The position numbers were made by a program, and so were the translations under genes. DNA of 42,033 bases from Ruminococcus sp. (GTDB lineage Bacteria; Bacillota; Clostridia; Oscillospirales; Ruminococcaceae), in the NCBI GenBank assembly GCA_012718885.1, contig JAAYBK010000377.1, positions 1-42,033 of the forward strand. The letters run 5' to 3'. How positions within the stretch are numbered: the stretch's first letter is position 1; every line of letters starts with the position of its first letter. The notes below the pieces were generated by a model. That model had not been told where the DNA came from. It worked only from the letters and a program-made list of their open reading frames with translations, and did not search any database. This document shows positions 1 to 42,033 of this stretch, piece by piece.

Positions 1-335
1 ATTTTCCTTCAATACTAGACAATAGTCTTTTATGGTTTGAAAAGGATGAGCTCAACGCTAAAATGTGTCTGCATCTGCGCTCAAATGATCTGCTCATTTA
101 TAAGGAATTTGCAAAAAACAAAAATGAAGCCTGGAATTCAGAAGATACATGGAAATATAAGGGTGACGGCTTTACCTGCTATGTCTGCCATTCCTTCGAA
201 TCTCCTATCAACAAGGAAATGTGGTCCTGCACAATATACCCGGACTATAATCCATACAGACAAATTTCTGTGTGGATAAAAGGCACCGATGACACTACCG
301 CTAAGCAGATAGCAAGTTCAATAAAGCTGAAATAA
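1..335 (+). CDS. hypothetical protein, 5'-truncated by the window edge
   Basis: The reading frame is open from base 3 and ends with TAA at 333-335, so this is the C-terminal 110 codons of a gene that begins outside the window. Internal ATGs exist (for example at 63), but the frame has no stop upstream of them, so they are probably not starts. The visible part is polar and rich in Trp, Lys and Asp, with no membrane segment. Two short stretches, a Cys-x-x-Cys pair (CYVC) and a later WSC, could form disulfides in an exported domain. I do not recognise the family. It is followed after 13 bases by another unknown gene on the same strand, so the two may be co-transcribed. Confidence 0.6.
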   Translation, partial: FPSILDNSLLWFEKDELNAKMCLHLRSNDLLIYKEFAKNKNEAWNSEDTWKYKGDGFTCYVCHSFESPINKEMWSCTIYPDYNPYRQISVWIKGTDDTTAKQIASSIKLK

Positions 336-348
336 ACGGAGAATACGC

Positions 349-1116
349 ATGAAAAAGGCAATAAAGATTTCCGGAATCGTTTTATTAACTGTCGTTATAA
401 TGTCCTCGGTCATCTGGAAAGAATTCTCAGACTACCTGATCCGCAGAAAGATCGAAAGGAAATACCCTGATACCTTTCAGGGATTGGGGAATTTCCAGTT
501 TACCGGCGAGCCAGTTCCTGATGATTGGGAGGAAATATCCGGATACGGCCTGAAAATAAAGGTGCCGGGCAGTACCAGAGAGTATGAGTTCCCTCAAGTT
601 GATGACAAGGAGTTCGATGATACCAGGATATATTTTTTCGGAAAAACTAAAAAATGGCAGGCAACCTTTTCAAAGCCATTGAAAAAAGGAGAAGACTATT
701 ACCGCTCATTATTCTCGGACTGCAATGAAGAGAAGCTTGAAAAGATGTTCAGTGCAATCAGCCGCAGAATGCCGAGGAATGGCTTTGAATACGCAAAGGC
801 AATCAATTCCTTCACCCCAGACAATATAGACGAACGTCAGCGCGGAACAGCAAATCTCGTTGAATACTTTGCTGATATCGCTGACGGTATGCTCAGCATA
901 TATCCGGATCCCGTCCTTTATGAAAAGGACGACATTATTGGCTTTATCTATTCACCTCACAGTGAAACAGATATACGGCCAATAAGAATAATAGAGATCT
1001 ACCCTAAAAAAGATCTCAACAAATGCTATTCGTTGGATCTGTATTATACCGGTATGGATCTCAACGAAGATACTTTACAGCTTATTTTAGAATCCATAGA
1101 GCTGGAGGATGAATAA
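349..1116 (+). CDS. hypothetical membrane-anchored protein
   Basis: 255-residue protein with a Lys-rich N terminus followed by one hydrophobic segment at about residues 8-23, which looks like a signal anchor or uncleaved signal peptide. There is no Cys in a lipobox position, so it is not an obvious lipoprotein. The rest is a soluble, charged domain, presumably outside the membrane. A GGAG-type ribosome binding site lies just upstream of the ATG. The stop is 1 base before the rimM start at 1118, and the rimM ribosome binding site lies inside the end of this gene, so translation is probably coupled. No family recognised; function unknown. Confidence 0.7.
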   Translation: MKKAIKISGIVLLTVVIMSSVIWKEFSDYLIRRKIERKYPDTFQGLGNFQFTGEPVPDDWEEISGYGLKIKVPGSTREYEFPQVDDKEFDDTRIYFFGKTKKWQATFSKPLKKGEDYYRSLFSDCNEEKLEKMFSAISRRMPRNGFEYAKAINSFTPDNIDERQRGTANLVEYFADIADGMLSIYPDPVLYEKDDIIGFIYSPHSETDIRPIRIIEIYPKKDLNKCYSLDLYYTGMDLNEDTLQLILESIELEDE

Positions 1117-1117
1117 T

Positions 1118-1621
1118 ATGAAAAAACAATATCTCGAAGCCGGAAAGATAGTCACAACTCACGGCATAAGAGGCGAAGTAAAGATAACACCATACACAGA
1201 CGTTCCGGAGCTGCTCTGCGAGTTTGACAGACTGTTCATCGGCAAGGAGCATAAGGAAATAATCATCGAGCGCTCCCGTGTGTTCAAGAATACCGTCATT
1301 GCAAAGCTTGAGGGTATCAATACCCCGGAGGAAGCTGAAAAGCTCCGCAATAAGATACTCTATATGCACCGTGACGACCTTGAGCTGGATGAGGATACTT
1401 ATTTTATACAGGACCTCATCGGAATGGAAGTCAGGGACGCTGACTCCGGTCAGGTATACGGCAAATTAGCTGACGTTATGCAGACCGGCGCAAACGATGT
1501 TTACGTCATAAAAGGCGATGACAAGGAGTACCTTGTACCGGCTATAGCCGATGTCATTGTCTCCACTGACCTTGAAAACGACATTATGACCATCCGACCT
1601 CTGGACGGACTATTCGACTGA
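1118..1621 (+). CDS. rimM: 16S rRNA processing protein RimM
   Basis: 167 residues, the usual size for RimM, which binds ribosomal protein S19 and helps mature the 30S head. The N terminus has the family signature (a Gly-Lys-Ile-Val-x-x-His-Gly-Ile-Arg-Gly-Glu-Val run at about residues 9-21), followed by the beta-barrel domain and a C-terminal PRC-barrel with the YLVPAI and V...D....I motifs. I chose ATG 1118 over ATG 1109 because GGAGG at 1104-1108 is 9 bases upstream of 1118 and overlaps the earlier start. RimM and TrmD are classic neighbours; here a lipoprotein gene separates them. Confidence 0.95.
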   Translation: MKKQYLEAGKIVTTHGIRGEVKITPYTDVPELLCEFDRLFIGKEHKEIIIERSRVFKNTVIAKLEGINTPEEAEKLRNKILYMHRDDLELDEDTYFIQDLIGMEVRDADSGQVYGKLADVMQTGANDVYVIKGDDKEYLVPAIADVIVSTDLENDIMTIRPLDGLFD

Positions 1622-1635
1622 AAGAAGGAATATCA

Positions 1636-2208
1636 ATGAAACCGAACAAGATCATAAGTGCCGCCCTTATACTGGGCATCACATTTACATTTACAGGCTG
1701 CGGAAGTTCCGACAGCAGTTCAGCTTCATCCTCTGAAGCTTCATCTTCTGAAGCAAAGCCTGCCGGCTTCACAACAGCAGAGCTTGCCTCTAAAATATCC
1801 ATAGACGGACATCAGCTCAAAACACCCATGACTTTCGCTGACCTCGGAGATGATTTCACCCTTGATTCATACGTTCAGGAAGGCGATCCGATCTCAATGA
1901 TAAACATCTTCAACAATGACGGCATTGTATGCGCTTTAGGATACTATTGCAGTCCGGAAGAGGTCAACGAGAACAGAAACATTGACTGCATAATCTACAC
2001 TGCCAACGATTTCAACAGGGGCGTTATCTCCATTGACGGATTCACAGCAAACGATAACGTTGAAAAGCTGGAGGAAAAGCTTGGAAAACCAGAAAGAGAC
2101 GGAATATATTTTTATGAAGCTACTGACGGCGGAAAGCTGGAGGTAATTGATGTTTTGGGGAAAGTATCCTCTATAAACTTCTTCTTTGAACAGCCGGAGA
2201 AAAAATAA
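1636..2208 (+). CDS. putative lipoprotein between rimM and trmD
   Basis: 190 residues with a type II signal peptide: Lys-containing N terminus, hydrophobic core and lipobox FTGC at about residues 18-21, followed by a Ser/Glu-rich linker (about residues 22-41) that would tether the mature domain to the membrane. The mature domain, about 145 residues, is unrecognised. It contains an alternating hydrophobic pattern and ends without a transmembrane segment. The gene lies 14 bases after rimM and 18 bases before trmD on the same strand, so it appears to be embedded in the rRNA/tRNA modification operon. Nothing links its function to those neighbours. Confidence 0.8.
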   Translation: MKPNKIISAALILGITFTFTGCGSSDSSSASSSEASSSEAKPAGFTTAELASKISIDGHQLKTPMTFADLGDDFTLDSYVQEGDPISMINIFNNDGIVCALGYYCSPEEVNENRNIDCIIYTANDFNRGVISIDGFTANDNVEKLEEKLGKPERDGIYFYEATDGGKLEVIDVLGKVSSINFFFEQPEKK

Positions 2209-2226
2209 ATATAAAGGAAAAACACC

Positions 2227-2925
2227 ATGAACATAGAAATAGCAACCCTGTTCCCGGAAATGTGTGAAGCCGTTCTCGGCGAAAGCATTGTAGGAAGAGC
2301 CAGAAAAGCCGGAAAGATCAACGTTCACTGCCGGCAGATACGTGAGTATACACACGATAAACACCGCCGTGTGGACGACACTCCCTACGGCGGCGGCATG
2401 GGCATGGTAATGCAGTGCCAGCCTATATATGACTGCTATAAGGCAGTCTGTGACGATATGGGAGCTGTGCCGCATACTGTATATATGTCTCCTAAAGGAA
2501 AAGTCCTCACTCAGCAGAGAGCTGTTGAGCTTTCCCGGATGGACAATATCCTCATAATCTGCGGTCACTATGAAGGCGTGGATCAGCGTGTCCTTGACAA
2601 GATCGTCGACGAGGAGATATCAATAGGTGACTATGTGCTCACAGGAGGAGAACTACCGGCAATGGTCCTAACGGATGCTGTTGCAAGGATGTGTCCGGGA
2701 GTACTTTCCGACGAGGTCTGCTTCACAGAAGAAAGCATATACAGCGGCCTTCTGGAATATCCTCACTACACCCGCCCCGAGGTCTGGGAGGGTGAAGCTG
2801 TGCCGCCGGTACTGCTCACAGGCCACCATAAAAACATCGAGACCTGGAGGCATGAACAAAGCCTTGAGATAACTCGTGAACGCCGACCGGATCTCTATGA
2901 AAAGTATGAAAGCAGTCAGGAATGA
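2227..2925 (+). CDS. trmD: tRNA (guanine-37-N1)-methyltransferase TrmD
   Basis: 232 residues. TrmD methylates G37 next to the anticodon of tRNAs reading CNN codons, using S-adenosylmethionine, and prevents +1 frameshifting. Family motifs are clear: the N-terminal TLFPEM, the DDTPYGGGMGMV stretch at about residues 50-61, GHYEGVDQRV around residues 118-127 and SIGDYVLTGGELP, which form the SPOUT trefoil-knot cofactor site, followed by the C-terminal domain with YTRP and LTGHH. The start has an AAGGAAA ribosome binding site. It follows rimM and a lipoprotein in one apparent operon, and a terminator hairpin overlaps its last codons. Confidence 0.96.
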   Translation: MNIEIATLFPEMCEAVLGESIVGRARKAGKINVHCRQIREYTHDKHRRVDDTPYGGGMGMVMQCQPIYDCYKAVCDDMGAVPHTVYMSPKGKVLTQQRAVELSRMDNILIICGHYEGVDQRVLDKIVDEEISIGDYVLTGGELPAMVLTDAVARMCPGVLSDEVCFTEESIYSGLLEYPHYTRPEVWEGEAVPPVLLTGHHKNIETWRHEQSLEITRERRPDLYEKYESSQE

Positions 2926-2934
2926 CTGCTTTTT
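2911..2934 (+). terminator. rho-independent terminator overlapping the trmD stop
   Basis: A perfect 8-bp inverted repeat, AGCAGTCA at 2911-2918 and TGACTGCT at 2923-2930 with loop GGAA, is followed by TTTT. The trmD stop codon (2923-2925) lies inside the right arm. A second hairpin follows directly at 2944-2963 (AAAAATGG / CCATTTTT, loop TCAG) with its own T-run and could act as a backup. Confidence 0.75.
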
Positions 2935-3321
2935 AAAAAAGTCAAAAATGGTCAGCCATTTTTTGCTGTCAATATCTATAAAAGAAATATATATGTATAT
3001 AAAATAACTATAAACAGGTTGTATAATAGCAAAACCTCTTTCCGTTTAGAAAAAATAAACATAATCTAACGTTGAATCTTAGATAACATTACCAAAGGAT
3101 TTGAGGATTTTTTGTAGTAATTATGAACAAGCAGGGTAAGAAAATCCCTCTCCGATTTAATCTAAATGTAGAATTTAATGAAAACTCGGGAAATATGCTG
3201 AGAAATCCGTTGACTATGCGAAATTTAGAAGGTATAATTATATCAGCAAAGAAAAATTGCACCCACTTCTTACAGCTTAAAGAATAGAAAGCTGACACTA
3301 CAGAGAATAGGAGAGTTGTAT
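2935..3321. other. AT-rich intergenic region before ptsH
   Basis: No gene is supported in this stretch. It contains the second trmD terminator hairpin (2944-2963), an AT-rich segment around 2970-3060, and the ptsH promoter (3210-3238). A TATAAT-like box at 3022-3027 has no acceptable -35 partner. The reading frames here are short and lack ribosome binding sites. Confidence 0.6.
3210..3238 (+). promoter_or_regulatory. sigma-A-type promoter of ptsH
   Basis: TTGACT at 3210-3215 and TATAAT at 3233-3238 are separated by exactly 17 bases. This predicts a start near 3245 and a leader of about 75 bases before the HPr ATG at 3322. Confidence 0.75.
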
Positions 3322-3594
3322 ATGTTTGTCAGAGAAGTAATGGTTAAGAATCAGGTTGGACTTCACGCAAGACCTGCAACCTTCTTTATTCAGAAGGCTA
3401 ATGAGTTCAAGTCATCCATCTGGATCGAAAAAGAAGAGCGCAGAGTTAACGCAAAGAGTCTCCTCGGCATACTTTCACTGGGTATCGTCGGAGGAACAAA
3501 CGTTAAGGTCATCGCTGACGGTGCTGATGAAAAGGCTGCTGTTGATGCTCTTATCGATCTCGTTGACAGTGGTTTCAGCGAGGAAAACAGATAA
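3322..3594 (+). CDS. ptsH: phosphocarrier protein HPr
   Basis: 90-residue HPr, the small phosphocarrier of the sugar phosphotransferase system that relays phosphate from enzyme I to the EIIA domains. With ATG 3322 as start, the active-site His falls at residue 15 (GLHARPA) and the regulatory Ser at residue 46 (AKSLLGILSLG), exactly the canonical numbering. AGGAG at 3309-3313 is 8 bases upstream, so ATG is preferred over a TTG at 3316. Presence of Ser46 fits HPr-kinase control and CcpA-type catabolite repression in Firmicutes. The gene is monocistronic, with its own promoter and terminator; no ptsI lies nearby. Confidence 0.93.
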   Translation: MFVREVMVKNQVGLHARPATFFIQKANEFKSSIWIEKEERRVNAKSLLGILSLGIVGGTNVKVIADGADEKAAVDALIDLVDSGFSEENR

Positions 3595-3612
3595 TTTTTA
3601 CTTAAAACACTG

Positions 3613-3639
3613 GGGCGTTACAGATGTAACGCCCATTTT
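3613..3639 (+). terminator. terminator between ptsH and spoIVB
   Basis: Perfect 10-bp inverted repeat GGGCGTTACA / TGTAACGCCC (3613-3622 and 3625-3634) with a 2-base gap, followed by ATTTT. It lies between the convergent ptsH and spoIVB genes, so it probably ends ptsH transcripts. The minus-strand T-run is poorer, so action on spoIVB transcripts is less certain. Confidence 0.75.
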
Positions 3640-3646
3640 GTTATAT

Positions 3647-4861
3647 TCATTCCCCGAGATATTCAGCCATGCTCTCGGCAAAAATACCGTATCCCCTCGT
3701 TGGATCAGCCACAAATACATGAGTGACGGCGCCTATAAGCTTTCCGTTCTGTATTATCGGGCTTCCGCTCATCCCCTGAACTATGCCTCCGGCCTTTTCA
3801 AGGAGACGGCTGTCGGTTATCCTTATAACCATATCCTTCCCCGGAGAATCATTGCTCAGATCTACCTTTTCTATCTCAATAGAATACCGCTCCGGCAATG
3901 AGCCCTCTACAGAAGAATATATCTCGGCTTCGCCCGCAGTTACTTCCTGCCGATAGCCCATCGTGAACTCCTCACGATCCTCTGTCAGCCCTGCAAGTGC
4001 CTCATCACCGAGCCTGCCGAAGATGCCGCAGCGACTGTTGCGGTACAGTGTTCCAAGAGGGCGGCCGTTCATGAATCTTCCCCGAAGCTCGCCGGGTATC
4101 CCCTTTTCTCCCCGCCGAACATCGGTTATATCCACGGGTACTGCCTCTCCGCTCTGAAGAGGTACGAGCTCTCCGGTGTCAGAATCGCAGATAGGATGTC
4201 CAAGACCGGCAAATTCACCTGTGGATCTGTTTATGAATGTCATTGTTCCTATACCGGCCACACTGTCACGCACCCACATACCGCAGCGCCAGCAGTCCGA
4301 CATCCGGGAGTAGACCGGTTCAAGCTCCGCTGTGAACTCCTCTCCGTCACGCTCAACTGTCATTTCAACAGGCTTTCCGCCGCTTCCGGATATGATCTCC
4401 TGAAGCCCTGCGTTGGAAAGCACCTCTTTTCCGCCGGCAAGCTTTATGATGTCGCCTTCCTCTATGCCGGCTTTTTCAGCAGGACATACCGTTTCTCCGC
4501 TGGCTGCTGTCACATCACCGAGCTCAGTCACCATAACTCCGTCCATTAGCAGCTTTATGCCGAAGGGCATACCACCTGCCGCAAGAACAGGAGGCTCAGC
4601 TTCACGGACGCTGACCGTCTTCACCGGCACTGCACCGAAAAGCGAAAAGGTCACATTCCTGGTTTCAGATGGGCCGGCAGGAACTTCTGCCTCAGAGCAG
4701 CTCAGCTCGGGATATTCCGCTATCCTCACCTCGCCGGACGGAACAGCCGTCATGGATGAGGGCAGCTTTCCGGAATAATATCCGGCAGCAGCGAATATTC
4801 CTGCTATACCGGCAGATAATACTGCCGCAGATGTTTTCAATACGATTTTTCTGATATCCAT
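3647..4861 (-). CDS. spoIVB: SpoIVB-type serine peptidase (family S55)
   Basis: 404 residues. SpoIVB is the forespore-secreted protease that cleaves SpoIVFA and so triggers pro-sigma-K processing in the mother cell. The order fits the family: N-terminal signal anchor (about residues 8-27), PDZ domain (about residues 95-190, with KAGIEEGDIIK), then the S55 peptidase domain with GLGHPI (catalytic His region), GRPLGT and the C-terminal GMSGSPI carrying the catalytic Ser near residue 367. The start MDIRKI at 4861 is preferred over an upstream in-frame ATG at 4978 because AAAGGA precedes it closely and B. subtilis SpoIVB has a similar length (about 426). It suggests the organism belongs to a spore-forming lineage; non-sporulating relatives also keep homologues. 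Confidence 0.9.
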   Translation of the reverse strand: MDIRKIVLKTSAAVLSAGIAGIFAAAGYYSGKLPSSMTAVPSGEVRIAEYPELSCSEAEVPAGPSETRNVTFSLFGAVPVKTVSVREAEPPVLAAGGMPFGIKLLMDGVMVTELGDVTAASGETVCPAEKAGIEEGDIIKLAGGKEVLSNAGLQEIISGSGGKPVEMTVERDGEEFTAELEPVYSRMSDCWRCGMWVRDSVAGIGTMTFINRSTGEFAGLGHPICDSDTGELVPLQSGEAVPVDITDVRRGEKGIPGELRGRFMNGRPLGTLYRNSRCGIFGRLGDEALAGLTEDREEFTMGYRQEVTAGEAEIYSSVEGSLPERYSIEIEKVDLSNDSPGKDMVIRITDSRLLEKAGGIVQGMSGSPIIQNGKLIGAVTHVFVADPTRGYGIFAESMAEYLGE

Positions 4862-4977
4862 TTCTATCCTTTCAGGAGCTTTGCGCTCCGTATATATTAT
4901 CCTCATTCTGTTAGGCGATATTAATGAAAAAATGTGTCTCGCAGAAGTGAAATGTTTCCCACAGGAGATTTTTTCCA

Positions 4978-5526
4978 ATGAAAAAGATAAAAAGGCCCCT
5001 GCGCTCTAAACAGAAGCCCTCCATGACCGCCCTTAAGGTCATACTCTTGGTGCTTACCGCTGTATATCCGGTCTTTATGACTATGCTCACCGGCGCAGGC
5101 ATCATCAGCAACCGCTCAAGCTACGGCAGTACGATCACATTCTACGGAGTATGCCTGATAGTGTCCGGCGCAGTCATGACTGCCGCCGCAGTGCTCTGTA
5201 TGTCCCGGAGGAGCACTCCCAACCTCATTGCCGCTCCTCTTTCCGGAGCCGGATTTGCCCTCTGTATGGCAGTGCTTGTCCGCCTCATCAGACACGCCGA
5301 ATCCGCCGGTTGGACCGGTATCGCAAAGTACGAGGGCGTTCCGGTCAGCGATATGTACAGGACCCGCATCGGACCGGTCACAGTCCCGTTCCTGCTGACT
5401 GTCCTTATAGCCGCTTTGCAGTACTTTTCCTACGATTGCAGTGAGGAGCGCAGGATCAGAAGAAAACACCGGCTCGAAAAGGAAAACCAACCTGCTCCAT
5501 CCATAATCGGCGACGATGAGAAATAA
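4978..5526 (+). CDS. small integral membrane protein of unknown function
   Basis: 182 residues, very basic at the N terminus, with four probable transmembrane helices at about residues 18-42, 51-74, 83-104 and 131-150, and a charged C-terminal tail rich in Arg, Lys and Glu. ACAGGAGA upstream supports the ATG. It is divergent from spoIVB, and the two starts are 116 bases apart, so the promoters share one short region. I do not recognise the family. A sporulation link is possible from location only. Confidence 0.75.
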   Translation: MKKIKRPLRSKQKPSMTALKVILLVLTAVYPVFMTMLTGAGIISNRSSYGSTITFYGVCLIVSGAVMTAAAVLCMSRRSTPNLIAAPLSGAGFALCMAVLVRLIRHAESAGWTGIAKYEGVPVSDMYRTRIGPVTVPFLLTVLIAALQYFSYDCSEERRIRRKHRLEKENQPAPSIIGDDEK

Positions 5527-5589
5527 GAGTCCTGCATATCTGTTATTGCCTGAATATCCGGCTTTATTCACATTTTTCTTGGCAGGCTC

Positions 5590-5618
5590 TTGACAAAGCC
5601 CGTAAAATGATGTATAAT
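5590..5618 (+). promoter_or_regulatory. sigma-A-type promoter of the leuA T-box leader
   Basis: TTGACA at 5590-5595 and TATAAT at 5613-5618 with a 17-base spacer, both perfect consensus boxes. A near-ideal promoter like this is typical where expression is set downstream by attenuation. Confidence 0.85.
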
Positions 5619-5626
5619 CATTTTAC
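5602..5626. promoter_or_regulatory. perfect palindrome across the leuA -10, candidate operator
   Basis: GTAAAATGAT (5602-5611), spacer GTATA, then its exact reverse complement ATCATTTTAC (5617-5626). The -10 box TATAAT lies inside it, and the right arm reaches the expected transcription start. The size and symmetry suit a dimeric helix-turn-helix repressor. It does not resemble the CodY consensus. No second copy was noticed at the ilv promoter. Confidence 0.45.
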
Positions 5627-5908
5627 ATTGAAAAAGCTATGAAGGGAATAAAGCTTATATCATGTCTTCACAGAGAGCTGCCGGAGGGTGAAAGGCAGTA
5701 TGCAGATATGAGACATAACTCCTCCCCGAGCTTTCAACCCAACGAAGCATATTCCGCTTCAAGTAGGCTTGAACGGGCTCTCCCGTTACAGAGATATGCG
5801 TTGATCCGACGCAGATGAGTGGGTGTTCTTACACCAAGAAGAGTGGTACCACGGAGTATATTCGCAGCTTCGTCTCTTCCATGCATTGCATGGGAGAGAT
5901 TTTTTGTT
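5626..5908 (+). ncRNA. leucine-specific T-box leader of leuA
   Basis: A tRNA-sensing attenuator. Stem I is recognised by CAGAGAGCTGCC and the GGTGAAAGGCAG segment. The specifier region reads ATAA-CTC-CTC-CCCGAG (5715-5730), so the triplet at 5719-5721 is CUC, a leucine codon; the next triplet is also CUC, so the call does not depend on register. The T-box proper, AGAGTGGTACCACGGA, lies at about 5840-5855. A terminator with arms at 5874-5884 and 5888-5898 and T-run 5900-5905 ends the leader. Uncharged tRNA-Leu should pair with the specifier and the T-box bulge and let transcription continue into leuA. Confidence 0.93.
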
Positions 5909-5950
5909 TTACCATAAAATGACAGAACGGATCAGAATGGAGGAAGGTTT

Positions 5951-7609
5951 ATGAAAAACTTCAGCAAATATACGAGACAATTCTTTGAAGCTCCCAGAAC
6001 CGGTATGAAATGGGCAGAAAAATCTTATATAGACAAAGCTCCTGCATGGTGCAGCGTTGACCTGAGAGACGGAAATCAGGCTCTCATAACTCCTATGAGC
6101 CTGGGTGAAAAAATGGAATTCTTCCGGATGCTGGTCAATATAGGCTTCAAGGAAATAGAGATCGGCTTCCCGGCTGCTTCGGAGACTGAATATGACTTCT
6201 GCCGCACCCTTATCGAGGAGAATCTCATCCCTGATGATGTCACTATACAGGTGCTCACACAGTCCCGTGAGCATATAATCGCAAAGACATTTGAAGCGCT
6301 GAAGGGCTGCAAGAACGCTATCGTTCACCTCTACAATTCAACATCTGCCGCCCAGCGTGAGCAGGTATTCTGCAAGAGCAGACAGGAGATCATCGATATC
6401 GCCGTGTCAGGTGCTGAACTCTGCAAGAAATACCGTGAAAAGCACCAGGGGAATATCTGCTTTGAATACTCTCCCGAAAGCTTCACCGGCACTGAACCGG
6501 ATTTTGCCCTGGAGATCTGCAACGCCGTTCTTGATATATGGAAACCTTCTCCCGAGGACAAGGTCATAATCAATCTGCCGGTAACTGTCCAGCTCTCCAT
6601 GCCCCATGTCTACGCCAATCAGGTGGAGTATATGTGCGAGAACCTGAAATACCGTGAGAACGTCATCGTATCCCTCCACCCCCACAACGACCGGGGCTGC
6701 GCTGTTGCAGATACGGAAATGGGCCTCCTTGCAGGTGCAGACCGTGTGGAAGGCACTCTCTTCGGAAACGGCGAGCGTACAGGCAATGTGGACATAATCA
6801 CCCTCGCTATGAATATGTTCTCACAGGGCATTGATCCGAAGCTGGATCTCAGCAATATCCCTGAGATAACCGAGCTCTATACCCGTGTAACAGGTATGAA
6901 CGTGAACGAGCGCCAGCCATATTCGGGAAAGCTGGTATTCGCCGCATTCAGCGGCTCACATCAGGACGCTATCGCAAAGGGAATGAAGTGGCGTGAGAGC
7001 CACGGCAGCAGCCAGTGGAACGTCCCCTATCTGCCTGTTGACCCGGAGGATATCGGCAGGGAATACTCCGCAGACGTTATCCGTATCAACAGCCAGTCCG
7101 GAAAGGGCGGCATAGGCTATATCCTCGAAACACGCTTCGGCTATGACCTGCCGAAAAGGATGCGTGAGGAGCTTGGATATATCGTCAAGAACGTTTCCGA
7201 CCGCAAGCACAAGGAGCTCCTCCCGGACGAGGTCTTCGACATCTTCAGAAACAACTATGTGGATATAACTTCTCCCATTAACATCACTGAAGTGCATTAT
7301 GTACAGCGAAACGGTATCGAGGCAACCGTAAGCCTTACATATAACGGCAGGCACGCCTCCGCTACAGACACCGGAAACGGTCGTCTTGACGCTGTGAGCA
7401 ACGCTATCCGCTCGTATACAGGACTGGACTTCAGCATCAACACCTACACCGAGCACGCTCTTGAGGAGGGCTCCGCTTCAAAGGCCGTGTCCTATGTGGA
7501 GATAATAAGCGCCGGAAAGAGCTTCTGGGGTACCGGTATCGACAACGATATCATCACATCTTCCATCAAGGCTCTCGTCAGCGCAGTGAATAATATGATA
7601 TCCGCCTGA
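5951..7609 (+). CDS. leuA: 2-isopropylmalate synthase, long LeuA type
   Basis: 552 residues. It condenses acetyl-CoA with 2-oxoisovalerate, the first committed step of leucine synthesis. The TIM-barrel catalytic domain begins near residue 30 with WCSVDLRDGNQAL (metal- and substrate-binding Arg-Asp). HPHNDRG around residue 238 supplies the metal-binding histidines, and the GNGERTGN motif follows. The C-terminal third (about residues 430-552) is the LeuA allosteric dimer domain, where leucine feedback binds. Length and motifs match the longer, actinobacterial-like LeuA subtype rather than the 520-residue E. coli type. GGAGGAAGG lies just upstream of the start, and a leucine T-box precedes it. 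Confidence 0.95.
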   Translation: MKNFSKYTRQFFEAPRTGMKWAEKSYIDKAPAWCSVDLRDGNQALITPMSLGEKMEFFRMLVNIGFKEIEIGFPAASETEYDFCRTLIEENLIPDDVTIQVLTQSREHIIAKTFEALKGCKNAIVHLYNSTSAAQREQVFCKSRQEIIDIAVSGAELCKKYREKHQGNICFEYSPESFTGTEPDFALEICNAVLDIWKPSPEDKVIINLPVTVQLSMPHVYANQVEYMCENLKYRENVIVSLHPHNDRGCAVADTEMGLLAGADRVEGTLFGNGERTGNVDIITLAMNMFSQGIDPKLDLSNIPEITELYTRVTGMNVNERQPYSGKLVFAAFSGSHQDAIAKGMKWRESHGSSQWNVPYLPVDPEDIGREYSADVIRINSQSGKGGIGYILETRFGYDLPKRMREELGYIVKNVSDRKHKELLPDEVFDIFRNNYVDITSPINITEVHYVQRNGIEATVSLTYNGRHASATDTGNGRLDAVSNAIRSYTGLDFSINTYTEHALEEGSASKAVSYVEIISAGKSFWGTGIDNDIITSSIKALVSAVNNMISA

Positions 7610-7679
7610 AATCATGCACAAATACCGCTGTTGAAAACCTCGGTATCTCTTAATATATGACAAAAAGATACGCTCCTTA

Positions 7680-7708
7680 TTGATTTTATTTCGATAAAGT
7701 GATACAAT
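7680..7708 (+). promoter_or_regulatory. sigma-A-type promoter of the ilv leader
   Basis: TTGATT at 7680-7685 and TACAAT at 7703-7708, 17 bases apart, about 70 bases after leuA. The predicted start near 7715 lies about 25 bases before the leader-peptide ATG. This separates ilvB transcription from the leuA T-box. Confidence 0.7.
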
Positions 7709-7740
7709 ACTATTATATTATCAGTAAGGAGCGAGGTATA

Positions 7741-7848
7741 ATGAGATCGGTATATATTTCATCCGGTATCGTCATTATAATAGGCGCAGTCACCAACGTC
7801 TCTGACTGCAGTCTCGGTTCATTCTGCCCGAATGGCGCTCTTGCTTGA
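7741..7848 (+). CDS. ilv leader peptide (attenuator-type)
   Basis: A 35-codon open frame with a good ribosome binding site (AAGGAGCGAGG, 7726-7736) placed between a promoter and a terminator ahead of ilvB. It encodes MRSVYISSGIVIIIGAVTNV followed by 15 more residues. Five branched-chain codons in a row (Ile-Val-Ile-Ile-Ile, 7768-7782) are followed by further Val codons; in all 9 of the first 20 codons are Ile or Val. This is the hallmark of ribosome-mediated attenuation, in which stalling at Ile/Val codons when charged tRNA is scarce favours an antiterminator. Its product would have no other role. The call rests on composition, position and the following terminator. Confidence 0.8.
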   Translation: MRSVYISSGIVIIIGAVTNVSDCSLGSFCPNGALA

Positions 7849-7886
7849 TATATGTACTTCTGTATCTTTGAGCAATGAAGCTTTAC

Positions 7887-7918
7887 CCTCCGGCGGAATG
7901 TCCGGAGGTTTTTTATTT
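7887..7918 (+). terminator. attenuator terminator upstream of ilvB
   Basis: CCTCCGG (7887-7893) and CCGGAGG (7902-7908) form a GC-rich stem with an 8-base loop, followed by TTTTTTATTT. It stands 38 bases after the leader-peptide stop and 67 bases before the ilvB ATG. A leader hairpin GCAGTC (7776-7781) / GACTGC (7804-7809) lies inside the peptide frame just after the Ile/Val tract. The antiterminator pairing was not resolved by eye. Confidence 0.8.
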
Positions 7919-7974
7919 GTCAGGGACGTAAACAAATTCGATAACAAAGATTTTACATAAAGGATAATGATAAT

Positions 7975-9711
7975 ATGTTGATTTCAGGAGCTAAGATCGT
8001 TGTCGAGACCCTCATCGAGCAGGGCTGCGACACTGTTTTCGGTTATCCCGGCGGACAGGTTATAAAACTCTTCGATGAGCTTTACCTCTGCCGTGACCGT
8101 ATAAACCACATCCTGACCGCCCATGAACAGGGCGCTTCACACGCAGCAGACGGATATGCAAGAGCTACAGGCAAGGTCGGCGTTGTCATAGCAACATCAG
8201 GCCCGGGTGCTACAAATCTGGTAACAGGCATCGCTACAGCATATCTGGACTCAGTACCCATGGTAGCCATAACCGGTAACGTTCCATGCAGCCTTATCGG
8301 CCGTGACAGCTTTCAGGAAGTGGACATCGTAGGCGTTACAATGCCTATCACAAAGCACAACTTCATCGTAAAGAATATAACTGAGCTTGCAGATACCCTC
8401 AGAATGGCCTTCAAGATCGCTAAATCAGGCCGTCCGGGACCTGTGCTCGTAGATATACCGAAGGATATCCAGGTGGCTCAGTGCGAATTCGAGCCCAAGA
8501 ATCAGCCGGTGATCCCTGCTCCTATCCCCTTTGCTCCGGATGATAAGCTGGAAAAGGCTGCGGAGCTCATAAATGCCGCAGAAAGGCCTTACATATACTT
8601 CGGCGGAGGAATAATAACCGGAAAAGCCTCCGGAGAGCTGATAGCTCTGGCAGAGAAGATAGACGCTCCTATGGGCTGCTCTCTCATGGGACTTTCCGCT
8701 GTTCCCTCAGACCATCCGCTTTTCCTCGGTATGCAGGGTATGCACGGGCACTTCGCCTCCTCTATCGCTGAGGACGAAGCAGACCTCGTGATCGCTCTCG
8801 GCGCAAGATTCAGCGACAGAGCTACCGGCAATAAAAAGCGCTTCGCACAGAATTTCAAGATAATCCACATAGATATAGACGGCGCAGAGCTGCATAAGAA
8901 TATCTCCGCAGATCTGGGCATAAAGGGCGATATCAAAGATGCTGCCGCAAGACTCACCGAGCTTGCAGAGGCAAAATCACATCCTCAGTGGCATCAGCGC
9001 ATCTCAGAGCTCCGCAGTGAGGAAAAGCTCCGCACTGAAAAGGCTCTTCAGGCTTCATACCAGAAGAGCTGTGAGAATTGCAGCACTTCCTGCGGCAATA
9101 ACAGCCTGACCACTGAGCAGAAGCTCCGCCCTTACGATATAATCGACATTATCAGCGCTCATGCAGGCGATTCTGTAGTCGCTACTGATGTAGGACAGCA
9201 TCAGATGTGGGCTGCTCAGAGATATCCTCTGAAAAAGCCAAGGACATTCCTCACCAGCGGCGGCCTCGGCACTATGGGCTTCGGAATGGGAGCTGCTATA
9301 GGCGCTGCAATAGCTACAGGAAAGCATACCGTCCTCTTCACCGGTGACGGAAGCTTCGGCATGAACCTCAACGAGCTGGCAACAGCCGTTTCTCAGAATA
9401 TTCCGCTGGTAATAGTTATAATGAACAACGGCGTTCTCGGTATGGTTCGTCAGTGGCAGACGCTCTTCTTCGACAAGCACTACTCCAATACCACTCTCGC
9501 CCGTCAGACTGATTTCGTCAAGCTGGCAGAGGCCTTCGGTGCAAGGAGCACAAGAGTCTTCTCAAAGGACGAGCTTGAAAAGGCCGCAGCAGAAGCCTTC
9601 GCCTTTAACGGCACATACGTTATCGACTGCGCTGTTGACTGCGATGAGTTCGTACTGCCGATGCTGCCTCCCGGCGGATCGATAGACGACATTATCACAG
9701 ATATCAAGTGA
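7975..9711 (+). CDS. ilvB: acetolactate synthase, large catalytic subunit
   Basis: 578 residues. A thiamine-diphosphate enzyme that joins two pyruvates to acetolactate, or pyruvate with 2-oxobutyrate, the first common step of valine, leucine and isoleucine synthesis. The N-terminal Pyr domain has GYPGGQV and the activating Glu at residue 51 (AHEQGA). The central domain follows, and the C-terminal domain carries the ThDP motif GDGS (457-460) through NN. The linker before the C-terminal domain holds an unusual Cys triplet, C366, C369 and C373 (CxxCxxxC). AGGA 10 bases upstream supports the ATG. It forms an operon with ilvN. Confidence 0.96.
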   Translation: MLISGAKIVVETLIEQGCDTVFGYPGGQVIKLFDELYLCRDRINHILTAHEQGASHAADGYARATGKVGVVIATSGPGATNLVTGIATAYLDSVPMVAITGNVPCSLIGRDSFQEVDIVGVTMPITKHNFIVKNITELADTLRMAFKIAKSGRPGPVLVDIPKDIQVAQCEFEPKNQPVIPAPIPFAPDDKLEKAAELINAAERPYIYFGGGIITGKASGELIALAEKIDAPMGCSLMGLSAVPSDHPLFLGMQGMHGHFASSIAEDEADLVIALGARFSDRATGNKKRFAQNFKIIHIDIDGAELHKNISADLGIKGDIKDAAARLTELAEAKSHPQWHQRISELRSEEKLRTEKALQASYQKSCENCSTSCGNNSLTTEQKLRPYDIIDIISAHAGDSVVATDVGQHQMWAAQRYPLKKPRTFLTSGGLGTMGFGMGAAIGAAIATGKHTVLFTGDGSFGMNLNELATAVSQNIPLVIVIMNNGVLGMVRQWQTLFFDKHYSNTTLARQTDFVKLAEAFGARSTRVFSKDELEKAAAEAFAFNGTYVIDCAVDCDEFVLPMLPPGGSIDDIITDIK

Positions 9712-9721
9712 GGTGAACATT

Positions 9722-10222
9722 ATGGATCAGTATGTTATCGGAGTTATCGTTTCCAATGTTTCGGGCGTTCTCTCAAGAGTATCCGGAATGTTTACCAGAA
9801 GAGGCTTCAACATCGACTGTCTCACCGTCGGAGAGACTGAGTCCAGCGGCTTCTCACGCATAACCGTTGCCTTCAGAGGCGATGACGAGATCAAGGAACG
9901 TATCGTACAGCAGCTCCAGAAGCTCCACGATGTTAGAGAGGTGGAGGTGCTCAACAGGAACGAGACTGTAATACGTGAGCTTCTTCTCATAAAAGTGAGA
10001 AACAAGACCGAAACCAGACAGGATATCATGACAGCCGTTGAGATATTCCGCTCAAAGATCGTTGACTACTCTCCAACAGCTCTTGTATGTGAGCTCACCG
10101 GTGAGACCTCAAAGATCGATGCCTTCATAGAGCTGCTCAAGCCCTACGGCATTATGGAAATGTGCCGCACAGGCATCGTCGCTATCGAACGAGGCGACAA
10201 CTGCCTTAAAACTGTTAAATAA
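9722..10222 (+). CDS. ilvN: acetolactate synthase, small regulatory subunit
   Basis: 166 residues, the standard length. It activates IlvB and confers valine feedback inhibition. The N-terminal ACT domain is clear (VIVSNVSGVLSRVSGMFTRR and the following NIDCLTVGETE), with the valine-binding Asn/Gly region in NVSGVL. The second half matches the C-terminal domain of ALS small subunits. The start ATG 9722 is chosen because GAGGTG at 9710-9715 sits 6 bases upstream and overlaps the ilvB stop; an in-frame GTG at 9713 would be inside that ribosome binding site. The ilvB stop is 10 bases before the ATG, so expression is coupled. Confidence 0.94.
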   Translation: MDQYVIGVIVSNVSGVLSRVSGMFTRRGFNIDCLTVGETESSGFSRITVAFRGDDEIKERIVQQLQKLHDVREVEVLNRNETVIRELLLIKVRNKTETRQDIMTAVEIFRSKIVDYSPTALVCELTGETSKIDAFIELLKPYGIMEMCRTGIVAIERGDNCLKTVK

Positions 10223-10284
10223 TTCGGGATGAAGGTCTGACCTTAGTTCCAAATTAAAATATATCATATTCTGAAAAGGAGTAA

Positions 10285-11328
<1,044 letters not shown>

Positions 11329-11352
11329 TTACCTTTCAGGATGTAAATATAC

Positions 11353-11391
11353 ATACTTCTCCCCGCCCAGACCGGGCGGGGAATGAAGTAT
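11353..11391. other. long hairpin after ilvC
   Basis: An outer stem ATACTTC (11353-11359) / GAAGTAT (11385-11391) encloses a GC-rich stem CCCCGCCC (11361-11368) / GGGCGGGG (11374-11381) with loop AGACC, 15 bp in total with a small internal loop. It is not followed by a T-run, so it is not a textbook terminator. It may stabilise the ilvC 3' end or reduce ilvD expression. Confidence 0.55.
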
Positions 11392-11410
11392 ATACACAAA
11401 AAAGAGCAGA

Positions 11411-11457
11411 TGCGGATAATATCCGCACTTCAGTGGATACGGCGTGTATTATCCGCA
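11411..11457 (+). promoter_or_regulatory. alternative hairpins upstream of ilvD
   Basis: TGCGGATAAT (11411-11420) can pair either with the adjacent ATCCGCA (11421-11427; 7 bp, loop AAT) or with ATTATCCGCA (11448-11457; 10 bp). The two pairings exclude each other, as in small RNA switches. The ilvD ribosome binding site is about 30 bases further on. Confidence 0.4.
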
Positions 11458-11500
11458 CCTGTTCAGAAACTATAGAGATTTTTATTATGAGGTGATAACT

Positions 11501-13165
11501 ATGAGCGGAAATTTTTTCTGTGAAGGAGTTGAAAAAGCGTCACAGCGTTCGCTTTTCAATGCTCTCGGATTTACTAAAGAGGAGATGAACCGTCCCCTCG
11601 TCGGCATCGTTTCATCGTACAATGAGATAGTGCCCGGACATATGAACATAGATAAGATCGTTGAAGCTGTAAAGCTGGGCGTTGCCATGGGCTGAGGTAC
11701 TCCTGTAGTATTCCCTGCAATCGCAGTATGCGACGGTATCGCTATGGGTCATACAGGCATGAAATACTCCCTCGTTACCCGTGATCTCATCGCAGATTCC
11801 ACAGAATGTATGGCTCTCGCTCATCATTTTGACGCTCTCGTTATGGTACCTAACTGTGACAAGAACGTTCCCGGACTTCTTATGGCTGCCGCACGTATAA
11901 ACGTTCCGACAATATTCGTAAGCGGCGGTCCTATGCTCGCAGGCCACGTTAAGGGCAAAAAGACAAGCCTTTCATCCATGTTCGAGGCTGTAGGCGCTTA
12001 TACTGCCGGAAAGATGTCTGCTGAGGACGTTGAGGAATTCGAGAACAAGACCTGTCCTACCTGCGGTTCATGTTCAGGTATGTATACCGCAAACTCCATG
12101 AACTGCCTTACAGAAGTCCTCGGTATGGGACTCAAGGGCAACGGTACTATCCCCGCTGTATACTCCGAGCGTCTGAAGCTGGCTAAAATGGCTGGTATGC
12201 AGGTAATGGAGCTCTACAGAAAGAACATCCGCCCGCTTGATATAATGACAGAAAAGGCCTTCTATAATGCTCTTACAGCAGATATGGCTCTGGGCTGCTC
12301 AACAAACAGTATGCTCCACCTGCCGGCTATCGCAAACGAGTGCGGCATTGAAATAAATCTTGATATGGCAAATGAGATAAGCGCAAAGACTCCTAACCTC
12401 TGCCACCTTGCTCCTGCCGGCCATACATATATGGAGGATCTCAATGAAGCAGGCGGCGTTTACGCCGTTCTCAACGAGCTCAGCAAAAAGAATCTCATCA
12501 ACACCGACTGCATGACCTGCACAGGAAAAACTGTGGGCGAGAATATCAAGGGCTGCGTAAACCGTGACCCGGAGACTATCCGTCCTATCGATGATCCGTA
12601 TAGCCAGACCGGCGGAATCGCCGTACTCAAGGGCAATCTTGCTCCTGACAGATGTGTTGTAAAGAGAAGCGCCGTTGCTCCGGAAATGCTGGTACACAAG
12701 GGACCTGCCCGTGTATTCGACAGCGAGGAGGAGGCTATCAAGGTCATCTACGAAGGCGGTATCAAGGCCGGAGATGTTGTTGTTATCCGCTATGAGGGTC
12801 CTGCCGGCGGTCCGGGAATGAGAGAGATGCTCTCACCCACATCCGCTATACAGGGCGCAGGTCTTGGCTCTACAGTTGCCCTCATCACCGACGGAAGATT
12901 CTCCGGCGCTACCCGTGGTGCTGCTATCGGACACGTTTCGCCGGAGGCTGTAAACGGCGGTACTATCGCCTATGTCAAGGACGGCGATATCATCTCAATA
13001 GATATCCCCAACTACTCCATTACCCTTGAAGTATCCGACGAGGAGCTTGAGGAGCGCAGAAAGACTATGCCTATCAAGCGCAAGGAAAATATCACAGGCT
13101 ACCTCAGACGCTATGCTCAGCAAGTATCATCTGCCGACAAGGGCGCTATAATCAACAGAAAGTAA
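11501..13165 (+). pseudogene. ilvD: dihydroxy-acid dehydratase, interrupted by in-frame TGA
   Basis: IlvD dehydrates dihydroxy-isovalerate and dihydroxy-methylvalerate, the step after IlvC, with an Fe-S cluster. The frame from ATG 11501 (after GAGGTG) to 13165 would encode 554 residues, the full family length, and both sides of the break match IlvD. The N-terminal part has SLFNALGF and NEIVPGH. After the break come [16 protein letters not shown] and [17 protein letters not shown] with the cluster cysteines, then [14 protein letters not shown]. Codon 65 (11693-11695) is TGA in ...AMG-TGA-GTP.... Homologues have Gly at this point (AGGTP), so one GGA-to-TGA change explains it. No frameshift is present and downstream codons look intact, which suggests a very recent mutation or a sequencing error. 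Confidence 0.88.
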
Positions 13166-13195
13166 CGGAAATTAGCCCGCCGAAGGAGAATACAT

Positions 13196-13765
13196 ATGAA
13201 GGTTCTGATAAGACAGGCTGTGCCGGAGGACGCTGCGGCTCTTCTTAAGATATACGCCTACTACGTGAAGAATACTGCGATAACCTTTGAATATGAAGTT
13301 CCCACAGAGGAGGAGTTCAGACAGCGTATCGCAGATACTCTTGAAAAATATCCTTTCGTTATCGCAGAAACAGAAGGCGTTCCTGTAGGATACGCCTACG
13401 CAGGCCCCTTCAAGGGACGCAGAGCCTATGACTGGTCCGCAGAACTGGCTGTATATGCCGACAAAAATTTCCAGAACTGCGGCATAGGAAAGCTGCTTTA
13501 TACTGAGCTTGAAGAAATACTCTCAAAAATGGGCGTTACCAATCTCTATGCCTCCATAGCCGTACCCGAAGAGGACGACGAATACCTCACAAAGAACAGT
13601 ATTGGCTTCCACAGGCATATGGGCTATGAGAATGTGGGACATTTCCACAAGTGCGGCTACAAATTCGGACGCTGGTACGATATGGTATGGGCTGAAAAGA
13701 TCATCGGCAGCCATTTCAGCAATCAGCCAGAAATAGTCAACTACAACAACATAAAAAAGAAATAA
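13196..13765 (+). CDS. GNAT acetyltransferase, phosphinothricin-acetyltransferase-like
   Basis: 189 residues with the GNAT fold. The N-terminal IRQAVPEDAAALLKIYAYYV and the TAITFEYEVPT segment are typical of the Pat/MnaT subgroup. ELAVYADKNFQNCGIGKLL (about residues 83-101) is motif A with the acetyl-CoA pyrophosphate loop Q/R-x-x-G-x-G in variant form (QNCGIG). SIGFHRHMGYENVGHF and GRWYDMVWAEK are the expected C-terminal motifs. Relatives acetylate the amino group of small molecules such as methionine sulfone or phosphinothricin; the substrate here cannot be read off. The gene follows ilvD by 30 bases with AAGGAG upstream, inside the BCAA cluster. Confidence 0.88.
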   Translation: MKVLIRQAVPEDAAALLKIYAYYVKNTAITFEYEVPTEEEFRQRIADTLEKYPFVIAETEGVPVGYAYAGPFKGRRAYDWSAELAVYADKNFQNCGIGKLLYTELEEILSKMGVTNLYASIAVPEEDDEYLTKNSIGFHRHMGYENVGHFHKCGYKFGRWYDMVWAEKIIGSHFSNQPEIVNYNNIKKK

Positions 13766-13768
13766 TAA

Positions 13769-13921
13769 GCGCCGAAGGCGACAAATAATGGGTTTCCAAA
13801 GGGATGCTCATCCCTTTGGCAGAGGGGTGTGCGAGGGGAGACAGCGTCTCCCCTGAAAAGCAGGACTGCGAGCACAGCTATGCAGTCCGGACGCTTTCTG
13901 CATTTCCCCCGGCTTGACCGG
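13769..13921 (+). repeat. structured intergenic element, full copy 1 (before leuC)
   Basis: About 153 bases filling the gap between the acetyltransferase stop and the leuC ribosome binding site. It forms five hairpins in order: CGCC/GGCG (13770-13780); helix A CCAAAGGGAT/ATCCCTTTGG (13796-13805, 13810-13819); helix B AGGGGAGAC/GTCTCCCCT (13834-13842, 13846-13854); helix C GGACTGC/GCAGTCC (13863-13869, 13882-13888); and helix D CCGG-CTTGA-CCGG (13909-13921). The unpaired segments GTGTGCG and GAAAAGCA are identical in the copy at 29863. No named RNA family recognised. Confidence 0.75.
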
Positions 13922-13951
13922 CAAATAATTCTTTTTAAAGGAATGATATTC

Positions 13952-15220
13952 ATGGCAATGACAATGACCCAGAAGATCCTTGCAGCTCATGCCGGACTTG
14001 GCTCCGTAAAGGCAGGCGACCTTATCCTCGCCGGTCTTGACCTTGTCCTCGGTAACGATATCACCTCTCCGGTGGCTATCCGGGAGTTTGCAAAGTTCGG
14101 CAAAGACAGCGTGTTCGACAAAAACAAAGTCACAATGGTCATGGACCACTTCGTCCCCAATAAGGACATAAAAGCTGCTGAACAGTGCCGGATGTGCAGG
14201 GACTTCTGCGACGATAAGGACATCACTCATTTCTTCGATGTGGGAGAAATGGGCATAGAGCACGCCCTGCTGCCGGAAAAAGGTCTTGTCACTGCCGGTG
14301 ATCTCGTCATAGGAGCGGACTCACACACCTGTACCTACGGCGCTCTCGGAGCCTTTTCCACAGGAGTTGGCTCTACAGATATGGCCTGCGGAATGGCTAT
14401 CGGCAAGGCTTGGTTCAAGGTGCCGTCCGCAATGAAGATAGTCCTCACCGGAAGACTTGGCAGATATGTCTCCGGCAAGGATGTTATCCTCCATATCATC
14501 GGCAAAATAGGCGTTGACGGTGCTCTGTACAAGTCTATGGAGTTCACCGGCGAAGGCCTTTCCTCCCTTTCTATGGCCGACCGCCTCTGTATCGCAAATA
14601 TGGCTGTAGAAGCAGGCGCAAAGAACGGCATATTTGAGGTGGACGATATCACTCTCAGCTATATCCGTGAGCACGGAGCTGCTCAGCCTGTGATATACTC
14701 CGCAGATCCTGATGCCGTATACGATGAGGTCATCAACATCGACCTCTCCGAGATAGAGCCTACAGTGGCTTTCCCCCACCTTCCCGGAAATGCAAGAACA
14801 TTCAGCGAGATAGGTGATATTAAGATAGATCAGGTAGTCATCGGCTCCTGCACCAACGGCAGGCTCGAAGACCTGCGTATCGCAGCAGAGATACTCAAAG
14901 GCCGCAAGATCGCTAAAAACGTCAGAACGATCATCATCCCCGCAACTCAGCGGATATACCTTGAGGCTATGGAGGAAGGACTTCTCAGGATCTTCATCGA
15001 AGCCGGAGCTGTTGTCTCAACTCCTACCTGCGGCCCCTGTCTCGGCGGATATATGGGTATACTCGCCGCCGGAGAAAAAGCTGTTGCCACTACCAACAGG
15101 AACTTCGTGGGACGTATGGGACACGTTGATTCAGAGGTCTACCTGGCAAGCCCTGCAACTGCCGCAGCAAGTGCTGTAACAGGCAGGATATCAGATCCAC
15201 GGGAGGTAATTGGCGTATGA
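13952..15220 (+). CDS. leuC: 3-isopropylmalate dehydratase, large subunit
   Basis: 422 residues, aconitase-type large subunit of the short (bacterial/archaeal HacA-like) class. With LeuD it isomerises 2-isopropylmalate to 3-isopropylmalate. Cluster-binding motifs are present: [31 protein letters not shown] and [11 protein letters not shown] with the three Fe-S cysteines. The frame is open back to a GTG at 13829, but that part is translated repeat element. ATG 13952 is chosen because AAAGGA (13937-13942) lies 9 bases upstream and homology begins with [13 protein letters not shown]. The stop overlaps the leuD start by 4 bases (ATGA). Confidence 0.95.
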
Positions 15221-15711
15221 AATATACCGGAAATATCATAAAATACGGTGACAATGTTGATACCGACGTTATAATCCCTGCAAGATACCTTAACACCAGC
15301 GACCATGCTGAGCTGGCATCACACTGCATGGAGGATCTGGACAAGACCTTCGTCAGCCGTGTACAGCAGGGAGATATAATTACTGCCGGCTGGAATTTCG
15401 GCTGCGGTTCATCCCGTGAACACGCTCCCATTGCCATAAAAGCAAGCGGTATATCCCTTGTTATCGCCAAGAGCTTTGCACGTATATTCTACCGCAACGC
15501 TATTAATATCGGCCTTGCTATCGTGGAGTGTCCTGAGGCAGCCGATGGTATCTCCGAGGGAGATAAGGTGGAGGCTGACCTGGATAGCGGCATGATCCGT
15601 GACCTTACTACAGGAAAAGAATACAGGACTGCTCCCTTCCCGGAGTTCGTCCAGAGGATAATCGAAAACGGCGGACTTATGGAGGCTGTGGCAAAGGGGA
15701 TCATAAAGTAA
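15217..15711 (+). CDS. leuD: 3-isopropylmalate dehydratase, small subunit
   Basis: 164 residues, the normal size for the short LeuD class. It forms the swivelling domain that completes the LeuC active site. Motifs: [14 protein letters not shown] near residues 10-23, and [17 protein letters not shown] around residues 67-83, which holds the substrate-contacting Ser-Arg. It overlaps leuC by 4 bases, so the two subunits are translationally coupled at equal ratio, and leuB follows after 12 bases. Confidence 0.95.
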
Positions 15712-15723
15712 AGGAGCGATTTT

Positions 15724-16797
15724 ATGGAATTCAGCATAGCATTGTTAAAAGGCGACGGTATAGGCCCTGAGATAGTGGACAGTGCCGTGGCGGTACTGGA
15801 AAAAACAGCAGCTAAGTTCGGACATAGATTCAGCTTCACTCCATATCTTATCGGAGGATGCGCCATTGACGAGACCGGCATCCCCCTTCCTCCGGAGACA
15901 ATAGAGGGCTGTCTCGCTTCGGACAGCGTCCTCCTCGGAGCAGTGGGCGGCCCGAAATGGGACGATCAGCCCGGAAACAACCGGCCGGAAAAAGCACTCC
16001 TGGGAATACGCTCAGCGCTGGGGCTTTATACCAATCTCCGCCCGGCGAAGCTGTATCCTGCACTTCGTTCAGCCTCACCGCTGAAGGATGAGGTCATAGG
16101 AAAGGGCTTCGACATAATGATAGTACGTGAGCTGACCGGAGGCATATACTTCGGCGACCGTGGCTACCGTGAGGGCAGATACGGTCAGGAGGCCTTCGAC
16201 ACCGAGGCCTACAGCGTTACCGAAATAGAGCGTATAGGCCGTGCAGCCTTTGAATCGGCCATGAAGCGCAGCAGGCGTGTGTGCAGTATCGACAAGGCAA
16301 ATGTCCTTGAATCCTCACGGCTCTGGCGCAAAACTATGCACGAGCTCTCCGGGAAATATCCGGAGGTGCAGTACAGCGATATGTTCGTGGACAATGCCGC
16401 AATGCAGCTTGTCCGTGATCCCGGACAGTTCGATGTCATCGTGACTTCAAATATGTTCGGAGATATACTCTCCGACGAGGCCTCGCAGATAACCGGCTCC
16501 ATAGGTATGCTGGCTTCCGCTTCACTGGGAGAGACAACAAGAGGGATGTATGAGCCCATACACGGCTCTGCTCCGGATATAGCCGGACAGAACAAGGCCA
16601 ATCCCATTGCGACCATACTCTCCGGAGCAATGATGCTGAGATATTCCTTCGGGCTTTCCGCAGAGGCTGACGCTATCGAAAGTGCAGTGGATACAGTGCT
16701 CAGCGCAGGGTGGCGCACCGCTGATATACTCGGCAGTACGGACGGTACTCCGCTTACCTGCACGGAGATGACAGAAAAAATAATCGAGGTGCTTTGA
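15724..16797 (+). CDS. leuB: 3-isopropylmalate dehydrogenase
   Basis: 357 residues. It oxidises and decarboxylates 3-isopropylmalate with NAD+ to 2-oxoisocaproate, the last leucine-specific step before transamination. Family motifs: [12 protein letters not shown] at the N terminus, [11 protein letters not shown], the [10 protein letters not shown] substrate loop, the Asp-rich metal site [12 protein letters not shown] and [13 protein letters not shown], then [18 protein letters not shown] for the adenine of NAD. AAAGGAG lies 6 bases before the ATG. It is the third gene of leuCDB and is followed after 3 bases by a DUF815 ATPase. No aminotransferase IlvE is in the window. Confidence 0.96.
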
Positions 16798-16800
16798 TAA

Positions 16801-17997
16801 ATGAATCAGAAGATACAGACACTCTGCCGCAAGCGTGACCTGCTGGTGATATTCAGGGGGCTTGCTCAGGACGAATGTTTCCGCAGACTTATGGTGCTTC
16901 TCGGCTCTGACAGTGAAGATCAGTCAAACTTTATGGCTGACTACTCGGATTTTGTCACCGAGCTGTACAACAGCGGAACTGCTGATCTGGCTGAACATCT
17001 GCTGAAGATAACTCTCGAGGACGAGAATATCTATGTTACAAATTCAGCCAAGGGAAAAGCTGCGTCACTTCCGGTACAGGAGTGCCTGATGCACGAGCTG
17101 AAATTCATACAGGAACTCTCTGAGCTCACTCCGGAGGATTTCACAGAGGATATGGAATATGACGAGTATATCCCACGCTGGGAGAATTCTCAGGTGGATA
17201 TCATCGGCAGCTACATGGAAAGGGTACAGCTCATAGGCAAATTCGGCTACGGAAAATTCGCACGCCATAAGATGTTCGTTGTAAGAGAAGGCTGCCTTGT
17301 ACCGGTAAAATTCCCGGATCCGCAGAAGCTGTCCGATCTCTACGGCTATGAGCGTGAGCGCAAGGCTGTTGAGGATAACACTCTTGCTCTCCTCAGCGGA
17401 AAGCCCGCTCAGAACGCCCTGCTCTACGGTGACGCAGGCACTGGCAAATCCTCTACGGTAAAGGCTCTCGTCAACGAGTACGCTGACCGTGGACTCAGGC
17501 TCATTGAGATGACCAAGGAGCAGCTGAAAGAGATACCTGAGATAATAGGTCAGATCTGCGAGGATCCGCTGAAGTTCATAATCTTCATCGATGATCTTTC
17601 CTTCACCTCCGGCGAGGACTGCTTCGGAGCGCTGAAGGCAATGCTGGAGGGCTCTGTTTCGGCAAGAGCAAAGAATACCGTCATTTACGCCACAAGCAAC
17701 CGCCGCCACCTTGTCCGTGAATCCTTCTCGGACCGTGAGGGCGATGACATACACCGCAACGATACCATGCAGGAGACACTTTCGCTCTCTGCCCGGTTCG
17801 GACTGAGAGTGAATTTCAGCCGTCCGGATAAGAAAACATTCACTTCCATAGCCTCTGAGCTTGCAAAGAGCAAGGGCATCACCATGCCGGAAGAAGAGCT
17901 TGCTCTCAAAGCAGAGCAGTTCGCTATTTCCTCCGGAAACGGCCGTTCGCCAAGAACTGCAAAGCAGTTCGTGGATCAGCTGCTCAGTGAGAAATAA
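16801..17997 (+). CDS. AAA-type ATPase, DUF815 family
   Basis: 398 residues. The N-terminal 180 or so residues are a family-specific helical region. Then comes an AAA core with Walker A GDAGTGKSS at residues 210-218, Walker B IFIDD at residues 261-265, a sensor-1 Asn in YATSNRRHL and an arginine-rich region DREGDD; the tail has the sensor-2-like RSPRTAKQF. This arrangement matches DUF815 ATPases, which are common in Firmicutes but poorly characterised. The ATG lies 3 bases after the leuB stop, with GAGGTG inside leuB, so it is co-transcribed with leuCDB. This is probably positional only, because no link to leucine synthesis is known. Confidence 0.88.
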   Translation: MNQKIQTLCRKRDLLVIFRGLAQDECFRRLMVLLGSDSEDQSNFMADYSDFVTELYNSGTADLAEHLLKITLEDENIYVTNSAKGKAASLPVQECLMHELKFIQELSELTPEDFTEDMEYDEYIPRWENSQVDIIGSYMERVQLIGKFGYGKFARHKMFVVREGCLVPVKFPDPQKLSDLYGYERERKAVEDNTLALLSGKPAQNALLYGDAGTGKSSTVKALVNEYADRGLRLIEMTKEQLKEIPEIIGQICEDPLKFIIFIDDLSFTSGEDCFGALKAMLEGSVSARAKNTVIYATSNRRHLVRESFSDREGDDIHRNDTMQETLSLSARFGLRVNFSRPDKKTFTSIASELAKSKGITMPEEELALKAEQFAISSGNGRSPRTAKQFVDQLLSEK

Positions 17998-18102
17998 ATA
18001 CTGTCTTAAGTATTTCTTAATCAGAAACATGATATAGTACCAATGGAGGAGCATTACTCTTCCGTTAACTGTATATTAAAATTTATTTATTGGAGGACTA
18101 CC

Positions 18103-19197
18103 ATGAAAAAACTTTTAGCTACATTATGTGCACTCACACTCACACTTTCACTTGCTGCCTGTGGGGATAAGGACAGCAGCTCGGAGAAGAACAGCAGCAA
18201 GAGCAGTTCTGCTTCATCAAAGGATGAAAGCAGCAGCAATATCACTCCGGAGCAAGAAGCCGAAGTCTTTGAAGAGATCGCAAGAACATATACTGTCAGC
18301 GGATACACATCATCCGGTGATGTTCCCGAAAAATTCAAAGACATGGAAAAATATAAGGATAAACTCAATGAAGAGGGCGGAGTTACCATAACCAAAGACG
18401 GGGTACTTCATATTGACGGAGAAGAATATCAGCTCACAGCACAAAAGGTCGAATACAATCCTAAATACGAATATGAAGGCAAAACGATAACCTGCGGTGT
18501 GACCGGCTGTGACTTTTCACTCAAAGGCTTTGAACACAATATAAATACCGTTTCAAAAGACTATGAAGGCTATGCTGCACTGAATTATTGGGAATTTCCT
18601 TCTTATACTGAGTATGACGGACGCAATCATTATGGTACTACAGGAATACAGCTTTTTTACAGCCCGAAAGGCTCATCACTTACTACGATATCATTAATGC
18701 TCAGCTGCGATTATGTTAAAACTATTGATCTAGATCCATTGACAGATGAGATCAAAGCAGATGCTTTTCAGTGTCTCGCCGGCGAATACACCTATCGCAG
18801 CGGATATTTTGAAGATGAAAGCTGTTCTATCAAAAGATATGCTGATCCTTCCAGCGACGAAGTAAAGAAGATATTTAAGGATGACCCTGTTACTATATCT
18901 GAAGACGGTGTGCTTCACTTCGATGGTAAGGACTATCAGCTCGAATATCAAATTTTTAAAACAGACGAAGCAATATTCTGCGTTGAAGGGAACGGTTGTT
19001 CCGCAATTCGCGATGGTTTCGGCTTCGACGGAGTAGGCGCAAAGGATTACTCAGGAGTAGTTTTTATAGAGTCAAGCGACTTTGATATAGACTATGATGG
19101 TGATAAGATCACTATTGAAGCAATCGAGATAAACATTAAAGATGATAATTCAGAAGAATCTTGTCTCACCTTGAATTTCGACCATGTAATAAACTGA
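18103..19197 (+). CDS. putative lipoprotein, first of a tandem pair
   Basis: 364 residues with a clear type II signal peptide ending in lipobox LAAC at about residues 17-20, then a Ser/Lys linker to about residue 45. The mature part contains two related repeats of roughly 150 residues, each with the signature [E/K]-D-G-V-L-H-x-[D/E]-G-x-[E/D]-Y-Q-L (about residues 98-110 and 267-279). ATG 18103 is chosen over an earlier in-frame ATG (18043) because TTGGAGG precedes it and the signal peptide starts there. The next gene is a paralogue with an identical ribosome-binding segment, so the pair arose by duplication. Function unknown; probably a cell-surface protein. Confidence 0.85.
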   Translation: MKKLLATLCALTLTLSLAACGDKDSSSEKNSSKSSSASSKDESSSNITPEQEAEVFEEIARTYTVSGYTSSGDVPEKFKDMEKYKDKLNEEGGVTITKDGVLHIDGEEYQLTAQKVEYNPKYEYEGKTITCGVTGCDFSLKGFEHNINTVSKDYEGYAALNYWEFPSYTEYDGRNHYGTTGIQLFYSPKGSSLTTISLMLSCDYVKTIDLDPLTDEIKADAFQCLAGEYTYRSGYFEDESCSIKRYADPSSDEVKKIFKDDPVTISEDGVLHFDGKDYQLEYQIFKTDEAIFCVEGNGCSAIRDGFGFDGVGAKDYSGVVFIESSDFDIDYDGDKITIEAIEINIKDDNSEESCLTLNFDHVIN

Positions 19198-19221
19198 ATA
19201 AAAAATTATTGGAGGACTACC

Positions 19222-20349
19222 ATGAAAAAAATATTAGCTGCATTATGTGCACTCACACTCACACTTTCACTCGCTGCCTGCGGGGACAAGGACTGCAGCT
19301 CAGAAAAGAAGAACAGCAAGAACAGCTCTTCTTCCTCTGAGAAAAAGTATAATGAAAATGACGATGACGGCAGTGAGATCAGTGCAGATGATGCAAGGAA
19401 CAGCGAGATAAGCGAAGAAGAAGAGGCAAAGGCCTTTGAGAAGATCGCCGGAGAATACTATATGACAGGATACGGCACAAGCGGAAATGTCCCTGAGAAA
19501 TTCGAGGATATGTATGTGTATCAGGATACCGTCAACGAGGAAGGCGTGACCATATCAAAGGACGGCGTTCTCCATATCGAAGGCGAGGACTATCAGCTCC
19601 TGGCTCAGAAGATCGAGGATGAAAAGATCATCTTCAGCATCAAAGGCAGCGGCTTCTCACTCAAGGAATACGAAAAGTCTTTCAACGGTGCTTCAAAGAA
19701 CTATGACGGATTCGCCGTACTTGAATACACCGAGCAGCCTATATCATCTGACGGTGAAATAATCGACAAATATGTTGATCTCAGTCTCAAATACAACGTA
19801 AAGGGCAGCAGATCCACCTTTGTATCCATAGCACTTGGCACCAACAAGCCTGACAAGAACTACAAGGATCCGCTTACTGACGAACAAAAAGCAGAGGCTC
19901 TCAAGGCTATCGCCGGAAACTATACATTCAGCTACGGAATGACGAACAATTCCGAAAACTCTATCGAAAGATACAAGGATCCTTCCAGCGATGAAGTGAA
20001 GAAAATATTTGAGGACGATCCTGTTACAATAACTGAGGACGGCGTTCTCCACTTTGACGGCAAGGACTATCAGCTTGAAGTTCAGGAATTCAGCAAAGAA
20101 GAAGATGACTTCGGCGAAAATGGCGTATTCAGCGTTGAAGGCTGCGGCTTCTCACTCAAGGAGTACAAGCACGGTATAGGCCTTGACGTATCATCAAAGG
20201 ATTATGCCGGCGCTGCTCTTGTAAAGTACAGCGTTTCAACATGGACTCTCTTTGACGAGACAACAGAAACAAGCTCGATAACCGTATACGTTACAGACAA
20301 TACATCAGAATCAGCTCAGGTATCATTTGAATTTGAGCGTGAAGACTAA
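19222..20349 (+). CDS. putative lipoprotein, second of a tandem pair
   Basis: 375 residues, paralogous to the preceding gene over its whole length. The signal peptide is almost identical (lipobox LAAC at about residues 17-20), followed by a longer, more acidic Ser/Asp/Glu linker to about residue 65, then the same two internal repeats with the DGVLHxxGxxYQL signature. The 18 bases before the ATG, TATTGGAGGACTACC with flanks, are shared with the first copy. There are 24 bases between the genes. Codon use is more GC-rich and regular than in the first copy, which looks more AT-rich in its second half, so the two have diverged at different rates. Role unknown. Confidence 0.85.
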   Translation: MKKILAALCALTLTLSLAACGDKDCSSEKKNSKNSSSSSEKKYNENDDDGSEISADDARNSEISEEEEAKAFEKIAGEYYMTGYGTSGNVPEKFEDMYVYQDTVNEEGVTISKDGVLHIEGEDYQLLAQKIEDEKIIFSIKGSGFSLKEYEKSFNGASKNYDGFAVLEYTEQPISSDGEIIDKYVDLSLKYNVKGSRSTFVSIALGTNKPDKNYKDPLTDEQKAEALKAIAGNYTFSYGMTNNSENSIERYKDPSSDEVKKIFEDDPVTITEDGVLHFDGKDYQLEVQEFSKEEDDFGENGVFSVEGCGFSLKEYKHGIGLDVSSKDYAGAALVKYSVSTWTLFDETTETSSITVYVTDNTSESAQVSFEFERED

Positions 20350-20369
20350 ATAACAAGGAGGAATCTTCA

Positions 20370-20747
20370 ATGATAAAGATACATACAGAAAAAGCTCCCG
20401 CAGCAGTGGGACCATACTCACAGGCAGTAGTTTCAAACGGAATGGTCTACACCAGCGGCCAGATTGCTATCGATCCTGCCACTAATTCCGTAAGAGCAGA
20501 GACTATCGAGGATCAGACCGAACAGGTAATGAAGAACTTAGGACAAATACTCCGCACAGCAGGCTCATCTTTCGAGAAGGCTGTTAAGACCACCTGCTTT
20601 CTCGCTGATATGAACGACTTTGCAAAGTTCAACGAGGTATACGCAAAATACTTCACAAACCTTCCGGCAAGAAGCTGTGTTGCAGTAAAGACTCTTCCGA
20701 AGAACGTTCTCGTCGAGGTGGAGGTCATCGCTGAAAGCAGCCTGTAA
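20370..20747 (+). CDS. ridA: RidA-family enamine/imine deaminase
   Basis: 125 residues, the standard length of the trimeric YjgF/YER057c/UK114 family. RidA hydrolyses reactive enamines and imines, such as 2-aminoacrylate made by threonine dehydratase, and so protects PLP enzymes including IlvE. Signatures: APAAVGPYSQAV at about residues 9-20, YTSGQIAIDP, and the C-terminal PARSCVAVKTLPKN-VLVEVEVIA with the carboxylate-binding Arg. AAGGAGG lies upstream. The short distance from the BCAA cluster fits its protective role, although two lipoprotein genes and an ATPase gene intervene. Confidence 0.94.
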   Translation: MIKIHTEKAPAAVGPYSQAVVSNGMVYTSGQIAIDPATNSVRAETIEDQTEQVMKNLGQILRTAGSSFEKAVKTTCFLADMNDFAKFNEVYAKYFTNLPARSCVAVKTLPKNVLVEVEVIAESSL

Positions 20748-20800
20748 AATGCAGGTCACTAACAGGGGTTATCACGGAGAGATAAATAAGGAGAATTATT

Positions 20801-21733
20801 ATGAATGTACATGAATTACAGGAGGCAGTCCTCAAGCTCAAAAAGGAGACAAATACCGCTATTCTCGCCCACAGCTACCAGGCAAGGGAAATAGTGGAGA
20901 TAGCCGACTTCACCGGCGACAGCTACAAGCTCAGTGTTGACGCAACAAAAACAGACGCTAAGAACATCCTCTTCTGCGGAGTACACTTCATGGCTGAAAC
21001 AGCAAAAATGCTCTCGCCTCAGAAAAGAGTATATCTTGCCAACAGAGAAGCAGGCTGCCCTATGGCTGAACAGATGGACAGGGAGATGATATCCGCTCTC
21101 CGTGAAGCAGAGCCGGACAGAACTGTCGTTGCATATATCAACACTACAGCCTCACTCAAGGCTGTCTGCGACGTATGTGTTACCTCATCCAGTGCCCTGA
21201 AGATAGTGAAGGCGCTGGACGCTGAAAAGATACTCTTCATCCCGGACTGCAATCTTGGAGACTACGTGAAGAGAAACTGCCCCGACAAGGATATAAAACT
21301 CCTTCAGGGCGGATGTCCTACCCACGCAAAGGTAACTGTTGCTGAAGTTATGAAAGCTAAGGAAGAGCATCCCGGCGCACTTTTCCTCGTTCATCCTGAA
21401 TGTCAGCCAAAGGTAGTTGCTCTCGCAGACTATGTCGGCTCCACATCAGGCATTATGGACTACGCAAGAAAGTCAGGCGCAAAGGAATTCATCATCGGCA
21501 CAGAGACTTCTATTGCCGAGCACTTGCAGTATGAATGTCCCGAGAAGAGATTCTATCCTGTGACCAAGGACATAATGTGCCATAATATGAAGATAACGAC
21601 TCTCCCCGATGTATACCGTTCGCTCCTGGGCATTGCCGGAAAGAACGGCGAAGCATTTGAGATACTCATGGATGATGAGCTCATCGCACAGGCCAAAAAA
21701 TGCATTGATGAAATGATAAGGCTCGGCGGCTGA
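20801..21733 (+). CDS. nadA: quinolinate synthase A
   Basis: 310 residues, matching bacterial NadA. It condenses iminoaspartate with dihydroxyacetone phosphate to quinolinate for NAD synthesis, using a [4Fe-4S] cluster with three Cys ligands. Visible motifs: AHSYQAREIVEIADFTGDSY at about residues 23-42, the CGVHFMAETAKML segment with the first Cys, the NTTA...CVTSSSA segment, HPEC, GTETSIAEHLQYECP and the final Cys in DIMCHNMK. Three pseudo-duplicated domains are as expected. AAGGAG precedes the ATG. nadB and nadC are not in the window. The next gene, hydE, starts 1 base after the stop, so the two are co-transcribed. Confidence 0.95.
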   Translation: MNVHELQEAVLKLKKETNTAILAHSYQAREIVEIADFTGDSYKLSVDATKTDAKNILFCGVHFMAETAKMLSPQKRVYLANREAGCPMAEQMDREMISALREAEPDRTVVAYINTTASLKAVCDVCVTSSSALKIVKALDAEKILFIPDCNLGDYVKRNCPDKDIKLLQGGCPTHAKVTVAEVMKAKEEHPGALFLVHPECQPKVVALADYVGSTSGIMDYARKSGAKEFIIGTETSIAEHLQYECPEKRFYPVTKDIMCHNMKITTLPDVYRSLLGIAGKNGEAFEILMDDELIAQAKKCIDEMIRLGG

Positions 21734-21734
21734 T

Positions 21735-22784
21735 ATGACAGAGATCGTTGCAAAGCTTTATGATACCGGCAGTCTCTCTGATGAAGAGTTAAAGCGCCTC
21801 ATCGAAACAGACGACAAGGCTGCCGCTGAACTTCTGAAAAAGTATGCGGATGAAACAAGGAGGAAATACTACGGCACAAAGGTATTCCTCCGGGGACTTA
21901 TAGAAATATCCTCCTACTGCCGGAACGACTGCATCTACTGCGGTATACGCCGCAGCAACAAGGACGCTGACCGCTACAGGCTCAGCCGTGAGGATATATT
22001 CGCCTGCTGCGAGAACGGCTACGAGCTGGGCTTCCGCACATTCGTGATGCAGGGCGGAGAGGATATGTACTTCTCCGACGAGATCATCATCCCGATCATA
22101 TCCGAGATAAGGGAGAAATATCCGGACTGCGCCATAACCCTTTCGCTGGGAGAGCGCTCCTATGAAAGCTATAAGCGTATGAAGGAGGCCGGCGCAGACC
22201 GCTATCTGCTCAGACATGAGGCCGCCTCGGAGGAGCTCTACAGAAAGCTCCATCCGGCTGAGATGAGTCTTAAAAACCGAAAGGAATGTCTCTTTGCGCT
22301 CCGTGAGCTGGGCTATCAGGTGGGTGCAGGCTTTATGGTGGGCGCACCCTATCAGACCACAGACCATATCATCGCTGACCTGCGCTTCCTTCAGGAGCTC
22401 CGTCCGCAGATGATAGGAATAGGTCCCTTCGTTCCTCACCACAGCACCCCCTTTGCTGACGAAAAGGGAGGAACTCTTGAACTGACGCTGAGACTTCTGG
22501 GTATACTGCGTCTGATGTTCCCGAAGGTGCTGCTCCCTGCCACTACAGCCCTTGGCACTATCGCTCCCAATGGCCGTGAACTGGGACTGATGACGGGCTG
22601 CAATGTGGTGATGCCCAATCTTTCTCCTGTAAGGGTAAGGAAGAAATATGACCTGTACGACAACAAGATATGCACCGGCGAGGAGGCGGCAGAATGCCGG
22701 GGATGTCTCCAGCGCCGTATCGAATCCGCAGGATATACCGTCGCCAATGAGCGAGGTGACTATATAAACGATAATCCGATATAA
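21735..22784 (+). CDS. hydE: [FeFe] hydrogenase maturase HydE, radical SAM
   Basis: 349 residues. HydE acts on the cysteine-iron precursor during H-cluster assembly of [FeFe] hydrogenase. The radical SAM motif CRNDCIYC (C62, C66, C69) is followed by GIRRSNKDADRYRLSREDI, the signature distinguishing HydE from BioB and PylB. FVMQGGEDMYFSDE, LSLGERSYESY and IGPFVPHHSTP are further HydE-type stretches. No HydF, HydG or hydrogenase is in the window. It lies between nadA (1 base away) and a pair of U32-like proteins (10 bases), so it may be transcribed as part of that group. A paralogue with a different substrate remains possible. Confidence 0.88.
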   Translation: MTEIVAKLYDTGSLSDEELKRLIETDDKAAAELLKKYADETRRKYYGTKVFLRGLIEISSYCRNDCIYCGIRRSNKDADRYRLSREDIFACCENGYELGFRTFVMQGGEDMYFSDEIIIPIISEIREKYPDCAITLSLGERSYESYKRMKEAGADRYLLRHEAASEELYRKLHPAEMSLKNRKECLFALRELGYQVGAGFMVGAPYQTTDHIIADLRFLQELRPQMIGIGPFVPHHSTPFADEKGGTLELTLRLLGILRLMFPKVLLPATTALGTIAPNGRELGLMTGCNVVMPNLSPVRVRKKYDLYDNKICTGEEAAECRGCLQRRIESAGYTVANERGDYINDNPI

Positions 22785-22794
22785 GGAGCAGACC

Positions 22795-23733
22795 ATGAGA
22801 GTACGATTCCATCTGCCTGATTTTTCAGGCAATTTCAAGCTTAACTATATGTTTTCCGAGCTTCTGAAGCACCGTCCGGAGTTCTTCCGTGAGGGTGTGG
22901 AGATAGCTTCCTTCTACGGTGTTTTCCCGCCATGTCTCTGGAACGGAGGAAGAACTCAGGGCGGCATGACCGACAAGAATTTCATCAAGAATGTCATCAA
23001 GGTATTCAACGACAAGGGAATACCGCTGAGATATACCTTCACCAACATGATGCTGGAGAAAAAACACCTCAGCGATGACCGCTGCAACATGATACTCAAC
23101 CTGTCCAACAACGGACTGAACGAGGCTATCGTCGCCTCCCCCGTACTTGAGGACTATCTGAGAAGGAACTACCCAAAATTCAAGCTTACAAGCTCCACCT
23201 GCAAGCGACTCAATACTGAGGAGGCTCTTCTGGCCGAGCTGGAAAAGGATTACCATATCGTTGTCATTGACTACGATTTCAACAACCGCTTCGACATCCT
23301 TGAAAAGCTCCCGCGCAAAAAGGATATCGAATTTCTGGTAAATGCCTGCTGCGAGCCTGACTGTCCAAGAAGGATAGAGCATTACAAGTCCATAGGCGAA
23401 CAGCAGATAGCATACTGCGAGCATATCAAAAAGCACCCCAACCTCCCATTTGACATTGAAAAGCACGATCCGAAGAATTTCCGTGCCTGTCCGTATTCAC
23501 AGCGCGGTATCTTTGAGATACGCGGCCTGAGAACTCACATCTCTCCGGATGATATCTGGGAGAAATACGTTCCCATGGGATTTGAGCAGTTCAAGATCGA
23601 GGGCCGTACCGCAAGCCCTCTCAATGTGCTTGAAACATATATGTATTACATGGCTAAACCTGAATGCCGTGACGAAGCCCGCTTCACCCTGCTCAAGGGA
23701 ATGGAGAATTCAAGGGCGCTGACATTCAACTAA
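22795..23733 (+). CDS. U32-like TIM-barrel protein, first of a tandem pair
   Basis: 312 residues with the U32 (collagenase-like/UbiU-type) signature near the C terminus, FEQFKIEGRT at residues 263-272, where family members have SFKIEGR. Fe-S-type cysteines stand at VNACCEPDCPRR (C185, C186, C190), with further Cys in FRACPYS and KPEC; all are kept in the next gene. No signal peptide, so it is cytoplasmic. U32 proteins of the UbiU, UbiV, TrhP and RlhA type are Fe-S or hydroxylation factors rather than true proteases, so protease activity should not be assumed. The substrate is unknown. It follows hydE by 10 bases with AAGGAG upstream. Confidence 0.75.
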   Translation: MRVRFHLPDFSGNFKLNYMFSELLKHRPEFFREGVEIASFYGVFPPCLWNGGRTQGGMTDKNFIKNVIKVFNDKGIPLRYTFTNMMLEKKHLSDDRCNMILNLSNNGLNEAIVASPVLEDYLRRNYPKFKLTSSTCKRLNTEEALLAELEKDYHIVVIDYDFNNRFDILEKLPRKKDIEFLVNACCEPDCPRRIEHYKSIGEQQIAYCEHIKKHPNLPFDIEKHDPKNFRACPYSQRGIFEIRGLRTHISPDDIWEKYVPMGFEQFKIEGRTASPLNVLETYMYYMAKPECRDEARFTLLKGMENSRALTFN

Positions 23734-23746
23734 AAGGAGGCATAAT

Positions 23747-24706
23747 ATGAGAGTTCGTTTTCATCTTCCGGACTTTACTCAGCATTTCATGTTCAATATC
23801 ATCTTCTCCGAAATGCTGAAGAACAAACCGGAATTATTCCGTGAGGGAGTAGAGATAGCTTCCGTATACGGTACATTCCCCCCTGCAATATGGAACGGCG
23901 GACGCTTTTCTGCCGGAAAGTGCGACAAGAGCTTCATCAAGCAGGTTATAAATGAGTTCAATAAGCGTGGGATACCTCTCCGCTTCACCTTCACAAATCC
24001 TGTACTGGAAAAGAAGCACGTTCACGATGAATACTGCAATATGATAATGCACCTTGCAGACAACGGCATGAACGAGGTCATTGTTGCTTCTCCCATACTT
24101 GAAGACTATATCCGCAATACATATCCGAATTACAAGATAACCAGCTCCACCTGCAAGCGTATAACCGATCCGGAAAAGATGTACGAAGAGGTGAGCAAGG
24201 ATTATCATATCGTTGTCATAGACTATGACCTGAACAATCAGTTCGATATCCTTGAAAAAATACCGGATAAGAAGAAGTGCGAGCTGCTGGTAAATGCCTG
24301 CTGCAATCCGGGCTGCAAATTCCGTTCAGATCATTACAAGATGATAGGCGCTGAGACGCTGGCCTATGCTGAGCACATGAAGAAGGCTCCCGGCGTTAGC
24401 TTCGATTTCAAGCTCCCTCCGAAATACGCTCAGTATGTCAAGGAAGAGGTCGAACAGTGCCAGTGCATGAACAGAGCAGTATTCGAGATAAAGAATATGC
24501 GTACTCATATAAGCCCTGAGGCTATATGGGAGAAGTATGTACCTATGGGCTTCGAGCAGTTCAAGATCGAGGGACGTACTATCGAGCTCTTCAATCTGGT
24601 CGAGCACTATATGTATTATATGATAAAGCCGGAATGTCGTGACGAAGCAAGACTTCTCTTCCTCACAAGACTGAAAAGACAGGATGTAATAGACGCCCCA
24701 TTCTGA
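23747..24706 (+). CDS. U32-like TIM-barrel protein, second of a tandem pair
   Basis: 319 residues, paralogous to the upstream gene from the first residue (MRVRFHLPDF is identical). It keeps the cysteines C185, C186 and C190 (VNACCNPGC), a CxC in EQCQCMNRA where the first copy has FRACPYS, the final KPECRDEA, and FEQFKIEGRT at residues 269-278. An insertion of about 7 residues precedes the CxC. The pair of similar but distinct U32-like subunits recalls the UbiU/UbiV heterodimer, in which each partner carries a [4Fe-4S] cluster. That comparison is structural analogy, not proof of function. AAAAGGAGG lies just upstream and the gap to the first copy is 13 bases. Confidence 0.75.
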   Translation: MRVRFHLPDFTQHFMFNIIFSEMLKNKPELFREGVEIASVYGTFPPAIWNGGRFSAGKCDKSFIKQVINEFNKRGIPLRFTFTNPVLEKKHVHDEYCNMIMHLADNGMNEVIVASPILEDYIRNTYPNYKITSSTCKRITDPEKMYEEVSKDYHIVVIDYDLNNQFDILEKIPDKKKCELLVNACCNPGCKFRSDHYKMIGAETLAYAEHMKKAPGVSFDFKLPPKYAQYVKEEVEQCQCMNRAVFEIKNMRTHISPEAIWEKYVPMGFEQFKIEGRTIELFNLVEHYMYYMIKPECRDEARLLFLTRLKRQDVIDAPF

Positions 24707-24724
24707 TAAAAGGAGTTGACCTAT

Positions 24725-26227
24725 ATGAGAGCAGCAGCAGTATTCAGCGACAATATGGTGCTCCAGCGCCGCAGGCCGGTGCGTATCTTCGGCACCTGCG
24801 CCAGGCATCAGGGAGACATAACGGTAAGTATACCGGAACTGGATGTATCCGCAAAGGCACTTATCAGCGGTAAAAAATGGGAGGCTGTCCTGCCGCCTAT
24901 GGAAGCTGTTGAAAGCTGTACCCTTGAGCTGATATCCGGAGCAGTCAGGAAGAAATTCGTGAATGTAGCCGTAGGAGAGGTATGGCTTGCCGGCGGTCAG
25001 TCAAATATGGAGTTCGAACTCCAGAACGAGCTCAACGGCAGCAAGGCTCTTGCTGAATGTAAGGATGAGAACGTCAGGTTCTACTATACTCCCAAATGTG
25101 AGATGCTGAATGAAAAGCTGCTCAGCTCCGAAAGGAACACCTGCTGGGGACTTCCCTCGGAGGAGGGCGCCCGTGCATGGTCTGCGGTAGGATATTATTT
25201 TGCAAAGGAGCTCAGCCGCCGCCTTGGAGTCACTGTAGGCGTTATCGGCTGCAACTGGGGCGGCACCTCCGCCTCAGCATGGATCCCTCGTGAGGCTCTT
25301 GAGCGCGACAGCCGAATACGTCCGTATATAGACGAGTATGACAAGGCAATAGAAGGCAAGTCTCCGGAGGAAATGATAGCGGAGTACGAGGAGTACGGCC
25401 GCTACCAGTGGGGCTGGCAGCAAAGACAGCAGCAGCTCTGTGATGAAAGGCCGGATGTGTCCTGGGCGGAAATACTGGAGATATGCGGGGAGAACCGCTT
25501 CCCCGGTCCGGCAGGGATAATGAATCCCATGCGTCCCTGCGGACTGCATGAAACGATGATAAGCCGCATCGCTCCCTATACTCTCGGCGGCGTGATCTAC
25601 TATCAGGGCGAATCCGACGACACCAGACCTGACACCTATGAAGTGCTGATGAAAGCCCTCATAGACCAGTGGCGCCGTGACTGGAAGGATAATGAGCTGC
25701 CCTTCCTTATGGTACAGCTTCCCATGCACCGCTATGCGAACGAGCCGGATACAAAGAGCTGGCCTGTGATACGTGAGGCACAGATGAACGTGTTCAGGAC
25801 GGTAAAGAATACAGGGCTTGCCGTAGCACTTGACTGCGGAGAATTTGACGAGATACACCCGAAGGAAAAAGCTGTTATCGCTCACAGACTGTATCTTCAG
25901 GCATTGTCCGAGGTATACGGACTTGCCGGCCGTGAGGATACGCTGTCGCCGTTATTCAGCTATGCAGTGAACGGAAATGGCAGAATACGGCTGTATTTTG
26001 ACAACTGCTCCGGATTTGAGGCGACTGGTGAGATCAACGGATTTGAAGTATCAGGTGCAGACGGAAGACTTGTTCCGGCTGAGGCTGAGATTGACGGAAA
26101 CACGATCATTCTCAGGGCGGATATAGAAGCGCCGCTCACGGAAGTGCGTTATAAGTGGACTAATTATGCAGATGTCGAGCTTTACGGAAAGAACGGGCTT
26201 CCTGTACCGACTTTCCGAAAAAAATAA
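24725..26227 (+). CDS. sialate O-acetylesterase-like SGNH hydrolase
   Basis: 500 residues. SGNH block I is WLAGGQSNMEFEL with the nucleophile Ser93 in GQSNM. Block III is GVIYYQGESDD. The catalytic Asp/His pair appears as DEIHP (D375, H378). VIGCNWGGTSASAWIPREAL is also typical of sialate O-acetylesterase and glycan acetylesterase relatives. No signal peptide is visible, so it probably acts on imported or intracellular oligosaccharides; relatives remove acetyl groups from sialic acid or xylan. ATG 24725 is preferred over a TTG at 24716 because AGGAG (24711-24715) lies 9 bases before it. It ends in a large terminator. Confidence 0.88.
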   Translation: MRAAAVFSDNMVLQRRRPVRIFGTCARHQGDITVSIPELDVSAKALISGKKWEAVLPPMEAVESCTLELISGAVRKKFVNVAVGEVWLAGGQSNMEFELQNELNGSKALAECKDENVRFYYTPKCEMLNEKLLSSERNTCWGLPSEEGARAWSAVGYYFAKELSRRLGVTVGVIGCNWGGTSASAWIPREALERDSRIRPYIDEYDKAIEGKSPEEMIAEYEEYGRYQWGWQQRQQQLCDERPDVSWAEILEICGENRFPGPAGIMNPMRPCGLHETMISRIAPYTLGGVIYYQGESDDTRPDTYEVLMKALIDQWRRDWKDNELPFLMVQLPMHRYANEPDTKSWPVIREAQMNVFRTVKNTGLAVALDCGEFDEIHPKEKAVIAHRLYLQALSEVYGLAGREDTLSPLFSYAVNGNGRIRLYFDNCSGFEATGEINGFEVSGADGRLVPAEAEIDGNTIILRADIEAPLTEVRYKWTNYADVELYGKNGLPVPTFRKK

Positions 26228-26235
26228 ATTAAAAC

Positions 26236-26316
26236 GCCGAAGGCGGCAAATAATGGGGTCCCAAAGGGGATATAATCCCTCTGACTCCATGTATCTTGCC
26301 GCCTCCGGCTTTTTTT
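26236..26316 (+). terminator. terminator made from a divergent copy (copy 2) of the structured element
   Basis: GCCGAAGGCGGCAA (26236-26249) pairs with TTGCCGCCTCCGGC (26296-26309) with a single A-C mismatch, followed by seven T residues. Inside the loop GGGGTC pairs with GACTCC, and AGGGGAT with ATCCCT. The left part (CGCCGAAGGCGGCAAATAAT and the CCAAAGGG segment) matches the start of the copies at 13769 and 29863, so this looks like a shortened relative that serves as a transcription terminator. Confidence 0.75.
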
Positions 26317-26429
26317 ATTTTTTCAAAAAAATTTTTGAGATTTTTGTCCGATTCCCTTTTCAGCCTCCGAGTGTATGTAGTGTAAAGGCTGACACAGCCA
26401 AAAAAGAAATACTTATAGGAGTGACAAAT

Positions 26430-26918
26430 ATGAAAAAAACAACATCAAAATTCACAATCGCTGCTCTTGCCGCAGCTCTCGTATTAGGCGGAGGATATGC
26501 TTCAGTCAATCAGTTCGATGCATCTGCTGAAACTCCTTCTGTCGTTGCAGCAGAGGGTGACGCAGTTGTCGCTGACGCTGCACCTGCTGAGGACGCAGAG
26601 GCTATCACTACAACAACTACATCTGCTCAGGCTGAGGATATAACAACAACTACCACAACTGTTGCTGTAACTACTGAACCAGCTACAACTACAGCAGCAA
26701 CTACCACTCAGGCAGTTGTGACAACACAGGCTGCAACAACTACAAAGGCAGCTACAACTACAGCAAAGACTACAACCAAGGCTGCAACAACTTCCGCTAA
26801 GACCACTTCTAAGAACGGCTCTCCAAAGACAGGCGATGCTTTCCCGGCTCTCGGACTTACCGCCGTTATAGGCGCAGCAGGTCTCGTTGGTCTGGCTACA
26901 AGAAAGAAAGATTCATAA
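26430..26918 (+). CDS. Thr-rich surface protein with sortase-type C terminus
   Basis: 162 residues: signal peptide (about residues 1-33, Lys-rich then Ala/Leu-rich, with a likely cleavage after ASA), an acidic Ala/Val/Glu stretch, then about 75 residues made almost entirely of Thr, Ala and Val with Thr-Thr-Thr runs, and a C-terminal sorting signal. The signal is SPKTG at residues 131-135, then a hydrophobic helix, then RKKDS. SPKTG is a variant of the LPXTG motif. There is no recognisable globular domain, so it looks like a stalk or spacer, possibly O-glycosylated. ATG 26430 follows AGGAG; the frame is open further upstream but that part lacks a ribosome binding site. Confidence 0.85.
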   Translation: MKKTTSKFTIAALAAALVLGGGYASVNQFDASAETPSVVAAEGDAVVADAAPAEDAEAITTTTTSAQAEDITTTTTTVAVTTEPATTTAATTTQAVVTTQAATTTKAATTTAKTTTKAATTSAKTTSKNGSPKTGDAFPALGLTAVIGAAGLVGLATRKKDS

Positions 26919-26937
26919 CTCCTTAATACATCCAAGC

Positions 26938-27000
26938 AAAAACGTCCCGTGACAGGAGGTGTTCCTAATAAGGAATGCTGACTGAAAGCGGGGCGTTTTT
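26938..27000 (+). terminator. terminator after the Thr-rich surface protein
   Basis: AAAAACG (26938-26944) pairs with CGTTTTT (26994-27000), with CCCG/CGGG continuing the stem. An internal hairpin TTCCTAATAAGGAA sits in the loop. The T-run of the right arm makes this a probable terminator, readable in either direction. Confidence 0.6.
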
Positions 27001-27040
27001 GTATCTATAGCCGAAAAATATCCCGGAGCCGCAATACCGC

Positions 27041-27070
27041 TTGACAAAACCGATAGCTTTGGTATATAAT
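27041..27070 (+). promoter_or_regulatory. sigma-A-type promoter of the cysE T-box leader
   Basis: TTGACA at 27041-27046 and TATAAT at 27065-27070 with an 18-base spacer. The predicted transcription start is near 27077, just before T-box stem I. Confidence 0.8.
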
Positions 27071-27076
27071 ATCATA

Positions 27077-27318
27077 TAGAATATGAGTATAAAGGCATAG
27101 CAGTCAGAGTATCATTCTCTCAGTCTTTCAGAGAGCGTCGGGGCGGTGTGACGGCGCAGACGGTGAATGTGAAGTGCGGCTGTCAGCTTCGGGGAGGAAC
27201 AGGGCATATGCCGCAAAGTATTCCCCGGCGTTTCCCTCGTTACGGGCAAATGAGTAATAAATCGGAGTGGGACCGTGCATATCGCACCTCCGGAGCATTT
27301 TTGCTCCGGAGGTTTTTT
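27077..27318 (+). ncRNA. cysteine-specific T-box leader of cysE
   Basis: A tRNA-sensing attenuator. Stem I contains CAGAGAGCG with GGGGCGGTGTGACGG. The specifier region reads GAAG-TGC-GGC-TGTCAG, placing UGC, a cysteine codon, at 27175-27177. The T-box is the variant GTGGGACCGTGC at about 27267-27278, with GGGACC where GGTACC is common. The terminator has 11-bp arms CCTCCGGAGCA (27287-27297) and TGCTCCGGAGG (27302-27312) and a T-run at 27313-27318. Uncharged tRNA-Cys should open transcription into cysE and probably on to cysS. Confidence 0.9.
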
Positions 27319-27350
27319 GTTCCCCCTCTCTTCCGGTAAAGGAGCACATT

Positions 27351-28016
27351 ATGTTTTTCAAACAGTTAAGACGAGATATAAGACTTATCAAAGAGCGTGA
27401 CCCTGCTGCAAGGAACGCCTTTGAGATACTCCTGACCTATCCGAGCCTCTCGGCTATACGCAGCTACCGTATCGCCCATTGGTTCTACAAGCGCAAAATG
27501 TTCACCGTAGCAAGAATGATCTCCCAGAGGTCAAGACACAAGACCGGTATCGAGATTCATCCCGGCGCAACTATCGGCAAAGGACTTTTCATCGACCACG
27601 GCATGGGAGTAGTCATCGGCGAAACTACCGTAATAGGCGACAACTGCCTTATCTACCAGGGAGCTACCCTGGGCGGTACAGGCAAGGAGAAGGGCAAGCG
27701 TCACCCCACCCTCGGAAACAACGTACTTGTCGGCGCTGGTGCAAGAGTGCTGGGGCCGTTCAAGGTAGGCAACAACGTGAAGATCGCTGCAAATGCGGTG
27801 GTGCTCCACGCTATCCCCGACAATTCAACTGCCGTCGGAGTTCCGGCAAGGGTAGTCCGCATGAACGGAAAGAAGCTGCCGGAACACACCGTTACACAGG
27901 ATATCGACCAGATCCATATTCCCGATCCTGTATCTCTGGAGTTCTGCCGCATGCAGCTCGAGATCGCAGAACTGAAAAAGGAGATCGCAGAGCTTACACA
28001 GGGCTCCGGCATATAA
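27351..28016 (+). CDS. cysE: serine O-acetyltransferase
   Basis: 221 residues. It makes O-acetylserine from serine and acetyl-CoA, the first step of cysteine synthesis. The N-terminal alpha domain (RDIRLIKERDPAARN and HWFYKR) is followed by a left-handed beta-helix of hexapeptide repeats from about residue 65. The catalytic His is in GLFIDHGMGVVIGET, and GATLGGTGKEKGKRHP is typical. The C terminus is longer than the minimal form and ends with a Glu/Lys-rich segment (EIAELKKEIAEL) that looks like a short coiled coil. ATG 27351 follows AAAGGAG and a cysteine T-box. Confidence 0.94.
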   Translation: MFFKQLRRDIRLIKERDPAARNAFEILLTYPSLSAIRSYRIAHWFYKRKMFTVARMISQRSRHKTGIEIHPGATIGKGLFIDHGMGVVIGETTVIGDNCLIYQGATLGGTGKEKGKRHPTLGNNVLVGAGARVLGPFKVGNNVKIAANAVVLHAIPDNSTAVGVPARVVRMNGKKLPEHTVTQDIDQIHIPDPVSLEFCRMQLEIAELKKEIAELTQGSGI

Positions 28017-28028
28017 GAGGTGACAGCT

Positions 28029-28412
28029 ATGAATATAATTCGCTACCCCTCGGCTGAGGCAATAAACGAGGCTGTCCGCAGGGATTCACGGCTGATAGCA
28101 GCTATCTCCCACGACGGCAGCTCTGCTGTTGTAGCTCCCATAGAGGAAGCCGGCGAACACAGTCTGCTGCTGGTGCTTTCCGGCCATACCGACACAGATG
28201 TGAAGAATTTCTTCCGGATAGCCTTCAACAGCAGCTCCGCAGACTGGGACTTCACCTGTCCGGCCGGCTACAGAGCTATCCCCGACGGAAGCCAGAGAAC
28301 ATCAGCATATTACAATGACGGTCTTAGAAAAATACCGGAGTTTCTTGTAATGTTCGGCTACTTCTCAAAGCTGAATATCAAAAACGCTCCTCCGGATATA
28401 TGGGACTTCTGA
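28029..28412 (+). CDS. hypothetical protein between cysE and cysS
   Basis: 127 residues, soluble, without signal peptide or membrane segment. A single Cys lies in FTCPAGY. Features include an acidic-hydrophobic N-terminal half (SHDGSSAVVAPIEEAGEHSLLLVLSG) and a conserved-looking C terminus (YFSKLNIKNAPPDIWDF). I do not recognise the family. ATG 28029 is preferred over GTG 28020 because GAGGTG at 28017-28022 is its ribosome binding site, right after the cysE stop. Position in the cysE-cysS group under a cysteine T-box suggests a tie to cysteine or tRNA-Cys metabolism, but only by context. Confidence 0.75.
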   Translation: MNIIRYPSAEAINEAVRRDSRLIAAISHDGSSAVVAPIEEAGEHSLLLVLSGHTDTDVKNFFRIAFNSSSADWDFTCPAGYRAIPDGSQRTSAYYNDGLRKIPEFLVMFGYFSKLNIKNAPPDIWDF

Positions 28413-28440
28413 CAAAACAAAACATAAAGGAGAAAAGATC

Positions 28441-29859
28441 ATGCAGTTATACAATTCGCTTTCACATAAAAAAGAGGACTTCATCCCCCGTGAGGCCGGT
28501 AAGGTAAGTATGTACACCTGCGGCCCGACAGTATACCACTACGCCCACATCGGCAACCTCAGAAGCTATATCATGGAGGATATCCTCGAAAAGTACCTCC
28601 GCTTCACAGGACTTGACGTAAAGCGTGTAATGAATATCACTGATGTAGGCCACCTTACCAGCGACGGTGACACCGGCGATGACAAAATGCTCAAGGGCGC
28701 AAAGCGTGAGCACAAGACCGTAATGGAGATAGCAAAGTTCTATACTGATGCTTTCTTCGCAGACTGTGCAAAGCTCAACATCAAGACACCGGACGTTGTT
28801 GTGCCTGCAACTACATACATCGACGAGTTCATCCGTGTTATCTCCGTACTCATGGAAAAGGGCTATGCCTATGAGGCCGGCGGAAACATCTACTTCGATA
28901 CCTCAAAGCTGGACAAATACTATGTATTCGGCGACCTCAGCGAGGAAGATCTTGAAGTCGGAGTACGTGAAGGCGTTGAGGCTGACGGAAACAAGCGCAA
29001 TAAGGCTGACTTCGTGCTCTGGTTCACAAAGTCCAAATTCGACGATCAGGAGCTGAAATGGGAAAGCCCCTGGGGAGTAGGCTACCCCGGCTGGCACATT
29101 GAGTGCTCATGCATAAGCATGAAGAATCTGGGCGAGTACCTGGATATACACTGCGGCGGTATCGACAATGCATTCCCTCACCACACCAACGAGATCGCTC
29201 AGTCTGAGGCCTATCTCGGACATGAATGGTGCAATTACTGGTTCCATGTACACCACCTGAATACCACATCAGGAAAGATGAGCAAGAGCAAGGGCGAATT
29301 CCTCACAGTATCACTGCTGGAGGAAAAGGGCTATGATCCGCTGGTTTACCGCTTCTTCTGCCTGAATTCACACTACAGGAAGTCACTTGTATTCTCATGG
29401 GATAATCTTGATAACGCAGTTGTATCTTTCAACAAGCTCATTGACAAGATAGTTCCTCTCACACAGGAGCCTGCCGGAGAGATCGACAAGGCTGAGTACG
29501 ACCGTCTCCGCAAGTCCTTTGACGAGGCTCTCGGAAACGATATCAATACCTCACTGGCTGTAACGGCAGTATATGACGTACTGAAATCAAAGGCAAACGC
29601 TACCACAAAGCTGGCTCTGCTCAATGATTTTGACACTGTGCTGGGACTTGATATGGTCAAGAAGGCAGCAGCAAAAGCTGAGGCAGCAGGCAGCTCCGCA
29701 GCAGACATCCCCGCTGAGGTACTGGAACTTGTGGAACAGCGCAAGGCTGCACGTAAGGATAAGAACTTCGCACTTGCAGATGAGCTGCGTGACAAGATAG
29801 CTGCACTGGGATATGAAGTCAAGGAAACTCGTCAGGGCACAGAAATTAATAAAATATAA
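28441..29859 (+). CDS. cysS: cysteinyl-tRNA synthetase
   Basis: 472 residues, class Ia synthetase that charges tRNA-Cys. The Zn2+ ligand Cys27 is in YTCGPTVY, the HIGN motif lies at residues 36-39, the second zinc motif is WHIECSC around residue 220, and KMSKS is at residues 279-283. The C-terminal anticodon-binding region ends with QRKAARKDKNFALADELRDKIAALGYEVKET, typical of CysS. It follows the unknown gene by 28 bases with AAGGAG upstream. The cysteine T-box ahead of cysE probably controls it too, since I see no terminator in between. A full copy of the structured element follows the stop. Confidence 0.96.
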   Translation: MQLYNSLSHKKEDFIPREAGKVSMYTCGPTVYHYAHIGNLRSYIMEDILEKYLRFTGLDVKRVMNITDVGHLTSDGDTGDDKMLKGAKREHKTVMEIAKFYTDAFFADCAKLNIKTPDVVVPATTYIDEFIRVISVLMEKGYAYEAGGNIYFDTSKLDKYYVFGDLSEEDLEVGVREGVEADGNKRNKADFVLWFTKSKFDDQELKWESPWGVGYPGWHIECSCISMKNLGEYLDIHCGGIDNAFPHHTNEIAQSEAYLGHEWCNYWFHVHHLNTTSGKMSKSKGEFLTVSLLEEKGYDPLVYRFFCLNSHYRKSLVFSWDNLDNAVVSFNKLIDKIVPLTQEPAGEIDKAEYDRLRKSFDEALGNDINTSLAVTAVYDVLKSKANATTKLALLNDFDTVLGLDMVKKAAAKAEAAGSSAADIPAEVLELVEQRKAARKDKNFALADELRDKIAALGYEVKETRQGTEINKI

Positions 29860-29862
29860 GAA

Positions 29863-30017
29863 CGCCGAAGACGGCAAACAACGGGAGTCCAGAGGAAATG
29901 TACTTCCCTCTGGCGGAGAGGTGTGCGAGGAGAGGCAGAGCCTCTCCTGAAAAGCAGTACAGCAAGCGAAGCAATGCTGTACGGACTCCCCTGCAATATT
30001 AGCCTCGGCTTGACCGA
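29863..30017 (+). repeat. structured intergenic element, full copy 3 (before walJ)
   Basis: About 155 bases between cysS and the metallo-hydrolase gene. Hairpins in the same order as at 13769: GCCG/CGGC (29864-29875); helix A CCAGAGG/CCTCTGG (29889-29895, 29907-29913); helix B AGGAGAGGC/GCCTCTCCT (29928-29936, 29940-29948); helix C GTACAGCA/TGCTGTAC (29957-29964, 29975-29982); helix D TCGG-CTTGA-CCGA (30005-30017). An extra closing stem GGGAGTCC (29883-29890) / GGACTCCC (29983-29990) overlaps helix A by two bases. Differences from the first copy preserve pairing. Confidence 0.75.
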
Positions 30018-30051
30018 CGCTATCCAGTTTTTCAGAAACGGAGAATCACCA

Positions 30052-30837
30052 ATGGCAAGAATCTACCCGCTTTTCAGCTCCAGCAAGGGAAATTCCACCT
30101 TCATCGGAACTGAACAGGGCGGCATACTCATAGACTGCGGAGTAAGCTTCAAGCGCCTCTCCGCAGCCCTTGAAGTCAACAATATCCCGCTTTCCGCCAT
30201 ACAGGCCGTTTTCATAACCCACGAGCACTCCGACCATATCGCCGGTCTTGCAATGCTCACAAAGAAAACAGGTATGCCTGTATACGGCCAGAAGCGTACC
30301 CTGCAAAGGCTCTGCGATACAGGAAAGATCGCGGCCTCATCTCCGGTCATCGATATGACCGGTAAGGCTATTGCCTGCGGCGGCTCGGAAGTCACCTGCT
30401 TCAATACCCCACACGATACCATACAGAGCTGCGGTTACCGGATACATACCTCCGACGATAAGCTCTGCGCTGTCTGCACCGACCTCGGCCATGTGACACC
30501 AGAAGTAGACGCAGCCCTGACAGGCTGCAGGCTGGTACTGCTTGAGGCGAATTATGATGAGAATATGCTCCGCACAGGACCGTATCCGCTGTACCTGAAA
30601 GAACGCATACTCTCACCAAACGGACATCTCTCCAACGACGACAGCGCCGCTCAGATAGGCAGGCTGATAGAACGCGGAACTACACATTTCATTCTCGGAC
30701 ACCTGAGCCAGGACAACAACCACCCCAGACTTGCAGACTATACCGTGGAAAACAGCCTTTCACGATTCACACGCAGCAAAGACTATCTGCTGGGAGTTGC
30801 ACCTGTAGAAACAAATGGAGGAGCTGTGATCTTCTGA
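30052..30837 (+). CDS. walJ: MBL-fold metallo-hydrolase, WalJ/YycJ-like
   Basis: 261 residues. The metallo-beta-lactamase fold carries THEHSDHIAGL (HxHxDH at residues 57-62), a downstream His in TPHDTIQSCGY, the Asp of CTDLGHV, and a late GHLSQDNNHP with the last metal His. The N-terminal YPLFSSSKGNSTFI and this set match WalJ (YycJ), a probable 5'-to-3' exonuclease-type enzyme usually found near walKR; here no walKR genes are present and RlmH follows instead, another common partner. The frame is open back to 29923, but that part is translated repeat element; ATG 30052 is where homology starts. The stop overlaps the rlmH start (TGATG). Confidence 0.87.
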   Translation: MARIYPLFSSSKGNSTFIGTEQGGILIDCGVSFKRLSAALEVNNIPLSAIQAVFITHEHSDHIAGLAMLTKKTGMPVYGQKRTLQRLCDTGKIAASSPVIDMTGKAIACGGSEVTCFNTPHDTIQSCGYRIHTSDDKLCAVCTDLGHVTPEVDAALTGCRLVLLEANYDENMLRTGPYPLYLKERILSPNGHLSNDDSAAQIGRLIERGTTHFILGHLSQDNNHPRLADYTVENSLSRFTRSKDYLLGVAPVETNGGAVIF

Positions 30838-31310
30838 TGAACATAAATCTTATAGTCATAGGCAAGCTCAAGGAGGAATACCTCCGCAATGCCTGTGCAG
30901 AATATATCAAGCGGCTTTCAAGATTCTGCACATTCGAGCTCCACGAGCTTGACGAGTGCCGGCTCAGTGATGATCCCTCAGAGAAGGAAATAGCTGCGGC
31001 TCTAAAGAAAGAGGCCGAGCAGATAAAAAGGTACGCCAAAGGCATGATTGTGCCCATGTGCATCGAGGGAAAACAACTGACCAGCCCGGAGCTTGCAGAG
31101 AAGATAAGCTCTGCCGGAGTTGAGGGCACAAGCACTGTTACATTCATAATCGGCAGCTCATTCGGACTTGACCCGGAGATAAAGGCTATGGGCAGCCTTA
31201 AACTGTCCATGTCGAAAATGACTTTTCCCCACCAGCTGGCAAGAGTAATGCTGCTGGAGCAGATATATCGGTCATTCCAGATATCCTCCGGCGGAAAATA
31301 CCATAAGTAA
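30837..31310 (+). CDS. rlmH: 23S rRNA pseudouridine-1915 N3-methyltransferase RlmH
   Basis: 157 residues, the standard size. RlmH is a small SPOUT-fold enzyme that methylates pseudouridine 1915 in helix 69 of 23S rRNA on assembled 70S ribosomes. N-terminal signature: INLIVIGKLKEEYLRNACAEYIKRL. The SAM-binding trefoil knot is FIIGSSFGLDPEIK, and the C terminus TFPHQLARVMLLEQIYRSFQI ends with GGKYHK, as in the family. The ATG shares one base with the stop of the preceding gene. A strong terminator follows immediately. Confidence 0.95.
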   Translation: MNINLIVIGKLKEEYLRNACAEYIKRLSRFCTFELHELDECRLSDDPSEKEIAAALKKEAEQIKRYAKGMIVPMCIEGKQLTSPELAEKISSAGVEGTSTVTFIIGSSFGLDPEIKAMGSLKLSMSKMTFPHQLARVMLLEQIYRSFQISSGGKYHK

Positions 31311-31311
31311 C

Positions 31312-31334
31312 GGCGCACGATGTGCGCCTTTTTT
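31312..31334 (+). terminator. rho-independent terminator after rlmH
   Basis: GGCGCAC (31312-31318) and GTGCGCC (31322-31328) with loop GAT, followed by six T residues. It closes the walJ-rlmH unit and separates it from the polysaccharide cluster. Confidence 0.85.
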
Positions 31335-31445
31335 ATTGGACATAAAACAAACGGATACACTGTCAAATCGCCGCATCCGTTCTCAATTCTAAGTACAAAT
31401 GCCAGTTTTTCGCCGGAATGTCGTGATTTTTCGGCATTATCACAA

Positions 31446-31474
31446 TTGACACTATAATACACCTGTGATATAAT
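31446..31474 (+). promoter_or_regulatory. sigma-A-type promoter of the polysaccharide cluster
   Basis: TTGACA at 31446-31451 and TATAAT at 31469-31474, both perfect, with a 17-base spacer. The start would be near 31481, giving a leader of about 40 bases. The preceding 110 bases (31335-31445) hold an inverted repeat AACGGAT/ATCCGTT but no gene. Confidence 0.85.
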
Positions 31475-31518
31475 TAAAAGATACAATGGAAAATTATGCG
31501 TACATGAAGGAGATATGA

Positions 31519-32295
31519 ATGAATACGATTAAAGAGTTGTATGCATACAGGCAAATGATATTCAGTCTTGTAAAAAAGGATCTCCGTGGAAGATACAAGG
31601 GCTCAGTTCTCGGCTTCCTCTGGACATTCATCAACCCCCTGCTACAGCTGGTGGTATACACCGTGGTCTTCTCGTACATCCTGAAAGCCAATATAGACCG
31701 CTATTACCTCTATCTTTTCGTCGCCCTCATCCCCTGGATATTCTTCTCATCCTCGATAACAGTGGGCGCTTCGTCTGTAGTGGCGCAGAAAGACCTGATA
31801 AAGAAGATATACTTCCCGAGAATGGTCATCCCCATTTCCTACGTGACAAGCTGCTTTGTGAATATGCTGCTCTGCTTCATAGTCATATTTGCGGTAATAA
31901 TAGTCACAGGAGTGGGAGTAAATTTTGCCGCACTGCTCACTCTCCCCATAATCATGGGAGTTGAATACGTAATGGCGCTGGGCATGGCGTTACTCACCTC
32001 AGCAGTAACGGTATACTTCCGTGACCTTGAGCACATCCTCGGCATAGTCTCGATGATGTGGATGTACATGACACCTATCATGTACGACAAATCCATAGTG
32101 CCGGACGACCTTCTCCCGGCCTTCAACCTCAACCCGATGACCCACGTTATCGAGTGTTACAGAACAGTGCTCTACAACAAGGCGATGCCTGATCTTTCAA
32201 CGCTTCTCTTTGCGGCAGGCCTTGGCGTCGCACTGCTTATCATAGGATGCCTTGTATTCAACAAGCTCCAGCGTCACTTTGCGGAGGAACTCTGA
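31519..32295 (+). CDS. wzm: ABC-2 polysaccharide exporter permease, Wzm/TagG-like
   Basis: 258 residues with about six transmembrane helices. It begins with the amphipathic interface segment LVKKDLRGRYKGSVLGFLW, which is a strong signature for the TagG/Wzm/KpsM permeases that export lipid-linked glycans. FINPLLQLVVYTVVF follows, then IPWIFFSSSI, KIYFPR and the C-terminal NPMTHVIECYR motif. Together with the next gene's ATPase it should form the transporter that flips undecaprenyl-linked polysaccharide to the outside. The gene is preceded by GAAGGAG and a strong promoter. Its stop overlaps the next gene by one base. Confidence 0.92.
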   Translation: MNTIKELYAYRQMIFSLVKKDLRGRYKGSVLGFLWTFINPLLQLVVYTVVFSYILKANIDRYYLYLFVALIPWIFFSSSITVGASSVVAQKDLIKKIYFPRMVIPISYVTSCFVNMLLCFIVIFAVIIVTGVGVNFAALLTLPIIMGVEYVMALGMALLTSAVTVYFRDLEHILGIVSMMWMYMTPIMYDKSIVPDDLLPAFNLNPMTHVIECYRTVLYNKAMPDLSTLLFAAGLGVALLIIGCLVFNKLQRHFAEEL

Positions 32296-33557
32296 TGGCA
32301 CAGAATGAAATTGCAATTGATGTAAACAATATAACCAAGAGCTTCAAGGTGTTCCTGGACAAGGGCTCACAGCTCAAGGAACGCCTGCTGTTCCGCAAAA
32401 GGAGCCGCTATGAAGAGCGAAAAGTCCTGCGGGGCATAAGCTTTCAGGTAAAGAAGGGTGAGGCCATAGGTCTTATCGGCCATAACGGCTGCGGAAAGAG
32501 CACCACCCTCAAGCTGCTGACAAAGATAATGTACCCCGATACAGGCACCATAACGATGAACGGCCGTGTATCCAGCCTTATAGAGCTGGGCGCAGGCTTT
32601 CACCCGGATATGAGCGGAAGAGAGAACATCTACACCAACGCCTCCATATTCGGACTTACCAAGAAGGAGATCGATGCAAGGCTCAATGATATCGTTGCAT
32701 TCTCCGAGCTTGAGGAATTCATCGACAATCCGGTACGTACCTACTCCTCAGGAATGTACATGAGGCTTGCCTTCTCGGTAGCAATAAATGTTGACGCAGA
32801 CATACTCCTCATCGACGAGATACTTGCTGTAGGCGATGCCAATTTCCAGGCAAAATGCTTCAACAAGCTGAAGGAGATCAAGTCCCACGGCACTACCATA
32901 GTCATTGTCTCCCACTCACTTGGACAGATAGAGCAGATATGCGACCGCTCCATATGGATACACGAAGGACTTATCCGTGCGGAAGGTCCTCCCAAGGAGA
33001 TAGACCTTGAATACCTGGACTTCATGGGACAGAAGCTCCAGGAATCCACACGAAAAGAGCTTGAAGAAAAACAGCAGGAGGACGAATCTGCCGGGCAGCC
33101 CGAAGAGGAAGAACAGGATGAAACTCCGGAGGAAAAGAAACGCTGGGGCAGCGGTGCTGCAAGGATAAAGAAGATCCGGGCATACTCCTCAGACGGCGCA
33201 GAGCAGAGGATCTTCCGCACCGGCGAGAGCATCCGCTTCAGGCTGGACTATACAGTAAAGGAAAAAGTCCCGGACGCAGTTTTGGGCATCGGCATATTCA
33301 ACCGTGATGGAGTTCAGTGCTACGGAACCAATACAAGGATAGACAAGCTGACGGAATTCAGTCTCGAAAAGAACGGCTCAGCTGAGATATTCCTGGAAAA
33401 AGCAGACCTGCTGCCGGGAGAATATCTCCTTGATTTCGCCATAGAGACCGGCGATGGCATACCGGTGGACTACTACCGTGAAGCTTACAAGATAGAAATG
33501 ATATCCAACATCGGCGATGTGGGGATATCAAGGTTAGAACACAAATGGAACATATGA
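32295..33557 (+). CDS. wzt: polysaccharide exporter ATPase, Wzt-like with C-terminal domain
   Basis: 420 residues in three parts. The ABC ATPase has Walker A GHNGCGKSTT near residue 62, the Wzt/TagH-type ELGAGFHPDMSGRENIY, a TYSSGMYMRLAFSVAI signature and Walker B ILLIDEILAVGD. A strongly acidic Glu/Gln linker covers about residues 250-283. The beta-sandwich Wzt_C-type domain covers about residues 284-420 (RIKKIRAYSSDG... FRTGESIRFRLDYTV). In Gram-negative O-antigen systems that domain reads a cap on the glycan end before export. The next gene is a methyltransferase that could make such a cap. The ATG shares one base with the upstream stop. Confidence 0.92.
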   Translation: MAQNEIAIDVNNITKSFKVFLDKGSQLKERLLFRKRSRYEERKVLRGISFQVKKGEAIGLIGHNGCGKSTTLKLLTKIMYPDTGTITMNGRVSSLIELGAGFHPDMSGRENIYTNASIFGLTKKEIDARLNDIVAFSELEEFIDNPVRTYSSGMYMRLAFSVAINVDADILLIDEILAVGDANFQAKCFNKLKEIKSHGTTIVIVSHSLGQIEQICDRSIWIHEGLIRAEGPPKEIDLEYLDFMGQKLQESTRKELEEKQQEDESAGQPEEEEQDETPEEKKRWGSGAARIKKIRAYSSDGAEQRIFRTGESIRFRLDYTVKEKVPDAVLGIGIFNRDGVQCYGTNTRIDKLTEFSLEKNGSAEIFLEKADLLPGEYLLDFAIETGDGIPVDYYREAYKIEMISNIGDVGISRLEHKWNI

Positions 33558-33573
33558 ATCAGAAAGGATCAAT

Positions 33574-34707
33574 ATGAGCAATATCGGACAGTTTTTGCAG
33601 AACGTTAAGGAACAGGGCGGATTCAGAGCAAAGCTCCGCAACCGTCTCTTCTCCGCAATGATAAACGGCTTTGAAGCTATCGACGCCGACCTCAATGAGA
33701 AACAGGCTCAGCTGGACAGCATACGCTCCGACATGAATGCAATGCAGGAGGTCATAGACTCCCTCCAGAAGAGAATGGATCAGGCTGAAACTGCTGTTGG
33801 TGCTGACAGAGAGACTATCTCCGCAATTAGAAACGACCTTGAAGGCATCGGCACCAACCTCCGCAACAATAACGCTGCAATAGAAAAGCTCTCGGCTGAC
33901 GGCGAGTTCGTAAAGCTGAAGCTCTCAGGCATCGACCGCAGGCTCGGAAAGCTCTCCGCAGCCGCTCCTGCCGAAAATGCACAGAGCGCTGCCGCTGAAA
34001 CAGCAGCAGCACCTGCACAGCCGGCAGATTCGGATTATGAGAGTATAGATTACTTTGACTTTGAGAACAACTTCCGCGGCTCCATAGAGAGCATAAAGAA
34101 GGCGCAGGCATTCTATCTCAAATATTTCAGCAACAAGAACAACGTTGTGGATATCGGCTGCGGCAGAGGAGAATTTCTCTCCCTTATGAAGGATAACGGC
34201 ATCAACGCCTGCGGAGTTGACATTTATGAGCCCTACGTTGAGTATTGCAACAATCAGGAGCTCAATGCTGTATGCGGAGACGGCGTAGCCTATCTTGCAA
34301 AGCAGGATTCCGTTGACGGCATATTCGTGGGACAGGTGGTGGAGCACCTCCAGCCATGGCAGATAATCAGGCTCTGCAATACCGCATACGAAAAGCTTTC
34401 CGACGGCGGATGCATAATCATAGAAACACCGAACCCCACTTCCCTTGCGATATACACCAATGCATTCTATATAGATCCCTCACATATCAAGCCGGTACAT
34501 CCTCTCACAATGAAGTACTACCTTGAAAAAGCCGGCTTCAGGGATATAGAGATAATCTACACTGAGGCAAGCCGTCCGCCTTACGAGATACCGGAGCTGA
34601 AACTCCGTGACGGCGAGAATACAGAGGAATTCAACAAGGCTATGAAGCAGGTATCAGAGCTTCTCTACGGCAGTCAGGACTATGCTGTAGTAGCCGTGAA
34701 AGGATAA
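33574..34707 (+). CDS. SAM methyltransferase with N-terminal coiled coil
   Basis: 377 residues. The N-terminal part, about residues 35-130, is heptad-rich and should form a coiled coil. An Ala/Pro/Gln-rich hinge follows (about residues 130-155), then a class I methyltransferase with motif I VVDIGCGRGEFL (residues 191-202), VDIYEPYVEYC, FVGQVVEHLQP and ETPNPTSL. The last motif is common in methyltransferases of surface-glycan clusters. Combined with a Wzt carrying the C-terminal domain, this resembles WbdD-type chain terminators, where a methyl cap sets polymer length and a coiled coil acts as a ruler, although in WbdD the coiled coil is C-terminal. No kinase domain seen. Confidence 0.85.
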   Translation: MSNIGQFLQNVKEQGGFRAKLRNRLFSAMINGFEAIDADLNEKQAQLDSIRSDMNAMQEVIDSLQKRMDQAETAVGADRETISAIRNDLEGIGTNLRNNNAAIEKLSADGEFVKLKLSGIDRRLGKLSAAAPAENAQSAAAETAAAPAQPADSDYESIDYFDFENNFRGSIESIKKAQAFYLKYFSNKNNVVDIGCGRGEFLSLMKDNGINACGVDIYEPYVEYCNNQELNAVCGDGVAYLAKQDSVDGIFVGQVVEHLQPWQIIRLCNTAYEKLSDGGCIIIETPNPTSLAIYTNAFYIDPSHIKPVHPLTMKYYLEKAGFRDIEIIYTEASRPPYEIPELKLRDGENTEEFNKAMKQVSELLYGSQDYAVVAVKG

Positions 34708-34710
34708 AAA

Positions 34711-35208
34711 ATGGAGAATATCAATATCGAAGAGATAATGGCGCAGATAAAGCGTGAGATAAAGGAAAAGGGACTTACTCCCGATATGCTCAGCTTCGAG
34801 GACGTTCCCTACAGCAAGCCTGTACAGGTGACAAGGGAGGGAAGCTCCTCTCTTGCCGATGCAGACGACGCCCTTGCACATATGAACGCTCATTACTATG
34901 TACAGCCATATAAGCCTATCGCCGGAAATCCGCTGAAGGTGTTCATCAAGAAGGTTATCCGCAAGCTCACCAAGTTCTATGTTGAACCGGTAGTATTTGA
35001 GCAGAACGAGTTCAACGCCAACACAGTCAGTGTGCTCAATACCTTCCGCAGCGCTATAGACGGACATACTCAGCAGGACAGCAATGATCTCACAGGCAGG
35101 ATAGAAACTCTTGAGCTGGCACAGAAAGAACTGCTCAGGAGACTGGATAAGCTCGAGCGTGAGAACTCCGAGCTCCGCCAGGCACTGGACAAGCAGGAGG
35201 AAGCATGA
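34711..35208 (+). CDS. coiled-coil protein of polysaccharide cluster
   Basis: 165 residues, no signal peptide. The N terminus IEEIMAQIKREIKEKG is a short amphipathic helix. A central segment, FIKKVIRKLTKFYVEPVVFEQNEFNANTV, resembles stretches I know from the front of glycosyltransferases and methyltransferases in Wzm/Wzt clusters. The C-terminal 45 residues are a clear coiled coil (LELAQKELLRRLDKLEREN). It has no catalytic domain, so it may be a scaffold or a membrane-interface protein holding the glycan enzymes together. The stop overlaps the next gene by 4 bases (ATGA), and the gene starts 3 bases after the methyltransferase. Confidence 0.75.
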   Translation: MENINIEEIMAQIKREIKEKGLTPDMLSFEDVPYSKPVQVTREGSSSLADADDALAHMNAHYYVQPYKPIAGNPLKVFIKKVIRKLTKFYVEPVVFEQNEFNANTVSVLNTFRSAIDGHTQQDSNDLTGRIETLELAQKELLRRLDKLERENSELRQALDKQEEA

Positions 35209-36275
35209 GGATAATACAGCTCCTGCCTACCCTGTCCTTCGGGGACGCTATAGGCAACGACACTATCGCCCTTAAAGGCGCTCTCAGCGATATGGGATTC
35301 GATACCGGCATCTACGCCGAAAATATCGACAAGCGTCTGCCTTCCGATATCGCAAAGGGTATCGACAAGCTCCGTGGTCTGAAGGATGATGATATCATCC
35401 TGTATCACAAATCCACCGGAACAGAGCTGACATTCAAGCTGGATGAATTCAAGGGCCGTAAGATAATGGTCTACCATAATATAACCCCGCCGGAATTCTT
35501 CCGCCCATACAGTACCGCCGCCACTGCCCTTACGGAATACGGCTACAAGGGAGTTGATTTCCTGAAGGACAAGGTAGAATACTGCCTTGCTGATTCATCC
35601 TATAATAAAAACGAGCTGATACGCATGGGATATGTCTGTCCTATCGACGTAAGGCCGATACTTATAAAATTCGACGACTACAAGCAGGCTCCTGACAAGG
35701 CACTGATAAAAAAATACAGTGACGGCAAAAAGAACCTGATATTCGTAGGGCGCATCGCTCCCAACAAGAAGCAGGAAAACGTTATCCGTGCATTTTATCA
35801 GTACCGCAGGCTGAACCCTGAATCAAGGCTGATACTTGTGGGTTCATATACCGGCATGGAGAACTACTATCAGCGCCTTGTGAAGTATGCTGCCGCACTT
35901 GGTATCGCAGATGATGTCATATTCACAGGCCACATAAAGTTCAGCGAGATACTTGCCTGGTACACGCTGGCAGATGCATTTATCTGTATGAGCGAGCACG
36001 AGGGCTTCTGTGTACCTCTTGCTGAGGCAATGTTCTTTGATGTACCGATAATCGCCTATGACACCAGTGCGATATCGGATACTCTCGGCGGAAGCGGAGT
36101 GCTTCTTGACGACAATGATCCTGTATTTGCAGCGAAGGTAATTGACAGAGTGCTCAGCGACAGTGACCTGAGGGAGCACATACTTGCCGGCCAGCGCAGG
36201 AGGCTTGAGGACTTCTCCTACAGCCGGATAAGAGACATATTTGAGAAGCAGATAAAGGGCTTCATCAATAAATAA
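35205..36275 (+). CDS. GT4 glycosyltransferase
   Basis: 356 residues, GT-B fold. The N-terminal domain starts MRIIQLLPTLSFGDAIGND and has MVYHNITPPEFF (residues 90-100), a variant often seen in rhamnosyl- or mannosyl-type transferases of O-antigen clusters. The C-terminal domain has FVGRIAPNKKQENVIRAF and the GT4 E-x7-E motif in SEHEGFCVPLAEAM, then PIIAYDTSAI. No membrane segment. The donor sugar cannot be determined. It overlaps the coiled-coil gene by 4 bases. A divergent copy of the structured element sits between it and the next glycosyltransferase. Confidence 0.9.
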   Translation: MRIIQLLPTLSFGDAIGNDTIALKGALSDMGFDTGIYAENIDKRLPSDIAKGIDKLRGLKDDDIILYHKSTGTELTFKLDEFKGRKIMVYHNITPPEFFRPYSTAATALTEYGYKGVDFLKDKVEYCLADSSYNKNELIRMGYVCPIDVRPILIKFDDYKQAPDKALIKKYSDGKKNLIFVGRIAPNKKQENVIRAFYQYRRLNPESRLILVGSYTGMENYYQRLVKYAAALGIADDVIFTGHIKFSEILAWYTLADAFICMSEHEGFCVPLAEAMFFDVPIIAYDTSAISDTLGGSGVLLDDNDPVFAAKVIDRVLSDSDLREHILAGQRRRLEDFSYSRIRDIFEKQIKGFINK

Positions 36276-36385
36276 CGGGTTTCCAAAGGGAGCATATCAC
36301 TTTGGCCGGAGTTCAGAGGCAGCCAGCCTCTGGCAGAGTGCGGGATCGCATCCCGACATATCATGCCTGCACACTTATGTGTGCA
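36276..36385 (+). repeat. structured intergenic element, divergent copy 4
   Basis: About 110 bases filling the gap between two glycosyltransferase genes. It shares CGGGTTTCCAAAGGG with the copy at 13769 and then forms a chain of hairpins: CCAAAG/CTTTGG (36283-36288, 36300-36305), CAGAGGC/GCCTCTG (36314-36320, 36326-36332), CGGGAT/ATCCCG (36341-36346, 36350-36355) and TGCACAC/GTGTGCA (36368-36374, 36379-36385). The last two hairpins have no counterpart in the full copies. There is no T-run, so it is not a terminator. Confidence 0.55.
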
Positions 36386-36414
36386 CGAAATAACCAAAGG
36401 AAAGAGATTTCACA

Positions 36415-37629
36415 ATGAAAAAGATCGGATTCGTCATCCCCTGGTATGCCGACGGTATTCCCGGAGGAGCTGAAATGGAACTGCGTGAAGTGACAGGCCA
36501 CCTCCGCAGCGCCGGCGTGGGACTTGAGATACTCACCACCTGCGTCAAGGAATTCGGCTCAGACTGGAGCCGCAACTTCTACAAGGAAGGCCTCGACAAA
36601 ACCGTAAACGGCATTACTATCAGACGCTTCAAGGCTAAAAAAAGAGACACCGAAGCCTTCGACGCTGTCAACGCAAAGCTTATGAGCAGGACACCCATTA
36701 CTCCCGAAGAGGAGGACATCTTTCTCTCGGAAATGGTAAACAGCCCTGACCTTTATCAATATATCGAGGAACACCAGAACGAGTATTCACTGTTCGTCTT
36801 CATTCCCTATATGTTCGGTACAACATATAACGGGGCTATGGTCGTTCCTGAAAAATCCGTGCTCATCCCCTGCTTCCATGACGAAGCTTATGCCTATATG
36901 AGCCGTTTCAAGGAATTATTTCCCAGAACAGCAGGTATGGTCTTCAATGCAAGACCGGAGGCTGAGCTGGCAGAAAAGCTCTACGGCTTCTCAAAAAGCG
37001 GCACGAAAACTATCGTCATGGGTATCGGAATGGATACGGATATTGTTCCTGACCCGGCAGCTTTCCGTGAAAAATTCGGCATAAATGAGCAGTTCATCCT
37101 CTATGCCGGACGTAAGGACGAGGGAAAGAACGTCCACACCCTTGTGAAATATTTCGCAGAGTACCTCAAGCGCCATCCGGATACAGACCTCAGACTTGTG
37201 CTTATAGGCGGAGGAGAAATAGAGCTCCCGCAGAAGCTGGTGCGTGAGGGACGCATCGTTGACCTTGGCTTCGTGGACAGACAGGATAAGTACAACGCCC
37301 AGGGTGCTGCCGAGTTCCTGTGTCAGCCCTCAAAGAACGAGAGCTTCTCACTGGTAATAATGGAGAGCTGGCTCTGCGGAAGACCTGTTCTTGTACATGA
37401 GGAATGTGCAGTAACGAGGAATTTCGTCTCAGAATCCAACGGCGGCCTGTATTTCGGAAATTACTTTGAGTTCGAAGGCTGCACCGACTATATCCTCAGC
37501 CATAAGGACACAGCCTGGAAAATGGGCAGCAACGGTCGGGAATATGTACGCAAGAACTTCGACTGGGACGTTATTGTGGATAAATACGAGAAATTTTTTG
37601 AAGAAGTATCCGGAGAGAATGAAGAATGA
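36415..37629 (+). CDS. GT4 glycosyltransferase
   Basis: 404 residues, GT-B fold. The N terminus FVIPWYADGIPGGAEMELREV holds the glycine-rich acceptor loop. The C-terminal domain has LYAGRKDEGKNVHTLV and the donor site QPSKNESFSLVIMESWLCGRPVLV with the E-x7-E-like pair. After the catalytic part come SNGGLYFGNYFEFEGCTDYIL and a final helix. The next gene is a paralogue sharing this SNGGLYxxNYFEFEG block, so the two probably add related sugars in sequence. AAAGGAAAG precedes the ATG. Its stop overlaps the next start by 4 bases. Confidence 0.9.
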   Translation: MKKIGFVIPWYADGIPGGAEMELREVTGHLRSAGVGLEILTTCVKEFGSDWSRNFYKEGLDKTVNGITIRRFKAKKRDTEAFDAVNAKLMSRTPITPEEEDIFLSEMVNSPDLYQYIEEHQNEYSLFVFIPYMFGTTYNGAMVVPEKSVLIPCFHDEAYAYMSRFKELFPRTAGMVFNARPEAELAEKLYGFSKSGTKTIVMGIGMDTDIVPDPAAFREKFGINEQFILYAGRKDEGKNVHTLVKYFAEYLKRHPDTDLRLVLIGGGEIELPQKLVREGRIVDLGFVDRQDKYNAQGAAEFLCQPSKNESFSLVIMESWLCGRPVLVHEECAVTRNFVSESNGGLYFGNYFEFEGCTDYILSHKDTAWKMGSNGREYVRKNFDWDVIVDKYEKFFEEVSGENEE

Positions 37630-38804
37630 AAAAGATAGCATTGGTGAATCAGCGCTACGGACTTGAAGTCAACGGCGGCTCTGAATATTACACCAGACTG
37701 ATAGCAGAGCGCCTCACAGGCGAGTATCAGGTGGATGTCATAACCACAAAGGCGATGGACTACACCACATGGGAAAACAGCTATACCGCCGATGAGGAGG
37801 ATATAAACGGCGTCCATGTGAGACGCTTCCCTGTGGAGAAGTGCCGTGCAAAGGACTTCAACCAGTATAACGGCGATTATCTCGCAAAGCTTTCCGCCGG
37901 ACAGACTGACGAGAATGCAGAAAAGGTATGGTTTGAAAAGCAGGGACCTTACTCTCCGGCTGCTGTGGAATATATCCGCTCCCACAAGGCCGAATATGAC
38001 GCATTCATCTTCGTAACATACCTCTATTACCTTACTGTAATGGGTATGCCGGAGGTCGCAGAAAAGTCCGTATTCATCCCCACTGCCCACGAGGAGCCTT
38101 TCATACACTTCAAGAGCTTTGAGCGCATATTCCGTCTTCCCAAAGCCTATGTCTTCCTGACAGACGAGGAAAAAGCTCTTGTGCAGGGACTATTCCACAC
38201 CGAAAGCATCCCCTGCAAGGTCATGGGTACCGGAGTTGACATCCCCTGCCAGCCTGACGAAAAGGCTTTCCGCGAGAAATATGGGATCACTGATGATTAC
38301 ATCATATACGTAGGACGCATAGACGAGGGCAAGGACTGCCCTATGCTGTTCAGATACTTCATGGAATACAAGAAGCGCCGTCCCGACAGCAGCCTCAAGC
38401 TCGTACTCATGGGCAAGCCTGTCTGCGAGATACCCAAGCACAGCGACATCCTCTCTCTCGGCTTCGTAAGCGAGGAGGACAAGTTCAGCGGTATTTCCGG
38501 AGCAAAGGCACTGGTGCTCCCTTCAAAATTCGAGAGTCTCTCAATATCAGTGCTGGAGGCAATGACACTCTCAGTGCCGGTCATAGTAAACGGCATATGT
38601 GAGGTGCTGAAAGGCCACTGCCTTAAAAGCAATGGCGGCCTCTACTACATGAACTACTTTGAGTTTGAAGGCATACTGAACTACATCTTCTCACACCCTG
38701 CTGAATACTCCTTGATGTGTGACAACGCCAAGGAATACATCGACAGGAATTACCGCTGGGAGGTAATAATGAAGAATTTCAAGGAGGTCATTGACAGCAT
38801 ATGA
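37626..38804 (+). CDS. GT4 glycosyltransferase, paralogue of the preceding gene
   Basis: 392 residues, GT-B fold. The N terminus ALVNQRYGLEVNGGSEYYTRLIAERL is the acceptor-side glycine loop. The donor domain has IYVGRIDEGKDCPMLFRYF and LPSKFESLSISVLEAMTLSVPVIV with the GT4 Glu pair. The end carries SNGGLYYMNYFEFEGILNYIF, shared with the upstream gene. No membrane helices. It starts within the upstream stop (ATGA) and its own stop overlaps the start of the large membrane protein, so the block 36415-40954 is one tightly coupled unit. The exact sugar and linkage are unknown. Confidence 0.9.
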   Translation: MKKIALVNQRYGLEVNGGSEYYTRLIAERLTGEYQVDVITTKAMDYTTWENSYTADEEDINGVHVRRFPVEKCRAKDFNQYNGDYLAKLSAGQTDENAEKVWFEKQGPYSPAAVEYIRSHKAEYDAFIFVTYLYYLTVMGMPEVAEKSVFIPTAHEEPFIHFKSFERIFRLPKAYVFLTDEEKALVQGLFHTESIPCKVMGTGVDIPCQPDEKAFREKYGITDDYIIYVGRIDEGKDCPMLFRYFMEYKKRRPDSSLKLVLMGKPVCEIPKHSDILSLGFVSEEDKFSGISGAKALVLPSKFESLSISVLEAMTLSVPVIVNGICEVLKGHCLKSNGGLYYMNYFEFEGILNYIFSHPAEYSLMCDNAKEYIDRNYRWEVIMKNFKEVIDSI

Positions 38805-40954
38805 GCGAAAAAGCTAAGAAAAAACTGTCTCTCCCCTCATTCGGCCCACAGGAAATAATAACCCTGCTGTTCGCAGCGGCTATATTCCTGATAAATTTCC
38901 GGGTTGTCGGGAAATGCTACAATCCCTTTGTTTTCAACGACGAAATGGGTTACTGGACTCATGCCTCCGTAATGGCCGGCTATGACTGGACAGGCGTATC
39001 CAACGGCCTTGCCTGGTATTCCTACGGCTACAGCTTCATGCTCGCACCGATAATGAAGCTGTTCAGCGATCCTGTTGATATGTACCGGGCTGCACTGGTA
39101 CTGAATATAATCATGGAAGTGCTGGTGTACTTCATGTACATATACATCATCCGCTTCCTCGCCCCTGAGCTCAAAAAGATACCTGCTTCACTGATCTCAG
39201 CCACAGCAGTGCTGTACACCTCATATCAGCACAACGCAGGTATAGCCTTTTCCGAAACCGCTCTGCTCTTCGTGACCACTCTCACCGCATTCACGCTGGT
39301 AAGGGTACTGAAGAAGCCCTCTTACCTGAATCTGGGCTGTCTCGGAGCAGTCAGCGCTTACCTGTTCATGGTACATAACCGCACCATAGGCATCATCGCA
39401 TCAGTAGTACTTGTAGTATTCCTTGCAGTCATATTCAAGAAGATAAAGCTCCGCCATGCAGCAGTATTCCTTGTTGTACTGGCTATGGGCTTTGTTGCCA
39501 ACAAACTTATCCGCCACCACCTTGAATCTATACTCTGGTATTCAGGAAAAGCCGGCGGAAACGACTCAGAAAGCATCATTTCAAAGCTTAAGAGCAGCGT
39601 TTCCTCTACAGCCAACTTCAAGAGGATGATGTCTCTCTTCGTTTCACAGGCATTTGCAGCCTTTGTTTCCACATTCGGCATAGCGCTGTTCGCACTGTGG
39701 GCTATACTCCGCAGGATGTTTGAGACCGTAACTACATCTGCAAAGGCATCTGCAAAGCATAAGAAAAGGCAGGCTCTCCGTGCGATGAACAGCCAGTTCT
39801 TCATGCTCCTGTTCATATTCTGTGCTTTTATCTCCACATGGCTCATAAGCAGCGTGTTCATGTTCGAGTTCCAGCGTATCGACCACATAGTATACACAAG
39901 GTACTATGATATCACGATAGGTCTCCTTATAATCACAGGCCTTTACTATATGTACCACGCCAATAAGGCTGACTTTATGTTTGCAGCGGTAATGCCGTTC
40001 ATAATGCTTGCCGGAGCAAACCGTGCCTCCGGACTTTTAAACAGCGTAGGCATAAAGATATTCAGCCGTGTCTGCTCACCCGGCCTGGGAATGTATTACC
40101 ATGCCTTTGAGAACAATTACTACGCCTATGCAATGACCGCAGCGGCAATGTTCGGCGTTCTCATGTTCATCATGCAGATAAAGAAGCACGATATCGGTCT
40201 CTATCCTGCCGCACTTATCACCACTGCTGCCTTCATCGTCTTCACCTCAGACGCAAGAGAGGATATCCGCAATAACCAGCGGGTATACAAGGGCGACCGT
40301 GAGCTGGTATACCGTGTGAAGGACATGGAGCCGGAGCATATATATATCGCCCCTGATGTAGGAACCTTCGCCTCCTTCCTCCAGTTCATGATGAAGGATG
40401 TGAAGGTGGAATACGCAAATCATCCGGAAAGACTCAGCGAAGACGCACTTATCTTCGTTGACAAGCGTAATATAATTGAAATGCGTGACTATGAGATAAT
40501 CGACCGCTCTGACAGGCACCTGCTGGTACGCAATACAAAAGCTGCTGCCGATCAGGACTTCCACCTGCCGCTCTCGTATATGTACACCTTCGACTCTGAT
40601 ATGTACATAGCCGATGAGGATATGATAAAGAGCGCTCCCGACAACAATTACCTGTGCTACGGCCCGTATCTCGGCTTTGACGCAGACCAGTACACTCTCA
40701 CTCTTGATATGACAGTGCTTGAAAATACCGCCGAGAACATCGGCTTTGCCGAAGTCAAGAGCAATTCTGTGAACACAGTATACGCTCACGAGGAGATAAC
40801 TGCGGATATGGTCGGCAAGGACGGCAGCATAAGCCTTGATCTCGGCGCAAACGTAGGAGTACCGGTAAGCGACATGGAAATAGTCGTATTCCTTTATGAT
40901 CCGACAGCTGTATCCATGCAGCTCAATTCAATAGAAGTAAACACGGAGGACTGA
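38801..40954 (+). CDS. large GT-C-like membrane protein
   Basis: 717 residues. A polytopic N-terminal part (roughly residues 18-480) contains about 11-12 hydrophobic helices. The first external loop has VFNDEMGYWTHASVM, an Asp-Glu pair in the position of the catalytic motif in GT-C glycosyltransferases that use polyprenyl-phosphate sugars. A soluble C-terminal region (about 490-717) follows, probably outside the cell, with beta-rich stretches. GT2 enzymes such as the next gene make polyprenyl-phosphate sugars, so the two could work as a donor-maker and an outer-face transferase. I could not assign a named family. The start overlaps the previous stop by 4 bases. Confidence 0.75.
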   Translation: MSEKAKKKLSLPSFGPQEIITLLFAAAIFLINFRVVGKCYNPFVFNDEMGYWTHASVMAGYDWTGVSNGLAWYSYGYSFMLAPIMKLFSDPVDMYRAALVLNIIMEVLVYFMYIYIIRFLAPELKKIPASLISATAVLYTSYQHNAGIAFSETALLFVTTLTAFTLVRVLKKPSYLNLGCLGAVSAYLFMVHNRTIGIIASVVLVVFLAVIFKKIKLRHAAVFLVVLAMGFVANKLIRHHLESILWYSGKAGGNDSESIISKLKSSVSSTANFKRMMSLFVSQAFAAFVSTFGIALFALWAILRRMFETVTTSAKASAKHKKRQALRAMNSQFFMLLFIFCAFISTWLISSVFMFEFQRIDHIVYTRYYDITIGLLIITGLYYMYHANKADFMFAAVMPFIMLAGANRASGLLNSVGIKIFSRVCSPGLGMYYHAFENNYYAYAMTAAAMFGVLMFIMQIKKHDIGLYPAALITTAAFIVFTSDAREDIRNNQRVYKGDRELVYRVKDMEPEHIYIAPDVGTFASFLQFMMKDVKVEYANHPERLSEDALIFVDKRNIIEMRDYEIIDRSDRHLLVRNTKAAADQDFHLPLSYMYTFDSDMYIADEDMIKSAPDNNYLCYGPYLGFDADQYTLTLDMTVLENTAENIGFAEVKSNSVNTVYAHEEITADMVGKDGSISLDLGANVGVPVSDMEIVVFLYDPTAVSMQLNSIEVNTED

Positions 40955-40958
40955 AATT

Positions 40959-41957
40959 ATGAAGCTTATAATACAGATACCATGCTATAACGAGGAAGAA
41001 ACTCTCGAACTGGCATACAACGACCTTCCCCGTCACATAGACGGTATCGATACCATAGAATACCTCATCATCAACGACGGAAGCAAGGACAAGACTGCTG
41101 AAAAGGCTAAGGAGCTGGGCTTCCACCACATAGTATCCTTCAAGCAGAACAAGGGCCTTGCAAAGGGCTTCATGGCAGGAATCGATGCCTGCCTCCACTT
41201 AGGCGCTGATATTATCGTAAATACTGACGCTGACAACCAGTACTGCGGCGCAGACATCGAAAAGATAGTCCGCCCCATAATCGACCGCAAGGCAGATATC
41301 GTAATCGGAGAGCGTCCTATCGACGATACCGAGCACTTCTCATGGAAGAAAAAGAAGTTCCAGCATCTTGGAAGCTGGGTAGTACGTGTTGCCTCCGGAA
41401 CAGATATCCCTGACGCTCCCAGCGGATTCAGAGCATATTCAAGAGAGGCAGCGCTGAGGCTCAACGTTGTGAACGAGTACACCTACACCCTTGAGACTAT
41501 CATACAGGCAGGCAATAACAAGACTGCCATGTCCTCTGTACCGATAAGGACAAACCCTGAGACCCGTCCTTCAAGACTTTTCTCAAGTATGTGGAAATAC
41601 ATGAAGCGCTCCTCAACAGTTATCACACGTTCATTCGTAATGTACAAGCCGCTGAAGTTCTTTATGACGATCGGCTCAATACTTATGATTGCCGGAGCAG
41701 CTCTCGGAATAAGATTCCTCATACTCCTGGGCATGGGCGAGGGCGACGGACATATCCAGTCCCTCATCCTCACAGCCATATTCATAATGATGGGCTTCCA
41801 GACCATTACTATCGGTCTTCTCGGAGACACCATCGCCTCCAACAGGAAGATACTCGAGGACGTTCAGTACCGTGTGAGAAAAATTGAATGTGAGGAAGGC
41901 AAGCCGGCCGACCTTATCTACTCCAACGGAAAAGCTGAGCAGGAGAAGGCAGAATGA
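40959..41957 (+). CDS. GT2 glycosyltransferase, polyprenyl-phosphate type
   Basis: 332 residues. The GT-A domain begins IIQIPCYNEEETLELAYNDL and has the metal-binding DxD as NTDADNQY near residue 90, then the acceptor motif DAPSGFRAYSREAAL. Two C-terminal transmembrane helices (about residues 232-257 and 266-290) anchor it. This layout matches dolichol-phosphate-mannose-synthase-like enzymes that load sugars on undecaprenyl phosphate. It lies 4 bases after the GT-C-like protein, consistent with donor supply to it. The C-terminal tail is charged. The stop overlaps the next start by 4 bases. Confidence 0.88.
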   Translation: MKLIIQIPCYNEEETLELAYNDLPRHIDGIDTIEYLIINDGSKDKTAEKAKELGFHHIVSFKQNKGLAKGFMAGIDACLHLGADIIVNTDADNQYCGADIEKIVRPIIDRKADIVIGERPIDDTEHFSWKKKKFQHLGSWVVRVASGTDIPDAPSGFRAYSREAALRLNVVNEYTYTLETIIQAGNNKTAMSSVPIRTNPETRPSRLFSSMWKYMKRSSTVITRSFVMYKPLKFFMTIGSILMIAGAALGIRFLILLGMGEGDGHIQSLILTAIFIMMGFQTITIGLLGDTIASNRKILEDVQYRVRKIECEEGKPADLIYSNGKAEQEKAE

Positions 41958-42033
41958 ACGGTTTCAAGAACATAAAAGGCAAGAAGATACTCTACATAGC
42001 CACAAAGAACAGCGACTATCTCCGCCTGACTCA
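41954..42033 (+). CDS. truncated gene at the right edge of the polysaccharide cluster
   Basis: ATG 41954 overlaps the stop of the GT2 gene (ATGA), with AGGAGAAGG about 6 bases upstream. Only 26 codons are visible, reading MNGFKNIKGKKILYIATKNS and a few more. The KKILYIATKN beta-strand followed by a helix looks like the start of a Rossmann-like domain, as in a GT4 glycosyltransferase, but this is too short to assign. Confidence 0.6.
   Translation, partial: MNGFKNIKGKKILYIATKNSDYLRLT

What the first reader, a model, noticed from the sequence alone, without database searches (positions are those of the whole stretch)
13769..30017. Structured intergenic element with covarying helices, two full copies
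The elements at 13769-13921 and 29863-30017 share hairpin order, linker lengths (14 bases between helices A and B in both) and two identical single-stranded segments (GTGTGCG, GAAAAGCA). Where the stems differ, both sides change. Helix C: G-C to T-A and T-A to A-T. Helix B: G-C to A-T and A-T to G-C. Helix A: A-T to G-C. Helix D: C-G to T-A around a constant CTTGA loop. Six compensatory changes between two copies argue for selection on an RNA fold, or at least on repeated DNA hairpins. Each copy fills a whole intergenic gap and ends about 30-35 bases before a start codon. I know no named family with this layout. It could be a regulatory leader, a stabiliser, or a mobile miniature element.
Basis: seen in the sequence. 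Interest (0 to 1): 0.78.

Follow-up and report, generated by a model that had tools for sequence, protein, structure and literature searches.

The report
Flipping intergenic repeats with predicted triplexes
The two "elements" are copies of a DNA repeat scattered between genes of Ruminococcus flavefaciens-type bacteria; its variation looks shaped by three-stranded DNA folding, and some paired copies have turned their middle around between two related genomes.

Summary
Window 13770-13923 and 29863-30019 are full copies of a ~155-nt, five-hairpin repeat with 47 model matches in its own genome. In 60 genomes searched, matches occur only in the same genus (25 of 36; 0 of 24 others). No Rfam family reaches its threshold.

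An RNA role is not supported. Of 3811 base-pair cells 3706 are Watson-Crick, and G.T (37) hardly exceeds A.C (30). Copies lie between genes in either orientation. Both window copies are missing at the orthologous places of a related genome. In 5 of 9 inverted pairs compared between two close genomes, the centre is clearly inverted. Template switching between inverted arms, known to homogenise arms and flip spacers, explains the compensatory changes without RNA selection.

It does not explain a third strand. Purine segments 5' of hairpins B and C mirror the purine arm and follow G.G:C, A.A:T, T.A:T. In C identity is 6.05/7, against 4.78 for permuted partners (0/5000). In B 706 of 715 positions fit. 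This is the layout of a class I purine-motif intrastrand DNA triplex.

Best reading: a new BIME/REPIN-like DNA repeat. Triplex formation, the mobilising enzyme and any host function are untested.

The parts
   Evidence: covariance model 156.7 bits, E 1.7e-45; ORFs
13770..13780 (+). hairpin A (CGCC GAA GGCG), outer end
13790..13794 (+). third-strand segment for hairpin B (GGGTT opposite AAGGG: 5/5 triplet code)
   Evidence: coordinates; rule
13796..13819 (+). hairpin B
13821..13827 (+). third-strand segment C0 (AGAGGGG, exact mirror of GGGGAGA)
13835..13853 (+). hairpin C (GGGGAGA CAGCG TCTCCCC)
13863..13888 (+). hairpin D, preceded by a G(C/T)AG motif in the family
13909..13921 (+). hairpin E (CCGG CTTGA CCGG), inner end, the side that meets in tail-to-tail pairs
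   Evidence: covariance model 152.6 bits, E 3.1e-44
29863..29874 (+). hairpin A of copy 2, with one uncompensated change
29883..29887 (+). third-strand segment for hairpin B (GGGAG opposite GAGGA: 4/5)
29889..29913 (+). hairpin B of copy 2
29915..29921 (+). third-strand segment C0 (GGAGAGG, exact mirror of GGAGAGG)
29929..29947 (+). hairpin C of copy 2 (GGAGAGG CAGAG CCTCTCC)
29957..29982 (+). hairpin D of copy 2
30005..30017 (+). hairpin E of copy 2 (TCGG CTTGA CCGA)
26235..26309 (+). short derivative: hairpin A, third strand and B arm, then an inverted copy of the outer end followed by a T run; looks like a tail-to-tail pair that lost its centre (inference)
   Evidence: model hit 26235-26284, E 2.9e-6; sequence
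36270..36305 (+). weak partial match (third strand and B region) at the head of a chain of further hairpins
   Evidence: model E 0.023; sequence

Best explanation
A non-autonomous, mosaic interspersed DNA repeat of Ruminococcus (flavefaciens group), comparable in organisation to enterobacterial BIMEs and to REPINs but with its own sequence. Shown: one unit is ~155 nt, order A - [third strand - hairpin B] - [third strand - hairpin C] - D - E; units occur singly or as tail-to-tail pairs with a mostly 8-10 nt spacer; modules are exchanged as blocks and the centre of pairs inverts between two close genomes; presence at a site varies between species. Inferred: B and C fold as class I (reverse-Hoogsteen purine - purine - pyrimidine) intrastrand triplexes when the + strand is single-stranded or the duplex is supercoiled; these folds stall replication, and template switching or short-homology recombination between inverted arms homogenises stems, swaps modules and flips pair centres. 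Also inferred: new copies arise through an enzyme acting in trans on the folded strand (not identified), and there is no dedicated regulatory role at the two window sites.
For: Repeat family. Helix covariation; 3706 of 3811 pair cells Watson-Crick. Third strand of C: mirror identity 6.05/7 against 4.78 permuted, 0 of 5000, in 108 of 153 copies; 29 distinct type pairs 5.90 against 4.61, 0 of 5000; same-register direct identity z -0.1; T in the third strand faces A in 26 of 27 cells. Third strand of B: 706 of 715 cells fit the code in 143 of 153 copies; 4.94/5 against 4.13, 0 of 5000; 11 type pairs, 4 of 5000. The same triples appear in an unbiased MI scan of 128 copies (columns 53.69.79, 54.68.80, 55.67.81, 24.31.45, 25.30.46). 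DNA rather than RNA: G.T 37 against A.C 30, orientation 8/9 and 8/4, 0 of 52 G001 copies overlapping a called gene by more than 60 bp. Module exchange: 22 orthologous copies of G001 and RGIG7061, flanks median 96/94% identical, elements median 79%. Inversion: 5 clear cases of 9 pair loci, inverted identity 0.85-0.95 against direct 0.59-0.66. Presence/absence.
Against: Triplexes of 5-7 triplets with a 7-nt loop (C), or with three bases of the loop also in the duplex (B), may be weak; nothing here measures formation. The mirror pattern was seen by eye and then tested on the same copies; copies share ancestry and exchange modules, so permutation numbers are not clean probabilities. Outside this family the first generic test was negative (z 0.1); a re-registered one was positive (z 5.5) but came after it. 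One off-register direct alignment (+2) also scored z 5.1 over copies, 1.7 over types. A.G cells (73 of 756) break the strict code. No clean empty site was found between G001 and RGIG7061, so recent transposition is not shown; insertion junctions could not be fixed to the base, and no target-site duplication was seen. No mobilising enzyme was found.
Confidence: 0.55

Rival explanations
1. Purely mutational: a decaying repeat family whose stems are kept perfect by template switching and gene conversion, with no selection on any fold; the third-strand pattern is a by-product of purine-rich modules descending from few ancestors.
For: Arm homogenisation and spacer inversion are the known outcome of template switching between inverted repeats (PMC8604942, abstract start in the listing). 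Modules swap as blocks, centres invert, G.T is not enriched, one copy has an internal deletion.
Against: Template switching makes inverted, not mirror, repeats. Permuting distinct module types removes the mirror match (0 of 5000 for C, 4 of 5000 for B), and T substitutions sit opposite A in 7 of 8 types.
Confidence: 0.22
2. A REP/REPIN family mobilised by a RAYT (Y1 tyrosine transposase): hairpin D with its 5' G(C/T)AG is the REP, tail-to-tail pairs are the REPIN.
For: Hairpin D resembles REPs listed in PMC2817692 (passage): GTAG, then an imperfect palindrome with AAGCGaaGCG inside. Pairs are inverted doublets as in REPINs (PMC3116915, passages). RAYT-like proteins exist in the genus, e.g. G017, G020, G012 (NCBIfam REP_Tyr_transpos 65.7 bits, cut-off 80).
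Against: The RAYT-like protein is not found in G000 or G001, which are rich in copies (G000 is 86% and G001 79% complete), and occurs in G010, G013 and G008, which hold only weak element matches. No element hit in the 30 loci fetched around Y1_Tnp matches. The unit is ~155 nt with five hairpins; the motif is mostly GCAG.
Confidence: 0.13
3. A cis-acting RNA: leader, stabiliser or processing site of the neighbouring genes.
For: Stable fold (DNA parameters), covarying helices; in the window both copies point the same way as the genes and start just after a stop codon.
Against: Either orientation; almost no G.T excess; the gap is free of the element in relatives; purine-motif triplex not possible in RNA according to PMC4666352.
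Confidence: 0.06
4. A bidirectional transcription terminator cassette carried at gene ends.
For: Hairpin A read on the minus strand is often followed by T-rich sequence.
Against: Found in divergent gaps too (4 of 26 gaps in G001, against 6 of 24 convergent and 26 of 132 co-directional); it does not explain B-E.
Confidence: 0.04

Closest known systems
BIMEs / REPs / REPINs (enterobacteria, pseudomonads and others)
   Same: Extragenic, many copies, mosaic units in inverted pairs, palindromes preserved by paired changes, presence varying between related genomes; hairpin D is REP-like in outline.
   Different: ~155-nt five-hairpin unit, mostly GCAG rather than GTAG, no RAYT found in the window's genome, third-strand purine segments, centre inversion between orthologous pairs (I know no report of this; not searched exhaustively).
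Intrastrand triplex motifs: PIT elements, BoxC / TM_ECO, ITxF classes (PMC4666352)
   Same: Class I order (reverse-Hoogsteen purines, purines, pyrimidines on one strand) and triplet set G.GC, A.AT, T.AT; repeated intergenic motif linked to local rearrangement.
   Different: TM_ECO is pyrimidine-purine-purine (class II). Here two class I motifs are modules of a larger repeat; C has a 7-nt first loop, beyond the 1-6 nt ITxF limit; evidence is covariation, not biophysics.
MITEs and modular BOX elements
   Same: Small, non-coding, intergenic, multi-copy, modular (BOX: recalled).
   Different: No cognate transposase, no target-site duplication found; a single copy has different ends.
Rfam RF02937 Clostridiales-2 RNA
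   Same: Weak resemblance around hairpin B (17.4 and 15.3 bits).
   Different: Far below its gathering score of 58.6.

Membership tests
REP / BIME / REPIN | extragenic, high copy number | tested here: met
   0 of 52 G001 copies overlap a called gene by more than 60 bp; 47 matches in G000 and 50 in G001 with only 50 candidates scored
REP / BIME / REPIN | short (20-40 bp) palindromic unit | tested here: not met
   unit ~155 nt with five hairpins; only hairpin D alone is of that size
REP / BIME / REPIN | inverted doublets or clusters | tested here: met
   tail-to-tail pairs in G000 and G001; many single copies too
REP / BIME / REPIN | cognate RAYT in the genome | tested here: not met
   no Y1_Tnp match in G000; RAYT-like query finds none in G000 or G001; genomes incomplete, so not final
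REP / BIME / REPIN | GTAG-type tetranucleotide 5' of the hairpin | tested here: inconclusive
   GCAG or GTAG before hairpin D in most aligned copies; by eye
Class I intrastrand triplex motif (PMC4666352) | 5' reverse-Hoogsteen purines, purine arm, pyrimidine arm on one strand, third strand antiparallel | tested here: met
   mirror register in B and C
Class I intrastrand triplex motif (PMC4666352) | triplets G.GC, A.AT, T.AT | tested here: met
   B 706 of 715 cells; C 679 of 756 cells, the main exception being A.G 73
   C: stem 7, loops 7 and 5; B: stem 5
Class I intrastrand triplex motif (PMC4666352) | folds as a triplex in solution or in cells | not testable with these tools
   needs CD, NMR or DMS footprinting
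TM_ECO / BoxC | Y-R-R (class II) order | tested here: not met
   order here is R-R-Y
MITE | terminal inverted repeats and target-site duplication | tested here: inconclusive
   a pair has inverted ends, a single copy does not; junctions not fixed to the base
Structured cis-regulatory RNA | fixed orientation to the gene and G-U tolerance | tested here: not met
Any Rfam 15 family | score at or above gathering threshold | tested here: not met
   (only a T-box elsewhere in the window); E-value searches gave only sub-threshold matches or none

The most novel reading that the evidence does not exclude
The repeat is a selfish or structural DNA element whose evolution is constrained by formation of two intrastrand purine-motif DNA triplexes, giving natural base-triple covariation as evidence for DNA triplexes in living bacteria; tail-to-tail copies act as many tiny invertible segments between genes that keep flipping, possibly altering the neighbouring sequence.
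Probability: 0.35. Interest if true: 0.88.

Novelty: new variant of a known kind. Interest (0 to 1): 0.7.

Why it matters
Whether intrastrand DNA triplexes form and matter in bacteria has rested on motif counts and biophysics of a few motifs. Here a repeat family with well over a hundred sequenced copies shows three-way base covariation with the canonical triplet code, so the question becomes testable by mutation and footprinting in a cultured genus. It also warns that compensatory changes in repeat hairpins are not by themselves proof of a functional RNA, and it gives a natural system for watching inversion and module exchange at inverted repeats.

Tried and rejected
RNA regulator / 3' UTR element: first suggested by copies starting just after stop codons in G000; dropped when G001 copies showed both orientations. 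One element per gene end as the cause of convergent pairs: dropped, pairs also lie between co-directional genes (9 of 13 pair gaps). Ordinary competing pairing of C0 with the 3' arm of C (direct repeat): tested, z -0.1 in register. RAYT origin: see rivals. Rfam. Recent transposition between G001 and RGIG7061: no clean empty site in the loci held; the only case found was an internal deletion. A first count for hairpin B was in the wrong register and is replaced. Generic third-strand test in other hairpin families: negative, (other register choice, same loci, partly counting the wrong strand) positive; I give it little weight. Pair locus 9 used a right-hand end that I assumed rather than one found by the model; it is undecided (inverted 0.67, direct 0.60). 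For L066/L187 the printed flank check failed (0.14) because only about 44 nt of flank are held; its orientation rests. Paper searches turned up no description of this repeat in their listings (searches returned zero papers); that is not proof that none exists.

Copies used: 30 own-genome copies for the model. For statistics I took 154 rows (28, 54 of the 70 matches, 72 of the 121 matches; left out: repeats of the same G001 places, partial and weak matches), 153 distinct. 108 of 153 have the standard C layout and 45 do not (shorter C class, nested inserts, Ns). 143 of 153 parse for B. 128 of 153 entered (right length, no N, three odd ones dropped by name). Module types were assigned by short patterns; 4 of the 18 C differences and 1 of the 7 B differences involve an unparsed type. 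Genes come from my own simple ORF caller.
Full report
OBSERVATION. The two elements are real. Copy 1 is window 13770-13923 and copy 2 is 29863-30019 (model bits 156.7 and 152.6). Both fold better than 200 of 200 shuffles as single-stranded DNA.

A REPEAT FAMILY. BLASTN finds 38 places in the window's own genome, down to weak partial ones. A covariance model from 30 copies finds 47 there, and matches in 25 of 60 genomes searched, all 25 in the same genus (25 of 36 same-genus genomes, 0 of 24 from other families; at most 50 candidates per genome were scored). In 8 genomes the best match is below 1e-18 (G000, G001, G009, G012, G017, G020, G024, G031); the others have weaker, partial relatives. 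A pattern scan of named genomes (59 stretches) names Ruminococcus flavefaciens FD-1, ND2009, UBA3661, UBA3730 and several Ruminococcus MAGs. No Rfam family reaches threshold (E-value searches; nearest Clostridiales-2 at 17.4 bits, threshold 58.6).

ANATOMY. Order: A, B, C, D, E. Units are single or tail-to-tail with a spacer of mostly 8-10 nt, occasionally about 20 or 40 nt. In G001, 11 of the 55 copies printed carry a ~62-nt hairpin-rich insert in helix C and 2 carry another in helix B. Across 128 copies, 3706 of 3811 pair cells are Watson-Crick, 37 G.T, 30 A.C, 38 other; 24 of 30 pairs have two or more Watson-Crick types. RNA families normally tolerate G-U well (general knowledge), so this near-equality speaks for DNA.

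THIRD STRANDS. Seven bases before helix C (C0) mirror its purine arm: in 108 of 153 copies 6.05/7 identical, against 4.78 with permuted partners (0 of 5000); over 29 distinct type pairs 5.90 against 4.61 (0 of 5000). Direct register gives z -0.1; one shifted direct register (+2) gives z 5.1 over copies and 1.7 over types. Cells, third base then duplex purine: G.G 509, A.A 144, T.A 26, A.G 73, four others once each. T faces A in 26 of 27 cells and 7 of 8 types. Before hairpin B the same code fits 706 of 715 cells in 143 of 153 copies (permuted 4.13/5, observed 4.94/5, 0 of 5000; 11 types, 4 of 5000). An unbiased mutual-information scan of 128 copies lists, among the top 45 column pairs, 54-68, 53-69, 55-67, 25-30 and 24-31 with G.G, A.A and T.A combinations, together with their pyrimidine partners; the rest of that list is ordinary helix pairs, neighbours and linker-alignment effects. 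Antiparallel purines with G.GC, A.AT and T.AT are the purine-motif rules given in PMC4666352 (introduction part 1 and one results section read, other passages by search). Its class I order is the one seen here, and it states that purine-motif triplexes cannot form in RNA. Caveats: the pattern was noticed on these same copies before testing, copies share ancestry, and A.G cells break the strict code. In other hairpin families of the genus one test was negative and a re-registered one positive (64 contexts, z 5.5, 0 of 3000).

CONTEXT. In 20 G001 loci none of 52 copies overlaps a called gene by more than 60 bp. Gaps with an element: 26 of 132 co-directional, 6 of 24 convergent, 4 of 26 divergent. 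Single copies in co-directional gaps: 8 same strand, 9 opposite; in G000 8 and 4, with 3 convergent, 1 divergent and 1 at an edge among 17 singles.

DYNAMICS. Of 24 G000 units, 10 had both flanks in the G024 sequence held. Two have the conserved copy (L019, L021). Three are cleanly empty (L001 = window copy 1, L008 = window copy 2, L026). Two show remnants (L015, L012). Three have no recognisable copy (L009, L011, L024). The gap before leuC is also free of the element in G001, G015 and G004, which keep the same upstream gene (by eye). Between G001 and RGIG7061, 22 orthologous copies have flanks of median 96/94% identity but elements of median 79% (range 59-95%); outer modules A and B differ in 7 of 22 each, C in 18 (4 unparsed), D in 15, E in 10. 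In pairs the centre is inverted: inverted against direct identity 0.93/0.59, 0.95/0.61, 0.85/0.62, 0.94/0.66, 0.89/0.65; partly 0.81/0.63; not inverted 0.65/0.97 and 0.63/0.88; undecided 0.67/0.60, that last one with an assumed end. The two G000 pairs with a Firm_05 counterpart match in the same orientation. Between G001 and RGIG7061 no clean empty site was found in the loci held, only one internal deletion.

MECHANISM. Template switching between inverted repeats homogenises arms and inverts spacers (PMC8604942, abstract start seen in the listing). It accounts for Watson-Crick-perfect stems, module exchange and flipped centres without RNA selection. It does not make mirror repeats, so the third strands suggest that the folded DNA itself matters, for stalling, for an enzyme acting on the folded strand, or for persistence. 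Spread probably needed an enzyme in trans. A RAYT is the natural candidate because hairpin D with G(C/T)AG resembles REPs (PMC2817692, passages) and pairs resemble REPINs (PMC3116915, passages). But a RAYT-like protein was not found in G000 or G001, and no element hit lies in the 30 loci fetched around Y1_Tnp matches.

VERDICT. A real, new repeat family of a known broad kind (mosaic interspersed DNA repeats), with an unusual and testable feature: covariation matching purine-motif DNA triplexes, plus inversion of pair centres.

Noticed in passing
window 5630-5880 (+): T-box leader (RF00230, 105 bits) ahead of the ORF starting at 5951.
   Followed up: no
L061 6438-6652, L078 3231-3438 and others: Two related ~62-nt three-hairpin inserts sit inside helix C or helix B of the repeat in G001; similar sequence lies in other hairpin clusters of the genus (L044, L049). 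They look like a second, smaller mobile element.
   Followed up: partly
G018, G031, G015, G035 and other genomes of the genus: Chains of hairpins containing CCAAAGGG..CCCTTTGG are common (129, 49, 35 and 22 matches; reversed control 0).
   Followed up: partly
G000 contig C345 end and C157 start (L003/L022, L004/L027): The same 25-nt flank and first pair member continue into different right-hand flanks: two haplotypes, an ectopic exchange or an assembly artefact.
   Followed up: no
window 36270-36395: Partial B region followed by a different chain of hairpins in a short intergenic gap.
   Followed up: no
window 18043-20349 and 22795-24706: Two adjacent pairs of duplicated genes (repeat families D2, D3, D4 and D10).
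   Followed up: no
G017, G020, G012, G010, G008, G013, G019: RAYT-like proteins (NCBIfam REP_Tyr_transpos below cut-off for the G017 one), with no element hit in the loci fetched around Y1_Tnp matches.
   Followed up: partly
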